Positions 1 through 64,000 of a stretch of 64,000 nt of DNA are shown here, piece by piece. Below the pieces are notes generated by a model that was not told the DNA's origin, did no database searches, and saw only the letters and a program-made list of their open reading frames with translations. The stretch spans positions 108,638 through 172,637 of the forward strand of contig NZ_RSCL01000021.1 of NCBI RefSeq assembly GCF_003991905.1, written 5' to 3'. Numbering within the stretch: the first letter of the stretch is position 1; every line of letters starts with the position of its first letter. The DNA is from Dulcicalothrix desertica PCC 7102. GTDB taxonomy: Bacteria; Cyanobacteriota; Cyanobacteriia; Cyanobacteriales; Nostocaceae. A program made the position numbers and the translations under genes.

Positions 1-824
1 ACGGTGGATATAACTACGCTACTACAGATTTAGCAGCACTACGGCAACGGATACAAAAAGAAGGCGCCAAACGATTAATATATGTTACCGATGCTGGACA
101 AGCAAACCACTTTGCAGGAGTGTTTCAAGTAGCACGTCGGGCAGAGTGGATACCCGATGACGTAGAAATCGTACATGTCCCATTTGGCTTAGTATTAGGA
201 GAAGACGGCAAGAAATTTAAAACCCGTTCAGGTGATACAGTACGGTTGCGGGATTTACTAGACGAAGCAGTAACTCGGTCGCGCAATGATTTAGAAACAC
301 GGTTAAAAGAATCTGGAAACAACGAAACAGAAGAATTTATCGCTAACACTTCCAAAGTAGTTGGTATCAGTGCCGTTAAATATGCAGACTTAAGCCAAAA
401 CCGAACCACGGACTATAAATTTAGCTTTGATAGAATGCTCTCGCTCAAAGGTAATACGGCGCCGTATATGTTGTATGCTTACGCACGGGTAAAGAGTATT
501 GGGCGTGAAGGTAATATTGATTTTAGTAAATTCGGTGCAGATGCAAAAATTCTGTTACGCGAAGAAAGTGAATTTACTCTAGCCAAACACATACTACAGC
601 TAGGCGAGGTAATTAATACTGTTGAGCAAGAATTATTACCTAACCGTTTGTGTGAATACTTGTATGATTTGAGCGATAAATATAACAAGTTCTACGAAAA
701 CTGTCCCGTTCTCAAATCAGAAGAACCAGTGCGGACATCACGGTTAGCGCTGTGTGACTTAACCGCGCGTACTCTAAAACTTGGTTTATCCCTACTAGGT
801 ATTCAAGTTCTAGAACGTATGTAA
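1..824 (+). CDS. argS: Arginyl-tRNA synthetase, C-terminal part (5' end outside window)
   Basis: The protein charges tRNA-Arg with arginine in the cytoplasm. The open frame runs from base 3 with no start in the window, giving about 273 residues. The first residues read [12 protein letters not shown] and then [11 protein letters not shown], which match the class I ArgS catalytic-domain signature. The central part contains a [12 protein letters not shown] segment corresponding to the KMSKS-like region. The C-terminal helical anticodon-binding domain (DALR type) ends in [14 protein letters not shown], a normal ArgS C-terminus. Only the N-terminal half is missing, because of the window edge. An internal ATG-like start near 120 is not the real start, since homology continues upstream of it. 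Confidence 0.96.
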
Positions 825-843
825 AAACAAACATGTTAACTCA

Positions 844-872
844 TCTGTGGAATGGGCATCCTTGCCCGTTCT
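844..872. repeat. Dispersed GGCATCC-TGCC repeat, copy 1
   Basis: A short imperfect palindrome around TGGGCATCCTTGCCC lies just behind argS. The same motif recurs near 5197, 6962, 31567, 35440, 44333 and 57598, always between genes, so it is a dispersed REP-like family. Confidence 0.7.
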
Positions 873-993
873 TAATTTGGGGTGTAAGCGCAAATGCATA
901 TGTGTAAATAGTTCAACATAGAAACTTGAATTGGGTTATTGATAATACAAGCGAAATTATTACAGGCGCCTATTTATTAAAAATAGTTCTAAA

Positions 994-1023
994 TTGCAAT
1001 TGGCGCGTCGCATTTGCTATAAT
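994..1023 (+). promoter_or_regulatory. Candidate sigma-70 type promoter of the Uma2 gene
   Basis: TTGCAA at 994-999 and TATAAT at 1018-1023 are separated by 18 bases and lie 33 bases before the ATG at 1056. This is a motif match only. Confidence 0.4.
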
Positions 1024-1055
1024 TTGTAAAATAAGTTTCTTCGTAGTACACGTTT

Positions 1056-1670
1056 ATGACCGTGACAAACCCAGTCCTCGAAAAACCCACCACACCTAGT
1101 AGCACTTACGTTTTGCTATATGATGTTAGTTGGGAACAGTTAGAGCAACTTGATGTCACTCTTGCAGGAACAGGTGCCCGATTAACTTATTTGGATGGTG
1201 TTTTAGAAATTATGTCCCCACTTTCTGATGATCATGAAGATGCGAAAAGCACTCTTAGTTTATTGTTAGAAGCATACTTTCGAGAAAAAAGAATACGTTT
1301 TTACAAGCGGGGAAGTGCGACGCTTGGTAGAGAAGAAAAGAAGGGCCGTCGAGAGCCAGATGAATCATATAACATAGAAACAAAGAAACCCATTCCTGAT
1401 CTAATTTTAGAAGTAACAGTTACAAGTGGTGGTATCAATAAGTTAGAAATATACAAGCGTTTAGGTGTACCAGAAGTTTGGTATTGGGAAGATGGACTAA
1501 TTTCAGTTTATTCGCTACAAGCAGGGATGTATCAAAAAGTTACAAAAAGTGTTTTGCTACCAGATTTGGATTTAGAACTAATAGCTCGCCATTCACGTAT
1601 GGCTGACCAATACGACGCTGTATCTGAGTACAGCCAGATTATTGCTATATTGACTAAAAGCCAGATTTAA
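1056..1670 (+). CDS. Uma2 family (DUF820) putative endonuclease
   Basis: The 204-residue protein belongs to the Uma2/DUF820 family, a restriction-endonuclease-like (PD-(D/E)XK) fold greatly expanded in cyanobacteria. Family features are visible in order: an N-terminal segment with a YLDGVLEIMSP motif, a helix, an REPDESY segment with the first acidic residue near 105, and PDLILEVTVTS with the second acidic cluster near 120, followed by KLEIYKRLGVPEVWYW. Length is normal for the family. The biological role of these proteins is not established, and many are associated with mobile DNA. It stands alone behind its own promoter-like sequence and shows no frameshift. Confidence 0.88.
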   Translation: MTVTNPVLEKPTTPSSTYVLLYDVSWEQLEQLDVTLAGTGARLTYLDGVLEIMSPLSDDHEDAKSTLSLLLEAYFREKRIRFYKRGSATLGREEKKGRREPDESYNIETKKPIPDLILEVTVTSGGINKLEIYKRLGVPEVWYWEDGLISVYSLQAGMYQKVTKSVLLPDLDLELIARHSRMADQYDAVSEYSQIIAILTKSQI

Positions 1671-1716
1671 TATCTAATGTTTATAACAATTTATACCAAT
1701 AATAAGCTTGCTATGA

Positions 1717-1953
1717 GTAATAGGGGTAAGTTTTGAAGATGCAAAAACTGTCTTTGATGACCCTGATGCTTATATTTTTAACGACGAATGGCACTCTGTT
1801 AATGAACAACGAGAAACTATTGTAGGACACGACCTATCAAATCGCCTTTTACTGGTTTGTTTTACAGAAAGACTGAGTGTTATTCGTATTATTAGCGCGC
1901 GTTTAACAACTAAAAAAGAGCGTAGGGACTATGAACAATACACAAACTCCTAA
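1717..1953 (+). pseudogene. BrnT-like toxin remnant, 5' truncated
   Basis: The frame reads GVSFEDAKTVFDDP, then VGHDLSNRLLLVCFTERL and IRIISARLTTKKERRDYEQ. These are the diagnostic blocks of the BrnT RNase toxin family, including the ISAR segment. The usual N-terminal part (about 20 residues, with a conserved FEWD..K...N..KHG pattern) is absent: an in-frame TGA lies at 1714-1716 and there is no start codon before the conserved block. The fragment overlaps the following BrnA-like gene by 23 bases, the normal brnT-brnA arrangement, so this is the toxin half of a type II module that has lost its start. Confidence 0.75.
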
Positions 1954-2113
1954 TGAAGATAATGACGATTTGCTACCAGAATATAACTTTGAATACAAAA
2001 AAGCTCGTCCAAACCGTTTTGCAGAACAAACACATAAATCTGTTACCGTAACTCTTGATGCGGATGTTGCCAAGGTTTTTAAAACATCCGAAGATGTTAA
2101 TAATGCTTTATGA
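1931..2113 (+). CDS. BrnA-like antitoxin with a probable premature stop
   Basis: The 60-residue protein starts inside the end of the BrnT remnant. It carries an acidic N-terminal segment (EDNDDLLPEYNFEYKKARPN) that would neutralise BrnT, followed by a SVTVTLDADVAKVFKTSEDV segment of ribbon-helix-helix character. The reading ends at a TGA (2111-2113) in the middle of the second helix. Reading through that TGA adds ALLSAIPQANG before a TAA at 2147-2149, which completes a plausible helix, so the TGA may be a nonsense mutation of an arginine codon. With the toxin half also broken, the module is probably inactive. Confidence 0.65.
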   Translation: MNNTQTPNEDNDDLLPEYNFEYKKARPNRFAEQTHKSVTVTLDADVAKVFKTSEDVNNAL

Positions 2114-2164
2114 GCATTGCTATCAGCAATTCCTCAAGCTAATGGTTAATATCACCCGTTATGT

Positions 2165-2192
2165 TAGAGACGCTCACATGTGAGCGTCTCTA
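2165..2192. repeat. Perfect 28-bp palindrome, GTAGAGACG repeat family
   Basis: TAGAGACGCTCACA is followed at once by its exact reverse complement. The same outer arms (TAGAGACG...CGTCTCTA) with different inner bases recur near 6704, 11598, 17891, 27834, 39127, 39340, 55547 and 56103. It may fold in RNA as a stem without a loop. Confidence 0.85.
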
Positions 2193-2350
2193 CACGGTTT
2201 TATTGCGGTTATGCTAATAAACGAATATAACTTTAACTAAGCTGTAATTATTTTTATCAGTTTTTCTATAGTATGCGCGAAAATTTTACTACTTACGGTA
2301 AAATAAACCCTGTTTCTTGGTTTTTCCTCAAATGGAATAAATAAAACTAA

Positions 2351-3133
2351 ATGGTACAAGTATCTATCATTGCTCAAGGACTGCCAATTATTAACCTACA
2401 AGAGGTCGCTGTCTTGGACGGTGAGATAATTGTGCCGACTTTAGATGACCGTTTGCTGCGGGTAAGTTCTAACGGAGATGTAACAACGCTTGCGAATGTG
2501 TCTCTCTATGGTATACCGTTTGGGATAGTTGAGAAAAATGGGAATTTTTTAATTACTGTATCTGGAGAAGAATTAGGTGATAGATTATTACGAGTTACTA
2601 AAAGTGGGTTTTTCTTTACTGTTGCTGACTTAGAACCTGTATGTGGTAGTTTCGGTGGGCCATTTGGAGTTGCTGCGGGTAATGATTTTGTTGTTGTGGC
2701 AATTGCTACTGATATTTCTAATTCGCAAGGTTGTTTAATTCGTGTACAACATAGTCATGTTTCTATTTTTGCTGACACAGGTAGTTTTGGTGTTCCTTTC
2801 ACGGTAATAGCAACTCACGATGGTTTTATTGCTGGTTGCGAAACTGGTCAGTTATTACGTGTTAGTTTGGATGGTAAAGTTACACCGTTTCTAAATTTAG
2901 CTAATGCAGGTTTTGGAATACCATTTAATTTAATTCAAGTTGGCGCCAAGTTAATTATTACTTCTAATACCGGAAATCTTTTAGAAGTTGACGAGTCTCG
3001 AAAAGTTTCTGTTATTGCTGACCTTGGCGCCCTTGGTTTTGGGATACCATCTGGAGTAGCTGTTTGGGATGATGGTTATGTTGTGACTACCAATGCAGGC
3101 AATTTGCTACGTGTTACAACTAAAATTTCTTAA
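2351..3133 (+). CDS. Uncharacterised beta-propeller-like protein
   Basis: The 260-residue protein is built of about six repeats of roughly 42 residues. Each contains a G-x-L-L-R-V core (for example DRLLRVSSNGDVTTLANV and GQLLRVSLDGKVTPFLNL) followed by a FG(I/V)PFG motif. This pattern resembles NHL or SMP-30/gluconolactonase type propeller blades, so a six-bladed propeller is likely. No signal peptide or catalytic motif is obvious. The substrate and role are unknown. The start ATG at 2351 lies at the beginning of the first blade-like segment. It stands alone between repeat-rich gaps. Confidence 0.6.
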   Translation: MVQVSIIAQGLPIINLQEVAVLDGEIIVPTLDDRLLRVSSNGDVTTLANVSLYGIPFGIVEKNGNFLITVSGEELGDRLLRVTKSGFFFTVADLEPVCGSFGGPFGVAAGNDFVVVAIATDISNSQGCLIRVQHSHVSIFADTGSFGVPFTVIATHDGFIAGCETGQLLRVSLDGKVTPFLNLANAGFGIPFNLIQVGAKLIITSNTGNLLEVDESRKVSVIADLGALGFGIPSGVAVWDDGYVVTTNAGNLLRVTTKIS

Positions 3134-3216
3134 CTTGTGTACAATTTTAACTATGAATATTACACTTAAGCCAGAATTTGAGCGATGTCGCTCTACCCAA
3201 CCTACAATCTACTATC

Positions 3217-3246
3217 CGTTACATCCGTTTATCATCCGTTGCCAAC
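3217..3246. repeat. CCGTTACATCCGTT repeat
   Basis: Three tandem ATCCGTT-type units lie between two genes. A very similar block occurs at 53848-53882, where it encodes the tail of the MgtC-like protein. Confidence 0.6.
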
Positions 3247-3249
3247 CTA

Positions 3250-3738
3250 CTAATAAACGTCACCGATGTAAATTTGGTTGTTTTGGTTAATAAGTAAATC
3301 TTTTAATGTGCTAGGATATACACGATATTCATGTAGCTTGGCAATGGGCAACCACTCGACTTTTTCTTGCCCATCATCGGGTAGTGTTCCATTTGCTAAA
3401 ATGTAATCATCGGGGATGCTACAGGCAAATATAAAATCGATGGAGTGAACAAGCTTGCACCATTCAACATCGATACAATCTTCTAAGTGATTTTTACCGA
3501 TAAACTCGCGCACGAATACCAAGTTGTGAACTTTTACTACGGCGCCTATTTCCTCCAAACATTCACGCTGTAGCGCTTGTTCTAAACTCTCACCGTGCTT
3601 TTGCCCTCCACCGGGTAACAAATACCACATACCCTTGGTATCGCGTTTGGCGATTACCAGTAAATGATTATCACGGATGATGAGTGCTTTCGCAGCGTTT
3701 CTTATCGGTCGGGAATGGTCTGGCATTTTCTGTACCAC
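3250..3738 (-). CDS. Nudix hydrolase
   Basis: The 162-residue protein hydrolyses a nucleoside diphosphate linked to another group; the exact substrate is unknown. A complete Nudix box is visible at about residues 44-66: GGGQKHGE, seven residues, then RECLEEIGA, with the metal-binding REXXEE. The N-terminal strand KALIIRDNHLLVIAKRD is typical of the fold. Start choice is uncertain: GTG at 3738 gives MVQKMPDHS, and ATG at 3726 is an alternative four residues later. The gene is convergent with the propeller gene and divergent from the next gene. Confidence 0.85.
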   Translation of the reverse strand: MVQKMPDHSRPIRNAAKALIIRDNHLLVIAKRDTKGMWYLLPGGGQKHGESLEQALQRECLEEIGAVVKVHNLVFVREFIGKNHLEDCIDVEWCKLVHSIDFIFACSIPDDYILANGTLPDDGQEKVEWLPIAKLHEYRVYPSTLKDLLINQNNQIYIGDVY

Positions 3739-3864
3739 TCGAAAGTAGATTAATTAAGATACACGTAATTCCATAATTTTCATAGTCAATCTAGCTATAG
3801 TTAGATGTATTTATCGATTATATAGAGTTTAATTGACTGCTGTTGTTTTTTGAGATATTGATTT

Positions 3865-5190
3865 GTGGATGCAATATTAGAGCGCACGCACCAACTCAAG
3901 CAAGATTTAATCGATTTTGTCATGGATGCTGAAGGTACACTAGCGCAAGCTTTGGAAAGCTATGCAGCAATTCAAGCGCGTCGCGGTTCTGGTGATACTG
4001 TTCAACGCGATATGATTATTGATGGCTTTATTACCGAGGGTAAAGTTGGCGATAAGGCGCCGCTCGATATATTTTTGCAAGATAATAAATTACCACAAGC
4101 CGATATTGACTTACTTCAAAACTGGCGCCGTAGTTTCATTGGTTTATTTACAGTATCTGAAGTACTACCCGATGGTTTTGAGTTGACGAACTGGCTAACA
4201 GAGAAGCGCTATATTGTAAAGCCAGATAATCAACGGATGTTACAAGATTTATCAAGATGTACAGTTGGAGAAATTTTACTTAGTCGCATATCCCCTGTTA
4301 CAGACACATACTGGAGTTTTTCTGGTCCTTGTTCGGTAATGGGTAAATTAGGTAGACCCAAGTTAGCTGTAGCTATTGGTAAGTTTAAAGACAACCATCG
4401 TAATCATTTATATAGTGATGCACCCGACTTATTAGAAGAAGCTTGGCTATCTGTAGAAAAGTATCACCAACAGTTTGTTGACTTTTTTGGTAGTGATGAA
4501 GTCACAATGCCGGGATACCAACTTAGTAAAAAAATGACAGAGTTTCAAGAAATTCTCACACAGAACCAATTAGAACAAGCAGGTGTTGATACTTCCAAGT
4601 CACTTACAGAGATGGCAGAATCTGCGGGTGTAGATGAAGACGAAATTAAAGCTGCTGCAACAGAATTAGGCGCCGACTCCAGTGTAGTATCACAATTATT
4701 CGATGCTAAAAATACTACAGGTAAAATGGTGGCGCCAAAAGTGGAATTACCACCAGACCTGAAAAAAGCAGAACAACTAACAGCAATATCACATCCGCGT
4801 TGGGGACAAATGCTTCTACCAACTTACGCCAAAATGAAGTCTATATTAACAGCAGACGATTGGCAAAGCATCGAAGGCGCCGAGAAACTAGTACGCTTTT
4901 ATCTTGAAGACAAAACTATCAACGCTTTTATTTGGCGCCGTTTAGCAAAAGAATACCCAACACAACTAAAAAAAATCCTACAAACAATATTAGGGCGCCC
5001 AGACTTCAACTTGCAAAGCGACCTCGACACACTCCTAGAAAGTAACCACAAACTCCTAGAACCCGAACTCCCAGAAATAGCCAGCGTACCCTTACATCTA
5101 CATAACCTCTTCCAGGAAGCAGTCACAGAAGTCAGTAAATCCAAAACCAAAAGCAAAAAACCCGCAGCCAAAAAAGGCTTCTCAGCATAA
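3865..5190 (+). CDS. Conserved cyanobacterial protein of unknown function
   Basis: The 441-residue product is not recognised as a member of a characterised family. It begins at a GTG (3865). The N-terminal half (about 1-215) is mixed, with an RRSFIGLFTVSEVLPDGFELTNW block that looks like a small beta-domain. The middle (215-300) is charged and helical. The C-terminal part contains HPRWGQMLLPTYAKM and FLEDKT-like segments, and the protein ends in a lysine-rich tail (KSKTKSKKPAAKKGFSA) that could bind nucleic acid or be disordered. No signal peptide or membrane span is seen. The gene holds seven GGCGCC sites, unusually many, which suggests long residence in this genome. Confidence 0.6.
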   Translation: MDAILERTHQLKQDLIDFVMDAEGTLAQALESYAAIQARRGSGDTVQRDMIIDGFITEGKVGDKAPLDIFLQDNKLPQADIDLLQNWRRSFIGLFTVSEVLPDGFELTNWLTEKRYIVKPDNQRMLQDLSRCTVGEILLSRISPVTDTYWSFSGPCSVMGKLGRPKLAVAIGKFKDNHRNHLYSDAPDLLEEAWLSVEKYHQQFVDFFGSDEVTMPGYQLSKKMTEFQEILTQNQLEQAGVDTSKSLTEMAESAGVDEDEIKAAATELGADSSVVSQLFDAKNTTGKMVAPKVELPPDLKKAEQLTAISHPRWGQMLLPTYAKMKSILTADDWQSIEGAEKLVRFYLEDKTINAFIWRRLAKEYPTQLKKILQTILGRPDFNLQSDLDTLLESNHKLLEPELPEIASVPLHLHNLFQEAVTEVSKSKTKSKKPAAKKGFSA

Positions 5191-5196
5191 TTAGAT

Positions 5197-5220
5197 TTGT
5201 GGAACAGGCATCCTGCCTGT
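5197..5220. repeat. Dispersed GGCATCC-TGCC repeat, copy 2
   Basis: TTGTGGAACAGGCATCCTGC followed by CTGT lies directly behind the preceding gene. It is one arm of the family described at 844. Confidence 0.7.
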
Positions 5221-5287
5221 AACCACCTATATTCATATTTACCTAAAATTAAAATAAATTTAACTTAAATAATTTGCGGAGGACGCA

Positions 5288-5896
5288 ATGTCCTATAGTG
5301 ATTTTAAAGACTTAGATAGCCTAAGAACCTTGGAAATTACAACGATTGAATCAGTCCAAAATTTAATAGCTTTTGAACCAATTGAACCTAGCTCATTTCT
5401 AATTGAAGCATTGAAAAGATTTGTACCTTTAACAACTGCTATCAATACACAAAAAGCGCGCTCAGAGTATATGATTGCTCCAATCCTGAGTGAAATTGCG
5501 TTTATTAATTCTCAAGTAAGTTTATTTTCGGGACGTAATTTTAATGTAGACGCAAGTCGAGGATTAACCGGATTTTGTGATTTTATTCTCACTCACAATC
5601 CAGATAAACTTGTGATTAAAGCACCAGTAGTAGTTATTGTAGAGGCAAAAAATGAAAATATTAACGATGGACTAGCACAGTGTATCGCCTCCATGTATGC
5701 AGCACAAATAGTCAACCAAAAAAATCTGGAAGTTCAGATAAAAACTGTTTATGGTACTTTTACAACTGGACAAGTATGGAGATTTCTTTCAATGGACACA
5801 ACTCAGCAAATAAAAGTTGACCTTAATGAACGTTATTTAACTCCTATAAATGAACTTTTAGGAATTCTTTCCGCAATTACATCAATTTCTAACTAA
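5288..5896 (+). CDS. Putative PD-(D/E)XK-type nuclease-like protein
   Basis: This 202-residue protein of unknown role shows a restriction-endonuclease-like core. GFCDFIL near residue 97 supplies a candidate metal-binding aspartate. VVVIVEAKNENI near 118 gives the E-x-K pair. A following helix (GLAQCIASMYAAQ) resembles the one that packs behind the active site in such folds. A ribosome-binding sequence (GCGGAGGA) sits 7 bases before the ATG. No methyltransferase partner lies next to it, so it is probably not a classical restriction enzyme. The assignment rests on motif spacing alone. Confidence 0.5.
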   Translation: MSYSDFKDLDSLRTLEITTIESVQNLIAFEPIEPSSFLIEALKRFVPLTTAINTQKARSEYMIAPILSEIAFINSQVSLFSGRNFNVDASRGLTGFCDFILTHNPDKLVIKAPVVVIVEAKNENINDGLAQCIASMYAAQIVNQKNLEVQIKTVYGTFTTGQVWRFLSMDTTQQIKVDLNERYLTPINELLGILSAITSISN

Positions 5897-6066
5897 GTAT
5901 GTATAATACTCATAATGATGGGCGCCACCCCTGAATCGCTAAGTATAAAATCTATCTACCGCTAGATGCAATCTTATAAACAACTCAGATATAAATTATC
6001 CGAAACCGTCTGTGTATAAGTTGAAGCTTAATTTATTAAATAAATTCCAATTTACCAGGTGTATAT

Positions 6067-6675
6067 ATGGCTTTAAACCGAATAGTTTTTACTATAGACA
6101 CTGTTATCAAGCAAGAACCAATCCAGTCAAACCAATTACCGAGTAACAGACTCCAAAATATTCCTGCTGGTACTACATTCGTAATACAATCTTACAGTTT
6201 GCCCCCTGGCAACAACGACCACTACAAAATAACCTTAGAAAACATTCAATTCAAAGGTTTTAGCAACTGGTTTGCATTCGCAGGGCATGTACAAATTATT
6301 CAAGAACCAATTGTAGTTGCCACCACTATAGAAGCTGTAGTTAACAGACAAACCGAGAAAAATGTCGCTAGAATTGCAGTAGACCGCAACACACTCGAAA
6401 CTCAACAAGGTTTCCTCAAGCTAGTTTTCAACGTTGATACATTTATTAAACGTCAACCAATAGACTCAAACGTTTTAAACGACCAATCTAAACAGTTAAT
6501 ACCTGCTGGTACAGAGTTAGTACTATCCACTAGTTTACCCGATAGCACTAATACAGTTAGACTACCAATTCAAGACAGTCACGTTAGATTTAATCTTGAT
6601 GATATAGAAATCAAAGGATTCTCACGAGATTGGTACGCATTTATTAAACACGTAGGTATTCAACGTGTAGGATAA
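6067..6675 (+). CDS. Uncharacterised protein with two copies of a ~75-residue module
   Basis: The 202-residue protein consists of two related modules. The first (about 5-78) begins IVFTIDTVIKQEPIQSN and ends GFSNWFAFAGHVQII. The second (about 120-200) begins LVFNVDTFIKRQPIDSN and ends GFSRDWYAFIKHVGIQ. Each module has a central IPAGT motif. A linker rich in T, V and R joins them. No catalytic residues, signal peptide or membrane span are evident. Beta-rich content with alternating hydrophobic residues suggests a small barrel-like domain duplicated in tandem. Function is unknown. Confidence 0.6.
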   Translation: MALNRIVFTIDTVIKQEPIQSNQLPSNRLQNIPAGTTFVIQSYSLPPGNNDHYKITLENIQFKGFSNWFAFAGHVQIIQEPIVVATTIEAVVNRQTEKNVARIAVDRNTLETQQGFLKLVFNVDTFIKRQPIDSNVLNDQSKQLIPAGTELVLSTSLPDSTNTVRLPIQDSHVRFNLDDIEIKGFSRDWYAFIKHVGIQRVG

Positions 6676-6703
6676 AAACCAGAACATTGCCATTATGTAA
6701 TAT

Positions 6704-6731
6704 GTAGAGACGTTACATGTAACGTCTCTAC
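6704..6731. repeat. Perfect 28-bp palindrome, GTAGAGACG family
   Basis: GTAGAGACGTTACA is followed by its exact reverse complement. The outer arms are shared with the copy at 2165 while the inner bases differ in a compensating way. Confidence 0.85.
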
Positions 6732-6961
6732 AAGGTAAATCATTCAAAAATTGACAATACCCAATTTCTAAAGTTTTTAATATACAGCATTAAATTATAC
6801 ACATCTTATACAGGATGCTTTGCAGTAAAAACAGTGATTGTTCTTAACTTTGGCAGAGTTGTTAAGGATTAATCGAAGTAGAATCTATGAATATAAATAT
6901 GATTTAAATCTAAAAAATGGTAATTATACTCATACTTTATTAACAAATGTATCAATACCTC

Positions 6962-7032
6962 TTGTGGAACGGGCATCCCTGCCCGTCATAATATTGGGAT
7001 ATCAGGGCGGGCAAGGATGCCCGTTCCACAAG
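6962..7032. repeat. Paired inverted copies of the GGCATCC repeat
   Basis: CTTGTGGAACGGGCATCCC at the left and its reverse complement at the right (GGATGCCCGTTCCACAAG) flank about 25 bases. The whole unit can form a long hairpin. The rest of the 6676-7047 gap holds the palindrome at 6704 and AT-rich DNA; no gene is supported there. Confidence 0.8.
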
Positions 7033-7047
7033 ATTAGTTTTACAAGA

Positions 7048-8451
7048 TTATTGGTTTATGGGGTCTGGTTGGATGCTGGGAATTGGTGGTTTTGTACCAT
7101 CAAGGGTTTGAATGGTTAGGACTTGCGGTGGTGTTGCATCGGGTGGGTAAAGAAAGTTTACTTCAATAAGGCGCCTTTGTCCTGGTCTTATTGGTAGTGC
7201 TACCAAAGACTCACCTGGTTGTCCGCGTTTTTGTACTAAATGTATATAGCTACTTTGGGCTTTTCCTAGGTCGTCACGGTATGTTACTCTCACTGTTCCT
7301 CTAAAAAATGTGGGACGTGCAGGTGTGGCAAAGAAGCGTAGTCCTTTTTTACTAAGTTGGTCTTCTTTTAGTGGTGTTTGAATTGAGAGACTGACCGTTT
7401 GGACGTTTTTAGTATTGTTATATAACGGTAATCTTAAGTTATATTGCACGCCGTAGTTACCATGAGCAACATATGCTGTATCTGGATAGCGAACTAGCAT
7501 GGGTGCGCTTTGAATTTGATTTGTTCCTAGGGTGCCACCATGAAGTGTGCTTATGCCGTAGGAGATTGCTTGTCCTGGTTGAGGAATTGTTAAGAATCTT
7601 GTTTTAGGAGTATCTGTAAGTAGCGCACGCCAATATGAACCTCTTGCTACTCCTGCAACTCGTCCATATTTTCTAGGGCCTGGTTGTGAAAGAGGGGTAG
7701 GTGGTATATCTCTGGGTGTGGAGAGTTCGCCGTTATCTAATATATTACGCCATTCTTCAATTGTCGGCGCCCGTTCAGTTCCATCAGTATTTGTACGTGC
7801 GGGAGTTGCTAAAGAAGCTATATATAATGTGCCATTACTCCGCAACCTTGCATAAGTAGAACGTCCATTTAAAGGAGGTGTTAGTCCTTGCACTGGGATT
7901 GGTGCATTTTGCAACATTTGATACTCGCCTGGAGCAATGACAATTTGTTTAGGAAAATTATTTTGTCTTAGTCCTCGTAAAACATCGCTCATTACTCGAC
8001 TACCTGGCCCCGCATAAACATTATTTTTTGTGTTTAAAGCGAAGGATGGTAACTCAATAAAAGGTGCATCCGGTTGACTTAGATAACTTGCGCCTTGAAG
8101 AACACTGACTGTTACAGGTTTTTTGCCGGGATTATATAAGATGATGCCAACATAAAGTGAGCGTAAGTTGTCAGGTGTTGGCGCCCCAAAAACGTGGTGG
8201 GCAAAAACATCAAACCTACCGTTGAAAGGAAAGTTTAAATGCGCTTCGGGATTTTTTTTGCCTGCACTTGGAAAAGTTGAGAGCAGAATTCCTTCATTGA
8301 CTACTTTCTCTGGACTATTACTGTTAAATACAGGCACACTATCCAACCTACCAGGAAGCGGTCTTATTTCCTGGGGAATGACAATTTCTTCGGGGGGAGG
8401 TGGGGTAGGAGTTGTCTGAGCAATAGGAGAGATTAGTAAGATTGGCAACAT
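7048..8451 (-). CDS. DUF3370 domain-containing protein, probably exported
   Basis: The 467-residue protein matches the cyanobacterial DUF3370 family. Characteristic blocks are LPGRLDSVPVFNSNSPE, NLRSLYVGIILYNPGKKPV, FIELPSFA, and GPGSRVMSDVLRG. The short hydrophobic N-terminus (MLPILLISPIAQTTPTPPPP) looks like a signal peptide or its end, followed by a proline-rich linker, so a periplasmic or surface location is likely. Length is normal for the family. Function is not known. The C-terminus is also proline-rich. The gene lies next to a divergent repeat unit that could act in transcript ending. Confidence 0.85.
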   Translation of the reverse strand: MLPILLISPIAQTTPTPPPPEEIVIPQEIRPLPGRLDSVPVFNSNSPEKVVNEGILLSTFPSAGKKNPEAHLNFPFNGRFDVFAHHVFGAPTPDNLRSLYVGIILYNPGKKPVTVSVLQGASYLSQPDAPFIELPSFALNTKNNVYAGPGSRVMSDVLRGLRQNNFPKQIVIAPGEYQMLQNAPIPVQGLTPPLNGRSTYARLRSNGTLYIASLATPARTNTDGTERAPTIEEWRNILDNGELSTPRDIPPTPLSQPGPRKYGRVAGVARGSYWRALLTDTPKTRFLTIPQPGQAISYGISTLHGGTLGTNQIQSAPMLVRYPDTAYVAHGNYGVQYNLRLPLYNNTKNVQTVSLSIQTPLKEDQLSKKGLRFFATPARPTFFRGTVRVTYRDDLGKAQSSYIHLVQKRGQPGESLVALPIRPGQRRLIEVNFLYPPDATPPQVLTIQTLDGTKPPIPSIQPDPINQ

Positions 8452-8483
8452 ATACTTACATATTTTTCTTTTTCAAGACGCTG

Positions 8484-9047
8484 TTATCTTTCCGAAAGTG
8501 CCAGTCTGTCTATAACTAATAAGAAGTCGTCCACAACAACCCGTATATTACTCTCTGTCAAAACTGGTACGTGTATAAATATGCAAGAGCTTTTGAAAGA
8601 ACTTGAGTGCAGGTAATCTAAAACCGAATAATAAAGTCCTTCGCATACAAACTTACCGCAGTCGTGGCTAATCTCTGTCGCTTGGCATGGTGCCACCAAT
8701 TCTTCTAAATTAACTGAGGTATGTAATGTACTTTCTTGATAATCGGACGGTAACATGCTCATACTACAATTAGTGAAAGCGGGTGTACTACGAGCATTTG
8801 ATTCCACGCTTAAGCGGCTACGACTTTCTGCCATTCCACAGCAAATTATATAGTCAGGTTGGGTTTCGCGGATTTTGGCTATTACTTGGTCAACTGCTCC
8901 TTTAACATCTACAGGTAGTTTTTGTACTAGTGTTAAAGCATGGGATAGGGCGCCAAGTCTAGTTACTTCCTCTAATAAATCATCACTAGAATTCGATTTG
9001 TGATGTGGCAGCCAAATGTCAAAAGAAGTTAATAATAATCTTTTCAT
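8484..9047 (-). CDS. Peptidase C15 (pyroglutamyl peptidase-like) family protein
   Basis: The 187-residue protein resembles pyrrolidone-carboxylate peptidase, which removes N-terminal pyroglutamate. The start LLTSFDIWLPHHKSNSS corresponds to the family's LiTGFdpFg...NPS block. A glutamate is seen in SVESNA (near 80), a cysteine in SHDCGKFVCEG (near 138) and a histidine in FIHVPVLTE (near 160), in the expected order of the Glu-Cys-His triad. Sequence around the triad deviates from well-studied members, so substrate specificity is uncertain. It is divergent from hisH with 64 bases between the starts. Confidence 0.78.
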   Translation of the reverse strand: MKRLLLTSFDIWLPHHKSNSSDDLLEEVTRLGALSHALTLVQKLPVDVKGAVDQVIAKIRETQPDYIICCGMAESRSRLSVESNARSTPAFTNCSMSMLPSDYQESTLHTSVNLEELVAPCQATEISHDCGKFVCEGLYYSVLDYLHSSSFKSSCIFIHVPVLTESNIRVVVDDFLLVIDRLALSER

Positions 9048-9111
9048 CGTAAAGAATATTAATTACAATATAAAAAGACTCCATAATAATAGTTTTATCG
9101 GGAGCAAGTCA

Positions 9112-9747
9112 ATGGCAGTGATTGCAGTCGTAGATTACGACATGGGAAATTTACACTCGGTCTGCAAAGGACTGGAAAAAGCTGGTGCAACTCCTAAAAT
9201 TACAGCGACTCCCAAAGTTATCGAACAAGCGGATGCAGTTGTTTTACCTGGTGTTGGCGCCTTCGACCCCGCCGTTCAACACATAAGAGCGCGCGGTTTA
9301 GAAGCACCCATAAGAGCAGCGATAGCTTCAGGTAAACCTTTCCTTGGCATCTGCCTAGGACTGCAAATTCTTTTTGAATCTTCAGAGGAAGGAACTCAAC
9401 CAGGACTCGGAATTATTAAAGGAAAAGTTAGGAGGTTCCGACCGGAAGCTGACATTACAATTCCTCATATGGGTTGGAACCAACTCCAAATTGCTCAACC
9501 AAAAAGTGTAATGTGGGAACATTTACCCCCACAACCTTGGGTTTATTTTGTTCACTCATATTATGTAGACCCAACTGACCCAAGTATACGCGCGGCAACT
9601 ATTACACATGGTTCACAAACTATTACCGCTGCTATTGCGCGCGACAACTTAATGGCAGTACAGTTCCATCCAGAAAAATCCTCTAATATTGGACTGCAAA
9701 TCCTTTCTAACTTCGTATCACAAGTTTGGACACGAGTTGCCGCGTAA
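9112..9747 (+). CDS. hisH: Imidazole glycerol phosphate synthase, glutaminase subunit
   Basis: HisH releases ammonia from glutamine and passes it to HisF to form imidazole glycerol phosphate and AICAR in histidine synthesis. The 211-residue protein starts at the ATG at 9112, preceded by a GGGAGC ribosome site. The open frame extends further upstream, but homology begins here with VVDYDMGNLHSV. The oxyanion strand reads LPGVGAFD and the nucleophile elbow GICLGLQILFESSEEG, with the catalytic Cys. VQFHPEKSS near the C-terminus gives the His-Glu pair. hisF is not adjacent, which is common in cyanobacteria. Confidence 0.96.
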   Translation: MAVIAVVDYDMGNLHSVCKGLEKAGATPKITATPKVIEQADAVVLPGVGAFDPAVQHIRARGLEAPIRAAIASGKPFLGICLGLQILFESSEEGTQPGLGIIKGKVRRFRPEADITIPHMGWNQLQIAQPKSVMWEHLPPQPWVYFVHSYYVDPTDPSIRAATITHGSQTITAAIARDNLMAVQFHPEKSSNIGLQILSNFVSQVWTRVAA

Positions 9748-9857
9748 ATTCGATTTTGGGTACTGGATTCTATATATTTAGATGAGTTGTTTATGTTTTT
9801 CCTTTTGTATTACACTAAACCCAATCTAATATCAAAAATCAAAAATCCAAAATAATA

Positions 9858-10406
9858 ATGAGCCTGAGAATACACGGGAATCGACTGTTAAAAACTTTAC
9901 CAGGGCTAGATACCCGTCCAACGAGTGCGCGGGTAAGAGAAGCATTATTTAATATTTGGCAGGGTGAAATATCAGAAAAAAGCTGGCTTGACATATGTAC
10001 AGGTAGCGGTTCGATGGGAGCAGAAGCACTATGTCGAGGCGCCAGTTTTGTCGTAGGTATAGAACAATCAAGTCGTGCGTGTGCAGTAATTAGTCAAAAT
10101 TGGCAGCAAGTAGCATCACAAGAGCAAACGTTTCAAATTTTGCGAGGTGACGTACTGCAAAAACTACCAAAATTAGCTCCACAGCAATTTGACCGCATCT
10201 ACTTCGACCCACCTTATGCAGCTAACTTATATAGAGCAGTACTAGAAATAATTGCCAAACATCACCTTTTACATCCAGAAGGTGAAATAGCTATCGAACA
10301 CAGTCCTACTGGATGGGAAGCGCTACAAATACCAACCTTAGAAATCTGTCGCGAAAAAGTCTACGGAAATAGCGCACTTACATTCTACAAAATGAGTGAA
10401 GAGTGA
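9858..10406 (+). CDS. rsmD: 16S rRNA (guanine(966)-N2)-methyltransferase
   Basis: RsmD methylates G966 of 16S rRNA during small-subunit assembly. The 182-residue protein has the family start LRIHGNRLLKTLPGLDTRPT followed by ARVREALFNIW. The SAM site is LDICTGSGSMGAEAL, and the catalytic DPPY motif is seen in YFDPPYAANLY. Length is normal. The stop codon lies at the start of a GAGTGCTGA repeat block, so the last residues (KMSEE) may come from the repeat. Confidence 0.93.
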   Translation: MSLRIHGNRLLKTLPGLDTRPTSARVREALFNIWQGEISEKSWLDICTGSGSMGAEALCRGASFVVGIEQSSRACAVISQNWQQVASQEQTFQILRGDVLQKLPKLAPQQFDRIYFDPPYAANLYRAVLEIIAKHHLLHPEGEIAIEHSPTGWEALQIPTLEICREKVYGNSALTFYKMSEE

Positions 10407-10540
10407 AGAGTGCTGAGTGCTGAGTGCTGAGTGCTAAGTGCTGAGTGCTGAGTTTTAATTCCTAATTCCTAATTCCTCACTCCTCACTCCTCACTCCTAA
10501 CTCCTAATTCTACTCAGCACTCAGCACTTTCAACTCAGCA
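10393..10540. repeat. Heptanucleotide tandem repeat block (GAGTGCT / CTAATTC types)
   Basis: Several copies of GAGTGCT on the left, TCCTAAT and TCCTCAC units in the centre and TCAGCAC units on the right make a large imperfect inverted repeat. This is the short tandemly repeated (STRR) type known in filamentous cyanobacteria. Related blocks occur at 13097, 15652, 17682 and 36690. Confidence 0.85.
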
Positions 10541-10546
10541 CTTGAT

Positions 10547-10663
10547 TTAGTTAATTCCTAACTGGTCACCACGCTTGTATTGAACATACGCCTTGTAGAA
10601 CAGACCAGCGAGAGTAACGGGAATCAAGCCAAGGACAATACCACACAATAAAGGTTCAATCAC
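10547..10663 (-). CDS. petG: Cytochrome b6f complex subunit PetG
   Basis: This tiny single-span subunit stabilises the cytochrome b6f complex in the thylakoid membrane. The 38-residue product begins [20 protein letters not shown] and ends [10 protein letters not shown], matching PetG along its whole length. It starts with GTG at 10663-10661, preceded by AAGGAG about 7 bases upstream. The 207-base gap to the divergent cytochrome gene must hold the promoters of both. Confidence 0.95.
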
Positions 10664-10870
10664 TTTTAATCTCCTTGTAGAAATTATTAAACTTTTGTAT
10701 CTGTCTTGTGATTCTACCAAATTTCGTAGCTTTCGGCTCTACATCTACCTTACGGCTAAAATTTGCCAAGAAAAATATCCGCTTGTGCTTGCAGACACTG
10801 CTAAGAACTTTTAAGCTATGTGTATGAAATGAAAAAAACTTTGTAAACCTCTCATTTAACAGTAAACCTT

Positions 10871-11245
10871 TTGGATAACCACATTACCACACCCTCGATT
10901 CTCGTACAGCGCGCGATGTTAATCATGCTGTCGGTTGTACTTGCTTTTATTTTGGGCATGTTTGCCGTGCGTGTGGTGCAAGCTTCCGACCCATACGTTA
11001 AAACAGTGCTATCTCTCAACGGCGACTCTGTTCAAGGACATGCTATCTTTCAAATTAACTGCGCTGGATGTCATGGTTTAGAAGCTGCCGGTAGAGTTGG
11101 GCCAAGCTTGCAAGGTGTTTCCAAACATAAATCTCGCTACGGACTAATTCACCAAGTTATCAGCGGTGACACTCCCCCCATGCCCAAATTTCAACCCAGC
11201 ACCCAAGAAATGGCTGACCTATTAAGTTACTTAGAAACCTTATAA
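10871..11245 (+). CDS. Membrane-anchored c-type cytochrome, CytM-like
   Basis: The 124-residue protein has one N-terminal membrane span (AMLIMLSVVLAFILGMFAV) and a single haem domain. The haem-binding CAGCH motif lies near residues 65-69. The methionine ligand is probably in PPMPKFQP. The combination of an uncleaved anchor with a short c-domain fits the cyanobacterial CytM family, proposed to modulate photosynthetic and respiratory electron flow. The start taken here is TTG (10871). A later ATG at 10916 would shorten the cytoplasmic lead but keep the anchor. It is divergent from petG, another electron-transfer gene. Confidence 0.82.
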   Translation: MDNHITTPSILVQRAMLIMLSVVLAFILGMFAVRVVQASDPYVKTVLSLNGDSVQGHAIFQINCAGCHGLEAAGRVGPSLQGVSKHKSRYGLIHQVISGDTPPMPKFQPSTQEMADLLSYLETL

Positions 11246-11251
11246 AAACCA

Positions 11252-11560
11252 TCAGTAAACCAACTCAAAAGGTTTACCTGGTTTTTGAGGTTGCCAACCA
11301 GCAGAAATTGCCCTCTCTATCGCGCACTTCACATCAGCAGGATAAACAGGAACAATAACCTGTGTCCAAAAACTGCTCGGATGTCCTTGTGGCATTAGCA
11401 CCACTAAATTGGCGCCAGGGTTTAGAGCATGTTCAACAGCCACCGTCAAATGTACCCCAGGATAATCACCTTGAGCATGAGTCGGTTTCTTACGAACACG
11501 CCAACGGTAACTCTCACCATCCACAACTATTAATCTAGAACCTTTCTTTGGAATCGCCAT
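11252..11560 (-). CDS. Conserved hypothetical protein
   Basis: The 102-residue basic protein begins MAIPKKGSRLIVVDGESYRWRV, which suggests a beta-rich N-terminal half. It ends WQPQKPGKPFELVY. No known motif, signal peptide or membrane span is seen. Its stop is only 6 bases from the stop of the convergent cytochrome gene. Function is unknown; small cyanobacterial proteins of this shape are common beside mobile or accessory genes. Confidence 0.6.
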   Translation of the reverse strand: MAIPKKGSRLIVVDGESYRWRVRKKPTHAQGDYPGVHLTVAVEHALNPGANLVVLMPQGHPSSFWTQVIVPVYPADVKCAIERAISAGWQPQKPGKPFELVY

Positions 11561-11597
11561 ATCACTTTTGTAATATATTACTACAATTGTAACATAG

Positions 11598-11625
11598 GTA
11601 GAGACCGTATTAATTCGGTCTCTAC
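11598..11625. repeat. GTAGAGACC palindrome
   Basis: GTAGAGACCGTATTAATTCG followed by GTCTCTAC is a near-perfect palindrome of the TAGAGAC family, placed between two minus-strand genes. Confidence 0.75.
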
Positions 11626-11642
11626 AGTGTGCGGATGTTACA

Positions 11643-12185
11643 TTAGACGGCGCCTATTAATATAGATAAATAGCTCTGAACAATTTTCACAGCTTCAGAT
11701 AGCGTCACTTTAGAAGTATCAATAATAGGAATATTCGTCGCTCGTGCTTGTGTACGCAAAAACCTTGCCCAGGTTCGCATACTGAAATTAGCTAGTTCTG
11801 GTTGTTTTCGTTCATTACAAAGACGTAAGTGCATCTCTTTCCAAGCGCAGTCAATCAAAATAATAGAATATTGCTTTACACCAAAACTATTACAAGCATC
11901 TTCAATAAAGTTAAAACGAGCTTGCCCTTCAAAAATTACTGTAGATGTATTTGGGTAATTATCAGTAATATATTTAACATGTTTATGAGTTAACAATTCT
12001 TGATATCGTTTTAACGAACCAGCTTGTTCCAACATCTCATCAATAGATGCAACTCCGTGAGCATCTGAAAAGAAAAATGCATAGTCAGTATTCGTATTAT
12101 TCGCTTGTATTGTTTTTACTATCGTCGTTTTTCCGACACCAGAGGCGCCTGTCAAAAAGAGTATAGCTGGACTTGGTTGCGACAT
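11643..12185 (-). CDS. P-loop NTPase, kinase-like, substrate unknown
   Basis: The 180-residue protein has a Walker A motif (GASGVGKTT, residues 13-21) right at the N-terminus and an overall size like a small-molecule or nucleoside kinase. TVIFEGQARF near 82 is a possible Walker B-type strand. ILIDCAWKEMHLRLCNERKQ near 110 resembles the lid region of adenylate-kinase-like folds, with several arginines. The C-terminus carries IPIIDTSKVTLSEAV, typical of the last strand of such kinases. The substrate cannot be told. It is divergent from the small gene that precedes the HNH endonuclease. Confidence 0.7.
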   Translation of the reverse strand: MSQPSPAILFLTGASGVGKTTIVKTIQANNTNTDYAFFFSDAHGVASIDEMLEQAGSLKRYQELLTHKHVKYITDNYPNTSTVIFEGQARFNFIEDACNSFGVKQYSIILIDCAWKEMHLRLCNERKQPELANFSMRTWARFLRTQARATNIPIIDTSKVTLSEAVKIVQSYLSILIGAV

Positions 12186-12246
12186 ATAATATAAGATAAG
12201 CTGGCAAGACCAGAGAGGGCAACATTACAACTAAAAATCTAAACCT

Positions 12247-12504
12247 ATGACTGTATCAATAGACAAGACACCTAAAGTTTATGACGATATTATAGAGTTC
12301 ATAGCTTCTGGCACTACTCCTGAAAGAGTTCTGAATTTTAAACTATCTGAAGCCGCGCAGGAGCGCTTGGAAGATTTGGCTTACGCACATGAAATGGGTA
12401 AGCTTACAGAAGAAGAGAGAGAAGAGTTAGATGATTTTCTCGTATTAGAGCATATAATGACGTTAGCGAAAGCACGCGCTCATAAGTACATTTCTAATAA
12501 GTAG
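12247..12504 (+). CDS. Small acidic protein, partner of the downstream HNH endonuclease
   Basis: The 85-residue protein starts MTVSIDKTPKVYDDIIEFIA and is mostly helical and acidic (LTEEEREELDDFLVLEHI). Its stop is 8 bases before the start of the HNH gene, so the two are surely co-transcribed. I recall similar short proteins beside HNH genes in cyanobacteria. The layout is that of a small protein plus nuclease pair, in which the small protein might be an inhibitor, but nothing in the sequence proves this. Confidence 0.6.
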   Translation: MTVSIDKTPKVYDDIIEFIASGTTPERVLNFKLSEAAQERLEDLAYAHEMGKLTEEEREELDDFLVLEHIMTLAKARAHKYISNK

Positions 12505-12512
12505 TTATCATT

Positions 12513-12959
12513 GTGACTCGTCCATACATTAATCAAGAACTTAGGCGTTTAGTCATTGGTCGCGCTAATTGTCTATGCGAATACTGTTTAATACCAGATT
12601 CTTATAAATCCTTAAGTCACCAAGTTGACCATATAGTCAGTGTAAAACATGGTGGTTCTTCTCTTTCAGATAATCTCTGTTATTCGTGTATTTTTTGTAA
12701 CCTCCAAAAAGGTTCTGATTTAGGCTCAATTAATTGGCAAACCGGAGAACTAGTTAGATTTTTTAACCCACGTCGAGATAATTGGAGCGATCATTTTCGT
12801 TTAGATGGAGCAATTATTCAACCATTAACGAATATCGGGGAAGTAACTGCTCGTATATTTAAGTTTAATAATAATAAGCGAATTTCTGAAAGGCAGACAT
12901 TGATAGAAATTGGGGTATATCTACCTTCAGCCCAGGAAAATACAAATAAAGAAGATTAA
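12513..12959 (+). CDS. HNH endonuclease
   Basis: The 148-residue protein is an HNH nuclease. CEYC near residue 22 and CIFCN near 60 form the zinc-binding pairs. VDHIVSVKHGG between them gives the catalytic D-H pair, and SDNLCYSC supplies the central Asn. The start is GTG at 12513. The remainder (80-148) lacks a recognisable targeting domain. A hairpin terminator follows the stop, closing a two-gene transcript with the 85-residue partner. Confidence 0.88.
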   Translation: MTRPYINQELRRLVIGRANCLCEYCLIPDSYKSLSHQVDHIVSVKHGGSSLSDNLCYSCIFCNLQKGSDLGSINWQTGELVRFFNPRRDNWSDHFRLDGAIIQPLTNIGEVTARIFKFNNNKRISERQTLIEIGVYLPSAQENTNKED

Positions 12960-12989
12960 GAATTTGTTGCTTTAACTTTAATAGTAAGA

Positions 12990-13021
12990 TTCCCGATTTC
13001 TTTGAGAAGTCGGGAATTTTT
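12990..13021 (+). terminator. Intrinsic terminator of the HNH operon
   Basis: TTCCCGA, seven-odd loop bases and TCGGGAA form a stem that is followed by a run of five T. It lies about 30 bases after the HNH stop codon. Confidence 0.75.
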
Positions 13022-13042
13022 GTAACAGCATCTATCTTTTTT

Positions 13043-13140
13043 AACTCCTGTACGGGCAGGTTCAATTAAATTTTCCTCTTGCACGCAGGATACAGATAAA
13101 CCTGCCACTCCCAACTCCTAACTCCTAACTACTAACTCCT
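13043..13140. repeat. GTACGGGCAGGTT inverted repeat plus TAACTCC tandem units
   Basis: CTGTACGGGCAGGTTC at the left and AAACCTGCC at about 13098 form an inverted pair. Several AACTCCT units follow and run into the 3' end of the epimerase gene. The same composite (GTACGGGCGGGTT with AACTCCT) lies at 40637-40705. Confidence 0.7.
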
Positions 13141-14096
13141 AACTGATATAATTCCTTCACCCATTGCCATTCTTGGGTTAAGCCTTCGCGTAATGATATT
13201 TGTGGTTGCCATCCTAGAAGTTGCTTGGCTTTGGTAATATCGGCGCCTGTATGTCGTGCATCACCCATTGCTCTTTCTATATGTTGCCTTTTAATAGGTT
13301 GCTCTACTATTTCTTCCATCATATTAAGTACATCAGATAGCACTGCACGACTACCACCACCAATATTAATGATATGTCCTATAGCTCCCGGCGCCTCTGC
13401 TGCTGCTAGGTTAGCTGCTACTGCATCACTAATATACGTAAAGTCGCGCGTTTGTTCACCGTCCCCATACACAGGTATTGCTTCGTTTTCAATAACAGCT
13501 TTAAAGAATTTATGAAATGCCATGTCTGGACGCTGACGTGGCCCGTAAACTGTAAAGTAACGCAGAGCTACAAATGGTACGCCAAAGTTTTTATAATACA
13601 GTCCGCATAATCTCTCTGCTGCTAGTTTAGTAATGCCATATGGTGATACTGGCGCCGGACAAATACCTTCGTGTGTGGGCAATGTTTCCGCATCTCCGTA
13701 AATGCTCGATGTTGATGCAAATACCAAGCGTTTGAGGTGCTTTGCGTCTTTGGCTGCTTCTAATAAGATTTGTGTAGCACTAATATTACGTTCTGTATAC
13801 GAACGAAACCCTTTACCCCACGATGCGCGTACACCTGCTTGTGCTGCTTGGTGATAAACCACATCAACATCTGATAAAAGCCTTTGCCAGTCTACAAACT
13901 GAACATCTTCTTCGATTAACTCAAAATTTGGGTTGTTGTGTAAATGGACGATATTTTTACGTTTGAGCGCTGGGTCATAGTAACTGTTGAACTCGTCTAT
14001 ACCAATTACTTGTTGCCCTTGTTTTAATAAAGCTTCGACCAAGTGCGAGCCTATAAAACCTGCGGCGCCTGTTACTATACTTTTATTCATGTTCAT
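13125..14096 (-). CDS. NAD-dependent sugar-nucleotide epimerase (UDP-glucuronate epimerase type)
   Basis: The 323-residue short-chain dehydrogenase acts on a nucleotide sugar, probably UDP-glucuronate or a related sugar, for cell-envelope polysaccharide. The Rossmann glycine motif is GAAGFIGSH (residues 9-17). HQAAQAGVRASW and FASTSSIYG match UDP-GlcA 4-epimerases. YGITK gives the catalytic Tyr and Lys. DFTYISDAV and LGWQPQISLREGL complete the fold. Two starts are possible, the ATGs at 14096 and 14090. The stop lies inside a TAACTCC repeat, which also encodes the tail QLGVSS. Neighbours give no clue to the pathway. Confidence 0.85.
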   Translation of the reverse strand: MNMNKSIVTGAAGFIGSHLVEALLKQGQQVIGIDEFNSYYDPALKRKNIVHLHNNPNFELIEEDVQFVDWQRLLSDVDVVYHQAAQAGVRASWGKGFRSYTERNISATQILLEAAKDAKHLKRLVFASTSSIYGDAETLPTHEGICPAPVSPYGITKLAAERLCGLYYKNFGVPFVALRYFTVYGPRQRPDMAFHKFFKAVIENEAIPVYGDGEQTRDFTYISDAVAANLAAAEAPGAIGHIINIGGGSRAVLSDVLNMMEEIVEQPIKRQHIERAMGDARHTGADITKAKQLLGWQPQISLREGLTQEWQWVKELYQLGVSS

Positions 14097-14369
14097 TGTT
14101 TTAATATCATTAACTACAATATTTAAAGACCAATATTTAAAGCGTAATCTTTATACCAATATAACCGCTACTAAGAAAGCGATGTTTTTTGTCTTCTCCT
14201 AGGTTGTTTGATTTTGTTTCAAAAGTCCTCAGTATAAACTTTGAATTTTAGGATTATTTAAGAATTTTTGCGATTAGGTGACAGCCTAGAGAAACTACAT
14301 ATCAATTGGTGTAATATTAAAAATTGTCACAAAGTCTGGTTAATGGTGGCGCCATATTGAGGGAAAAGG

Positions 14370-15656
14370 GTGAAAGTTTTAGTTGTTGGTAATGGTGGGC
14401 GCGAACATGCCCTGGCTTGGAAACTTCTACAATCGAAGCAAATTGAGCGTGTTTTCTGTGCCCCAGGAAATGGTGGAACTGCCAGTATGGAACGCTGTGA
14501 AAACGTTCCTGTAAAGGTTGATGATTTTGAAGGGATTAACCAAATAGCCCACTCTGAAGGTGTTTCATTAGTAGTCGTTGGTCCCGAAGTCCCTTTAGCT
14601 AAGGGTATTACAGACTTTTTACAAGCCAAAGGTTTAAAAGTATTTGGCCCAAGTCGTGCTGGCGCCCAAATTGAGGCAAGTAAAGCATGGGCAAAAGCAT
14701 TGATGCAAGAAGCACATGTACCTACTGCGGCTTCTGCGGTATTTACTGATGTGAAAGCAGCGAAATCCTATGTCAAATCTAAAGGGGCGCCTATCGTTGT
14801 TAAAGCTGATGGGTTAGCAGCAGGCAAGGGTGTGATAGTCGCTCAAACTGTTGAATCCGCCTTTGCGGGACTTGATGCAATTTTTGGCGGGCAGTTTGGA
14901 AGCGCAGGTAATTTTGCTGTTATTGAAGAATTTTTAACTGGACAAGAAGTTTCTGTTTTAGCACTAACTGATGGTGAGACTATTTGCCCTTTATTACCTG
15001 CACAAGACCATAAACGTATTGGTGAAGGTGATACTGGCGAAAATACGGGTGGTATGGGCGCCTATGCTCCCGCTCCTATTGCCACCGATGCGTTAATGGC
15101 TAGAGTCCAAACTGAAGTACTAGAACGTACAATTGCAGCTTTAAAAGCCAAGGGTATTGACTATCGAGGTGTTTTATATGCTGGCTTAATGGTTTCAGAA
15201 GATGGAACTTTTAAGGTCTTAGAATTTAATTGTCGTTTTGGCGACCCCGAAACACAAGTCATTTTACCTTTACTTGAAACACCCTTAGAAGAACTTCTTT
15301 TAGCCTGCGTAGAAAGGCGCCTAGCACAAATGCTTCCCATCGCATGGAACACTGGTGCATGTGCCACTGTTGTCGCTGCTAGTGGCGGTTATCCTGGTGA
15401 TTACACCAAAGGTAAAATTATCACAGGATTTAATGATGCTGTTTCGACTGGCGCCACTGTATTTCACGCCGGAACAACGTTACAATCATCAACACAAGCT
15501 TCAGAAGTATGTACTGATGGTGGTAGAGTGTTAAATGTCACAGGTGTGGGAGAAGACTTTAAACAAGCACTCAACCAAGCGTATGCAGGAATTGCCAAAA
15601 TTAACTTTGACGGCATGTACTATCGAAGAGACATTGGGCATAAAGTTTTAAGTTAG
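14370..15656 (+). CDS. purD: Phosphoribosylamine--glycine ligase
   Basis: PurD joins phosphoribosylamine and glycine using ATP in purine synthesis. The 428-residue protein starts with GTG at 14370 (MKVLVVGNGGREHALAWKL), the normal family start. The ATP-grasp region shows VVKADGLAAGKGV near 143-155. EFLTGQEVSVLALTDG and QDHKRIGEGDTGENTGGMGA are exact family blocks. EFNCRFGDPETQ gives the metal ligands. The stop is supplied by a GTTAGGA repeat. nblS follows on the same strand, an arrangement I recall from other cyanobacteria. Confidence 0.97.
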   Translation: MKVLVVGNGGREHALAWKLLQSKQIERVFCAPGNGGTASMERCENVPVKVDDFEGINQIAHSEGVSLVVVGPEVPLAKGITDFLQAKGLKVFGPSRAGAQIEASKAWAKALMQEAHVPTAASAVFTDVKAAKSYVKSKGAPIVVKADGLAAGKGVIVAQTVESAFAGLDAIFGGQFGSAGNFAVIEEFLTGQEVSVLALTDGETICPLLPAQDHKRIGEGDTGENTGGMGAYAPAPIATDALMARVQTEVLERTIAALKAKGIDYRGVLYAGLMVSEDGTFKVLEFNCRFGDPETQVILPLLETPLEELLLACVERRLAQMLPIAWNTGACATVVAASGGYPGDYTKGKIITGFNDAVSTGATVFHAGTTLQSSTQASEVCTDGGRVLNVTGVGEDFKQALNQAYAGIAKINFDGMYYRRDIGHKVLS

Positions 15657-15716
15657 GAGTTAGGAATGAGGAATGAAGAATTAACTCCTAACTCCTAACT
15701 CCTAACTCCTAACTCC
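15652..15716. repeat. TTAGGAG heptanucleotide tandem repeats
   Basis: GTTAGGA units point one way and TAACTCC units the other, giving an imperfect hairpin behind purD. The purD stop codon is in the first unit. Confidence 0.85.
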
Positions 15717-15803
15717 GCTTCGTTCGCAATTTATGTAAATAACTGTTAATTTTTTAGTTGTTGCAGTTTGTTTATAAAAAACTACTAACAACTTAAATTT
15801 AAA

Positions 15804-17705
15804 ATGCTCGCTGTTTTTACTTATATCCGAGAAGCGATTGCCTCCTGGTGGTCGCAGTTTACACTCCAAACTAAGCTCTTGGCTGCCGCCACCCTGGTGG
15901 TATCTTTAGTTATGAGCGGTTTGACGTTTTGGGCAGTCAATACTATTCAACAAGACGCGCGCTTGAATGATACTCGTTTTGGTCGCGACTTAGGATTATT
16001 GCTTGCTGCTAACGTGGTGCCTTTAATTGCCGATAATAATTTAACTGAGGTTGCCCAACTATCTCAAAGGTTTTATAGCAGTACATCTAGCATTCGATAC
16101 ATACTTTATGCAGATGATACTGGAAAAATCTTTTTTGGCATTCCCTTTTGGGAACCAGAAGTTGAGAACTCACTCACAATTCAACGACGAATACAACTAC
16201 CTGACGACTACGCAACCGATGCTGAGAAACCAATGGTACGTCAGCATCAATCACCTGATGGGGAAGTTACTGATGTCTTTGTACCATTAACAATCAATGG
16301 TAAGTACCTTGGTGTCATGGCAGTTGGTATAAACCCCAACCAAACAGCAGTTATTTCCACTAACTTTACTCGTGATGTCACTATTGCTGTATTTATTACG
16401 ATTTGGGTAATGGTAATTTTAGCTGGTGTTGTTAATGCTTTAACTATTACCAAACCCATTAAAGAACTTTTAGCAGGTGTCAAGCAAATTGCTGCTGGTA
16501 ATTTCCAACAGCGAATAGATTTGCCTCTCGGTGGAGAACTTGGAGAATTAATCTTCAGTTTTAACGATATGGCAGAACGCTTGGAACGTTACGAAGAACA
16601 AAACATCGAAGAACTCACTGCTGAAAAAGCCAAACTTGAAACGCTCGTCTCTACTATTGCTGACGGCGCCGTGTTGATTGACAATAATATGCAGGTAATT
16701 CTTGCCAACCCAAATGCACGTCGTATTTTTGGTTGGGACGATATTGAGCTTGAAGGTAGTAACGTATTGCATCAGCTACCAACTGGAGTACAAATGGAAA
16801 TTACACGTCCTTTGTACGAAATGGCAGCAGGAGAACGCGAAAGTGCTGAGTTTCGTATTCCGCTCGGTCAACCCACAAAACGTACCATCCGTATTTTATT
16901 GACAACAGTTCTTAATCTTCAACGCGAAAGTATCAAAGGTATTGCCATAACCGTTCAAGATATTACACGCGAAGTTGAGCTAAACGAAGCCAAAAGTCAA
17001 TTTATTAGTAACGTCTCCCACGAATTACGAACACCATTATTTAATATCAAAACATACATTGAAACACTGCATGACTACGGTGAAGATTTAGAAGTAGAAC
17101 AGCGAAAAGAGTTCTTATCAACAGTAAATCACGAAACAGACCGTCTAACTCGATTAGTTAATGATGTATTAGATTTATCAAAATTAGAATCGGGACGCAT
17201 TTACAATTTAGATGGAGTCGATTTAAGTCAAGCAATCGAACAAACGCTGCGTACTTATCAACTAAACGCTAAAGACAAAGGAATCGAAATATTTCAAGAA
17301 GTTGAACCGAACATACCTTTAGTCGTCGGTAACTACGATTTATTACTGCAAGTCTTTGGTAACTTAATTGGTAACGCACTCAAATTTTCCACTCCCGGTG
17401 GTCAAATTGCCTTCCGTGCGTACCAACTCGATGCAAAAAAAGTACGAATAGAAATATCCGACACCGGAATTGGAATTGCACCAGAAGACCAAGAAGCGAT
17501 ATTCGACCGTTTCTTTCGCGTCGAAAACCGAGTACACACCCTTGAAGGTACAGGTTTAGGACTATCAATAGTCCGTAACATCATCGACAAACACCACAGT
17601 CGAGTCAACCTAGTCAGCGAAGTTGGTACAGGTACCACCTTTTGGTTCGACTTATCAATTGTAGAACAGGCGCCGCATGTTGAGCAGTTAGGAGTTAGGA
17701 GTTAG
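15804..17705 (+). CDS. nblS: Sensor histidine kinase NblS (Hik33/DspA type)
   Basis: NblS is the conserved cyanobacterial kinase that senses high light and nutrient stress and controls photosynthesis genes and phycobilisome breakdown, with its partner regulators RpaB and SrrA. The 633-residue protein has a membrane span near 25-45, a periplasmic loop to about 188, a second span (AVFITIWVMVILAGVVNAL), a HAMP domain (213-265), a PAS domain (275-385), a HisKA domain with SNVSHELRTPL (His406) and an ATPase domain with GNLIGNALKF, DTGIGIAPED and GTGLGLSIV. The start LAVFTYIREAIASWW matches orthologues. The C-terminal QLGVRS tail is encoded by a TTAGGAG repeat. Confidence 0.95.
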   Translation: MLAVFTYIREAIASWWSQFTLQTKLLAAATLVVSLVMSGLTFWAVNTIQQDARLNDTRFGRDLGLLLAANVVPLIADNNLTEVAQLSQRFYSSTSSIRYILYADDTGKIFFGIPFWEPEVENSLTIQRRIQLPDDYATDAEKPMVRQHQSPDGEVTDVFVPLTINGKYLGVMAVGINPNQTAVISTNFTRDVTIAVFITIWVMVILAGVVNALTITKPIKELLAGVKQIAAGNFQQRIDLPLGGELGELIFSFNDMAERLERYEEQNIEELTAEKAKLETLVSTIADGAVLIDNNMQVILANPNARRIFGWDDIELEGSNVLHQLPTGVQMEITRPLYEMAAGERESAEFRIPLGQPTKRTIRILLTTVLNLQRESIKGIAITVQDITREVELNEAKSQFISNVSHELRTPLFNIKTYIETLHDYGEDLEVEQRKEFLSTVNHETDRLTRLVNDVLDLSKLESGRIYNLDGVDLSQAIEQTLRTYQLNAKDKGIEIFQEVEPNIPLVVGNYDLLLQVFGNLIGNALKFSTPGGQIAFRAYQLDAKKVRIEISDTGIGIAPEDQEAIFDRFFRVENRVHTLEGTGLGLSIVRNIIDKHHSRVNLVSEVGTGTTFWFDLSIVEQAPHVEQLGVRS

Positions 17706-17735
17706 GAGTTAGGAGTTAGGAGTTAGGAGTTAGGA
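17682..17735. repeat. TTAGGAG heptanucleotide tandem array overlapping the nblS 3' end
   Basis: About seven head-to-tail GTTAGGA units follow one another. The nblS stop codon lies inside the second unit. Confidence 0.88.
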
Positions 17736-17745
17736 ATGTATTAAA

Positions 17746-17863
17746 TGTCATGCTGAGGAACGAAGCATCTCAAAAATTTTGATGCTTGTTTAATGTCATG
17801 AGTCATGAACGTTAACGCAGTTTTCCCGCAGGGTAGCATCTCAAAAATTTTGATGCTTGTTTA
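17746..17863. repeat. Direct and inverted repeats of the TGTCATGCTGAG type
   Basis: AGCATCTCAAAAATTTTGAT occurs twice (near 17765 and 17836), each copy able to fold on itself through CATC...GATG. TGTCATGCTGAGGAACGAAG at the left resembles the element at 41422. Confidence 0.65.
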
Positions 17864-17890
17864 AAAGTAAAGTTACAACCCGTTTTTAAT

Positions 17891-17917
17891 GTAGAGACGT
17901 GACACGTCACGTCTATA
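17891..17917. repeat. GTAGAGACGTGAC palindrome
   Basis: GTAGAGACGTGAC and GTCACGTCTAT form an imperfect palindrome of the GTAGAGACG family, 18 bases beyond the stop of the zinc-ribbon gene. Confidence 0.75.
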
Positions 17918-17934
17918 TGTCTTATCGTCTATTA

Positions 17935-18303
17935 TCAAGTAAAAGCAGCTATCATCAAACAAACAACAAACAAAGCCACAAACAGCAACAGCGTTTGATT
18001 TCGTCGTACCCAACTCTGTAAACTCTCATTAGAACTGGGTTTACGATACTGCTGTTGCTTCTGCGCTTGATACTCCTCAAAATTTTGATACAAAGTACAC
18101 TCTTTCGCTGTAGGACGCTGCGGATAATTACAGCTATCATCCACATGGTAAGTACAAGAGTCACACAAATACTCACCCTTTCCCGCACGGTGCAACGGAA
18201 TACCAGGATGTCCAAATGCTTTTAACTCAGTTCGACAAAAAGGGCAAGTCACAGCTTGTGAGTCAACTTGCTGTTCACAACGGGGACAAAATATACTAGC
18301 CAC
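17935..18303 (-). CDS. Zinc-ribbon protein with a C-terminal membrane anchor
   Basis: The likely start is the GTG at 18303 (VASIFCPRCEQQV), although the frame stays open to 18393. From that start the protein has 122 residues. A zinc ribbon is formed by CPRC near residue 6 and CPFC near 21. A second cysteine set follows (YLCDSCTYH and DDSCNYP, then ECTLY), giving an unusual cluster of eight or more cysteines. The C-terminus ends in one membrane span (LLLFVALFVVCLMIAAF). Such proteins are conserved in cyanobacteria; the role is unknown. Confidence 0.7.
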   Translation of the reverse strand: MASIFCPRCEQQVDSQAVTCPFCRTELKAFGHPGIPLHRAGKGEYLCDSCTYHVDDSCNYPQRPTAKECTLYQNFEEYQAQKQQQYRKPSSNESLQSWVRRNQTLLLFVALFVVCLMIAAFT

Positions 18304-18439
18304 CTGAATAAATATAATTAATATAAGGTTTACTCGATTGTACTCACTCTCAGGTGGAAATAAGATGTTAGATTTTAATAGAATACAGCACAAGGTAAAT
18401 AAGGACGCAGCAGAAATAAGAGTTAAGGTTAAGCTTACT

Positions 18440-18600
18440 AACTCTATTGATGAAGGTTTAATTAGTGGTAAGAGAAATTCGGTATAAACCGGACATCTCG
18501 CTTAATTGTCCTTCCTGATACACCCGACACCAGAGATGACCGAACTCGCGGCTACTCTATAAAGGTGGGTATTTCGCTACTTCGTAATAGCAGTACAGGC
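18440..18600 (-). ncRNA. Candidate guide-type (omega) RNA / right end of the TnpB element
   Basis: Downstream of tnpB on its own strand lies GC-richer noncoding DNA with nested pairings: GGACA with TGTCC around AATTAAGCGAGA, then CGGT with ACCG around TTAT. In TnpB elements the guide RNA is transcribed from this place and ends at the transposon boundary. No direct proof; the limits are estimates. Confidence 0.35.
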
Positions 18601-20070
18601 AAACCAACTGGGAATCACCACTGTCCCCTTATCCACAGGCGTCATCTGCCACGCCACACAACCCGTAGATAAACCTGGATGTTTTAATGTCACAGGCTTT
18701 TGAAACTTGCGAACTAAATATTTTAGTCCAATATTTCTTGCTGCATTTTCACCAGAATCATAAATTTTATTTTCTGGTGTCAATACTAATTTTCCAAGTC
18801 CGTTTTTTGTCCATAAATAAAGATTCAGTGCCCCAACTTGTGACCCTCTTAAACATTTTCCACCGTTATACGCGTCCGTGATACTCGTATAAGCAGGGTT
18901 AACTTTCACTGTATAAATTGAAAAGCGGTTTAAAGCTTTTTTAGTGGTTCGTTTTTGAATCTTTTTCGCTACCCAATTTGAACGTTTTATATTACTTCTC
19001 TTGGAATATTTACCTTTCTGGGGTTTGAGAGTTTTCAGATTTTCAAAAACAATTACACTAACATTATACTGTTGAGCAAATTCTACAATTGAATTAGATA
19101 TAGTTTCAATTATTTCTTTTTCTAATTGTTTTATTCGCTTCCACAAGTTGGCACACATGTTTTTTGGAGGTAAAAAACCTAACTCCGTATGAGTGTTCGT
19201 TAAAGCTTTGGCTTTGGCAATTTTACCTAGGTAGCGCTTCCTAAGATGAGATAAGCGATTGTTTCCCTTTAAACGTAGATTGGCTAACTCTACAACAACG
19301 CCCGTATCTTCGTACCCTTCCAGCACTTTGCCTACAACAATTGGGTCGTCTAGGTTTAGGTCAATGCTAAGAATTCGGATTTTACCCAAAGCCTTAATTT
19401 GGTCGTCTAACTTTCCTTTTGATGGTGTGTTTTTTTGAATTGTCCAAATCAATACTGCTTGCTGGTCGCACATCATTACTGACATGCTTCCTTTAGTATA
19501 TCCCTGCGGTAATTCTCTACAAAAATAATCTACTTTTAACCATACCCAAGCATTACCTGTCCATAGTTTGATTACAACTGTTTCTAGAGTGTCATCCTTA
19601 AACATCCCAGAGTATAACTGAGCCGGAAAATTTGTTGAAGTTGGAAGTATTGGTGGTTTACCTGCTTTTTTCTTTAAACGGCTCTGTGTTTTTAAACTCT
19701 TCGAGTTTAATGCTTTTTTTATTTTTAAGTCCCAACGAATTTTATTAGTATTCCAAGATTTTACTATTCCGGCTGCTTTTTTAATTGCAGCACGTCTGAA
19801 ATCGCATGGAACATCTTTAAATAATAAAGGGAATTTAACTTCTGTTCTATATGCGGTTTTAATTGTTAGTGACTCATATACTACATATAAATCTTTGCTA
19901 CTTGTAGATATTAAAAGAGATACCTCATTTGCCATTACAGTCACATAAAACATGACTACATCATTAAATAATGCTTGTGTAGTATTAATATATTCAGGAT
20001 GTTTGATATTAAGAGCAGCAAGTATTGATTCGTTGACTTGGAAATGTCCTTTCTCTTTCTTTAGAGCCAC
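18577..20070 (-). mobile_element. tnpB: TnpB-related RuvC nuclease of an IS200/IS605-like element
   Basis: TnpB proteins are RNA-guided nucleases that accompany IS200/IS605 transposons and are the ancestors of Cas12. This 497-residue protein begins at a GTG (20070) behind a strong AGGGGGTGA site. The RuvC catalytic residues are in place: Asp237 in LSIDLN, Glu343 in IVFENLK and Asp438 in IYDSGENAARNIGL. A basic KRSNIKRSNWVAKKIQKR segment precedes the last part. The usual zinc ribbon (two CxxC pairs after NPAYTS) is missing; the corresponding stretch is ITDAYNGGKCLRGS. It is also longer than typical TnpB (about 400). No TnpA transposase is present nearby. The region has no GGCGCC site, unlike most of its surroundings. 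Confidence 0.82.
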
Positions 20071-20365
20071 GTAGATATCACCCCCTTCAGTACGGATGTA
20101 TATTTTAAATCAAATACTTTCAGGAGACGCATTGCAAGTCTAAATATGACAGTTTAACGTTTTTAGCCGATTGTCACATGAGTCTTACTAATACATTAGT
20201 TCGTCAAAGCCGAATTTATTCAATGCACGCCAATAAATTTATATTGAGACACTACTTGAAGTTGATTTTCGCTCTTTACGTATGAGTATTCGATCGCGCG
20301 TTGAAGCACTTGACTGTCCAGCTTTTGCCGTATTTGTCTAATAAATTCCAATAAAACTTGATTAG

Positions 20366-20725
20366 ATATCACGTCGAGGATACCTTAATCCAACTGACTT
20401 ACATGTATACGAAACGACAGCACTAGTCGATACTAGCTCGGTACGCTCTGTAATTCCAATGCACGTAGCACAAAAATTGGGTTTAGAAATTCGTAGTGAG
20501 CGATTACCAAAGCACGCAGATGGTAAACAACTAACTCTTGAAATAGCTGAACCAGTACTTATTGAAATTCAAGGAAGAGAAACTTCGGGAGAACCATTAG
20601 TTGGAGGAGACGAAATATTAATTGGTCGAATTGCCTTAAAAACTTTAGGTTTTGTTGTTGATGTTGAAAATCATCGTTTGATTCCAAATCCTAAATATCC
20701 TGATGGTCCTGTTTTTCGCATATGA
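20366..20725 (+). pseudogene. Clan AA (retroviral-like) aspartic protease remnant
   Basis: The open frame from 20366 reads LVDTSSVRSVIPMHVAQKLGL, then VLIEIQGR, GGDEILIGRIALKTLGFVVD and LIPNPKYP. This is the cyanobacterial single-domain aspartic-protease family, in which the active site is normally (V)DTGA. Here the glycine is replaced by serine (DTS), and no ATG, GTG or TTG precedes the active site after the in-frame TAG at 20363. The only in-frame ATG (20459) would drop the catalytic aspartate. It is therefore probably an inactive remnant, lying just beyond the TnpB element. Confidence 0.6.
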
Positions 20726-20745
20726 TGGCAGACAGGCGCCCACCC

Positions 20746-22344
20746 CTATACTACAACGCGCACTAATTCAACAACTGCACGCACTAATTCATCAAAAGCA
20801 ACAGGCTTTACAATGTGATATTTATAACCAATATTCCGAATTTTCTCATTATCTATGTCCGTACCATAAGCTGTAAGCGCAATCGCTGGAATTGATATAT
20901 TTTGATACTGTGGCAATGCGCGAATTTGACGCATTAGTTCATAACCATCCATTGTTGGCATTCCAATATCGCTTATTATTACATCTGGCTGATTCAATCT
21001 AATTGCTTCAAGTGCATCAGTACCAGAGTTAAAAGCTGTTACCCTGGCGCCATATTGTTCTAATACAAATGTTATCAGTTCTAAATTATCAACTTCATCA
21101 TCAACTACTAACACGTTTACTTCAGCTAACGACGTAAAATCTTCTTCTAACTCTTGTTTTACTTGTGGCGCCATAACTGCTACAACAGGAAAACAACAAG
21201 TGAAAGTTGCCCCAAGTCCTTCACCTAAACTTTCTGCCATAATTGTGCCACCGTGCAACTCAACTAAATGACGCGAAATTGCTAAACCTAACCCCAACCC
21301 ACCAAATTTTCTAGTAGTACTGCTATCAGCTTGACGAAAAGACTCAAATATGTATGGTAAAAACTCCCGTGTAATACCTTTTCCAGTATCACTAATCTTT
21401 AATTGAACCTGCGTATCAATTTGTTCAAGGCTGATTGTAACTTCTCCACCTGTAGGTGTAAACTTAACGGCGTTAGTAAGTAAATTAATCACGATTTGCT
21501 GTAAACGGTTGGCATCACCCAATATTTTACCGATGTCATAATTAATTTCGATATTTAGCTGAATCGATTTTGCTTCTGCTGCTAACCTAACTGTTTCTAA
21601 TGCTGCTTGAATAATATAAGCCAAGTCTACAGTTTCTAATTCTAATTCCAGCTTACCTCGTAGTATTCGTGATACATCAAGTAAATCATCAATTAGTTGC
21701 ACCTGTAATTTGGCATTGCGTTCAATTGTTTCAATTGCTAAACTTTTACTCTTTTCATCTAAAGTCCGAGTTTTTAGCAATTTTGACCATCCCAATATTG
21801 GATTTAGCGGTGTACGCAACTCGTGCGATAAAATAGCTAAAAACTCATCTTTGACTCGATTTGCCGCTTCTGCTGATTCTTGCGCTAATTTTCGTTCTAC
21901 TGCTTCCGCTAACGCACGGTCACGCATTGTTCTATATTTTTGCACACGATATGTTAAATCTGTTACGTCTTGTATTGACATCAACGCATAATAACTATCT
22001 TCTTCTATACCAGGTAGCGACGTTACAGTTGTATGTTGAATGCGGTTTTTTCCTTGGCTACTCGGCGCCGGAATTATATAATTATGTAGTTGTGAAGAAA
22101 AAATTGCTGGTGGTCCACCTTTAAATATATCTTCAAACCGACTTGCATACTGTAGTTGACTTAAATGCGGAAATCTCTGAGTTAGCGAAGTACCTAAAAT
22201 CGACTTACGCGGAATTTTTGTCCATTCTTCTAAACAGTTATTCCAATAAATTACTGTGTAGTCAGATTTTAAAATACACAAACCCAACGGAATAAGGTCA
22301 AAATGACTAAATTTCTCCTGCCATTGAGCGATTATTTCTAGCAT
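20746..22344 (-). CDS. Hybrid sensor histidine kinase (PAS-HisKA-ATPase-receiver)
   Basis: The 532-residue soluble protein has an N-terminal PAS-like sensor domain (about 10-130), a coiled stretch rich in alanine and glutamate (140-165), a HisKA domain with ILSHELRTPLNPILGW (His174), an ATPase domain (NLLTNAVKF, DTGKGI, FGGLGLGLAI) and a C-terminal receiver (about 410-530) with VLVVDDEVDN and DVIISDIGMPTMDG. It ends VVELVRVVV. No membrane span is seen. It is followed upstream on the same strand by CheC and CheY-like genes, so it may form an output or input branch of the chemosensory locus. The gap to cheC is 76 bases. Confidence 0.9.
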   Translation of the reverse strand: MLEIIAQWQEKFSHFDLIPLGLCILKSDYTVIYWNNCLEEWTKIPRKSILGTSLTQRFPHLSQLQYASRFEDIFKGGPPAIFSSQLHNYIIPAPSSQGKNRIQHTTVTSLPGIEEDSYYALMSIQDVTDLTYRVQKYRTMRDRALAEAVERKLAQESAEAANRVKDEFLAILSHELRTPLNPILGWSKLLKTRTLDEKSKSLAIETIERNAKLQVQLIDDLLDVSRILRGKLELELETVDLAYIIQAALETVRLAAEAKSIQLNIEINYDIGKILGDANRLQQIVINLLTNAVKFTPTGGEVTISLEQIDTQVQLKISDTGKGITREFLPYIFESFRQADSSTTRKFGGLGLGLAISRHLVELHGGTIMAESLGEGLGATFTCCFPVVAVMAPQVKQELEEDFTSLAEVNVLVVDDEVDNLELITFVLEQYGARVTAFNSGTDALEAIRLNQPDVIISDIGMPTMDGYELMRQIRALPQYQNISIPAIALTAYGTDIDNEKIRNIGYKYHIVKPVAFDELVRAVVELVRVVV

Positions 22345-22420
22345 TATTCAGATATACGCCCTAATTTATATAATAACTTTACTATATTTATATTTAATCT
22401 TATTCTAGACATATTTTTAA

Positions 22421-23041
22421 CTAAGAAGGTTGAAATTCTAACTGTTGGTCAATCACCCTAATTAGCGTACCAAATGAATCCATTTCAAAAATTAGAACGA
22501 TATCTCCTATAATTTCTAACGTTTTAATTGCAAAGCGCGCTTGTGCCAGCAAAAAAATTGTTTCTTCACTTGCATATTCCAAAGACAATACATGCTTTAT
22601 GCAATCTTCCATGTAAATGGGTATCGCATAGTTGAGGTGTTGATTTAATACGTTACTAATCGACCCCATAATTCCATTAATTACAATATTGCCTACTTCG
22701 CTAAGTGTACCAATTTTTACGGAGTCTAAATCGGGACTACCTACTTCTTCTCCTGTAAGTAAGCTGACTAATGTTGCTGCACTGTCTGTTGGAAAAACTA
22801 AGTTTGCTTTTCCCGAAAACGAGCCTGTAAAATTTAATTTTACCGCCGCTAACGAATCTCCATCAAATCTTTTTTCTAGTTCTGTTTGTATCTGACTCAA
22901 AGTTAATATGCTAACAACCGGAATTTCTAAAACAATCCGAGATTCTAACATTTGGTTGAGCATACCAGCAGCTCGACCGACACCAATATTTATTAACTCT
23001 TGTAAGGCATCTAAGTGAGCATCTGTTAGCTGATATACCAT
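22421..23041 (-). CDS. CheC-like phosphatase of CheY-P
   Basis: CheC proteins dephosphorylate CheY-P and can interact with CheD. The 206-residue protein shows two copies of the family signature (E..N): LQELINIGVGRAAGMLNQML at about 14-33 and LSEVGNIVINGIMGSISNVL at about 113-132, each with the acidic and asparagine catalytic pair. Size is normal. The start lies 2 bases after the stop of the CheY-like gene, so translation is coupled. CheC is rare in cyanobacterial chemotaxis loci as far as I recall, which makes this arm notable. Confidence 0.85.
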   Translation of the reverse strand: MVYQLTDAHLDALQELINIGVGRAAGMLNQMLESRIVLEIPVVSILTLSQIQTELEKRFDGDSLAAVKLNFTGSFSGKANLVFPTDSAATLVSLLTGEEVGSPDLDSVKIGTLSEVGNIVINGIMGSISNVLNQHLNYAIPIYMEDCIKHVLSLEYASEETIFLLAQARFAIKTLEIIGDIVLIFEMDSFGTLIRVIDQQLEFQPS

Positions 23042-23043
23042 AA

Positions 23044-23412
23044 TTAAAGTCCTTGATGCTTACAAGCTTCACGTACAGCCATCAGCACTTCATTTTGTTT
23101 TACTGGCTTATTTATAAACCCTGTGGCGCCTAATTCCATACCACGGTCACGCGAAGCATCTTGAATGTCAGCAGAAATAATAATAGTCGGAACCTCAAAC
23201 TTTTCTGCCCGCAACATCTCAAGAAATCCAAATCCATCAACGTCTGGCATCAGTATATCAGTCAACACACAATCTGGAGTATGCGCGCGTACCATCTCTA
23301 AACCTTCCCGACCGTTACTAGCTTCGAGTATTTCATAGCCATCGGCTTGCAGGATTTTACGAAGCATCCTACGAGCAAAGGCTGCATCGTCAACAATCAG
23401 GATTGATGTCAT
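23044..23412 (-). CDS. CheY-like response regulator
   Basis: The 122-residue single receiver domain carries the acidic pair DD at 8-9, the phosphoacceptor Asp52 in CVLTDILMPD, and the conserved Thr/Ser and Lys in IIISAD and FINKPVK. There is no output domain. It overlaps the control of CheC (gap of 2 bases) and is divergent from cheA across 245 bases. It is the likely phosphate acceptor of the CheA downstream. Confidence 0.92.
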   Translation of the reverse strand: MTSILIVDDAAFARRMLRKILQADGYEILEASNGREGLEMVRAHTPDCVLTDILMPDVDGFGFLEMLRAEKFEVPTIIISADIQDASRDRGMELGATGFINKPVKQNEVLMAVREACKHQGL

Positions 23413-23657
23413 CGTTCAAATAAATATTTTACACGTGCTTAACAATAAATTCTATTTTATCATTTATTCAATAGTTTGCTAATTGTCAAGTAGTTTTGAT
23501 ACATTTTTTCATAAAAATCTCTAATTAATAATTTACAAAAATAAACTTCTACCTAAAGACATAATTTATATCTGCTTGAAGATAGAATTTGAAAGCATAC
23601 TAGTTTTACCATTTTCATCGTAGAATATTTCATTACCTAGACTAGATATCAAATTGC

Positions 23658-25769
23658 ATGGAGTATATCGACAGCGATGACATTAAAGCCTTTTTGGCAG
23701 AAAGCTATGAAAATATTAATCAAATAGAAAATGATATTGTAGATTTAGAAAAAGCGTTGGTATCAGTGGATGCATTGTCTCGGATTTACCGATGTTTACA
23801 TACATTGAAGGGTAATTGCGGTTTTCTGGCATTTGCTAAGTTAGAAAGACTTGCTCATGCTGGTGAAAGTTTACTCAACCAACTGCGTACAGGTAATTTA
23901 ACCATAAATACCGAAATTGCCACTGTTCTACTTCAAACAATTGACAGTATTCGTAAAATCCTCACTTCCATCGAAGCTAATAATAACGAAGGTAGCGAAG
24001 ATTATTCAAACTTGATTCAAGAAATAAATCTACTACAGTCTACTACTTCTATCGAAGCTACTCCCGTTCTCGAAACTCACCCAACTTCTCAAGTTGCTCC
24101 CACTCCTAGCACCTCGGAAACTATTCGAGTTGATGTAGATGTACTCGATAAAATCATGAATTTAGTGGGTGAGTTAATACTATCACGTAACCAAGTGTTG
24201 CAATTCGCAAATCATATAGATGATATTGCTTTTACCAAAATCAGCCAAAACTTAAATGTAATTTCATCAGAGTTGCAATTTGTAGTTATGAAAACTCGGT
24301 TGCAACCAATAAATATAATATTGCAAAAACTACCGCGTGCTGTTCGCGATATTGAAGTTGCTTCACACAAAAGGGTACATCTCAATATTATTGGCGCCGA
24401 AACCGAACTCGACCGCAGTATAATCGAGTTCATCAAAGACCCAATCATGCATATAGTTCGTAACTGTATTGACCACGGAATTGAAACACCATCCGTACGC
24501 ACATCGCTTGGCAAACCAATCGAAGGAAAGTTGTATGTGCTAGCGTTTCACGAAGGTGGTACAGTCAATATTGAAGTTGGCGATGATGGTAAAGGTATTG
24601 AACCAGAGCTTGTATTGGCAAAAGCATTAGAGCTAGGTTTAATTAATTCTTCACAAGCGCAAACTAAGAGCGAAGCTGAAATTATAAATTTAATTTTTCT
24701 ACCCGGTTTATCTACATCACCTCAAGTTACCAACCTTTCTGGTAGAGGAGTTGGAATGGATGTAGTCAAGACGAATATAGAGCGAGTAAACGGTTCAATA
24801 CAAGTTTATAGTCAGCCAGGACAAGGTACAGTATTTAAAATCAGGATTCCTTTAACTCTAGCAATTATTGGTGCATTAATAATTACTGCCAATCAACAAT
24901 ATTTTACTATTCCCCAAACTAATGTTCAAGAACTCGTCAGGCTAGAGGGTGATGCAATAAGCGAACGTCTTGATATACTATATGATATTCCTGTATTGCG
25001 TTTGCGTGAAAATATCTTACCTTTGGTCTACCTGAACAAAGTTCTCGGATTTAATAAAAATGTACCATTGTCTGTACTAGAAAATATCGAAATAGAAACT
25101 ATATATATAGTAGTTATCAATATTGATGAATATCACTTTGGTTTAGTTGTAGACTCAATCGAAGACACTGAGGATATTGTAGTTAAACCTTTAGGAAAAC
25201 AACTCAAAGATGTTTCTATATTCACAGGCGCCACTATTCTTGGCGATGGTAAAATTGCTTTAATCATAGATACAATTGCACTGGCGATACAAGCGGGTGT
25301 CACACCTCAAGCTCAAAAACGTTTCAATACCACACTTATAGATGATAATGAAGAGCGCGTTTCGGTACTCTTGTTTGAAGGGGTTGAAAACGCGCGTATG
25401 GGTATTTTTCTCACGCTTGCCAACCGTCTGGAAGAATTCGACGGCAAAGACATTAAAATTGTTGGCAACCAAAAGGTCATACAATATAACAATGAAATTA
25501 TATCTTTAATTGATTTAAACGAAGTCTTTTTAGGCGCCTCAAAAATATTACCAGATTCTATAATTCAAGTTGTGGTTATCACTTTCAATTATCATAACTA
25601 CGGCTTAATAGTCAATTCTATCATTGATATTGTCGAAGAACCGTTAAAAATTCAAGGCGCCTCTACCCGTCCTGGTGTGAAAATGCTTGCTACTATTCAA
25701 AATGAAATTACCGAAATTCTCGATATCGAAAAAGTTATTGCTCTTGCTAACCCTTATTTAATCAAATAA
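23658..25769 (+). CDS. cheA: CheA-type chemosensory histidine kinase with two CheW domains
   Basis: The 703-residue kinase starts with a P1/Hpt domain holding the phosphorylated His48 (LHTLKGNCGFL). A short linker (110-155) follows; the P2 regulator-binding domain seems missing. P3/P4 spans about 158-395, with the ATPase motifs HIVRNCIDHGIE, GDDGKGI and GRGVGMDVVK. Two consecutive CheW-like domains (about 395-535 and 555-700) end the protein, where one is usual. No C-terminal receiver is present, unlike many cyanobacterial CheA proteins. The gene is the first of five tightly packed che genes. Confidence 0.93.
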   Translation: MEYIDSDDIKAFLAESYENINQIENDIVDLEKALVSVDALSRIYRCLHTLKGNCGFLAFAKLERLAHAGESLLNQLRTGNLTINTEIATVLLQTIDSIRKILTSIEANNNEGSEDYSNLIQEINLLQSTTSIEATPVLETHPTSQVAPTPSTSETIRVDVDVLDKIMNLVGELILSRNQVLQFANHIDDIAFTKISQNLNVISSELQFVVMKTRLQPINIILQKLPRAVRDIEVASHKRVHLNIIGAETELDRSIIEFIKDPIMHIVRNCIDHGIETPSVRTSLGKPIEGKLYVLAFHEGGTVNIEVGDDGKGIEPELVLAKALELGLINSSQAQTKSEAEIINLIFLPGLSTSPQVTNLSGRGVGMDVVKTNIERVNGSIQVYSQPGQGTVFKIRIPLTLAIIGALIITANQQYFTIPQTNVQELVRLEGDAISERLDILYDIPVLRLRENILPLVYLNKVLGFNKNVPLSVLENIEIETIYIVVINIDEYHFGLVVDSIEDTEDIVVKPLGKQLKDVSIFTGATILGDGKIALIIDTIALAIQAGVTPQAQKRFNTTLIDDNEERVSVLLFEGVENARMGIFLTLANRLEEFDGKDIKIVGNQKVIQYNNEIISLIDLNEVFLGASKILPDSIIQVVVITFNYHNYGLIVNSIIDIVEEPLKIQGASTRPGVKMLATIQNEITEILDIEKVIALANPYLIK

Positions 25770-25770
25770 T

Positions 25771-26202
25771 ATGAATCAACAATTTTGTACTTTTTTTCTC
25801 GATAAAATATATTTTGGTATCGACGTTTTACAAGTGCAAGAAGTAATTAGATTTACACAAATAACCCCTGTACCACTGGCGCCACCCGATATTTTAGGTT
25901 TAATCAACTTACGTGGTAAAATAGTCACTATCATCGATATAAAATCTCGATTACAAATGAATCAAAACATAAAAAATCCTGAAAATAATTACAAGATTAT
26001 TTTGAATAATAAATCCGAACTCATCAGCTTGATAGTAGATGACATAGGAGACGTAGTTGAAGTCGCAGAAAATCAATTTGAACCACCTCCTGCAACTTTA
26101 AAAGTTAAAATTCGCTCTTTACTGCAAGGCGCCTACAAATTACAAGACAAATTTTTATTAATTCTAAACGTCGATAAACTTTTAGCCCAAAATATTGAAT
26201 GA
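25771..26202 (+). CDS. cheW: CheW coupling protein
   Basis: The 143-residue CheW links the receptor to CheA. It starts 1 base after the cheA stop. Family features are LPPLAPPDILGLINLRGKI-like blocks (here VPLAPPDILGLINLRGKIV), which contain the conserved arginine, and VDDIGDVVEV. It lacks extra domains. Confidence 0.93.
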   Translation: MNQQFCTFFLDKIYFGIDVLQVQEVIRFTQITPVPLAPPDILGLINLRGKIVTIIDIKSRLQMNQNIKNPENNYKIILNNKSELISLIVDDIGDVVEVAENQFEPPPATLKVKIRSLLQGAYKLQDKFLLILNVDKLLAQNIE

Positions 26203-26217
26203 AAATTAAAGAAAACT

Positions 26218-27432
26218 ATGAGTCAATTACAGCCAATTTTAACAGCATTAACCGCATTGAAACAAGGAAATTTTGCTTATCGTTTACCAGTTGAAGAAAA
26301 CGAACTAAGCGAAGTACATCAAGCTTTCAACGAATTAGCCGCTTTTAACGAAAATTTTGCATCCGAAACCATCAAAATGATGCACGAAGTCGGTACAGAA
26401 GGAAAGTTAGACTCGCAAATCATAATCAGTAATACCACTGGATGTTGGAAAGAAATAATCGACAGTATAAATTACATGTCTTCCAAATTGACCGCCCAAT
26501 TCCGTAGTATTGCTCAAGTAATGCTTATAGTATCGCAAGGCGATTTATCTCAAACAATTGACATTGAAAATGTGGGTGAATTTCAAGCACTGACAAGCAA
26601 CATTAATGCGATGATAACCAACCTGCGTACTTCAATTCAAGAAATTACTGAAGTTGCAACTACTGTAGCTTCATCTTCTGAAGAATTTAGTGTTGTTAGT
26701 CAAGAAATGACGAAAAACGCAACTCAAACTGCCGAGCAAGCAACGAGTGCTTCAGCTTCTGCCGACCAAGTTAGTCAAAATGCAATTATAGTAGCTACCG
26801 CAGTCGAAGAAATGAACGCTTCAATTAGAGAAATTGCCAAAAATGCTGCTGAAGGCGCCCAAGTAGCCACAATCGCCGTAAAAACTGCTGATGATACTAA
26901 TACCACAATTACCAAACTTGGTAATAGTAGTGTAGAAATAGGCAAAGTCATTAAAGTAATTACCTCAATAGCCCAGCAAACAAATTTATTAGCTCTGAAT
27001 GCCACCATCGAAGCTGCACGCGCGGGAGATGCTGGTCGAGGGTTTGCCGTTGTTGCGGGTGAAGTTAAAGAATTAGCACGCGCAACTGCCAAAGCAACTG
27101 ACGATATTAGCCAGCGTATCGAAATGATTCAAACCGATACAAAAAGTGCTGTTGACGCAATCGCTGAAATTAGTACCGTTATCAATCAAATTAATGATAT
27201 TCAAAATACTATAGCCAGTGCTGTCGAAGAGCAAACAGCCACTACTAACGAAATTGCCCGTAACGTCACAGAATCTGCTAAAGGCGCCACCGACATTGCC
27301 AAAAATATTTCTGTCGTAGCCATAAACGCTCAAAACACCACTACAGGCGCCGCGAATACATCCCAAGCTGCCAACGAACTATCGCGCATGGCAGTAGATT
27401 TACAGAAAATAATTAGTAAATTTAAATACTAA
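26218..27432 (+). CDS. Soluble methyl-accepting chemotaxis protein
   Basis: The 404-residue receptor has no membrane span, so it acts in the cytoplasm. The N-terminal part (1-145) contains one or two HAMP-like units ([15 protein letters not shown] and [22 protein letters not shown]). The rest is a long signalling coiled coil whose tip reads [20 protein letters not shown], followed by [15 protein letters not shown], the exact hairpin sequence that binds CheA and CheW. Glu/Gln pairs in the flanking helices are potential methylation sites for CheR and CheB encoded next door. Its stop overlaps the cheB start. Confidence 0.93.
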
Positions 27433-28511
27433 TGAAACTCCATGTGCTTGTCGTAGATGATGCCGTCATCGTTCGGAATCGGGTTTCCAAAATATTATCC
27501 ACTGTACCAGAAATCGAAGCTGTCTCTGTAGCCGCAAGTGGTAAAATTGCCCTTTTAAAAATCCCTCAAGTCAATCCAGATATCATTATCTTGGATGTGG
27601 AAATGCCCGAAATGGATGGTTTAGAAACACTCGTTGAAATTCGACGACAGTATCCAAAACTACCTGTAATTATGTTTAGCGCCTTAACTGTATTAGGCGC
27701 CGCAACCACATTAGACGCTTTAATGTTAGGAGCAAACGACTATGCTACCAAACCAAGTAACCTCACAAGCATAGAAGCAGCAAACCAACACATACTTACA
27801 GAACTAGTACCCAAAATAAAAGCATTAAGTGCTGTAGAGACGCGATTCATCGCGTCTCCAGCATCTACAGTGTCATATAAAAATGTGACTAACCAAGACG
27901 CGATAAACCAAGACGCGATAAATCGCGTCTCTACATCTATTGATATCGTCGCAATTGGTGTTTCTACAGGGGGACCCAATGCTTTAGCAGAAATTTTACC
28001 CAAACTGCCTGCTGATTTTCCTGCCGCAATTTTGATAGTTCAACACATGCCACCAATGTTTACTAAGCTGATGGCAGAACGTTTGGCGTCAAAATGTCAA
28101 ATTCCTGTAGCTGAAGCTATTTGTGGCACAACTGTAAAACCAGGACATGTTTGGATTGCACCCGGTGATTATCATTTGCTTGTTGAGCGCGATAACAATA
28201 CTGTAAAACTCGTAACCAACCAAGCACCACCAGAAAATTCTTGTCGTCCTGCTGTTGACGTTCTATTCCGTTCGGTTGCAAAAGTTTACGGAAACAAATC
28301 TTTAGGTGTTGTATTGACGGGTATGGGAAAAGACGGATTACAAGGTGCTGAACATATTCACGCTTGTGGAGGTCATATTTTCGTCCAAGACCAAGCTTCT
28401 AGTGTCGTTTGGGGGATGCCAGGATTTGTCGCAAATGCCGGATTAGCAGAATCTATTTTGCCTATCAACCAAATGGCTGGTGCTATTTTACGTTTAGTAG
28501 CTGATAATTAA
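27432..28511 (+). CDS. cheB: Chemotaxis response regulator methylesterase CheB
   Basis: CheB removes methyl groups from the receptor when phosphorylated. The 359-residue protein has a receiver (1-125) with Asp55 in IIILDVEMPEMDG and a C-terminal esterase domain (about 170-355) with the triad Ser in GVSTGGPNAL, His in VQHMPPMFT and Asp in LTGMGKDG. The linker (about residues 134-169) is encoded by an in-frame copy of the dispersed GTAGAGACG repeat. It overlaps the MCP gene by one base. Confidence 0.94.
   Translation: MKLHVLVVDDAVIVRNRVSKILSTVPEIEAVSVAASGKIALLKIPQVNPDIIILDVEMPEMDGLETLVEIRRQYPKLPVIMFSALTVLGAATTLDALMLGANDYATKPSNLTSIEAANQHILTELVPKIKALSAVETRFIASPASTVSYKNVTNQDAINQDAINRVSTSIDIVAIGVSTGGPNALAEILPKLPADFPAAILIVQHMPPMFTKLMAERLASKCQIPVAEAICGTTVKPGHVWIAPGDYHLLVERDNNTVKLVTNQAPPENSCRPAVDVLFRSVAKVYGNKSLGVVLTGMGKDGLQGAEHIHACGGHIFVQDQASSVVWGMPGFVANAGLAESILPINQMAGAILRLVADN
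27834..27937. repeat. GTAGAGACGCG repeat inside cheB
   Basis: GTAGAGACGCGATTCATCGC starts the element at 27834, GACGCGATAAACCAAGACGC units lie in the centre and ATCGCGTCTCTAC ends it near 27934. The ends are those of the intergenic palindrome family, yet here the unit is read in frame within the cheB linker. Confidence 0.85.
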
Positions 28512-28590
28512 CAAAAGATTATTATAAACTTTTGTAAACTTGTATCAAATTTATCGTGAATATATGTTTAAAGTCTATGGTCATCAGACA

Positions 28591-29424
28591 ATGAGCTTGA
28601 GCAACCTAGATTTTGACTACCTACGTCATTTAGTTCGCGAACACTCTGCTGTTGCTCTTGATGCGGGTAAAGAATATTTAGTTGAGTTACATTTGTCAAA
28701 CTACGTTCGGCAGATTGGCTTTGATACAATAGCAAATTTTATTGAACACCTTAAGGTTTCAAAATTTGGAGACCTTCATATAGCAGCAATCGAACACCTA
28801 GTCAATTACGAAACAACTTTTTTTCGAGATATTTATCCCTTTGAAGCTCTTAAAGATTATATTTTGCCGGAGATAATTCAAAGGCGCCAGTCTTGTCAAT
28901 CAGATAAAATCAAGATTTGGAGTGCAGCATGTTCGACGGGGCAAGAGGTCTACAGTATTGCCATGCTGATTCGCGAGCATTTTCCCATGTTAAATGAAGC
29001 AAACCTACAAATTGTTGCTAGCGATTTTTCTAATAAAGCACTAACACGGGCACGTAATGGTATCTACAGTCCGTTGGAAGTTAGACGAGGATTACCTGCT
29101 AACTTACGAAAAAAGTACTTTCACTCTTGCGGTAACGAATGGCAGATTGACCGCGAACTTTCTAACATGATTAATTTTCATCAAATAAATTTAATTAAAC
29201 CTTGGTCTACCTTACCCTTCCAGCAAGTGGATATTTTATTCATTCGTAACGTTTTAATTTATTTCGACATCAATACCAAAAAAGATATGTTGTATAAAAT
29301 AAAACAAGTACTTCATCCAGAAGGATATTTGTTCCTTGGTGGAGGTGAAACCACTTTGAACCTAGACAACGATTTTGAAAGGGTTCAACTCGGACAAGCA
29401 ATTACCTACAAGTTGAAATCTTGA
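28591..29424 (+). CDS. cheR: Chemotaxis protein methyltransferase CheR
   Basis: CheR methylates glutamates of the receptor using SAM. The frame is open from 28540; ATGs at 28564 and 28591 are candidates, and 28591 (MSLSNLDFDYLRHLV) fits the normal CheR N-terminus. From there the protein has 277 residues. The N-terminal helical domain is followed by NYETTFFRDIYPFEAL, the SAM site IKIWSAACSTGQEVYSIAM and VDILFIRNVLIYFD, all CheR hallmarks. It closes the operon; a large array of palindromic repeats follows directly. Confidence 0.93.
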   Translation: MSLSNLDFDYLRHLVREHSAVALDAGKEYLVELHLSNYVRQIGFDTIANFIEHLKVSKFGDLHIAAIEHLVNYETTFFRDIYPFEALKDYILPEIIQRRQSCQSDKIKIWSAACSTGQEVYSIAMLIREHFPMLNEANLQIVASDFSNKALTRARNGIYSPLEVRRGLPANLRKKYFHSCGNEWQIDRELSNMINFHQINLIKPWSTLPFQQVDILFIRNVLIYFDINTKKDMLYKIKQVLHPEGYLFLGGGETTLNLDNDFERVQLGQAITYKLKS

Positions 29425-29707
29425 GAAACCTGGTTTCTGAATCAAAATCTGGAATCAAAAGCAATTATTACGTAGAAACCAGGTTTCTGGGTTTTTTTAA
29501 GGTTTTAGAAACCTGGTTTCTGAATCAAAATCTGGAATCAAAAGCAATTATTACGTAGAAACCAGGTTTCTGGGTTTTTTTAAGGTTTGAGAAACCTAGA
29601 AACCAGGTTTCTGGGTTTTTTTAAGGTTTGAGAAACCTGGTTTCTGAATCAAAATCTCGAATCAAAAGCAATTATTACGTAGAAACCAGGTTTCTGGGTT
29701 TTTTTAA
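29423..29707. repeat. Tandem array of ~83-bp units with AGAAACC-GGTTTCT palindromes
   Basis: Units start at 29424, 29507, 29590 and 29631. Each full unit holds AGAAACCTGGTTTCT, a nearly identical spacer of about 35 bases, AGAAACCAGGTTTCT, and a GGG followed by seven T. The third unit lacks 42 internal bases. The palindrome plus T-run resembles an intrinsic terminator repeated four times behind cheR. The spacers are the same in each unit, so it is not a CRISPR array. The rest of the gap to 29810 is AT-rich. Confidence 0.92.
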
Positions 29708-29810
29708 TGAATTAGTTAATCTCAGTAAGATGCATTACACTTAATAAGGGCTAATATCATAAGAAAAAGTTTCGCAGTGTGATATTTTAGGCTAACTGGA
29801 ATATTTTACT

Positions 29811-30263
29811 GTGGTAGCTATATATATAAACACGCTCAAGTTATCAAATTCGCTTGTGCAATCCAAAAAACCAGAGAAAATAGATTTTAATAACGAGTAC
29901 CCGTGTCCTTGTCGTCGTCGGGGAGAGTTAACTGCGATTACGCTGACAGAAGCTTTTGGCTGCAACCGTTGTCAGCGGATTTTCGTCGTCGAAGATAGCG
30001 GTTATGTTTTAGAAGAACTTTCAACCACGTATCCTTATAAAAAGGCTTGGCGTTGGTCGGGTAACGCTTGGAGCGTTGTTCATCCTAAAATGGGAGAAAG
30101 TTACTTACCTGTAGCGCTAGGCATTATTTTTGTGCTAGTGGTTATATGGCTACCATTGGCATTACGTTTGGCAAACACATCAAGTTGGGTTGCCTGGGCA
30201 ATGCTAGCGGTACTATTAGCGCTTTTACCTGCACTAATGTTGTGGTTGACCCATAGACCGTAA
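29811..30263 (+). CDS. Membrane protein with N-terminal zinc ribbon, unknown function
   Basis: The 150-residue protein starts at GTG (29811). A CPC near residue 32 and CNRC near 51 could bind zinc. Two hydrophobic spans follow (about 100-120 and 126-145; PVALGIIFVLVVIWLPLAL and VAWAMLAVLLALLPALM). The cytoplasmic part contains aromatic blocks (KKAWRWSGNAW). proA begins 6 bases after its stop, so they are co-transcribed. Similar small proteins beside proA in cyanobacteria seem familiar to me. Role unknown. Confidence 0.7.
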   Translation: MVAIYINTLKLSNSLVQSKKPEKIDFNNEYPCPCRRRGELTAITLTEAFGCNRCQRIFVVEDSGYVLEELSTTYPYKKAWRWSGNAWSVVHPKMGESYLPVALGIIFVLVVIWLPLALRLANTSSWVAWAMLAVLLALLPALMLWLTHRP

Positions 30264-30269
30264 ACCCAG

Positions 30270-31535
30270 ATGAGTGTTGATGCTTTTGATGACGTACCTG
30301 AAGTAATGCGTATTGCGATGCGCGCTTATAGTGCTTCTTTACGTTTAGGTATAACAAAGGGAATAGACCGCAGTCGCGCTGTGCTGGCAATGGCACGGGC
30401 GCTGAATAATGCGTTTGATGATATTTTGGAGGCTAACACCCTTGACTTAGAGGCCAGTCGAGAAATGGCAGTACCTGAGTTAATTTTAGATTGGCTAAAA
30501 TTAACTCCAGAACGTTTGGAAGCAGCAGTTGATATTTTGCAGCGTTTAGGAGAGTTACCTGACCCTTTGCGACGTGTCAGAACTGCTGACTATCAGCTTG
30601 ATGATTCTCAGACTTATTCGCATTTAATGCCATTGGGTGTAATCGCTTTTATTTATGAGGCATTTCCAGAATTAGGCGCCATTGCCGCTGCGATGTGTAT
30701 TAAAACAGGTAATAGTATTATTCTTAAAGGCAGTACCGAATCGAGTCATTCCAATGCTGCAATAGTCGATGTCTTGCAAAATGCCATCTTAGATAAAGGT
30801 TTACCAGTTGGAAGCATTGAGCTAATAACCAGTGAACACGGCGCCTCGTTACGTGATTTAATAACCCAAGACAAATATTTAAATTTGGTAATACCTTATG
30901 GACGTCCAAGTTTCGTGCAGCAAGTCGTGCGTAATTCAACGGTGCCTGTACTAAAATCAGCAATGGGTAACTGCTATGCATACTGGTCACTCAACAGTAG
31001 CTTAGAAATGCTGAGGGGAATAATTGTAGATAGTCACTCTAGCGAACCAGACCCAGTTAACGCCATAGAAAAAGTACTAGTACACCGTCAAACTTTACCA
31101 TCATCACTAACAACTCTATTCAACAGCTTGAAAGAAAAAGGTTTTGATATAAAGGGTGATGAAGAACTAACGGCAGCTTTTGGACAACTACAACTTGCTA
31201 GTGACAACGAATGGGGTAATCCATATTTAAACAGAACTGTTGCATTTAAACTCGTTGATAGCTTAGAAATAGCCATCAACTGGATAAATCAATACAGTAG
31301 CGGACATGCCGACTGCATTGTGACAGAATCTTATCAAGAAAGTCGCCAATTTGCACTTGGTGTTAATAGTGCTTCCACATACGTCAACGCATCCCCACGT
31401 TTTTCGCGCAACACATCCCGTAGTGACGCTGTATTCTTAGGAATGTCAAACCAAAAAGGACACCGACGCGGAATCATTAACCTCGAAAGTCTAACAACAG
31501 TTAAACACATCGTTCAAGGCAATGGAAGATTTTAG
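30270..31535 (+). CDS. proA: Gamma-glutamyl phosphate reductase
   Basis: ProA reduces gamma-glutamyl phosphate with NADPH to the semialdehyde in proline synthesis. The 421-residue protein is full length. Family blocks are PLGVIAFIYEAFPELG, KTGNSIILKGSTES and a catalytic cysteine in AMGNCYAYW. NPYLNRTVAFKLV, YSSGHADCIVTES and STYVNASPRFS close the ALDH-like fold. The glutamate 5-kinase gene is not beside it. Confidence 0.95.
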   Translation: MSVDAFDDVPEVMRIAMRAYSASLRLGITKGIDRSRAVLAMARALNNAFDDILEANTLDLEASREMAVPELILDWLKLTPERLEAAVDILQRLGELPDPLRRVRTADYQLDDSQTYSHLMPLGVIAFIYEAFPELGAIAAAMCIKTGNSIILKGSTESSHSNAAIVDVLQNAILDKGLPVGSIELITSEHGASLRDLITQDKYLNLVIPYGRPSFVQQVVRNSTVPVLKSAMGNCYAYWSLNSSLEMLRGIIVDSHSSEPDPVNAIEKVLVHRQTLPSSLTTLFNSLKEKGFDIKGDEELTAAFGQLQLASDNEWGNPYLNRTVAFKLVDSLEIAINWINQYSSGHADCIVTESYQESRQFALGVNSASTYVNASPRFSRNTSRSDAVFLGMSNQKGHRRGIINLESLTTVKHIVQGNGRF

Positions 31536-31566
31536 TTAAAATTTATTATATCTTTTGTAAATATCT

Positions 31567-31640
31567 TGTGGAACAGGCATCGCTGCCTGTGTCTTTATAT
31601 TTTAAAATTTCAGGGCGGGCAAGGATGCCCACCCCACAAA
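31567..31640. repeat. Paired GGCATCC repeats between proA and desB
   Basis: TTGTGGAACAGGCATCGCTG at the left and GGGCAAGGATGCCCACCCCA at the right are inverted with respect to each other. The stops of proA and desB face each other across it, so it may end transcription in both directions. Confidence 0.75.
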
Positions 31641-31651
31641 AGCAATCAAAT

Positions 31652-32734
31652 TTACTTCTGTGTAGAAGCTTTTAGCTTGTGAGAAGTATAATAAACTTTG
31701 TTACCTTCATCAGGTACAAAATGACACTCAACCGCAGAACGCCAAAGTGACTTCCAAATTGGTTCGTTTGACTCGAAGAAATAATCACCCATTATTGGTT
31801 TAATAGCCGCAGTTGCCTTCTTCAAATTGTAATGCGGCATATTTAAGAAGATATGGTGTGCAACATGAGTCCCAATATCGTGATGAATGTTGTTGATAAA
31901 ACCATAATCACGGTCAATTGAAGAAATGGCGCCTTTCAAAAAAGTCCACTCATCACCACGATACCAAGGAATATTTGGTTCAGTGTGGTGTAAAAATGTT
32001 ACCAAATCTAACCAAACTACAAATACTAAATAAGGTCCCAAATAATACTTAACAAACCACATGAAGCCAAATTGGTAAGTTAAGAATCCTAATAAACCTA
32101 CCATAGCACTCCAACAAACAGTGCTAGTAATAACATCCCACTTTTCACTTGGCTTGAATAAGGAACTACTGGGAAGGAAATGCGAACCTGTTTTACCAGG
32201 AGAGCGCATAAACAAGTAAATTGGGTACGCTAGCAAAAATACATAGTGTCGTCCGAGTTTGGTAATAAAGCCAGACTCGTTATATTCTGACTCACTCGAA
32301 GGATACCAGCTTTCATCATTTTCAAGACTACCCGTATTTTTGTGGTGAGTGCGATGGCTAATTCGCCAACCATGATACGGTACCAAAATTGGTGTATGGC
32401 AAATATGACCCATTAAGTCATTCAACCACTTATACTTAGAAAAAGATTGGTGTCCGCAGTCATGTCCGACAACAAATAGTGCCCAGAACATTGTCCCTTG
32501 CATTACCCAAAAGATTGGGAAAAATAGCCAAGAGTCAAAATGGTAGGCGACTGCATAAAGTAGTCCTATAACTGCAATGTCACGAAAGAAATAATACATC
32601 GATTTCACAACACTAGGTTGAAAGCATTCTGCTGGAATTGCTGCTTTCAAATCTCCAAGAGTGAAAGGGAGAGTTGTTTCTAATGGCGACTTTAAGCCTT
32701 GTTGATTGCTGGAAGAAATTATTGTATCTGTCAC
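31652..32734 (-). CDS. desB: Acyl-lipid omega-3 (delta-15) desaturase
   Basis: DesB inserts the omega-3 double bond into 18-carbon acyl chains of membrane glycerolipids, using ferredoxin. The 360-residue protein has the three histidine boxes HDCGH, HRTHH (in SHRTHHKNTG) and HVAHH (THVAHHIF). The signature VPYHGWRISHRTHH and WYRGDEWTFLKGA with DRDYGFINNIHHDIGTH identify the omega-3 class rather than DesA. Four membrane spans lie in two pairs. It is the last of five desaturase genes on this strand, 310 bases behind desD. Cold induction is typical of the family but no element is recognised here. The 32735-33044 gap holds AT-rich DNA and one repeat. Confidence 0.93.
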   Translation of the reverse strand: MTDTIISSSNQQGLKSPLETTLPFTLGDLKAAIPAECFQPSVVKSMYYFFRDIAVIGLLYAVAYHFDSWLFFPIFWVMQGTMFWALFVVGHDCGHQSFSKYKWLNDLMGHICHTPILVPYHGWRISHRTHHKNTGSLENDESWYPSSESEYNESGFITKLGRHYVFLLAYPIYLFMRSPGKTGSHFLPSSSLFKPSEKWDVITSTVCWSAMVGLLGFLTYQFGFMWFVKYYLGPYLVFVVWLDLVTFLHHTEPNIPWYRGDEWTFLKGAISSIDRDYGFINNIHHDIGTHVAHHIFLNMPHYNLKKATAAIKPIMGDYFFESNEPIWKSLWRSAVECHFVPDEGNKVYYTSHKLKASTQK

Positions 32735-33018
32735 TTGATTTTGCTGTTCGTAAAATTCAAACGTGAAAAATTTGCAAATTGCAATCGTTCACACTTTTGA
32801 TAAATATAATTAGCCTTTAGTATTATTAGCATTATATTGGTCAAATGACAAATACCATTTTCTATAAGTTATCTGAATTATTTACATCAAAATATGCTTA
32901 TTATAAATTTCTGGTAAACCTGTATATAAACATAACCGTATCACACACTTCTTAGGCGCCTAATGAACTATAATAATTTAGTCGTCCAAACATTTCTTTT
33001 TGCATATATAGTTAATCA

Positions 33019-33048
33019 GTAGGTTGGCTTCGCTTACACCCAACCTAC
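33019..33048. repeat. GTAGGTTGG inverted repeat at the desD 3' end
   Basis: GTAGGTTGGC at the left and CCAACCTAC at the right form a hairpin. The stop codon of the desD gene (33045-33047) lies in the right arm. The remaining 32735-33018 gap shows no gene. Confidence 0.7.
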
Positions 33049-34154
33049 GAAGTAAGCGAATCAACATTAATGTCGGCGCCGGAACCTAGAGTTTTTAGTA
33101 AACTATAATTTGCCGCTAATGCTTCCGTCAAAGTTGGATAAACATTATATTGTACATCAAACTCAGCGCAAACCTCAGCTAAGATAGGAGCTATTTTTGG
33201 GTAATGAATATGGCAAATATGAGGAAGTAAATGATGGATGACTTGATAATTAAGACCCCCAACGTACCAATTTATAAAAGCATTCTTAGGTGCAAAATCT
33301 ACAGTTGTTTTCACTTGCGCTATTGCCCATTCATCATCGACTTGGTTTGACTGAGGTGATGGTTCAATAAATTGGGCTGGTTCTAAAACATGAGCTAGCG
33401 AAAACACGTTACCTATCATTAAACCATACGTCATGTAAGTAATACAAAACCCAACAATTGTCTCAATAAGACTATATCCTAACCAAATAGGGAGTCCAAT
33501 AAAGAGCCACAACCAAACTACTTTTCCTGTCAAAAGTATAAGTACTTGCTTAGTGTTTACAGGAACGACATGATTATGAAAGCTACGCTTAAATAAAATT
33601 ATCTGAACATCGCTAAAAGACAAATAGAAAGGAAGAAACATGTATATAAAATTAATATATATGTGCTGGAATTTGTGGTACCATTTCCTTTCCAAGTGAG
33701 GAGTCATCCGCACTAATCCATCTCCATATATATCTACATCATGGTTTAAAATATTAGTATAAGTATGATGAAGAAAATTGTGCCGAAATTTCCATAAATA
33801 GCTTGAAAGACCAATTACATCATAAATCAAACCAATCAAGTAATTAACAGATTTATGATTTGAGTACCCACCGTGATTTGCATCGTGACCAACACTAAAA
33901 CCAACACCTGCAATTCCTAACCCAAGTACAATACATGCAATTAATTTAATCCACAGTATTGATGGGCCAAAAAGAATAAAAGTCCAAGTACCAATTACCC
34001 ATCCTAAAATAACTACCGTCTTCCAATACATTGCAAGGTTATCACGTTTCGCTATTTGCTTCGATTCAAAATAATCATCAACTTTTTGGTTAAGTCTTTT
34101 TCTAAAACCAATATTTTTAGCATAAGTTACTCTTGTTTGCGTTGCTATCATCAT
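33045..34154 (-). CDS. desD: Acyl-lipid delta-6 desaturase, copy 1
   Basis: Delta-6 desaturase converts 18:2 and 18:3 acyl chains into gamma-linolenate and stearidonate. The 369-residue protein lacks the fused cytochrome b5 of eukaryotic front-end enzymes, as cyanobacterial DesD proteins do. Histidine boxes are HDANHGG, HNFLHHTY and QVIHHLLPH, the last with the front-end glutamine in place of histidine. SSYLWKFRHNFLHHTYTN and DDEWAIAQVKTTVDFA match DesD closely. The gene has a near-identical neighbour, so it arose by tandem duplication. Two ATGs (34154 and 34151) can start it. The final residues (DSLTS and stop) run into a repeat. Confidence 0.93.
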   Translation of the reverse strand: MMIATQTRVTYAKNIGFRKRLNQKVDDYFESKQIAKRDNLAMYWKTVVILGWVIGTWTFILFGPSILWIKLIACIVLGLGIAGVGFSVGHDANHGGYSNHKSVNYLIGLIYDVIGLSSYLWKFRHNFLHHTYTNILNHDVDIYGDGLVRMTPHLERKWYHKFQHIYINFIYMFLPFYLSFSDVQIILFKRSFHNHVVPVNTKQVLILLTGKVVWLWLFIGLPIWLGYSLIETIVGFCITYMTYGLMIGNVFSLAHVLEPAQFIEPSPQSNQVDDEWAIAQVKTTVDFAPKNAFINWYVGGLNYQVIHHLLPHICHIHYPKIAPILAEVCAEFDVQYNVYPTLTEALAANYSLLKTLGSGADINVDSLTS

Positions 34155-34202
34155 CTACTAGCCACTAATTGGTCAATCAAGCTATTTGCCACATATCTTG
34201 AC

Positions 34203-34280
34203 ATTATCTACGTAGAAATGCAAGGTTGGGTTTCCCGTCAGGACACTACGTGAACGTTATACGCTCCACCCAACCTACAA
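34203..34280. repeat. GGTTGGGT inverted repeat between the two desD genes
   Basis: CAAGGTTGGGTTTCCCGTCA at the left and ACCCAACCTACAAAG at the right form a loose hairpin. Together with the copy at 33019 each desD gene is followed by the same element, as expected if the duplication carried the flank. Confidence 0.7.
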
Positions 34281-34282
34281 AG

Positions 34283-35413
34283 TTATGGAGTAACTAAATC
34301 AAGAGTACTATTGGCGCCTGAACCCAAAGCTTTCAATAAACCGTAATTTGCTGCTAATGCTTCGGTAAAAGTTGGGTAAACATAATATTGCACGTCAAAC
34401 TCAGCGCAAACTTCCGCTAAAATCGGAGCGATTTTAGGATAATGTATGTGACAAACTTGGGGAAATAAATGATGAACAACTTGGTAGTTCAAACCACCTA
34501 AATACCAATTTAATAAAGCATTGTTTGGTGCAAAATCAACAGTTGTCTTAACTTGTGAAATAGCCCACTCATCATCAACAGAATTAGACTGTGGGTCAGG
34601 TTCAACAAACTCTGCTGGTTCCAACACGTGAGCAAGCATAAATACATTGCATATCAACAAACCATAAGTCATGTAAGCAATGCTAAATCCAATGAATGCC
34701 TGAATCGGAGTATATCCTACAGCCATTGGTGTTATAAAGAAAAGTCCTAACCAAACAACTTTACCTACTAGTAAAGTAAATATTTCTTTAAAATTTACAG
34801 GTACTATATGGTCATGATACTTACGCTTAAACAAAATTATGTGTACATCAGCTAAAGACCAGTAGAACGGAATAATTGCATAAATCAATGATACAAATAA
34901 ATGCTGAAACCTTTGGTAAGATTTATGCTCCATAACAGGAGTCATTCGTACCAATCCGTCTCCATGTATTTCTACGTCGTGACCTAAAATATTAGTAAAA
35001 GTATGATGAAGATAATTATGGCGAAATCTCCATAAATAACTGGAAAGACCAATTACATCATAAATCAAACCAACAAAGCGATTAACAGATTTTTTACTTG
35101 AGTAACCACCGTGGTTGGCATCATGTCCAACACTAAAACCTATACCAGCAATTCCTGCTCCTAATACAATACACCCAATTATTTTTGCCCAAATTACTGC
35201 CGGTCCAAACAACGTAAAAGTCCAAGCACCAATTACCCATCCTAAAATCACTGCTGTCTTAAAATACATTGCAGCATTATCGCGCTTTGAAATATTATTC
35301 GATTCAAAATACTCATCAACTCGCTGATTAAGTCTTTTTCTAAAACCTATATTTTTAGTATAAGTTACTTTTGTTTGCGTTTTTTCTTGTGTTTGTACTT
35401 GTGTTTGTGTCAT
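34283..35413 (-). CDS. desD: Acyl-lipid delta-6 desaturase, copy 2
   Basis: This paralogue of the neighbouring gene is also a DesD-type front-end desaturase. The start is taken as the ATG at 35413 (MTQTQVQTQEKTQTKVTYTK), because the frame upstream runs through a dispersed repeat. The protein then has 376 residues. Histidine boxes are HDANHGG, HNYLHHTF and QVVHHLFPQ. The first 20 residues are rich in Q and T and are not shared with copy 1. Most of the rest is the same, with substitutions mainly in the membrane spans, so the two may differ in substrate or temperature use. It lies 163 bases behind desA. Confidence 0.93.
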   Translation of the reverse strand: MTQTQVQTQEKTQTKVTYTKNIGFRKRLNQRVDEYFESNNISKRDNAAMYFKTAVILGWVIGAWTFTLFGPAVIWAKIIGCIVLGAGIAGIGFSVGHDANHGGYSSKKSVNRFVGLIYDVIGLSSYLWRFRHNYLHHTFTNILGHDVEIHGDGLVRMTPVMEHKSYQRFQHLFVSLIYAIIPFYWSLADVHIILFKRKYHDHIVPVNFKEIFTLLVGKVVWLGLFFITPMAVGYTPIQAFIGFSIAYMTYGLLICNVFMLAHVLEPAEFVEPDPQSNSVDDEWAISQVKTTVDFAPNNALLNWYLGGLNYQVVHHLFPQVCHIHYPKIAPILAEVCAEFDVQYYVYPTFTEALAANYGLLKALGSGANSTLDLVTP

Positions 35414-35439
35414 GTATTTTTTTGTTAGTTTATATTTTT

Positions 35440-35545
35440 CTTGTGGGGTGGGCATCCTTGCCCGCCCTGGATATAGAACGGGCAGGGATGCCCATTCCAC
35501 AATATTCCACAATATTCAACAATATTCCACAATATTCCACAAGAA
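35440..35545. repeat. Paired GGCATCC repeats and ATATTCCACA tandem units
   Basis: CTTGTGGGGTGGGCATCCTT and CAGGGATGCCCATTCCACAA are inverted copies, followed by about four ACAATATTCC units. The block lies before desD copy 2 and behind desA. Confidence 0.8.
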
Positions 35546-35577
35546 TGACTAGGGTATATTTGCTCAGAAGATATTGT

Positions 35578-36654
35578 CTATTTACCAGCTTCGTACTGCT
35601 TAAAAGTTAGATAACCATTATCTTCTTTGTATAGCTGACACTCATCAGTCAACCGCTTCATTAAAGACCATGAGAAACGACATTCATCATGGAGATACGT
35701 ATTCCAATTTTCTTTAATGCTGCGGTAGGCCTTCCGCAAATTATACGAAGGAATTGCTGTTGAAATATGGTGTGGTACGTGAACGTTAATGTCGTGACAC
35801 AAAAACTCTACCCAACCTGGATAATCACAATGTATAGTACCCGCTAACTGAGCAATTGCTTCGTTCCACTTCGAGCGATTTTCAAACGGTACATCCGGCG
35901 CCGTATGGTGAACGTAAGTAAAAGTACTCATCCAGAAATGATAAACTAACCAAGGCACTAGCCAAAATTTCACAAAACCCCAAATTCCAGTTGTAAAAAT
36001 CAACGCTGGAAAAGCTATTGCTGCAAATATTGTTACAACTGCAATTGATAATTTAACTTTAGGACGGTCTTTCTCTAGAAAATTCTCGGCGTTAAAATGT
36101 ATTAACGCCCAATGACCTATAGAACCAACCCACCATAATTTGTTTGTTAAAAACGTTTTTAGAATTAGGCGCCATGTTGGACTACTGCCCTCAAACATCT
36201 CTGGTCTAACTGGATGCCAAGCATTATCAAAATCCAGCTTATTAGTATGTTTGTGGTGATAATTATGACCAACACGCCAAGCATGAAATGGGTAAATTAA
36301 CGGTAAAAAGGCTATATGCCCTACTAAATCATTAACCCAACGACGGTTTGAAAATGACCGATGTCCACAATCATGCCCAATTACAAAAAAGCCAGTAAGT
36401 GCAGTGCCTGTGAAAATCCATGCAAATGGTAAAAGATACCAAGGAGAAACTACCAAACTTGCATACCCCAAAGCCACCATTAGCACATTTATAATCACCC
36501 CCGTCCATGCTTTGCGACTATCCTTTTGGAAACACTCGCGCGGGATGGATTTGATAATATGCTTTAGCTTTAGGCTATCTTGACCGAAACTATCAGGGAT
36601 GATAGTCTGAGTGCTTTTGCGAGACTCTTCGCTCTTAACTATTGATACTGTCAT
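35578..36654 (-). CDS. desA: Acyl-lipid delta-12 desaturase
   Basis: DesA introduces the delta-12 bond into oleoyl chains of membrane lipids, giving 18:2. The start chosen is the ATG at 36654 ([14 protein letters not shown]), giving 358 residues. The segment [20 protein letters not shown], the box [10 protein letters not shown], and the later [10 protein letters not shown] are DesA signatures. [20 protein letters not shown] also fits. It differs from desB by lacking the VPYHGW block. The gene stands between desC and desD and is probably cold-regulated, though no motif proves it. Confidence 0.93.
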
Positions 36655-36689
36655 GAATACTAAATTATGAAAAACTCCCCACAATCAAG

Positions 36690-36800
36690 AGTTATGAGTT
36701 ATGAGTGCTGAGTGCTGAGTGCTGAGTGCTGAGTGCTGAGTGCTGAGAAATGACTTTTAACTCCTAACTCCTAACTCCTAACTCCTAACTCCTAACTTTT
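36690..36800. repeat. GAGTGCT and AACTCCT tandem arrays
   Basis: About seven GAGTGCT units are followed by about six AACTCCT units, the same STRR composite as at 10393. It fills the space between desC and desA. Confidence 0.88.
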
Positions 36801-36919
36801 AACGTCTTGAGTAAAGTTTTGTTAAGGTCGCGATTTGGATTATATCAATAAAATCGCAATTTTCGCGACATTTTAAACCCCCGTTGATAAAGCGGGGGAT
36901 AGATTGCAAGCAGATTATT

Positions 36920-37753
36920 TTATACTGCGGAACCTGACTGCTTTTTCGGCGCCAGTTTAATGTTTGTTGCTAAACCAAGCATTTGTAAAACTTGAATGAC
37001 TATCCAAGTAAAATCAATTTCCCACCATTCCAAACCGTGACGAGCAGAGTACTGGTAAGCATGATGGTTATTGTGCCAACCTTCACCATAAGTTAGTAAA
37101 GCAACCCACCAACAGTTGGTGGAATGGTCGCCAGAATCATATGTTTTGTAGCCAAACTTATGAGTAGCGCTATTAACAAACCAAGTGAAGTGCCATACAA
37201 GTACAAGGCGAACAAAAATACCCCATACAACAAATGACCACCCACCAATAGCTAGTAACGTTACGCCCAGAGCTACCTGAAGCAAAATCATATTTTTTTG
37301 CAAAAACTGGTAAACTGGGTCTTCGCCTATATCTTTTGTGAAGCGAGGTACATCAGCAAAGGCAGGAGACCTATAAAACATCCAGCCGATATGACTCCAC
37401 CAAAAACCCTTGTTAGAGTCATGGGGGTCTTGTTCTTGGTCAGAGTGTAAATGGTGGATGCGGTGTAAACCAGCCCAATCAATGGGTCCGCCTTGACACG
37501 AAAGGGTGCCACAAAAAGCGAGAAAATATTCAAGCCACTTGGGCGTTTGAAAACTGCGGTGGGTAATTAAACGGTGAAATCCAAGGGTAATGCCAAGGCA
37601 ACCCGTTAGCCAATAAAGGAACACACATACGCCGACTGCTTGCCAGCTAAAGTTACTCGGAAGTAGAGCGAACAAGGCACCAACGTGCAAGCTAGAGAAA
37701 AATAAAATGTGGACCCAATTAAGTCCGGATTTGGTTGATGTAGCAATTGTCAT
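36920..37753 (-). CDS. desC: Acyl-lipid delta-9 desaturase
   Basis: DesC places the first double bond into stearoyl chains bound to lipids. The protein should start at the ATG at 37753 (MTIATSTKSGLNWVHILFF), giving 277 residues; the frame is open for 37 codons further upstream but without homology. Boxes are HRLITHRSF, HRIHHLHSD and HNNHHAYQ. GLEWWEIDFTWIVIQVLQ is a standard C-terminal block. It is the first gene of the desaturase set in transcription order. The divergent PLP-lyase gene starts 126 bases away. Confidence 0.94.
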   Translation of the reverse strand: MTIATSTKSGLNWVHILFFSSLHVGALFALLPSNFSWQAVGVCVFLYWLTGCLGITLGFHRLITHRSFQTPKWLEYFLAFCGTLSCQGGPIDWAGLHRIHHLHSDQEQDPHDSNKGFWWSHIGWMFYRSPAFADVPRFTKDIGEDPVYQFLQKNMILLQVALGVTLLAIGGWSFVVWGIFVRLVLVWHFTWFVNSATHKFGYKTYDSGDHSTNCWWVALLTYGEGWHNNHHAYQYSARHGLEWWEIDFTWIVIQVLQMLGLATNIKLAPKKQSGSAV

Positions 37754-37879
37754 GCAGTATCCTAAATGGGATTTAAAAGCGCGAAAACAAAGTAATTTGT
37801 TCTTCAGGTTCAGCGTACCTATATTGAGCATAGCTTTTATCTGCCATGCGCTAGAAATCCACAAAATAGTAAATTTATT

Positions 37880-39130
37880 GTGAATGAGGGACTAATGAAC
37901 AGCTTGGAGCAGCTGCGGGACGCAGAACAGGCACTGTTACAGATTTTTTCTGGAATTGACGCAACAGTCAAGCAAAATCTGACTAGAGTGCTAAATTCTT
38001 TTCGCCATCATAGTGTTGGGGCGCACCATTTCGCAGGTGTCACAGGATACGGACACGATGATATTGGGCGCGAAACTTTAGATAAAGTCTTTGCTACAGT
38101 CATGGGTGCTGAAAAAGCTGCTGTACGAGTGCAGTTTGTTTCGGGAACCCATGCCATTGCTTGCGCCTTATTTGGTGTGCTTCGTCCTGGTGATGAAATG
38201 CTAGCCGTAGCTGGCGCCCCCTATGACACTTTAGAAGAAGTCATAGGTTTACGGGGTAGCTCTCAAGGCTCCCTTATAGAGTTTGGCATAACTTACCGTC
38301 AATTGGATCTTACTTCTAAAGGGACGATTGATTGGTCTGCGTTGAGCCAAAGTATAAAACAAAACACTCGCCTTGTTCTTATCCAGCGTTCCTGCGGTTA
38401 TTCTTGGCGCCCAAGTTTATCGGTTGAAGAAATTGGGAAAATAATTACTATCGTCAAACAACAAAACCCCAACACAGTTTGTTTTGTTGATAACTGCTAT
38501 GGCGAATTTATCGAAACACAAGAACCAACGCACGTTGGCGCCGATTTAATGGCAGGCTCTTTAATTAAAAACCCAGGTGGTACCATAGTCACCGCTGGGG
38601 GTTACGTCGCAGGACGTGCTGACTTAGTAGAAATGGCAGCATGTCGTCTTACAGCACCAGGTATTGGCAGTGAAGGAGGCGCCACCTTTGACCAGCTAAG
38701 ATTGCTGTTTCAAGGATTATTCTTGGCGCCGCAAATGGTGGGAGAAGCAATGAAAGGCACTCACCTTACTGGTTACGTATTTGACAAACTAGGCTATCCT
38801 GTCAACCCAGCCCCAATGGCGCCGCGTCGCGACGTAATTCAAGCAATTAAACTAGGTTCAGCCAAAAAACTAATCGCCTTTTGTAAAGCCATCCAGCAAA
38901 ACTCACCCATAGGTTCCTACCTCGACCCCATCCCCGACCAAATGCCCGGTTACGAGAGTCAAGTAGTCATGGCAGGAGGAACATTCATCGAAGGTAGCAC
39001 CCTAGAATTCTCCGCCGACGGACCACTACGCGAACCCTACGTAGTATATTGCCAAGGCGGCACACACTGGACACACATCTCCATCGCCCTAGAAGCAGCC
39101 ATCGAAGCCGTCGGTTTATCTCAACTGTAG
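37880..39130 (+). CDS. Methionine gamma-lyase family / aluminium-resistance protein
   Basis: The 416-residue PLP-dependent enzyme belongs to the family annotated as methionine gamma-lyase family or aluminium resistance protein (YnbB-like). The lysine that binds PLP is Lys230 in GSLIKNPGG. FVSGTHAIACALFGVLRPGD and FVDNCYGEFIE are family signatures. The start is GTG (37880), with a possible second start at ATG 37895. The substrate is unproven. Its stop codon TAG belongs to a GTAGAGACG repeat. The gene is divergent from desC. Confidence 0.88.
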   Translation: MNEGLMNSLEQLRDAEQALLQIFSGIDATVKQNLTRVLNSFRHHSVGAHHFAGVTGYGHDDIGRETLDKVFATVMGAEKAAVRVQFVSGTHAIACALFGVLRPGDEMLAVAGAPYDTLEEVIGLRGSSQGSLIEFGITYRQLDLTSKGTIDWSALSQSIKQNTRLVLIQRSCGYSWRPSLSVEEIGKIITIVKQQNPNTVCFVDNCYGEFIETQEPTHVGADLMAGSLIKNPGGTIVTAGGYVAGRADLVEMAACRLTAPGIGSEGGATFDQLRLLFQGLFLAPQMVGEAMKGTHLTGYVFDKLGYPVNPAPMAPRRDVIQAIKLGSAKKLIAFCKAIQQNSPIGSYLDPIPDQMPGYESQVVMAGGTFIEGSTLEFSADGPLREPYVVYCQGGTHWTHISIALEAAIEAVGLSQL

Positions 39131-39156
39131 AGACGCGATGTTCCTCGCGTCTCTAC
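39127..39156. repeat. GTAGAGACGCG palindrome, supplies the upstream stop
   Basis: GTAGAGACGCGATGTTCCTC followed by GCGTCTCTAC begins inside the last codons of the preceding gene; the TAG at 39128-39130 is the stop codon. Confidence 0.85.
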
Positions 39157-39531
39157 CGTGTCTCTGTGGTGAAAACCTCAGTAAAGCTAAAGTAGTAAAA
39201 CAATTGCTCTATTACTTTAGCCTGACCATAATTAACGAAGTATAAAATATTATTTAATCTTTTAAGTAAACGATAAATTTGTATTAATTATAGATATTTA
39301 GAAAACAAAATGCTGTAAAAAATATTACATAAACACAGTACAGACGCGATTAATCGTGTCTGTACAACAAAGAGAAACTGTTACAATGATTACAATTAGT
39401 TTGTTTCTTATCATACTTTAGTCTTAGTGGTATTTATGGCGAAGGTGAGAGGTAATTAGCGCTACAAAATGAAAATGTAATTAGTGTTAAGGGAATAAAT
39501 TTTACAGCTTCTATAAAGCACCACTAATTTC
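39131..39531. other. Gene-free gap with one repeat
   Basis: The 400-base gap holds a CTCTGTGGTGAAAAC repeat fragment (about 39162) and a CAGACGCGATTAATCGTGTC palindrome at 39341-39365. The rest is AT-rich and no open frame is convincing; it presumably carries the promoter of the next gene. Confidence 0.5.
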
Positions 39532-40650
39532 ATGCAAAGTATTTCAATTGAGCTACCTCGCATTGACTCCGAGGGAAAAAACCAATATTTACAAGAGAAT
39601 ACCGCGCCCAGTGACAACTACGACATTGCCGAAAAGCAGTTTGTGCAGTTACTGGCTGTTGAAAATTTAGACAAGCAGTTAAATATAAACCCTGACATTG
39701 CGACATATTTCGAGTTCGCTTTAGCTACAGCGTTAACTGCCGCATACGATGGCGCCGAAGACTATCAAGCACATCGCTTCCTTCAGCGAATTCTTTACAG
39801 AATAAATCGTTTGTATCTTTTTTGGTACGATGATTTACAAAATTACGAAAACGAACGCTCTTTGTACTTGCAGCGAGTTCGTAATAGCATAGAGACAGCT
39901 TGGCAAAAATGGGAGTTAGCACAAATAGATGTTGAGTCATTACAAAAACTTGATGTCAAGCAAGCGTTAATTGACCGCGTAGCTTATGATTTAAATCCAG
40001 AAATTTCCGAAGGAAGTCGTTACATTCGTGAGGAAATGAGCGTTGAAGGATATAAACATTTGCTCGCTATAGGCTCATTTGATGGATTAGTCGAAGGTAG
40101 TCGTTTATCACGCATTCTTGGCGGTACAGCAAACCCTATCCAATGTACATTAGTGAAAGTATTGCTTGAAGAATACGGTAATGGTCGCTTTAACCGTAAG
40201 CATTCAACATATTTCGCAGCTATGCTTAGTGAATTTGATATGAATACCGAGCCAGAAGGTTACTTTGACTTGGTTCCTTGGGAAGTTTTAGCATGTGCAA
40301 ATCATAATTTTTTAACTACAGAACGTAAACGTTATTACCTTCGTTATTCAGGCGCCTTAACGTACTTCGAGGTAGCAGGTCCAAGTGCATATCGTAATTA
40401 TTTAACCGCAGCACAAAGACTTAATTTGTCAGATGCAGCAATGGGTTACTGGGAACTCCATATTCGTGAAGACGAACGTCACGGTCAATGGATGCTCGAC
40501 GATGTGGCATTACCCCTAGCAGAACTTTATCCCAACAACGCATGGGAACTCCTACTTGGATACGACCAAGAAAAATTAATGGGAGACCGCGCCGCCGAAG
40601 CAGTCGTCAAATCAATCCGCCAAGCCGAAACCCCTGTACGGGCGGGTTAA
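39532..40650 (+). CDS. Iron-containing redox enzyme family (heme-oxygenase-like) protein
   Basis: The 372-residue protein belongs to the iron-containing redox enzyme family with the heme-oxygenase-like helical fold, which includes diiron oxidases and oxygenases. The helical core spans about 165-345, with candidate iron ligands in EVLACANHNF and in ELHIREDERHGQWML, where Glu and His lie spaced as in diiron sites. The N-terminal 150 residues are helical and less conserved. The tail PVRAG and stop come from a GTACGGGCGGGTT repeat. A methyltransferase follows 59 bases downstream, suggesting a small biosynthetic pair. Substrate unknown. Confidence 0.75.
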   Translation: MQSISIELPRIDSEGKNQYLQENTAPSDNYDIAEKQFVQLLAVENLDKQLNINPDIATYFEFALATALTAAYDGAEDYQAHRFLQRILYRINRLYLFWYDDLQNYENERSLYLQRVRNSIETAWQKWELAQIDVESLQKLDVKQALIDRVAYDLNPEISEGSRYIREEMSVEGYKHLLAIGSFDGLVEGSRLSRILGGTANPIQCTLVKVLLEEYGNGRFNRKHSTYFAAMLSEFDMNTEPEGYFDLVPWEVLACANHNFLTTERKRYYLRYSGALTYFEVAGPSAYRNYLTAAQRLNLSDAAMGYWELHIREDERHGQWMLDDVALPLAELYPNNAWELLLGYDQEKLMGDRAAEAVVKSIRQAETPVRAG

Positions 40651-40705
40651 CCAATAACCTAGCCATAATCAAAAATTTCGTAAACCCGCCCCTCTTAACT
40701 CCTAA
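40637..40705. repeat. GTACGGGCGGGTT inverted repeat with AACTCCT unit
   Basis: GTACGGGCGGGTT and AAACCCGCCC face each other with about 25 bases between, followed by one AACTCCT unit; same composite as at 13043. It contains the stop of the preceding gene. Confidence 0.75.
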
Positions 40706-40709
40706 CATC

Positions 40710-41405
40710 ATGAAAGACATTTTTTACTGCCCAGAAGAATCTAACTTCTACTCCAACTGTTTAGAGAACTTTGTTTTAAGAAACCGTCAAAACTTTAAAT
40801 ATATAGTTGAATTTGGTTCAGGTGATGGTAGTCCTGTAATTTGCTCTTTACTGCGGAATAAATTTGCAGGTTTGATACATGGATTTGAGTTAAATACCGA
40901 TGCATGGAAAGTCGCGAATTTAACTATTGACGAATATAGCCTAACCGACAAATATATAATAGACAACTCTAGCTTGTTTGAATCAAATCAAAGTCAATCT
41001 GAATGTCTCGTCTCTAACCCTCCTTATCTACCCGCACCAGATGAAGACATCTATATGCCATTACTTTTTGGTGGAACCGACGGCGCCGCCATTACAAACA
41101 AGCTGCTAACATTAGGATACGAAAACGTTTTAGTACTAGTATCTAGCTATTCTAATCCCATCAGTACCATAGAACAAGCTAAAGCCAACGGTTACTCAGT
41201 TAACAAATTCACTGTATTACCTATCGAATTTGGTTACTACAGCTCAGAACCAAAAGTCAAAAATCACATTGAAGAAATGCGTAGTAATAAAATGGCATTT
41301 TATTCAGGTGACTACTACTTCTTAGCTGGAGTCTTATTTACCAAACAAGAAGAATCAAACGTAGACCTTTCAAAAGAGCTATCCCAAGTCCTAACAGGTA
41401 TATAA
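40710..41405 (+). CDS. SAM-dependent methyltransferase (N5-glutamine/N6-adenine type motif)
   Basis: The protein (231 residues) starts at the ATG at 40710; an upstream open frame overlaps the previous gene but is not homologous. IVEFGSGDGSPVICSLL is the SAM-binding site. LVSNPPYLPAPDED gives the NPPY motif of enzymes that methylate amides or amino groups, as in HemK/PrmC and N6-adenine methylases. There is no DNA-recognition domain. As a likely partner of the diiron protein it may act on a small molecule or on a protein. Confidence 0.8.
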   Translation: MKDIFYCPEESNFYSNCLENFVLRNRQNFKYIVEFGSGDGSPVICSLLRNKFAGLIHGFELNTDAWKVANLTIDEYSLTDKYIIDNSSLFESNQSQSECLVSNPPYLPAPDEDIYMPLLFGGTDGAAITNKLLTLGYENVLVLVSSYSNPISTIEQAKANGYSVNKFTVLPIEFGYYSSEPKVKNHIEEMRSNKMAFYSGDYYFLAGVLFTKQEESNVDLSKELSQVLTGI

Positions 41406-41421
41406 TTGTCATGCACACAAT

Positions 41422-41495
41422 TGTCATTCTGAGCGTAGCGAAGAATCTTATTAATCTTCAAAGTTATAAGATGTTTCACTACGTTCAACATGACA
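41422..41495. repeat. TGTCATTCTGAG inverted repeat
   Basis: TGTCATTCTGAGCGTAGCGA at the left pairs imperfectly with the reverse complement at the right (CGTTCAACATGACA). The related block at 17746 shares TGTCATGCTGAG. Confidence 0.75.
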
Positions 41496-41582
41496 GATCA
41501 CAAGATACATTACGAACATATTGTGTTTTAGTTTACTTATGCGTTATATTCCGAGAAAGCAGACGCAATAAGTAAAATCAGA

Positions 41583-42488
41583 TTGGACACATACTCTACA
41601 GCATCGCATCTTGCGCTTCAACTAAATTCATATTACACCCGAACATACGGCGCCATGTACCTGGGTGACAGCTTGAATTTAATTCAATCAATACAAGATG
41701 ACAGTATAAATTTAATTTTAACTTCACCTCCTTTTCCATTAACACGTAAGAAAGAATATGGAAACGAAAGTGCGGAAAAATACATAGAATGGTTTTTACC
41801 CTTTGCCCACGAATTTAAGCGCGTTTTAGCTGAAAACGGCTCTTTTGTATTAGATTTAGGCGGCGCCTATCTTCCAGGAAACCCAATACGCAGTATTTAT
41901 CAATACGAACTTCTAGTACGCTTATGTAAAGAAGTCGGGTTCTATTTAGCACAAGAATTCTTTCATTACAACCCTGCACGCTTGCCAACACCAGCCGAGT
42001 GGGTCAATATTCGACGCATTCGCGTTAAAGACTCAGTAAACGTCGTTTGGTGGCTCTCAAAAACCCCCAACCCACGAGCAGATAACCGTAAAGTTCTTAA
42101 ACCATACAGCGAGAGTATGAAAAACTTACTCAAAAATGGTTACAAAGCGAAACTACGACCTAGTGGTCATGATATTTCAACCAAATTTCAAAAAGATAAC
42201 GAAGGCGCCATTCCACCGAATTTACTCGAATTTGCCAACACCGAATCGAACACTCCATATTTAAAACGCTGTAAACAAGCCGATATTAAACCACACCCGG
42301 CACGCTACCCGTCAGGATTCGCAGAATTTTTCATCAAATTCCTCACCTCGGAAGGCGACATCGTGCTAGACCCCTTCGCAGGCTCCAACACTACAGGCTT
42401 TGTCGCCGAAACACTACGGCGCCAATGGCTTAGTTTTGAACTGAATGAAGACTATATAATAGGCAGCCAGTATCGTTTCGATGATTAA
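41583..42488 (+). CDS. DNA (cytosine-N4) or adenine methyltransferase, no restriction partner seen
   Basis: The 301-residue enzyme has the catalytic TSPPF motif (about 47-51) typical of N4-cytosine or beta-class amino methyltransferases. The SAM motif is near the C-terminus (IVLDPFAGSNTTGFVAETL), so the domain order is beta-class. A recognition region lies between (about 130-215). The start is a TTG at 41583. No endonuclease gene flanks it, so it is probably an orphan methylase, a type common in cyanobacteria. Recognition sequence unknown. Confidence 0.85.
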   Translation: MDTYSTASHLALQLNSYYTRTYGAMYLGDSLNLIQSIQDDSINLILTSPPFPLTRKKEYGNESAEKYIEWFLPFAHEFKRVLAENGSFVLDLGGAYLPGNPIRSIYQYELLVRLCKEVGFYLAQEFFHYNPARLPTPAEWVNIRRIRVKDSVNVVWWLSKTPNPRADNRKVLKPYSESMKNLLKNGYKAKLRPSGHDISTKFQKDNEGAIPPNLLEFANTESNTPYLKRCKQADIKPHPARYPSGFAEFFIKFLTSEGDIVLDPFAGSNTTGFVAETLRRQWLSFELNEDYIIGSQYRFDD

Positions 42489-42691
42489 TCTAAAATTTTA
42501 ATAGAATATTTATACTAATTTTTATGATTTTTTCGGAATTTATAAGATAAGATAGATGTACTATCAATTTATAGATAAATAGCCTTTTTTCCAAGCTAGT
42601 CAGGTTGCCGACAACATTTATATGCGTCGGTAATCTCACTCTTAGCTACAAATATTCAAGCACATCCCTTGTCAAAGGGACTCATATACCT

Positions 42692-43174
42692 ATGGTAACA
42701 ACAATCAGGGTCGCAGCACCCTCAATTCGTGTATCCAAAATTGCCTACAAGTCTCCTTTTATACATCCGTTAGCACGATTTGTGACAGAGGAAGCTATCG
42801 CGATGATGTTCAACATTCAAATTGAGGAAATAAAGCGAATTGACTGTTATTGCTACGTAGCTTACGTTCATGGTGCTAATATCAGTAGATTTATCAGTTA
42901 CGCCGATTTTCCTCCCCCACCGATTGTCGGGGCAAACTTTTCTCAAGTTTTTTGGCGTTGGCGCCGTCGTTGGAAAAAGCGTTGCAACAGTAAATATGCC
43001 CCTGATTGGTGGCAAAATTATTACATCGACCAAATACAGCAAAGTAATAGCTCTGAGTATTTGCTTGAGTGGTGGAAGATGTTAATCTTGATAAAGTCCG
43101 CATTCTCCGCTGAAGCTTGGCTAAAAATCACACAAACAATTCAAGCTAACAAGGCTTTTTTAAAGAGTTTGTGA
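42692..43174 (+). CDS. Conserved cyanobacterial hypothetical protein
   Basis: The 160-residue protein probably starts at the ATG at 42692 (MVTTIRVAAPSIRVSKIAYK), since the longer frame reads through unrelated leader sequence. It has a striking aromatic and basic stretch (FWRWRRRWKKRCNSKYAPDW) around 100-120 and several paired tryptophans. No family, signal peptide or membrane span is recognised. The basic-aromatic patch could bind nucleic acid or membrane. Confidence 0.55.
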   Translation: MVTTIRVAAPSIRVSKIAYKSPFIHPLARFVTEEAIAMMFNIQIEEIKRIDCYCYVAYVHGANISRFISYADFPPPPIVGANFSQVFWRWRRRWKKRCNSKYAPDWWQNYYIDQIQQSNSSEYLLEWWKMLILIKSAFSAEAWLKITQTIQANKAFLKSL

Positions 43175-43318
43175 AAAGTATCACATGCAGCTGGCTTTAC
43201 ATTTGGAGGCGGTGTAAATAAAAATAATAAATTAGTATTCAAAGAAATTTCCTGAAATCGGTCGCTATAGGCCGAGATTAGGGAATATATTATAAATTTT
43301 ACGAGGGGAGATAAAGCG

Positions 43319-44317
43319 ATGAAGGATGTATATCTGTTAGCAGCGGGAGTGTTGACAGGACTGGCAGTGCCCACATCAGCTTTACCTCAGTTGTCAATTG
43401 CCCAACAAGATGCACCATTACCTATAGACATCAACGTTGGTTCGCAGTCGCAGCAGTCCCACGCCACCCAAAACCAATTACCACCACTTGCAACTCCCGA
43501 AAATTCCGCACCTGAATTTAGTAACCCAGTTAGTAATCCAGTGGCGCCTAGTAGAATTACGCAGCCAAGCGCCACCAGACCACTATCTGGAAGTCAACTA
43601 TACTACCAACGATTAGCAGCCCTAAGACTCGGCAGAATTTATACTCGACTAGCATCAGTAAGGTCAACTCAAGAGCCAGACGGTAGAAAAAGCCAGCTAT
43701 CTTACGAAGACTGGAAAGGACTACTAGCCTTAGAAGCGCGAGCAATGTCAGACGGTCAAGGAGACAACCGTCTTAGCGTATTAGTCGGAGACTCCCTAAG
43801 CATGTGGTTCCCTAAAGACAAATTACCTTCAGGGAAACTGTGGTTAAATCAAGGAATTTCTGGAGACACCTCAGCAGGCGTATTAAAAAGAATATCAGCC
43901 TTCTCCAAAACAAGACCCGATGTAATTTACCTCATGGCAGGAATAAACGACCTGCGTCGAGGCACCACAGACGAAACAATATTACGTAATCATCGCCGCA
44001 TCATTCGCCGTCTACGTGAAGAACACCCGATGACACAAATCATCGTTCAATCAATCTTACCAACACGCTTACCAACAATACCCAACACCCGCATCCGTAA
44101 TATCAACCAAAAACTCTCAACTATCGCCAAACAAGAAGGCGCCAACTACCTAAACATTCACCACTGGTTCACCGACTTTCAAGGCAACCTGCGTCAAGAA
44201 CTAACAACCGACGGCTTACACCTCAGCCTCAACGGTTATGAAGTATGGCAAGCAGCCATCCAACAAGTAGAAACCAAAAACGCCCTAACAAAAGCAAAAC
44301 GCCTTAAAAAAGTCTAA
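43319..44317 (+). CDS. SGNH/GDSL hydrolase, exported
   Basis: The 332-residue protein has a signal-like N-terminus (VYLLAAGVLTGLAVPTSAL), then a disordered part rich in Q, S and P (25-95) and an SGNH hydrolase domain (about 140-320). The four blocks are visible: VLVGDSLSMWFP with the nucleophile Ser, NQGISGDTS with Gly, AGINDLRRG with Asn and TDGLHLSLNGY with Asp and His. It is likely a periplasmic esterase acting on lipids or acylated polysaccharide. Confidence 0.88.
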   Translation: MKDVYLLAAGVLTGLAVPTSALPQLSIAQQDAPLPIDINVGSQSQQSHATQNQLPPLATPENSAPEFSNPVSNPVAPSRITQPSATRPLSGSQLYYQRLAALRLGRIYTRLASVRSTQEPDGRKSQLSYEDWKGLLALEARAMSDGQGDNRLSVLVGDSLSMWFPKDKLPSGKLWLNQGISGDTSAGVLKRISAFSKTRPDVIYLMAGINDLRRGTTDETILRNHRRIIRRLREEHPMTQIIVQSILPTRLPTIPNTRIRNINQKLSTIAKQEGANYLNIHHWFTDFQGNLRQELTTDGLHLSLNGYEVWQAAIQQVETKNALTKAKRLKKV

Positions 44318-44332
44318 TCCCCTCTTGTGGAA

Positions 44333-44361
44333 CAGGCATCCCTGCCTGTTCCTTCAAGTCA
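44333..44361. repeat. GGCATCC repeat, copy behind the SGNH gene
   Basis: CTCTTGTGGAACAGGCATCC followed by CTGCCTGTT is one member of the dispersed family. Confidence 0.75.
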
Positions 44362-44369
44362 TTCTTTTT

Positions 44370-44512
44370 ACCACAGAGTCACAGAGACCACAGAGAGAAG
44401 AGTATAAAAGATTTAAGATTGGCACCAATAGTAAGGTGGCTTCTAAGCTATAAGATTTGCTTATTAATATCCTTTTGTCTCTGTGTTCTCAGCGCCTCTG
44501 TGGTAAAAAGAA
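44370..44512. repeat. Inverted ACCACAGAG repeats
   Basis: TTTACCACAGAGTCACAGAG at the left and CTCAGCGCCTCTGTGGTAAA at the right are inverted arms about 90 bases apart. Fragments of the family appear at 39162, 56063 and 60471. Confidence 0.75.
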
Positions 44513-44544
44513 TTATACCTGCTGAATAGGTAAGGCACCACGAG

Positions 44545-44952
44545 CTACAACTTGTCTTCTAAGTTATTTTCAAGAAAGCTTTGTAGTGCAATTTTATACT
44601 TATTCTTCAGCCGTTTGGAAACTAAACCACCCTGCTGAATTTGTGAAAGAATAGTAGTTGAACATGATCCCTTTGGGATAGGGCTACCAGGCATAATCAA
44701 GGTAGCTAGTTCCCTAGCATCCATCTCACGGGCAAATTGATATGCAATTACAGACTCACGAACAATAAAATCCGGCACATCTGTACCAGGTAAAATAACA
44801 CAGGTAGTTTCAGAGCTACTTCTTCAAGTTGTTGCATTCACAAACAAATACTTACTTTCAGAAGTTTGTGCAATTGCGATATAGAGATGTTCGCCATTGG
44901 GAGGTGTATTTATCAAAAAAGCATCTCCCAAATTAATCGCAATACTAGCCAT
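44545..44952 (-). pseudogene. Partner gene of the Panacea protein, split by an in-frame TGA
   Basis: Reading from the ATG at 44952 gives MASIAINLGDAFLINTPP, then HLYIAIAQTSESKYLFVNAT, a TGA at 44824-44826, and in the same frame SSSETTCVILPGTDVPDFIV and so on to the stop at 44545. Together they form one continuous 135-residue product. The TGA could be a mutated arginine codon. The 77-residue piece after it can start at a CCGGTACAG-flanked ATG-less region, so it is likely dead. The start overlaps the Panacea gene by 8 bases. The strand pattern (DAFLIN, HLYIAIAQ, YLFVN, SCVIL) suggests a small barrel such as PemK-like toxins, but this is inference. Confidence 0.65.
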
Positions 44953-45502
44953 GTAAAGCCTCATCTAGATAAGCTTCTCTAATGGCTTCTTGCTGAATTT
45001 GTTCTATTTCCTCATCAGACTTACCCACATATCGCAAAACATCTTCTACCGAAATTGGAATAGCAGAACCATGAGAATTTTTCCACTCAGGAAAATCATC
45101 AGTCCATTTGGCAACATCAAATATATTGAAATGTCCGAAAGTTTGGTAAACTTCCTTAAGAATATCTTCTTCTTCTTCACAAAGTTCCCTATTTCCTGGG
45201 TCGTTTAGCAGGGAAACATAATCTGAATTACAAGGAGAAATAAACTTCGACCAAACAGGTAAAGCATCATCAACGGGTTTTCCTTTAATTAAGTCATAAA
45301 CATAGCCAAGAACAAGACCATACTCCATCGACACGTAATTACCTGCAGTGATGGGTTGCTCCATACGTTGCAATGCAATACGGTCAGCAATGTAGAGCAT
45401 TTTTAGCAAACCTAAATAGTTCATTGGCTTACCGTGCAGCTTTAAAAGTGTTGCTGCGGCTTCAACAGCTTTTTCTGGATTAAACCGAAAATGAATTGCC
45501 AT
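44945..45502 (-). CDS. Panacea domain (DUF4065, SocA-like) protein, candidate antitoxin
   Basis: The 185-residue protein contains the Panacea domain, known as a widely used antitoxin domain that can be paired with very different toxins. Signature blocks are LLKMLYIADRIALQR, YGLVLGYVYDLIKG and LKEVYQTFGHFN, with AKWTDDFPEW following. Its ATG (45502) opens a two-gene transcript whose second gene overlaps by 8 bases and carries the disabling TGA. Known members act in toxin neutralisation or as SocA-like proteolytic adaptors; here the domain is intact. Confidence 0.85.
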   Translation of the reverse strand: MAIHFRFNPEKAVEAAATLLKLHGKPMNYLGLLKMLYIADRIALQRMEQPITAGNYVSMEYGLVLGYVYDLIKGKPVDDALPVWSKFISPCNSDYVSLLNDPGNRELCEEEEDILKEVYQTFGHFNIFDVAKWTDDFPEWKNSHGSAIPISVEDVLRYVGKSDEEIEQIQQEAIREAYLDEALHG

Positions 45503-45645
45503 AAGCGCTCCATGTAAACTATTTTGCTAGCAATATATATTACAAAACTTCACAATATACTTCAGTCATGCGTATTTTAGTATCCTATTATAATAAGTAA
45601 AAACACATAAACGTTTAATGCTTGCTCCCGGAAGGTGCTATAAAA

Positions 45646-45673
45646 AGTCGAGAGGCATTACTCCCGACTTCTT
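45646..45673 (-). terminator. Intrinsic terminator behind the cytochrome c peroxidase-like gene
   Basis: On the minus strand AAGTCGGGAG and CTCTCGACTT form a stem with one mismatch, followed by a run of T. It lies about 90 bases beyond the stop of the gene at 45760-47832. Confidence 0.65.
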
Positions 45674-45759
45674 CATACTTAAAGTTTCAAGGCGCCAATG
45701 CTAGGGAAGCAGCACCAGAAATTTATAATTCACCGAATACTGCATACGAATTTAATTTT

Positions 45760-47832
45760 TTAATTTCCTAGAAAATTTGGTAAAGGTTCACCACCATTAC
45801 GCCCAACAGCTGGGATTTCGACTAGTTCGTCCCTTGCTTTACCAGTACCATCATTAATGACAGAGTTTTGATTTCCTTGGTGTCCATTAGGGATAAACAA
45901 CTGTGGATGGTCAAAGGGTGCGCGTCCAAGGCGAACGCGCTCATCAGTTAGAGTTCTCATGAAAGCCACGAGTGCATCTTTTTCTTGCTCTGTCAAATTG
46001 AGATTTTCAATATCCGCATCTAGATTATCAATGTTTTCCTCATGAAAATCTCCACCGCGATTGTAAAAATCTACTACTTGTCGCAAGGTCAATGCTCCAC
46101 CATTATGAAAGTAGGGAGCAGTCAAATCTATATTACGCAGTCCGGGTGTTTTAAAGGCTCCATCTACAGCAGCTCTCTCATATGGGCTTAGGGGTGCATC
46201 TGAAATATTTTCACCCGGACTAGCTTTAATAATAGGCGGAAGAATCTTGCCGAGAGCAACTGTTTCTTGAGTCAACTTTGTCAGCGAAAGTGGTTTACCA
46301 AATGGGTCTACATCGCCTACGCCAATATCTTCTTGAGTTGGTCGAACGCCAATATTATAAAAGCCGTTGTCGTAGACTGCCACTTTATCATTCCCCATTG
46401 TCATGCGTTCAATTTTTTCTTTGTTAACGTTCCTCACGCTCGCATTAGTAAATTCTGCTCCTCCATGACAGTTGATACATTTACCTTTGTTTTGGAAAAT
46501 TTCTAATCCTAATTTTTGCTGTGCAGTTAGGGCATTACTGTTACCTTCTAGGAATTTGTCAATGGGTGCTTCATCAGAGACTAGCGTAGATTCATACATT
46601 TGAATTGCTAGACCCATAAACAAGGAAAAGTTATAGTCCATCATCGAGAACTCATCGGTAGCCCTTGGTCCTTGAGGCTGTCTAATGTATCTTCGTTTAC
46701 CATCATCACCAATTTTAACTATGTACTGAGAGTCCCACCACTCAGGCTTAAAGGCATCCTGTACCATTGCCTCGTAGGATTTGTCTTTTATACCTTGATT
46801 GGGCCATCTACTTAATTTACCTAAGACGCTATCTTCAGGGTGTATGAGTTGTTGACCGAGGGGTCTAAGGCTTTTTAGTTTTTTACCTATTTCTCTACTC
46901 AGCTTATTACTTTTTAATTTGGGGTTAAATTTCTGCCCTACATCCGGTAAAATTCTATTAGTACCAGATTCTTCAACGCTACTTAATGGGGGGCCAACTG
47001 CTTGGGAAGCTAAGGAAGAATTATTGAGGCTGATTTTTACCTCTTGTGGAGGCTGCTGTTTTCTTGTTGACTTTAACACGAAAGCATTGGGGTCCCGCGA
47101 ACCAAAGGGATTAACTCCATTGAATATGCTCTGCGCTCTTCCATCCCAAAAGTTGCGGTCATTGAATACAGCATTGATAACACTAGGGGCGTTACGGCCT
47201 GTTACTTGGCGCACGTTGACATTTTGAACGTTAAATACTGGGTCTGGTTGCACGGTAACATTATCTTGAGGGCTACCGGGAATTATGTCATTGAATTTCG
47301 TTAAATGTACTCCTTGGGAGCCTGTAACATCATTACTATCAGCCATTACAGTACTTGCTCTGTTATTAGGGTCGGCAAGTTTATGAAAAGGATAATCGCC
47401 GATTGCTAACTGATAATTCGGTCTACCGCCTGTATTAAAATTATTATCTGCACCGGGGTGAATTTGGTTTTCTGACCTATTATCTGCTCCTGCATGGAAG
47501 TGACAACTAGCACAAGATTGTACCCCGTCACTTCCAACCTGTACATCCCAAAACAGAGTCTTACCCAAGGCGATTGCCTCTGCCTTGTTGCGAATAAAGT
47601 CATTAATATTATCAGGTTCGGGGATTCTGACAGTTTTCAGCGAAGTCAGAGGTGTAGAAACAGCTGGTCCGGTGAGTTGGGCTGATACAGTTTGTCCAGC
47701 AACAACCATTATTGTACAGAAAAAAATTAATGCGGTAATTTGCCTGAGCCTTTTTCTTCTAAATAAATTAGAGAATAAATTAGAGAAAAGCAGCGTAAAT
47801 TCTTCTGTTAACATGACTATAAATTGCAACAT
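45760..47832 (-). CDS. Di-heme cytochrome c peroxidase-like (MauG family) protein, exported
   Basis: The 690-residue protein has an N-terminal span (QITALIFFCTIMVVAGQTVS) and two c-heme motifs, CASCH at 107-111 and CINCH at 452-456. Around the first heme lies LGKTLFWDVQVGSDG, a standard start of bacterial di-heme peroxidases. RNAPSVINAVFNDRNFWDGR also matches. AAVDGAFKTPGLRNIDLTAP and YFHNGGALTLRQVVDFY mark the C-terminal heme domain. It is longer than ordinary peroxidases (about 350) because of inserts near 250-400, so the substrate may be a protein or metal rather than peroxide. It clusters with a TPR protein and a multicopper oxidase. No GGCGCC site lies within it. Confidence 0.88.
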   Translation of the reverse strand: MLQFIVMLTEEFTLLFSNLFSNLFRRKRLRQITALIFFCTIMVVAGQTVSAQLTGPAVSTPLTSLKTVRIPEPDNINDFIRNKAEAIALGKTLFWDVQVGSDGVQSCASCHFHAGADNRSENQIHPGADNNFNTGGRPNYQLAIGDYPFHKLADPNNRASTVMADSNDVTGSQGVHLTKFNDIIPGSPQDNVTVQPDPVFNVQNVNVRQVTGRNAPSVINAVFNDRNFWDGRAQSIFNGVNPFGSRDPNAFVLKSTRKQQPPQEVKISLNNSSLASQAVGPPLSSVEESGTNRILPDVGQKFNPKLKSNKLSREIGKKLKSLRPLGQQLIHPEDSVLGKLSRWPNQGIKDKSYEAMVQDAFKPEWWDSQYIVKIGDDGKRRYIRQPQGPRATDEFSMMDYNFSLFMGLAIQMYESTLVSDEAPIDKFLEGNSNALTAQQKLGLEIFQNKGKCINCHGGAEFTNASVRNVNKEKIERMTMGNDKVAVYDNGFYNIGVRPTQEDIGVGDVDPFGKPLSLTKLTQETVALGKILPPIIKASPGENISDAPLSPYERAAVDGAFKTPGLRNIDLTAPYFHNGGALTLRQVVDFYNRGGDFHEENIDNLDADIENLNLTEQEKDALVAFMRTLTDERVRLGRAPFDHPQLFIPNGHQGNQNSVINDGTGKARDELVEIPAVGRNGGEPLPNFLGN

Positions 47833-47858
47833 TTTATGATTTTTTCATCCATAAATGC

Positions 47859-48593
47859 TTAACTACTTGAATATTTTTGCAGCAGCTTTATCATGTTTTC
47901 AGATTCTGCCATTTTGCCTTGCTCTGAATACAATTGACTTGCTACTTGATAATCTAAAACAGCACCTTGATAATTTCCTATCTTCTGGCGAAAATCAGCG
48001 CGCCTAAAGTAGGCATCAGCACGACCACTATTGAATCTAATAGCTTGATTAAAGTCCGAAATAGCAGATGCTATCTGTCCAAGTTTGTAATATACTGCAC
48101 CGCGATTGCTATAACCAATACCATCCTCCGGATAAAGTTGAATTGCCTTGCTATAATCGGCAATTGCATCTTGGTAATCTCCTAAAGCATCGCGAACTTT
48201 TCCGCGTTGGACGTAAATATAAGAAAAGTTAGGATTACTTTGAATTGCAAGGGTATAATCAGCAATTGCTTGGGGATATTGTTTAAGTTTGTGGTGTAAT
48301 TCACCACGATTTAGGTAAACATATTCATGATAAGGGTTCAGCGAGATTGTTTTGTTAAGGTATTCAAGAGCAGCATCCAAGTTTCCGATATCAAGTTGTT
48401 CTAGTGCTTGGTTAAAAAAACTCTCAGCAGCATGAAATTGTTCAGTACTAATTGATTTTTGACTATCAGTTGGAGAGATTGATGAATCATGAGAATGTTG
48501 CGCCATCGCAGGCGCCGCAGTCACAAATAAAATCAACACTGTTAGCACCAAACTACATCCTAAAAATATAATTCTTTTGAAGAAATTTTCCAT
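47859..48593 (-). CDS. TPR-repeat protein, exported
   Basis: The 244-residue protein begins with a signal peptide (IIFLGCSLVLTVLILFVTAA, cleavage near APAMAQ). It then has about five tetratricopeptide repeats, for example ALEYLNKTISLNPYHEYVYL, YPQAIADYTLAIQSNPNFSY and YQDAIADYSKAIQLYPEDGI. Such scaffolds bind partner proteins. It lies between the peroxidase-like gene (26 bases) and the multicopper oxidase gene (38 bases), so the three are surely one operon, in which the TPR protein might hold the two enzymes together. Confidence 0.9.
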   Translation of the reverse strand: MENFFKRIIFLGCSLVLTVLILFVTAAPAMAQHSHDSSISPTDSQKSISTEQFHAAESFFNQALEQLDIGNLDAALEYLNKTISLNPYHEYVYLNRGELHHKLKQYPQAIADYTLAIQSNPNFSYIYVQRGKVRDALGDYQDAIADYSKAIQLYPEDGIGYSNRGAVYYKLGQIASAISDFNQAIRFNSGRADAYFRRADFRQKIGNYQGAVLDYQVASQLYSEQGKMAESENMIKLLQKYSSS

Positions 48594-48631
48594 AGATTTG
48601 GATGATTGGTAGATGTTGGTGAATATTGAAT

Positions 48632-50164
48632 TTAAAGTGGTGGTGCTGGAAGTGGCTTAGGAGGGTCTGAAAAAGGACTTGGACCTCCTATACCAACTTC
48701 AAACTGATTCATCATGTCATGGTCTTCGTGAACAGTATTATGGCAGTGGGACATATACTTCCCTCCCGTGGTGGAACTAAACTTGCCCACAATTTGCACA
48801 CTCTCATTTTCACCAACATAAAAAACGTCTTTCCAGCCGCGTTCGTAGGCGAAAGGCTGTTGACTGTTACGGTCGATTATCTGAGCATCTACTAAATGGA
48901 CGTGAATTGGATGATGCCAGCCACCAGCATTATTATATATACGCCATATTTCAACATCGCCTGGTGCGGGATTTGCATCAACTCGGTTTTTATCCCACGT
49001 TTTGCCGTTAATTACCCACAAACCGTTGCTGCGTTCGTATCTAAAGTCTCTAGTTCTCACCGCTTGAGACATCATTTCAGAAACAGGTGGAATATTATTC
49101 CGTAGCACGTTGGGAATCGAACTGTTATCGGTCTCGGAACGCGTTACCTCAAAGAGCATCACTTTATCTGTATTGTCGAATTCATCATTATTGGGCAACT
49201 TACCGTTTTGCAATATTACTTGAGTACCAATTGGGTATCTAGAAAAATCAAGGATAAACTCATAGCGCTCTGCTGGCCCGATGCGAAATTCTTTGACTCT
49301 TGCTGGTTGGGACATTAGTCCGGCATCAGTACCAATGAAAATAAAGTCATCTGCAGTGCTGAGTTTAAGGAGATATGAGCGAGAGATAGAAGCATTTAAC
49401 AAGCGAAAGCGGTACTTGCGATTAGCTACTTCCATCCGAGGCCAAGGTACGCCATTGATTGTAATTACATCACCCATTACATGCTTTTCACCTTGGTCAT
49501 CAAAAACCTGTCTCCCATCCCTAGCGAATATCTTATCTGCTAGCATAAGTGGCACGTCATACTGACCCTTTGGTAAAGGTAAGTTCAGTTCTTCATCATC
49601 TTCAACGATGTACATTCCAGCCAGACCCATGTACACGTTGCGCGCGGTATTGTGCAGTGCATGGTCGTGATACCACAAGGTAGCAGCGCGGTTGTTCGGA
49701 TATATATAGTCTTTGTAAAAGCCAGGAGCAGACATATCTTCTGCGTAGCCATCGTACTGCGGTAAAGAAGCCATTCCATGTAAGTGAACGGTTGTTGGCA
49801 CACCTACACTATTTATAAAGCGAACCACAGAGCGACGGAATTGCTGAGTTTCTGGATACCAGACTTTTCGCTGTCTTATGGTGGGTCCTGGTGACATACC
49901 GTTATAACTCCAAATTTCAGTCTTTCTTCCAGGTAGAATGTCTACTGAAGCTCTTCGCATCGTGATTTCATAATAATCTGTCGTGCTATCACTGCGTACA
50001 GGTCTCAGTACTGGCGGAATCTTGAATGGAAGTGAAAAAGGTATCACTTTTGGGCTACCAGCATCTTTAGCATAAGTCCGATACTGGTATGAGAGTGGTA
50101 ATAGTAAAGAACCACCCACCGCAAGTCCAAACTGAAAGAGTTTTCTTCGAGTAAGTCTTTTCAT
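48632..50164 (-). CDS. Multicopper oxidase, Tat-exported
   Basis: The enzyme oxidises a substrate (phenol, bilirubin-like pigment or metal ion) and reduces oxygen to water. From the ATG at 50164 it has 510 residues; an upstream ATG at 50203 is possible. A Tat signal RLTRRKLFQFGLAVGG opens the protein. Copper motifs are HLHG (127-130), YHDHA (165-169), HPIHVHL and HCHNTVHEDHDMM near the C-terminus, so all four copper sites are present. The CotA/bilirubin-oxidase class fits best. It is the first gene of a three-gene operon with the TPR and di-heme proteins, and has no GGCGCC site. Confidence 0.93.
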   Translation of the reverse strand: MKRLTRRKLFQFGLAVGGSLLLPLSYQYRTYAKDAGSPKVIPFSLPFKIPPVLRPVRSDSTTDYYEITMRRASVDILPGRKTEIWSYNGMSPGPTIRQRKVWYPETQQFRRSVVRFINSVGVPTTVHLHGMASLPQYDGYAEDMSAPGFYKDYIYPNNRAATLWYHDHALHNTARNVYMGLAGMYIVEDDEELNLPLPKGQYDVPLMLADKIFARDGRQVFDDQGEKHVMGDVITINGVPWPRMEVANRKYRFRLLNASISRSYLLKLSTADDFIFIGTDAGLMSQPARVKEFRIGPAERYEFILDFSRYPIGTQVILQNGKLPNNDEFDNTDKVMLFEVTRSETDNSSIPNVLRNNIPPVSEMMSQAVRTRDFRYERSNGLWVINGKTWDKNRVDANPAPGDVEIWRIYNNAGGWHHPIHVHLVDAQIIDRNSQQPFAYERGWKDVFYVGENESVQIVGKFSSTTGGKYMSHCHNTVHEDHDMMNQFEVGIGGPSPFSDPPKPLPAPPL

Positions 50165-50526
50165 CCGGATGTAGCTTTTGTTGCAATTGTTACTTTGTAA
50201 CAAAAATTAACATTTAAGCTTTGTAAATAAAAGTAGTTTCTTATACAAATTACTTAAACTTAAATATCTTTTTATTTTCATAAAATTATCAATAGATAAA
50301 ATTTACGTAAATATCGATAAAATAGATAAGTTTATGTAAATATTCAATAAATATTTCATTCTCAATTTAGGTATTTTATGTTATGTAATCAACGCAAACT
50401 TTGTTTCATGCATCTACTTTCATGGTGAGTCTCTAAACTTTTTAAATTGCTAATAGCTTTTCTATCTGTAGAGTTTGACCATAAAACTGATATGCTAAGT
50501 ATAAATTCTGAGGCTTTTCAGAATGG
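50165..50526. other. AT-rich gap with no gene
   Basis: The 360-base divergent gap is very AT-rich, with scattered A and T runs. I see no repeat of the known families and no convincing reading frame. It must carry the promoters of the oxidase operon and of the small gene at 50527. Confidence 0.5.
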
Positions 50527-50775
50527 ATGGCTCTTGATAAGCAGGATATAGACGGGTTTAATTGGCAATATTTAGGCGAGAGGGATATGCGACTTGCTAA
50601 GGGTCAATCTAAATTTGATATTTATCTTGGTAAGGTTCGAGTCGATAGACAAGTCTTTGATATTCCTGTACATGTAGGTCAAGGAGTATCTGAAATTTTA
50701 CTTGGGCGCCAGTGGTTAAAAAGTAAACGATTATTGGTAGATATGGCATTAGGTATTCTGACGCTGGGTAATTAG
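50527..50775 (+). CDS. Aspartic-protease-like small protein (C-terminal part only)
   Basis: The 82-residue protein reads FDIYLGKVRVDRQVFDIPVH, then LLGRQWLKSKRLLVDMALGI. This resembles the C-terminal half of the clan AA aspartic-protease family found in cyanobacteria, with the LLGRQWL strand-turn. The catalytic DTG segment is absent: several stops occur just upstream in this frame. It is either a truncated remnant or a non-catalytic relative. Start at ATG 50527; a nearby ATG at 50523 is in another frame. Confidence 0.5.
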   Translation: MALDKQDIDGFNWQYLGERDMRLAKGQSKFDIYLGKVRVDRQVFDIPVHVGQGVSEILLGRQWLKSKRLLVDMALGILTLGN

Positions 50776-50786
50776 ATAAAAAATTA

Positions 50787-50822
50787 AAAAACAGTAGGTC
50801 AGGCGCCTAGCCCAACCTACAA
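50787..50822. repeat. GTAGGTCAGGCGCC / CCCAACCTAC hairpin
   Basis: AGTAGGTCAGGCGCCTAGCC and CAACCTAC form an imperfect palindrome of the GTAGGTTGG family. It separates the convergent small gene and the M16 peptidase gene. Confidence 0.6.
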
Positions 50823-50830
50823 TTTACGGA

Positions 50831-53611
50831 TTAATTTTTCTGTGCTGTTTCACCCGAACCTGCGGTAACGATTACCAATTTATCTGGTTGAATTAGCTCT
50901 TGAATGACTTGCTGTACTTGTGGCATTGTTACAGCTTCGATGCGTTTTGGAAACTCCCTTAATTCAGCAGGTGATAGTCCATAAACTGCGTTGCTCAATA
51001 TAATACTTGATACTTCGCTTGGACTTGCTAAATCTACAGGATAGCTACTAGCAAGTGACCGTTTTGCATTATTCAGTTCTGCGTCAGTAATACCCTGTTC
51101 GCGTAGCTGTTTTAGTAATGCTACTGCACTGGTTATCGCTTTTTGAGCATCACCAGGCGCCGTTTGCATTTGAATTAAAAATGGTCCCGGATTAATACCC
51201 GTCGCAAACGCACTGTAAATACCATATGTTAAGCCTTGACGGTCACGTACTTCTGTGCCTAAACGACTTGATAAAGTATCACCACCTAATACTTGGTTAA
51301 GTACTGTAGCAGCATAGAAACGTGGGTCTTTGCGTGAAATACCGTTGTAACCAATATAAGTTACAGCTTCAGCTTTACCAGGAATTACGGAGTTTAAACG
51401 TGTTGTAGTTTGCGGTAAAGATACGGATGTAATATTCGCCGTTGGCACCTTACCTTGAGCTTGCCAATTTCCAAAAGCTTGATTTAACAAGGTTTTTACT
51501 TGATTTGGCTCAAAATCACCTACCATCGCAATTGTTGTAGTATCTGGTCGGTAGTATTGTTTGTAGAAGCCAACCAAATCATCGCGTGTAATTCCTTTCA
51601 AACTAGTTTCTGTTGGGAAAATATGGAACGGGTGATTTTCTGGATATACTGCTTGTTGAAATACTCTTCTCCCCAAAGAACGGGGGTCATCTAATTGTGC
51701 TTTCAAGCTTAGTAACGCGCGTTTACGACTTAATTCCAACTGTTCGGCTGGAAATGTTGCATTTTGCACTACGTCAGCTAGTGTTTTCACTAACACAGGA
51801 ATATTTGTAGATAATCCTTGCCCACCTATTGCAACGCCTTCACGGCTAGCACTAAAGCCCAAACTGGCGCCTTTATCTTCGAGCGTTTGTGCCAAAGCTA
51901 ACGCATTTTGTGTTTTGGTACCGTTCATTAAATTACTAGCAACCAAGTTAGCAACACCTGCTTTCGCATCACTATCAAATATTGTTCCTGCGTTAATTTG
52001 TCCACTAATATTAATTGTCGGTACACTACGGTCAGGTAACAACAACACCCGCATTCCATTCTTCAAAGTGAATTGTTCGGGCAATACTTGTTTACTCGAA
52101 GCAGTTGCACTCGTTACAGGTGGTAAATATTTAGCAAGTTCTGCTGGGTCTACAGGTTTACCAGGGCTAAAGTTTTCGGCAGTTTTTCCAGAACCACCAC
52201 CGCTAGCTCCGGGTTTACCATCTAGTTGTGTTGGTTCAAATAACCCAACCGTTTGTTTGGCAGGATTTAAATAAGTTTTTGCCGCACGTTGAATATCCGC
52301 AGCAGTAACCTTCGCGACTCCCGATAAATATTTTTCGGCAAACTTATAATCTCCACCTGTAATTTGGTTATAACCAAGTTGTGTAGCTTGACTTGTAATA
52401 TCTTGGTTTCCCAAAATAAACGAAGATTGTAATTGAGTCTTCGCCCGATTTAACTCTTGGTTACTAACTGGCTTTTGCTGTATATCGTCTAACGATTTTT
52501 GTAACGCTGTTCTAATATTACTTAACTCTTGTCCAGGCGCCGCCGTCACGTTGATTTCATACCAACCAGGTTCTATCAGTTCTGCGGGACTTGCACTAAC
52601 CGAACTAGCCAACCCAGTCTCTACCAAAGCTTGATATAACCGCGAACTTCTTCCTCCCGTTAACACAGCATCCATTACATCAATAGCTGGTACATCAGGA
52701 TGCGTTAAATTTGGCAACGGATACACAACTTGTAATAAAGATGCACTGCCAGGTTCCTTCAATATAATAGGCGCCTTAGTTGAAGCAGTAACCAATGCAC
52801 TTTGCTTTTCAGCAATTACATTACTTTCTTGCTTATCATCAACAGCTTTAGTTGCCGCGCGTTTAGCAATCTTTCCAAAAGTCTCTTGAATTGCTTTTAG
52901 CGTCGGCTCTGTAGCAAAATCCCCCGTCACAATCAAAGTCGCATTATCAGGACTATAGTAAGTTTGATAATAATTTTTGACCTGCTCAACCGTAAATTGC
53001 TGAACATCAGATTTAGTACCACCTACAGGTAAACCATACTGCCTTGATGGAAAAGCCGCACGCATTACCGCTCGGTTAAGCCTATATTCCGGTGAATTTT
53101 CATACCCTTGTAACTCAGAAATTACAACTCGCTTTTCACTTGTCAAATGGTCAGAATTAATAACCGAATTCACCATCCGGTCAGCTTCCAAAGTTAACAA
53201 CGCTTGTAACTTATCCCCCTGTACCGTACCAAAATAAGCCGTTTCGTCATAACTCGTAAACGCATTGAACTGACTACCCAAAGCGCTAAACAGGCGCCCA
53301 AATTGTACCGGACGTGCAGTAGTACCCTTAAACAGTAAATGTTCAAGCTGGTGAGAAATCCCATTTTCACCCGCTTTCTCATTCCGTGAACCAACCTTAT
53401 ACCAAACCTGCGCGCTAACTACAGGTGCCGTGTGAACTTCCTTAGTAAGTACAGTTAAACCATTCGCCAGTACCGTTTTCCGTACCCCCTGAGTCAGAGA
53501 ATCCGCAGGAACCGCGAAAGCGAAATTTGATGGCAACAATACACCACTCAAAAGAAAACTAATAAAAAGACCTATTAATATAGACCGCCGAAACTTGGAA
53601 AATATACGCAT
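50831..53611 (-). CDS. M16 family zinc peptidase, two-lobed
   Basis: The 926-residue protein is a fused pair of M16 halves, as in insulinase-like and pitrilysin-like peptidases. A signal peptide opens it (ILIGLFISFLLSGVLLP). The first half carries the inverted zinc motif His87-Gln-Leu-Glu90-His91 in GISHQLEHLLFKGT, with the distal Glu in the LQGYENSPEYRL region. A glycine-rich linker near 470 (GASGGGSGK) joins the halves. The second half (about 510-920) lacks the motif, as is normal. It probably degrades peptides or prepares exported proteins in the periplasm. GC context is ordinary for the window. Confidence 0.92.
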   Translation of the reverse strand: MRIFSKFRRSILIGLFISFLLSGVLLPSNFAFAVPADSLTQGVRKTVLANGLTVLTKEVHTAPVVSAQVWYKVGSRNEKAGENGISHQLEHLLFKGTTARPVQFGRLFSALGSQFNAFTSYDETAYFGTVQGDKLQALLTLEADRMVNSVINSDHLTSEKRVVISELQGYENSPEYRLNRAVMRAAFPSRQYGLPVGGTKSDVQQFTVEQVKNYYQTYYSPDNATLIVTGDFATEPTLKAIQETFGKIAKRAATKAVDDKQESNVIAEKQSALVTASTKAPIILKEPGSASLLQVVYPLPNLTHPDVPAIDVMDAVLTGGRSSRLYQALVETGLASSVSASPAELIEPGWYEINVTAAPGQELSNIRTALQKSLDDIQQKPVSNQELNRAKTQLQSSFILGNQDITSQATQLGYNQITGGDYKFAEKYLSGVAKVTAADIQRAAKTYLNPAKQTVGLFEPTQLDGKPGASGGGSGKTAENFSPGKPVDPAELAKYLPPVTSATASSKQVLPEQFTLKNGMRVLLLPDRSVPTINISGQINAGTIFDSDAKAGVANLVASNLMNGTKTQNALALAQTLEDKGASLGFSASREGVAIGGQGLSTNIPVLVKTLADVVQNATFPAEQLELSRKRALLSLKAQLDDPRSLGRRVFQQAVYPENHPFHIFPTETSLKGITRDDLVGFYKQYYRPDTTTIAMVGDFEPNQVKTLLNQAFGNWQAQGKVPTANITSVSLPQTTTRLNSVIPGKAEAVTYIGYNGISRKDPRFYAATVLNQVLGGDTLSSRLGTEVRDRQGLTYGIYSAFATGINPGPFLIQMQTAPGDAQKAITSAVALLKQLREQGITDAELNNAKRSLASSYPVDLASPSEVSSIILSNAVYGLSPAELREFPKRIEAVTMPQVQQVIQELIQPDKLVIVTAGSGETAQKN

Positions 53612-53846
53612 ACAAACTAAATTTTTCCCTAAATATCAAGATACACAAAGCATCAACAATTGTTTCCCCACCATCTCCATGTTAAAAATCTCTCTTGCCA
53701 TTTAAACAACATGAGAGCGCCAACAATCGTACATAAACAATAAATTTAAGATTTGCTTAATTTTAGGCTAACAACCCCGTGTGAACTACCTGTGACGATT
53801 ATTTGAATTTTTAATAGACAAACCCAAGATTTTTGCGGTTTATAAA

Positions 53847-54365
53847 CTAAATATCCGTTACATCCGTTCTATCCGTTGCCAATTTCTTCCTCGAAGCCCA
53901 AAACTTCAAAAACTCCGTCAAACGCTTAACTCCACTCAGCGTTACCAAAGTTAAAAAAGCTGCGAGTAAAGCCATTTGCCATAAACCGCAACCTATCGCA
54001 GCTCCTAAACCTGCCGAAAGCCATATCGATGCTGCTGTCGTTAGTCCCCGCACTCTTAGCGATTTTGATTCTCTGGGTGATTCATGTAATATTAATCCGG
54101 CGCCAATAAATCCTACACCAGTTGATACACCTTGAATTGTCCTACTCAGCGCATTGGCTGCATTCTCAATATCACTACCCGCTTGTAAAGGAATCATTAC
54201 AAAAAGTGCAGACCCCATGCTTACCAACATAAAAGTTCGCATTCCTGCTGCTCTACCACCTTTTTGACGATTCAAACCAATAATGCATCCAACAAAGAGC
54301 GCTAAAACTAGTCTCGTTCCTATTTCCAACCAGTCATCAGAACTAACAAACATCGCACCCATCAC
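53847..54365 (-). CDS. MgtC/SapB family membrane protein
   Basis: The 172-residue protein has about four membrane spans and the family motif VGCIIGLNRQKGGRAAGMRT, followed by LVSMGSALFVM and GVGFIGAGLIL. MgtC proteins help cells adapt to low magnesium and acid in several bacteria; the role in cyanobacteria is unclear. The last residues (ATDRTDVTDI) are encoded by a CCGTTACATCCGTT repeat and are probably a recent, non-essential extension. Confidence 0.88.
   Translation of the reverse strand: MMGAMFVSSDDWLEIGTRLVLALFVGCIIGLNRQKGGRAAGMRTFMLVSMGSALFVMIPLQAGSDIENAANALSRTIQGVSTGVGFIGAGLILHESPRESKSLRVRGLTTAASIWLSAGLGAAIGCGLWQMALLAAFLTLVTLSGVKRLTEFLKFWASRKKLATDRTDVTDI
53848..53882. repeat. CCGTTACATCCGTT repeat in the MgtC tail
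   Basis: Three ATCCGTT-type units encode the ATD-RTD-VTD tail. The same block lies untranslated at 3217. Confidence 0.7.
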
Positions 54366-54552
54366 TCTATCTTAACCATAAGTTAACCAATATATAATCT
54401 TTTCACCTGCAATACATACCTAGCAAGGATGAGAGTAGGCTCTAAAAGCTTGTCTTTAGACTGAATTCTACTTACTTGACAGATTATATCTATATACTAC
54501 AATAATAATACAGCATGAAACTTATCAAGTGCGGGTGGTGGTACAAAACAAT

Positions 54553-55545
54553 ATGAGTGTTTTAAAAGTTGAAGTTGTAAAAATTAGTGAAATTAAGCAT
54601 CATCCCAATGCAGATAGATTAGATATTGCTCTGTTTGAAGGAATGGCATATCAAGTTATTACAGTCAAAGGTAACTTTAAAGTAGGTGATTTAGCATATT
54701 ACTTTCCTATCGATAGCGTTATTCCAGATAAATATTTAGATGAATTTGGAATTCGCAGCTATTACTTAAAAAAACTACGTGCGGCGAGACTGCGAGGAAT
54801 TTTTTCTGAAGGTTTATTGATAAGAGTTGGCGCCAATTTTACAGGTCAACTTGGTGACGACTACACCGAGCATTTTGGTGTGACTAAATATGAATATCCT
54901 ATCCCACGCGGAATGAGTGGAGAAATGGAAAATCATATTGGACAATATAAATTTCCAAGTCCCGAAAACATCAAACGCTATAAAGATGTATTCGTTGACG
55001 GAGAAGAAGTTGTAGTTACCGAAAAAGTACACGGCACGAACTTCACTGTTTTAGTCGATGATGAGGGAGTGGTTAAAATTGGCAGTCACAACTACTTCTG
55101 GAAAAATAGCGAAGCGAATAAAAATCTAGTTTATATTCGTGCATACCATGAAAACCCAGCTTTGCAACAATTACCAGTAAACACCCAAGTCTTTGGAGAA
55201 ATATATGGTGTACAAGACATTAAATATGGTTTAAGCAATGGTAAAATTGCGATTGTCTTATTTGCAGTACGTCGTGGTAGTGAATTCCTGAACTACGATG
55301 AATTTGTCGAATTTTGTAACTCATACTCCCTTCCTAAAGTACCTTTACTTTACAAAGGCGCCTACAGTTGGGAAACAGTATCACAATTCAATAATAAAGA
55401 CAGCGATATGAGTCCAAGCTGTATGATGGAAGGAGTAATAATTCAACCAGTACAAGAAAGAACACATCCAGAAATTGGACGAGTAGTAATCAAATTAATT
55501 AGTGATAGATATCTGCTCCGTAAAGATGGTACTGAGTTACATTAA
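54553..55545 (+). CDS. RNA ligase with N-terminal OB fold
   Basis: The 330-residue protein starts at the ATG at 54553 (MSVLKVEVVKISEIKHHPNA); a GTG 24 bases upstream is less likely. The N-terminal domain (1-105) has the HPNADRLDIAL block of an OB fold. The nucleotidyltransferase domain follows with Lys158 in TEKVHGTNF (motif I), then a motif III-like YGVQDIKYG, MEGVIIQPV (motif IV) and VIKLISDRYLL (motif V). The order of domains resembles the Deinococcus-type RNA ligase that seals nicks in RNA duplexes. A phosphatase gene follows, separated by a short repeat. Confidence 0.85.
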   Translation: MSVLKVEVVKISEIKHHPNADRLDIALFEGMAYQVITVKGNFKVGDLAYYFPIDSVIPDKYLDEFGIRSYYLKKLRAARLRGIFSEGLLIRVGANFTGQLGDDYTEHFGVTKYEYPIPRGMSGEMENHIGQYKFPSPENIKRYKDVFVDGEEVVVTEKVHGTNFTVLVDDEGVVKIGSHNYFWKNSEANKNLVYIRAYHENPALQQLPVNTQVFGEIYGVQDIKYGLSNGKIAIVLFAVRRGSEFLNYDEFVEFCNSYSLPKVPLLYKGAYSWETVSQFNNKDSDMSPSCMMEGVIIQPVQERTHPEIGRVVIKLISDRYLLRKDGTELH

Positions 55546-55546
55546 T

Positions 55547-55573
55547 GTAGAGACGTAATATATTACGTCTCTC
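55547..55573. repeat. GTAGAGACGTAAT palindrome
   Basis: GTAGAGACGTAATATATTAC followed by GTCTCTC lies immediately behind the RNA ligase stop codon. Confidence 0.8.
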
Positions 55574-55618
55574 TCCACAACATGGAAATTTTACAAATAA
55601 CTTAGCACTACCATCAAA

Positions 55619-56056
55619 ATGCAAACCATTCTTTTTCTATGCACGGGTAATTACTACCGTAGTCGCTTTGCAGAACACTTGTTCAACTACCTCGCACGTA
55701 AACATGAACTCAACTGGCAAGCTGACTCACGCGGTTTGGCACTAGAACGTGGTATTAATAATGTTGGCGCCATTTCTCACTATGCCAAAACAGCATTAGC
55801 ACAAAAAGGAATTACACTACTTGATGAAGAACGCTTTCCCCAAAGTGCGCTGCTAGAAGACTTCCAGTCATTTACCAAAGTCATCGCTATTGACGAAGAA
55901 GAACATCGTCCACTCATGACCGAACGTTTTCCACAATGGGTTGATAATATTGAGTATTGGTTAGTCCACGATATCGATAAAACTGCTGCGGACGAAGCTC
56001 TAGGTCAAATTGAATTAAAAGTAACTCAGTTAATTGACGAATTAAGCAAAATTTGA
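55619..56056 (+). CDS. Low-molecular-weight phosphotyrosine phosphatase-like protein
   Basis: The 145-residue protein has the P-loop C-x5-R-S signature (Cys8-TGNYY-Arg14-Ser15) at its N-terminus (LFLCTGNYYRSRFAEHL). The general acid region near the C-terminus reads WLVHDIDKTA where DPD is usual, so activity may be unusual. The family removes phosphate from tyrosine or from other esters, and related proteins reduce arsenate. It follows the RNA ligase gene on the same strand (73 bases, with a repeat between). Confidence 0.8.
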   Translation: MQTILFLCTGNYYRSRFAEHLFNYLARKHELNWQADSRGLALERGINNVGAISHYAKTALAQKGITLLDEERFPQSALLEDFQSFTKVIAIDEEEHRPLMTERFPQWVDNIEYWLVHDIDKTAADEALGQIELKVTQLIDELSKI

Positions 56057-56062
56057 TATTAC

Positions 56063-56130
56063 TTCTCTGCGCTCTCTGTGCCTCTGTGGTAAAAAAATAC
56101 ACGTAGAGACGCAATTAATTGCGTCTTTAC
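56063..56130. repeat. CTCTGTGGTAAA fragment and GTAGAGACGCAATT palindrome
   Basis: A CTCTGTGCCTCTGTGGTAAA fragment of the ACCACAGAG family is followed at 56103 by GTAGAGACGCAATTAATTGC and GTCTTTAC. The remaining gap to 56369 is AT-rich without a gene. Confidence 0.75.
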
Positions 56131-56369
56131 TTGACACGCCACTGTTATTGTAATATCCTGTATTACACTTAATTTATGATAGAACAAAAATATATAAATT
56201 GAATTATATGTATTATTTTATACGAATTATAGTTGAGATAAATAAGTAAACAAAAGAAAAACGCTACACTTGAAAAGATAAGTAAAAATAGCTTATTGAT
56301 TCCAATCTCTACCTTTTTATTTCTAGAGAGTCCACCAATTTAGCTCCATCAGTGTTATAAAACTGAAGT

Positions 56370-57572
56370 ATGGATTTTGATTATTTTAGAGGCAATGACG
56401 GCTCTGCCGAAAATAGAAATCGTCACAACCTGCTAGCTAGCGGTTGGAGACCGTTTAACCGTGATTTTAACGTTAAGTATTTTTGGGAAGTACTTTGGAA
56501 CGATACACAGGAGTTAACTCAAAGAAGCGTTAATTTAGCAAGCTTTTACGCTGATGCTTTAGGACGACGAGATTACAGTTGGTGGGCAAACATCTTAAAC
56601 GTAGCTTCTGACTATACCCGTGCGGAGTTTGAGAAGTATTGGAATTTTATTACCCCCCAACCTTTAACACCCGACCATCGTTACAAAGATGTTTTAAGTA
56701 CCGAAACTCCCATCATCCAGTTTGTTAGTCGCAATAGTATTCCTATCGATTACGTTTTGAACCGTTTGCAAGAAATAACAGTTTTGCGAAGCTTAGAAAT
56801 TCTTGATCGTCCCGATATTATCACACAGTACTACTCAGAGCGCGATTTTTATTTTCCACCAGAGAAATTTATTAGCTGGGAACGTCTTGATGTTCTCAAC
56901 ACCGTTTACGCTTACTGGTCACAGTATGACGTTTGGTTACAAATTGACCCATACGACCGTGGACGGCGCCATTATTCTTTGATGGCCAGAAACTTGGCGC
57001 CTTTAATCAATAAAGCGACATATGATTTAGCAGTAATGCTGAGTGGATACCAAAGTCGTGTAGGCAAAGTCCAAAGTCAATATCCAATTCGTACCTTTCC
57101 TTCAGGTATTCAAAATTTCACTGATACCGTACAACAAACTGTTTTAAACCAAAATCAGTTAGCGGTTCTAGTGCATGGAGAACCAGGAACAGGAAAAACA
57201 GCATGGACACAAGCTGTTGCCAAAGAAATATTAGTACCACTTGGGTATGTAATATTTATTTTAGACCACGATGCCATTACAAACTTCGTTCCACCCACCT
57301 ACTTAGAACGCATTTGTATAATTATTAATGAAGCCGATAACTTAGCGCAAAATCGCGCATCAGAAGTTGCTCAGTATAATAACAAAACCGAACATATTCT
57401 TAGCTTACTCGACGGAACGCTCTATCAAAGCGTCATCGATGAAGGTGGTATTCAAATTCAACAAAAATTAGTCATTTTATTGACATGTAATACAACAGAG
57501 CGTCTAGACCCTGCTATGTTGCGTAAAGGCCGCGTAGATTTAATGTGTGAATTTATACAAAAATACGTTTAG
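56370..57572 (+). CDS. AAA-type ATPase of unknown function
   Basis: The 400-residue protein has a large N-terminal region (1-230) with many aromatic residues and no recognised domain, followed by an AAA-like ATPase domain (about 235-395). Walker A is VHGEPGTGKTAWTQ near 274. Walker B is ICIIINEADNLAQ, with Asn before the Glu. Sensor 1 is VILLTCNTTERL, and a likely arginine finger occurs in MLRKGRVD. The C-terminal lid domain seems to be missing. No transposase, protease or coiled-coil domain is attached. It lies alone and its partner is unknown. Confidence 0.8.
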   Translation: MDFDYFRGNDGSAENRNRHNLLASGWRPFNRDFNVKYFWEVLWNDTQELTQRSVNLASFYADALGRRDYSWWANILNVASDYTRAEFEKYWNFITPQPLTPDHRYKDVLSTETPIIQFVSRNSIPIDYVLNRLQEITVLRSLEILDRPDIITQYYSERDFYFPPEKFISWERLDVLNTVYAYWSQYDVWLQIDPYDRGRRHYSLMARNLAPLINKATYDLAVMLSGYQSRVGKVQSQYPIRTFPSGIQNFTDTVQQTVLNQNQLAVLVHGEPGTGKTAWTQAVAKEILVPLGYVIFILDHDAITNFVPPTYLERICIIINEADNLAQNRASEVAQYNNKTEHILSLLDGTLYQSVIDEGGIQIQQKLVILLTCNTTERLDPAMLRKGRVDLMCEFIQKYV

Positions 57573-57597
57573 GAATTCCCAAAGTAAAACCATCTAT

Positions 57598-57625
57598 CTT
57601 GTGGAACAGGCATCCCTGCCTGTCC
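57598..57625. repeat. GGCATCC repeat, last copy
   Basis: CTTGTGGAACAGGCATCCCT followed by GCCTGTCC lies behind the ATPase gene, as a single arm. Confidence 0.7.
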
Positions 57626-57908
57626 CAAACCTACACAATTAAACCTATAATTTGCCTTTTTTAACAAAAGTTAATAGTGAATGTACCCTGGAAAAAGCCC
57701 TAGTAAAACTGAAGATTGGGCATTTAATTCACAAAGCAACAGCTTTGCGTTTTTTTTGCACCCTAATGAGTCAAATCTCCATCCTATTAACAGGATAACA
57801 CCAATTAGCACATCACGAATCACTAAATTGTTAAACCATAACAAATAGCTTGGTTTTATCTTAAATAAATCTGTAATTGATTTACAAAATAAATTCATAA
57901 AGATTGTA
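57626..57908. other. Gap with no supported gene
   Basis: A minus-strand frame of 87 codons and a plus-strand frame of 58 codons (ATG at 57679) exist here, but neither has a recognisable motif or ribosome site. Confidence 0.4.
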
Positions 57909-59384
57909 TCAAAATTGCCGCCCCCAATCTTCACGCCAACGTTCTACAACAACTTTTGTTTGTGTAAAAAATTCAACTGCATGATTACCTTGACCGTGTA
58001 AATCACCAAAGAAACTTTCTTTCCAGCCGCTAAATGGGAAGAAAGCCATCGGTGCCGCAACACCAATATTGATACCAATATTACCAGCCTCTGTTTCGTA
58101 GCGAAATTTGCGTGCGGCACCTCCACTAGTAGTAAATAAACAAGCCATATTTCCGTATTGACCACTATTCACGAGCGATATGGCTTCATCTATTGTATTA
58201 AGATGAATTAAGCTCAATACTGGTCCAAAGATTTCAGTCTTCGCAATCTCCGAATTTGGATCAACGTCTTGTAAAATCGTCGGACGCACAAAATAGCCGT
58301 TTTCATAACCGCTAACTTGTGGTTGGCGCCCATCTACTAGTAATTTTGCACCATCAGAGGTACCTTTCTGAATTAAAGCTTCAATACGTTGTTGACTTTC
58401 AACAGAAATAACAGGCCCCATTTCCACACCCTTTTCCAAACCATTACCAACAACTCGCTTCATCGCTGTTTCAGTAATAGCTTCGGTAAATGTTTGCTTC
58501 GCAGAACCCACAGTCACAGCTAAAGAAGCAGCTAAACATCTTTGTCCTGCACAACCAAAAGCACTATCAGCAGCAATGCGAGTAGTCATGGTCATATCAG
58601 CATCAGGCAAAATAATAATTGGATTTTTTGCCCCACCCTGACACTGTACCCGTTTTCCATTTGCGGCACCACGACTATATATATATTTCGCCACAGGTGT
58701 AGAACCAACAAAACTAATTGCCCGAATGCTAGGATTATCAATAATCGCATCTACAGCTTCTTTGGCGCCATTAACTAAATTAATAACCCCTTTGGGTAAA
58801 CCTGTTTTTTCAAGTAACTCAAATATTTTTTGCATCGTCAACGGTACTTTTTCCGAAGGTTTGACGATATAGGTATTACCGCAAGCAATAGCATAAGGTA
58901 AAAACCAAAACGGAATCATCCCCGGAAAATTAAACGGACAAATTACCGCGCACACACCTAACGGTTGCCGTATCATCATTTCATCAATACCGCGTGCAAT
59001 ATCTTCGCTATTAACACCCTGCATCATTATTGGAATACCGCAAGCAACTTCCACATTTTCAACTGCACGCTGCATTTCTCCTTTTGCTTCCGCCAGCGTT
59101 TTACCACACTCAGTTGTTATAGTAGAAGCCAAATCATCAAAATTTTCTAATAATAAAGTTCTTAATTTAAATAAATACTGCACTCTCTCAGTAGGTGGTG
59201 TCCGGCGCCATGTTTTAAATGATTCAGAAGCTGCATGTACTGCCTCATTAACTTCAGAAGCAGTAGATAAAGGTACTTTCGCGATAACTTCACTCGTTGC
59301 TGGGTTAAAAACCTCTAGTTGGTTAGTAGCTTTAGATGCAACCCATTCCCCATTAATATAATTGCGTATACTACTTATAGTCAT
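57909..59384 (-). CDS. mmsA: Methylmalonate-semialdehyde dehydrogenase (acylating)
   Basis: The enzyme converts methylmalonate or malonate semialdehyde with NAD and CoA into propionyl- or acetyl-CoA. The start should be the ATG at 59384 ([14 protein letters not shown]), giving 491 residues; the longer frame reads through a CGCAAAGG repeat. Signature blocks are [18 protein letters not shown], the catalytic cysteine in GQRCLA and the final [18 protein letters not shown], specific to this ALDH class. The leader CGCAAAGGGCGCAAAGAG replaces a normal ribosome site, so the repeat provides the purine-rich stretch. The tilS gene ends 40 bases before the start. Confidence 0.93.
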
Positions 59385-59424
59385 TCTCTTTGCGCCCTTT
59401 GCGTCCTTTGCGGTTCGTTTTATT

Positions 59425-60393
59425 TTACCCAAAACAAATCCAATCATCCTCAACAAAAGCAATAATACCACCAGGAAAAGGGTCAGTTTGAGAACGTCTT
59501 GGCGCCGTTATTAACCCAATTAATTTTTCTATATGTTCAAAATTTGGAGACTGAGGAAGAATTTCGAGTAATATTTGACGCATTACCCTTCGTTGTAAAG
59601 CAAGTGGCGCCTTCTGTAAAATACGACGATTTAATTTAATTGGGTATTGACTTTCCATTGCTTGCTCTCGTAACTCTTGTGCAGCTTGTTCCAAGTACTC
59701 AACATCAGCTTGTAATAATTCAGCAGTCTGGGCAAGATTTGACGTAACTTGAGGATTAAAATTTTGATGTAAATACGGTAATAGCTCTTTACGAATACGG
59801 TTACGAGCGTATTTTAAATCATCGTTAGTAGAATCTTCCCAAATTTTCAAATCAAAATCTTGACAAAATTGACCCGTCTCTTTACGAGTAACTTCAAGCA
59901 ATGGGCGCACTAATTGTACATTATCAGCTAATTGGCGCCGCCATGTTAAAGCTTGTAAACCATCGGCACCTGTACCGCGCATCAAATTATAAAGTAGAGT
60001 TTCAGCTCTATCGCTAGCTGTATGTCCTGTAATAACACAGACGTAATTATGTTGAAGTGCGACTTGAGTTAAAACTTGATAACGCCAGTCTCGCGCTGCT
60101 GCTTCTGTATTTACAGGTTTATCAGCAGTTTCGAGGTAAAAAGGTACTGAGTAACTGTTTACTAACTCTTCCACATGCTGCGCGTTAGCCGTTGAATCTT
60201 GGCGCCAACAGTGGTTACAATGAGCAACACCCAGGCGCCATTCCCATTTTGATTGTAAATCTAATAATAGCTTTAATAAACATAACGAATCTTGACCCCC
60301 TGACACTGCAATGAGTAAACCTTGCCGAGGTTGAAGTAAATTACGCGCACGGATAGTTCGATGTATTGCTGCATGTAAAGAAGTCCACACCAT
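59425..60393 (-). CDS. tilS: tRNA(Ile)-lysidine synthetase
   Basis: TilS converts the wobble cytidine of tRNA-Ile(CAU) to lysidine, an essential step. The 322-residue protein has the PP-loop SGGQDS at residues 31-36, [32 protein letters not shown] with its GHTxxDxxET motif, and the [10 protein letters not shown] block. It is shorter than some TilS because the C-terminal domains are reduced, as is usual in cyanobacteria. The start is the ATG at 60393. Confidence 0.95.
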
Positions 60394-60429
60394 TAATTAT
60401 TTTGAATTGCTGTGTACTTATTTACTTTA

Positions 60430-60500
60430 TTCTAAATTCCTGCCTTTTTTAAGGTCAGGAATTTTATTTTTTACCACAGAGACGCAGAGTACACAAAGGA
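60430..60500. repeat. CCTGCC hairpin and ACCACAGAG fragment
   Basis: ATTCCTGCCTTTTTTAAGGT and CAGGAAT form a hairpin (60435-60463), followed by TTACCACAGAGACGCAGAGT of the dispersed family. The hairpin lies 3' of the KGK gene and may end its transcript. Confidence 0.5.
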
Positions 60501-60526
60501 GGAGGGGATGAAGAGAGGTTTATTAC

Positions 60527-60847
60527 TTAACATTTATGAACTTCTGTATCTTGTAACTCTTTAGCAAAATCTTCTAATGGTGATTCATTTTCATCAGGTC
60601 GAAATTCCAACGATAGTCTGACTTTTCCACGTCTCCAACTGTTAGCACGAAAACGCAGTACTTCACATTCGATACCTTTATCAAATAATGAAGACTCTGC
60701 TGTTTCTAACCCAACTAGCTCTTTGATTGCTTCTAACAGTTGAATCACTTTGAACGTATCTGATACATCTAAGCTATCTAGATTTTCTGTATTTATAGAT
60801 ACAACTTCATAGTGATGTAATCGATGAAATTCATTATCCATAGACAT
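60527..60847 (-). CDS. KGK domain-containing protein
   Basis: The 106-residue protein contains the cyanobacterial KGK family sequence; WRRGKVRLSLEFRPDENESP near the C-terminus is the diagnostic block. The N-terminal half is acidic. The family has no known function. No signal peptide or membrane span is seen. It stands alone upstream of tilS. Confidence 0.8.
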   Translation of the reverse strand: MSMDNEFHRLHHYEVVSINTENLDSLDVSDTFKVIQLLEAIKELVGLETAESSLFDKGIECEVLRFRANSWRRGKVRLSLEFRPDENESPLEDFAKELQDTEVHKC

Positions 60848-60927
60848 CTATAATATTTATTTTAAATATATCTATTTTTTATATAAAAGTCACAAATTAA
60901 CATAAATTAAATATAAACTTCAAATAG

Positions 60928-60953
60928 TAAGGTAGACCGAAGCCCACCCTACT
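60928..60953. repeat. GGTAGACC / CCCACCCTAC short repeat
   Basis: AAGGTAGACCGAAGCCCACC followed by CTACTT resembles the GTAGGTTGG family in degenerate form. It lies between the convergent-side ends of two minus-strand genes. Confidence 0.45.
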
Positions 60954-60972
60954 TTTCAAACCCGGTATCAAA

Positions 60973-62037
60973 TTAAAAGAACCATCCGTAAGAATGTAAA
61001 CCTTTACCCAGCAAATTGACACCTAAATAACAAATCCACACAACAACAAAGCCACTAGCCGCTAAAATTGCAGGGCGCCGACCTTGCCAACCACGTGTAA
61101 TTCTCGAATGTAAGTAAGCAGTAAATACCAACCAAGTAATTAAAGCCCAAGTTTCTTTAGGGTCCCAACTCCAGTAAGAACCCCAAGCTTCGTTTGCCCA
61201 AACGGCGCCTGCAATAATACCAATTGTCAGTAAAGGAAAACCTAAACCAATGACACGGTAACTAATATTATCTAATGTTTCTGCAAGACTTAAACGCTGT
61301 GGTGATAAAGTTGATGCTGTTACTGCTTGAGTATCAGCCGCAACAATATTTAAAACCGCAGAAGAACCATTTCCATTATTATTACTGCCTTTGTAACGCC
61401 CATAGCCGTTGTTATCAGCAATACTATTTACATCTGGTTCCGTTACAAGCTCACCAGCTTTATGCAAACGATAACCATTACTACGATATCCGCCGGCACC
61501 AAACGAACTACCTTGAAGTTGAATATCTTGTCCTTTTGTAACAACAAGAAATGCAATTGCTAACAACGAACCAACCATTAGCGCAGAATAACTTAGCATC
61601 ATTACACTAACATGCATCATCAACCAGTTAGATTTGAGTGCAGGTACCAAAGGTTCAGCTTTTTGCATCTCAGACGGTAAAGTTAATGTTGCAAAAGCTG
61701 TAATACCCATAGCGACAGGCGCCGTTGCTACTCCAACTAAACGACTCCGGCTAGTATTTTCAGCTATAAGATGTACTGTAGTAATACCCCACGCCAAAAA
61801 AAACAGCGACTCGTATAAATTACTAAGAGGGAAATAACCCGCTTCAATCCATCGCGCTCCTAACAATGTTGCCATGCATAAATTCGCTATCGCCATTCCC
61901 GCAGTCCCCAGTGCAGGTAAAAAGGGTAGGTTCCCAAACGCCGCGCCGCTCCAATATACCAGCATCGTAATAAACAAAACTGCAAAAGAAGCATTGTCCA
62001 GCCAGTTCTGGAGGACAACCAGATTGACAAAATTCAT
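60973..62037 (-). CDS. ccsA: Cytochrome c biogenesis protein CcsA (ResC/Ycf5 type)
   Basis: CcsA/ResC, with CcsB (Ccs1), delivers heme across the thylakoid or plasma membrane for c-type cytochromes. The 354-residue protein has about eight membrane spans. The tryptophan-rich heme-handling motif reads [18 protein letters not shown]. Two external histidines are supplied by MMHVSVMM and by HSRITRGW. A variable loop rich in G and N (about 175-225) is inserted in the middle. Databases call this protein CcsB or CcsA in different genomes. The CytM-like and MauG-like proteins of this window would need this pathway. Confidence 0.93.
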
Positions 62038-62131
62038 AAAACGTGTTCTCCAGTCAATTCCTGAACAGTTTATTCTATTACTTAAATCCTAACTTTTTCT
62101 GACGATTTGTTAAATGTATTGCGTCTTTGGT

Positions 62132-63844
62132 TTACGGTGTTACAGTCGGACTAGGCAACGGCGCTGGCTTTCCACCTTTTTTAAGCGAGATAAATATATC
62201 GTAACGATTGCTGCGGTTATCACTAACTGCACTCGTTACTCCAATCGAACGTGTAGCGTTTAAAAATATTTGCTGGTTAGGAAACAAAGGAGGCAACGGA
62301 AAGTTTTTAGAGGTACGTTCCACATCTAAGAAAAATTGACCGTTAATTGGATTCAGTTCTGATGGAACTGCTTTTTGAAAAGCTTGAGTGCGTGCAAGCG
62401 AGTTATCCGATTGATTCGTAGTCAAAATTTTCTCAGCAATCGGCGCCCCTAATGCTATAAAAGCAACATCATCATCCATCCATCCATGACTGGCAGTTAA
62501 AGTACCAAATGGCCCAATCCAATTAATAATCGGCTTACCTAACGCTTGCTTCTCTTCTATTCTAAACTGGTACTGACTACGCATAGCCTCATCAAGCTGT
62601 TTGAGAGCAGCATCAGCGCGTTGACGATTGTTAGTCTTTACCATAAATACTAACGCGGCGCGGAAAGTTTCATCTTGACTATCTTTAGAAGTCGGAATTA
62701 CTGATACCGAAAACTCACCATTCATCCAACTCAAAAAATCGCGCTCTAAATCCATATTAACCCAAGATTTAAAGCCATTACGTAATTGCTCGGGCGGCAT
62801 TGGTGATAAAGGATTATTTTGCGATGTTGAACTATAATCTGCCCAAGCACGCGCTAAATTTCCACCTGACAGCATCATCAGTGTTTCAGCAGGGACACGA
62901 TTTTGCATTTCCCCCGCACTGTTATCCACTCTTAACACTCGTGAACTATTAGGGTTTAACCAAGAAACACCTTTAAGCCTAACTCCCTCATTTTCTAAAG
63001 TAATTGTTCCTGCAAGACCTTGATTAGTTTGCAATTGCGATAACACTTGAGCTGGAAACTGACGGTTTGGAGCTGCACTCGCAATTTTCGCACTCGTTGG
63101 TACATTTATATAGAATTGACCAAAAGGCTGGTAGCTAGAAATTTTAGAAATATTATTCGCATACCCAGGAACTGTAGAAAGCGATGTTTTTGCTTGGTAA
63201 GCATCAATTGCTTTCTCCATTGCCTTTGAATCATCAGTAATAACTACATATTTATTTTCAATAACCGAGACAGCAAAATCCTCATTTGTGCTACTGGGAT
63301 TAATATCAATCTCTTTTATTGGTATATTTTTATACTGGCGTTCTTTTAAACTGGCGCCTTTTTTAGCTTGAAGTTGAGTTAGAGCAGTTTTAGCATTTTG
63401 AGCATTTTTAATTGGTAATACCAAAACTAACTGTTGACTACTAGCAGTTCTAATATTTTCAGCCACAGGTTTAGCAGGTGGTTTTGAGCTATCAACATTA
63501 GCAAGAACCGCTAAAGTTACTTCTTCTCCTACCCAAGGTTGGATATCTTTGTGAAAATCGTAACCATTATTACTAAGAAAACGGTCGCGTAACTGAACTA
63601 TATTTTTATCGATTTCTGCTTGTACCTCGCTAGTTCCAAACTGACGTAACTGCTCCCACTGTCTAACATCAGTTGTTAACGAAACAGCGAACAATGCGTC
63701 TTGAGGAATAATAGTCGCTCCAGGTGGTAAATCCCTAGATAATGGCTTTCCTTGTGTTAATAGCCAGTATCCAGCAATACCACCACCAATCAGTAATCCA
63801 GCAGAAGATAACGTCAGTATCAGAGACGGTTTCTTTTTTTTCAT
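62132..63844 (-). CDS. DUF3352 domain-containing protein, probably exported
   Basis: The 570-residue protein (ATG at 63844; an upstream ATG at 63871 is possible) begins with a lysine-rich signal peptide or anchor (KKKKPSLILTLSSAGLLIGG). It then matches DUF3352: PPGATIIPQDALFAVSLTTD, IQPWVGEEVTLAVLAN, and AMEKAIDAYQAKTSLSTVPG. The body is long and repetitive in secondary structure. The C-terminus is rich in proline (PAPLPSPTVTP). Function is unknown; the location is probably periplasmic. Its 94-base gap to ccsA shows no repeat. Confidence 0.85.
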   Translation of the reverse strand: MKKKKPSLILTLSSAGLLIGGGIAGYWLLTQGKPLSRDLPPGATIIPQDALFAVSLTTDVRQWEQLRQFGTSEVQAEIDKNIVQLRDRFLSNNGYDFHKDIQPWVGEEVTLAVLANVDSSKPPAKPVAENIRTASSQQLVLVLPIKNAQNAKTALTQLQAKKGASLKERQYKNIPIKEIDINPSSTNEDFAVSVIENKYVVITDDSKAMEKAIDAYQAKTSLSTVPGYANNISKISSYQPFGQFYINVPTSAKIASAAPNRQFPAQVLSQLQTNQGLAGTITLENEGVRLKGVSWLNPNSSRVLRVDNSAGEMQNRVPAETLMMLSGGNLARAWADYSSTSQNNPLSPMPPEQLRNGFKSWVNMDLERDFLSWMNGEFSVSVIPTSKDSQDETFRAALVFMVKTNNRQRADAALKQLDEAMRSQYQFRIEEKQALGKPIINWIGPFGTLTASHGWMDDDVAFIALGAPIAEKILTTNQSDNSLARTQAFQKAVPSELNPINGQFFLDVERTSKNFPLPPLFPNQQIFLNATRSIGVTSAVSDNRSNRYDIFISLKKGGKPAPLPSPTVTP

Positions 63845-63904
63845 TGAGACACACACACTTACCCGTGCCATTGGGACTTACACCTCATCAATATTGCTTA
63901 AATT

Positions 63905-63992
63905 AATCAGAAACCGGGTTTCTACGCATTCCTTGTCGCAGACAAATTGTCATTTTTATTACAATATATCAACAAGAAACCCGGTTTCTTAG
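63905..63992. repeat. Pair of AGAAACCCGGTTTCT palindromes
   Basis: AGAAACCGGGTTTCT and AGAAACCCGGTTTCT lie about 65 bases apart in inverted orientation. They belong to the family tandemly arrayed at 29423. Confidence 0.8.
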
Positions 63993-64000
63993 ATTTTAAA

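Follow-up and report, generated by a model that had tools for sequence, protein, structure and literature searches.

GGCGCC as an alternate highly iterated palindrome throughout the Calothrix PCC 7103 clade, with a solitary M.HindV-type methyltransferase as its probable driver

Highly iterated palindrome (HIP) sequences have been known since 1995, according to PMC4390886. In Elhai (2015, PMC4390886), GGCGCC is an alternate HIP that has replaced HIP1 in Calothrix PCC 7103 and D253, alternate HIPs are found at densities of about 500-2500 per Mb, the known cases are called sporadic, and the presence of two methyltransferase copies is stressed. PCC 7103, which belongs to the same genus as the genome analyzed here, was included in our sample. 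The replacement by GGCGCC is not new in kind, having been published in 2015 for this close relative in that paper. The present analysis adds the genus-wide occurrence of the trait, the solitary state of the methyltransferase, an apparent second case, and data on occupancy by reading frame, spacing, and losses and gains of sites.

The window, the whole stretch of DNA analyzed, comprises 64,000 nt of the Dulcicalothrix desertica PCC 7102 genome (G000). A preliminary description had estimated by eye about 104 copies of GGCGCC, an excess of about 25-fold, and had seen no HIP1, GCGATCGC. The window contains exactly 104 GGCGCC sites, no GCGATCGC, and one CGATCG. Base composition predicts 3.54 GGCGCC sites and first- and second-order Markov models predict 5.36 and 5.18, so that the excess is 29-fold by the former and about 20-fold by the latter; in 100 first-order simulations the count averaged 5.5 and never exceeded 13. 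The expectations from third- and fourth-order models were higher (16 and 56), in our reading because the sub-words are themselves inflated by GGCGCC, since masking the sites reduced the expectation to 2.0-4.4 (Markov orders 3 to 1). By raw count GGCGCC was the most frequent 6-base palindrome of the window, followed by AATATT with 95 copies, and GATC was strongly depleted (9 found, 148-156 expected). An RNA-family scan of the window produced no match.

The first bases of the sites in the initial part of the window lie at positions 63, 458, 965, 2942, 3026, 3541, 4056, 4124, 4669, 4731, 4876, 4934, 4994, 5921, 7170, 7766, 8180, 8949, 9256, 10038, 11411, 11649, 12144, 13242, 13390, 13651, 14064, 14348, 14661, 14786, 15057, 15316, 15450, 16665 and 17669. 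They continue at 20735, 21046, 21167, 22064, 23125, 24393, 25227, 25533, 25656, 25878, 26128, 26854, 27283, 27346, 27696, 28883, 30675, 30840, 31928, 32955, 33075, 34313, 35897, 36168, 36948, 38213, 38406, 38537, 38678, 38725, 38818, 39751, 40351, 41082, 41649, 41862, 42204, 42418, 42960 and 43543. The remainder begin at 44138, 45691, 48511, 50705, 50802, 51156, 51866, 52536, 52770, 53293, 54099, 54829, 55357, 55766, 56965, 56996, 58325, 58764, 59204, 59501, 59606, 59934, 60201, 60234, 61074, 61204, 61718, 62442 and 63353.

The same pattern extends over the 11.42-Mb assembly, where GGCGCC occurs 19,393 times, about once per 600 bases, and the reversed control CCGCGG once. HIP1 was found 58 times, close to its reversed control (62), and GCGATCGC was thus overrepresented neither in the window nor in the genome. 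Neither of the results that would have spoken against a replacement of HIP1, GGCGCC near expectation genome-wide or HIP1 abundant elsewhere, was therefore observed. In 220 kb of genus sequence the observed/expected ratio (O/E) of GGCGCC was 30.6, and a search of the flanks for a longer core identified the six bases only, with a mild shortage of G before and C after the site (0.55x). The other members of the GRCGYC family were depleted with respect to composition (GACGCC/GGCGTC 0.41, GACGTC 0.10), and GGTGCC was over-represented (1.65x).

The earlier interpretation, that GGCGCC takes the place of HIP1, was borne out genome-wide and in all seven genus genomes sampled. These carry 7,475-20,380 sites each (1150-1711 per Mb), as opposed to 0-1,053 sites, at densities of up to 111 per Mb, in the 138 other family genomes sampled. 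The contrast is also seen at a single homologous locus, where four genus loci had 28-35 GGCGCC and 0-1 HIP1 and eight cyanobacterial loci (seven genomes) outside the genus had 0-2 GGCGCC and 11-30 HIP1; this search found 24 loci, 12 of which, proteobacterial matches with 29-33% identity, were left out. A survey of the phylum covered 386 genomes, and two outliers were followed up. G152, considered as a further case on account of 2,493 GGCGCC (control, 38), was dropped, being GC-richer with GGCGCC at only 2.0x and CGATCG at 7x in a 20-kb sample.

About half of the positions compatible with the encoded amino acids are occupied by GGCGCC in each of the three reading frames (1126/2274, 398/827 and 530/930). 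Gly-Ala pairs were written GGCGCC in 1131 of 2282 cases, where codon usage predicts 56.5, and O/E was 31-49 in non-coding and 24-32 in coding DNA. In 733 kb of relatives, HIP1 filled 230/281, 174/211 and 87/195 of the positions in its three classes. Spacing was tested genome by genome with every site in the block. Occupancy was low when another GGCGCC lay 6-30 bp away (8/55 in G000, 2/20 in G127, 6/37 in G138 and 1/23 in G115). A within-pair test for exclusion gave p = 0.04, 0.02 and 0.10 in the other genomes and was not significant in G000 (3 pairs with both sites, 37 with one, 80 with none; odds ratio 0.71, p = 0.76). The data suggest that neighbours closer than about 30 bp are excluded, with one test failing in the window's own genome. 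HIP1 in relatives showed no such short-range exclusion (10/13 or 10/14 positions with a close neighbour were occupied). At longer range, Gly-Ala occupancy was 292/522, 325/589, 232/466 and 63/129 at 101-200, 201-400, 401-800 and 801-1500 bp from the nearest other site. Occupancy varies between genes (odds ratio 2-3 for pairs more than 33 bp apart). The saturation at about 1 kb that the published mismatch-repair model includes is not visible in these data, in which gene-level differences in occupancy could mask such an effect.

Sites of G000 were conserved in G115 in 136 of 173 cases, compared with 238 of 428 for other hexamers made of G and C only. With respect to G076, conservation (51/70) was below that of the average hexamer (11110/14138) and above that of G/C-only hexamers (143/218). 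Protection is confined to the site: fourfold-degenerate G/C positions changed at a rate of 0.056 inside sites and 0.121 outside within 15 bp, and the flanks within 15 bp were unprotected (672 changes, 574.6 expected). On the terminal branches of five genus genomes, 124 losses of GGCGCC were counted versus 9 gains, and the comparison with G115, unpolarised by an outgroup, gave 15 losses and 1 gain. Therefore, the sites are not being built at equilibrium in the blocks examined. Among synonymous losses of Gly-Ala sites, C>T at the inner base (38) far outnumbered C>T at the outer base (5). Simple hypermutability by deamination was considered as the origin of the C>T losses, and matched controls made this less likely: at 40/537, inner C>T was only slightly more frequent than in these controls (178/3427; GGC|G, 17/254), and the outer bases changed in 6/537 cases compared with 306/6339. 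The spectrum thus owes as much to protection of the outer bases as to a hot spot of deamination. Separately, substitution was higher nearer to sites, an observation confounded by the identity of the genes located far from sites, and no claim is made from it.

A cytosine methyltransferase of the M.HindV type was found in all seven genus genomes, the best match in each being 81-100% identical to the copy of the window's own genome, a candidate gene located outside the window at C4:441733-442668 of G000. The locus is conserved across the six genus loci compared. The genus enzymes form one clade (support 100/99). In a clustering of 65 loci, a subset of the PF00145 matches, a second methyltransferase cluster, of 370 aa, is also present in 7/7 genus genomes. 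A second close copy was not found in G000, where the next best match after the 100% one had 41% identity over residues 6-174. Among the matches listed (30 of 4,351 plasmid records), the best non-cyanobacterial ones were 55-57% identical, and one is annotated as a HindV methylase. We take the recognition sequence of M.HindV-type enzymes to be GRCGYC, which includes GGCGCC, and homology suggests that the genus enzyme shares it. The partner nuclease RE_HindVP (PF09519) was detected in none of the seven genus genomes, in 32 of the 138 other family genomes, and adjacent to the methyltransferase in 10 of the 14 outgroup loci compared. Possession of the methyltransferase in the absence of the nuclease does not by itself suffice for enrichment, because seven family genomes outside the genus with this configuration have only 0.5-42.6 GGCGCC per Mb. 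One of this kind, G021, has an intact HIP1 (137x in the 160 kb sampled).

An apparent second, independent origin with the same enzyme type was found in G227, a member of another family, where CGGCGCCG occurs 4,834 times compared with 18, 27, 31 and 32 times in four congeners. Among the five members of that genus sampled, only G227 has an M.HindV-type enzyme; the next best match was 41% identical over residues 2-161 of 340. Of the 19 other frames of 100 aa or longer in its 12-kb locus, 6 were scanned, and RE_HindVP was absent from these.

We consider GGCGCC to be the alternate HIP of the Calothrix PCC 7103 clade, most likely driven, as we believe on balance, by a solitary M.HindV-type cytosine-5 methyltransferase with predicted GRCGYC specificity. 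The enzyme would have become fixed in the ancestor of the genus without its restriction nuclease, in a host lineage that had already lost HIP1. As suggested by the loss spectrum, an indirect and equivocal indicator, the inner C of the palindrome may be the base that it methylates. A process that depends on this methylation and works on the six bases themselves would then favour gaining and keeping GGCGCC itself rather than other GRCGYC forms, and would operate at the DNA level, whatever the reading frame, until about half of the permissible positions were filled. Speaking against this reading are the low GGCGCC densities of the seven family genomes outside the genus that have the enzyme and no RE_HindVP, the 370-aa methyltransferase cluster also shared by the genus, the excess of losses over gains, the small margin of inner C>T over its controls, and the conservation below that of the average hexamer in G076.

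Elhai proposed a ratchet dependent on mismatch repair and GmeC, in which a GGmeCGCC newly arisen on the nascent strand is kept by repair, and this continues until no base is more than about 1000 nt from a site; the sites themselves may be functionless. It joins the methyltransferase, the loss of HIP1 and GGCGCC as they are found in the genus, its fixation on the palindrome predicts the depletion of the other GRCGYC members, and G021, the only bulk-sampled genome with the methyltransferase, without the nuclease and lacking the GGCGCC HIP, keeps HIP1 as the set-point idea predicts. We nonetheless regard it as unlikely, if a serious contender: Gly-Ala occupancy shows no rise with distance, where a ratchet that saturates at about 1 kb should leave a smaller fraction of positions occupied close to existing sites; flanks within 15 bp have no protection; G000 lacks the second copy of the methyltransferase to which a critical role is ascribed in PCC 7103; the trait is not sporadic within the sampled genus; and gains are rare. 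Selection acting on a binding site for a protein (Chi-like, uptake-signal-like or nucleoid), with the methyltransferase incidental, seems somewhat less probable again. Site-confined protection and conservation, low occupancy beside a neighbour at 6-30 bp, similar behaviour in all frames and the high non-coding O/E all agree with it. However, it leaves unexplained both the choice of GGCGCC over other words and the involvement of the same enzyme type in the apparent second origin, the exclusion rests on genomes other than G000, HIP1 in relatives lacks such exclusion, and losses exceed gains.

In E. coli, Dcm and Vsr inflate words in an analogous manner through repair of T:G mismatches, and a Vsr-like very-short-patch repair could raise GGCGCC at the cost of GGTGCC. 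The dominance of the inner C to T step among losses fits this reading, which is very improbable and largely refuted by two results: Vsr (PF03852) was detected in 0/60 relatives, including all seven genus genomes, while 5/14 control genomes were positive, and GGTGCC is over-represented, not under-represented. Nothing was found in favour of an excess due to codon usage, GC content or a mobile repeat, the least credible reading of all, which is refuted by the Gly-Ala codon result; the non-coding O/E is as high as the coding one or higher, GGCGCC has no extended flank, and congeners conserve the sites.

Beyond the methyltransferase as likeliest driver in the genus, a wider proposition is offered tentatively, as one we do not yet hold probable. 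The identity of the HIP in a cyanobacterium without HIP1 may be dictated by the solitary cytosine methyltransferase that it happens to carry; gain of an M.HindV-type enzyme would have rewritten about half of the permissible positions at least twice (in Calothrix and, within a genus of five, in G227), and the methylated site would be kept by a local, site-confined mechanism and not by long-range mismatch-repair saturation. The genus-wide trait and the apparently recent second replacement are natural experiments that link the repeated word with a single type of enzyme. The data on spacing and substitution are directly relevant to the mismatch-repair model in the literature.

Compared with the alternate HIP in Elhai (2015, PMC4390886), the present case shares the word, the near absence of HIP1, the strong depletion of GATC, a methyltransferase of putative GrCGyC type and a density inside the 1000-2000 per million stated in that paper, and the excess of a GC-rich palindrome, the low HIP1 and the density expected of an alternate HIP are present; it differs in extending to 7/7 genus genomes, in the detection of RE_HindVP in 0/7, and in G000 having no second close copy. 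Like HIP1, GGCGCC is genome-wide and palindromic and fills many amino-acid-compatible positions (about 50%) in more than one frame. Unlike HIP1, it is another sequence, without a GATC core, and shows low occupancy beside a neighbour closer than about 30 bp, a comparison in which n for HIP1 is only 13-14. With HindV-type restriction-modification, presumably specific for GRCGYC, the genus has in common a methyltransferase of the same family; in contrast to that system, it has no detected RE_HindVP, and its sites are not avoided but massively enriched.

An exact count returned 104 GGCGCC sites in the 64,000 bases of the window (39.0% GC), matching the by-eye estimate of the preliminary description. 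Base composition predicts 3.54 sites and first- and second-order Markov models 5.36 and 5.18; in 100 first-order simulations the count averaged 5.5 and never exceeded 13. HIP1 (GCGATCGC), which that description had not seen, was indeed absent, and CGATCG occurred once. The window (G000:C21:108638-172637) belongs to an assembly of 11.42 Mb in 109 contigs, and this whole Dulcicalothrix desertica genome (G000) contains 19,393 GGCGCC sites and 58 copies of HIP1 versus 62 of its reversed control. GATC (9 versus 148-156 expected, about 16-fold below Markov) and GGCC (20 versus 83, about 4-fold below) were depleted in the window, which suggests additional restriction or methylation systems. A CheA-like kinase gene adjoins a methyl-accepting chemotaxis protein gene at 23658-27432. 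At 63909-63998 lies a dispersed repeat, about 90 bp long, whose two ends are near-identical palindromes, AGAAACC[C/G]GGTTTCT. It is predicted to form a strong hairpin (z -5.7), and the matches listed include dozens of related copies from the genus.

Comparison with relatives, suggested in the preliminary description, covered 145 genomes of the family. All seven sampled genomes of the genus had 7,475-20,380 GGCGCC sites (control, 1-8); the other 138 had 0-1,053, at most 111/Mb. At one homologous locus, GGCGCC and HIP1 numbered 28-35 and 0-1 in four loci of the genus, versus 0-2 and 11-30 in eight cyanobacterial loci (seven genomes) outside it. An island at about 23.2-36.1 kb of G000 contig C7 (locus L246, 20001-38000) holds seven HIP1 and three GGCGCC sites between GGCGCC-rich flanks, and the 18-kb stretch G000:C7:20001-38000 has 49 GATC. 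The island is probably DNA newly acquired from a HIP1-rich relative; comparable HIP1 clusters lie on G000 contigs C25 and C12 and on contig C7 of Calothrix sp. PCC 7103 (G127).

Occupancy was determined in 1.44 Mb (five blocks from four genomes of the genus, partly orthologous and hence not independent). GGCGCC encoded 1,131 of 2,282 Gly-Ala pairs, versus 56.5 expected, and filled 49.5%, 48.1% and 57.0% of the compatible positions in the three frames; observed/expected ratios were 31-49 outside coding regions and 24-32 within them. HIP1 in relatives (733 kb) occupied 230/281, 174/211 and 87/195 positions of its three compatible classes. Elhai 2015 (PMC4390886) proposes a GmeC-dependent mismatch-repair ratchet that saturates once sites reach a density of roughly one in 1000 nt. 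When all sites of a block were counted, the fraction of Gly-Ala pairs encoded by GGCGCC, by distance to the nearest other site, was 17/135 at 6-30 bp, 79/198 at 31-60, 114/224 at 61-100, 292/522 at 101-200, 325/589 at 201-400, 232/466 at 401-800, 63/129 at 801-1500 and 4/11 beyond 1500. The rise up to 1 kb predicted by saturation was not visible for GGCGCC or HIP1, a comparison in which a distance trend could be masked by gene-to-gene variation in occupancy (odds ratios of 2-3 for distant pairs). The new evidence gave 1-kb mismatch-repair saturation no support. The share below 31 bp was low in every genome (8/55, 2/20, 6/37 and 1/23). A stricter test asked how often two nearby Gly-Ala pairs were both sites, given their own rates; odds ratios were 0.71 in G000 (p = 0.76), 0 in PCC 7103 (p = 0.04), 0.10 in PCC 7716 (G138; p = 0.02), 0 in NIES-4105 (G115; p = 0.10) and 0.22 when pooled (p = 0.003). 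Given the value for G000, exclusion of close neighbours is only suggested in the window's own genome. No such exclusion was seen for HIP1 in 13-14 cases.

GGCGCC sites of G000 were conserved above other G/C-only hexamers in six of six comparisons. Against NIES-4105, 136/173 sites were kept versus 238/428 of those hexamers; against HK-06 (G076), 51/70 were kept, below the average hexamer (11110/14138). Fourfold G/C positions changed at a rate of 0.056 inside sites versus 0.121 outside, within 15 bp, and substitutions in sites and surroundings revealed no protection of the flanks as a whole. The evidence points to a process acting locally at the site. Five genomes yielded 106 single-step losses: 78 were inner C>T or G>A, with six of the same type at C5/G2 and ten at outer positions. 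Inner C was near background (40/537 versus 178/3427 in matched controls) and outer C was protected (6/537 versus 306/6339), a pattern that fits, without proving, a putative inner m5C escaping upkeep. Losses outnumbered gains on terminal branches (G000 16/2, PCC 7103 60/2, PCC 7716 14/3, the MAG FI2-JRJ7 (G030) 23/2, HK-06 11/0); therefore, sites are eroding in the blocks examined. The largest absolute count was that of PCC 7103, where 60/322 ancestral sites were lost in aligned blocks (G127 loci L131-L147; two gains), with 15/280 in G000 and 14/229 in PCC 7716. Loss in PCC 7103 is high despite an M.HindV-type enzyme 99% identical to the G000 copy. Purifying selection with a lag is one possible explanation for upkeep and erosion together.

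HindV recognizes GRCGYC. A METHYLTRANSFERASE search (C5-methyltransferase type) returned 9-17 matches per genome of the genus, and clustering of 65 fetched loci gave two clusters common to all seven, one of them M.HindV-like. Its best non-cyanobacterial plasmid matches, among those listed, were 55-57% identical, and one is annotated as HindV methylase. The gene occupies a conserved locus in the six genus loci compared (20 kb each), and the M.HindV-type sequences of the genus form a single clade (support 100/99). HK-06 has pieces at contig ends (residues 1-86 and 208-312, 94-95% identity) and an additional full-length copy, 83% identical. The partner nuclease, RE_HindVP, was found in none of the seven genomes and in 32 of the 138 outside the genus; among 14 outgroup loci compared, 10 have it next to the methyltransferase. 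Median GGCGCC density was 1,545/Mb in the genus (7 genomes); outside it, 0.66/Mb with both genes (27), 20.3/Mb with the methyltransferase alone (7), 4.55/Mb with neither (97) and 0.92/Mb with fragments or the nuclease only (7). Nuclease absence therefore accompanies weaker GGCGCC avoidance, yet is insufficient for enrichment. G021, the one of the seven methyltransferase-alone genomes sampled in bulk, has an intact HIP1 (137x). G103, in which neither gene was found, still has no GGCGCC in 240 kb; other causes of avoidance therefore exist. The new evidence favours a solitary candidate GRCGYC methyltransferase as the driver.

An apparent second, separate origin of GGCGCC iteration was found among 386 genomes of the phylum in G227, from another family, with 9,489 sites in 3.8 Mb. 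Within its genus of five, an M.HindV-type enzyme occurs only in G227, 54% identical to the G000 copy; the next best match there reaches 41% over about half of the length. RE_HindVP was absent from the six neighbouring frames scanned, of 19. CGGCGCCG numbered 4,834 in G227 versus 18, 27, 31 and 32 in its four congeners. Its GC was higher in the stretches seen (0.52 versus 0.45-0.49), as was the reversed control of this 8-mer (418 versus 28-74); composition therefore accounts for part of the rise. A 12.1-kb stretch of G227 had no HIP1 and one CGATCG, and five short loci of the congeners had 3, 2, 2, 0 and 3 HIP1.

A search of titles and opening lines of abstracts, mostly from open-access journals, found no other work on GGCGCC as a HIP. 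Elhai's paper (PMC4390886) reports GGCGCC as an alternate HIP in Calothrix PCC 7103 and D253 and argues that exceptional HIPs are sporadic. In PCC 7103, according to that paper, GATC stands at 16% of its expected frequency, the CGATCG methyltransferase is broken, and two methyltransferases are of the GrCGyC type. GGCGCC is thus confirmed as a genus-wide alternate HIP of a kind already known.
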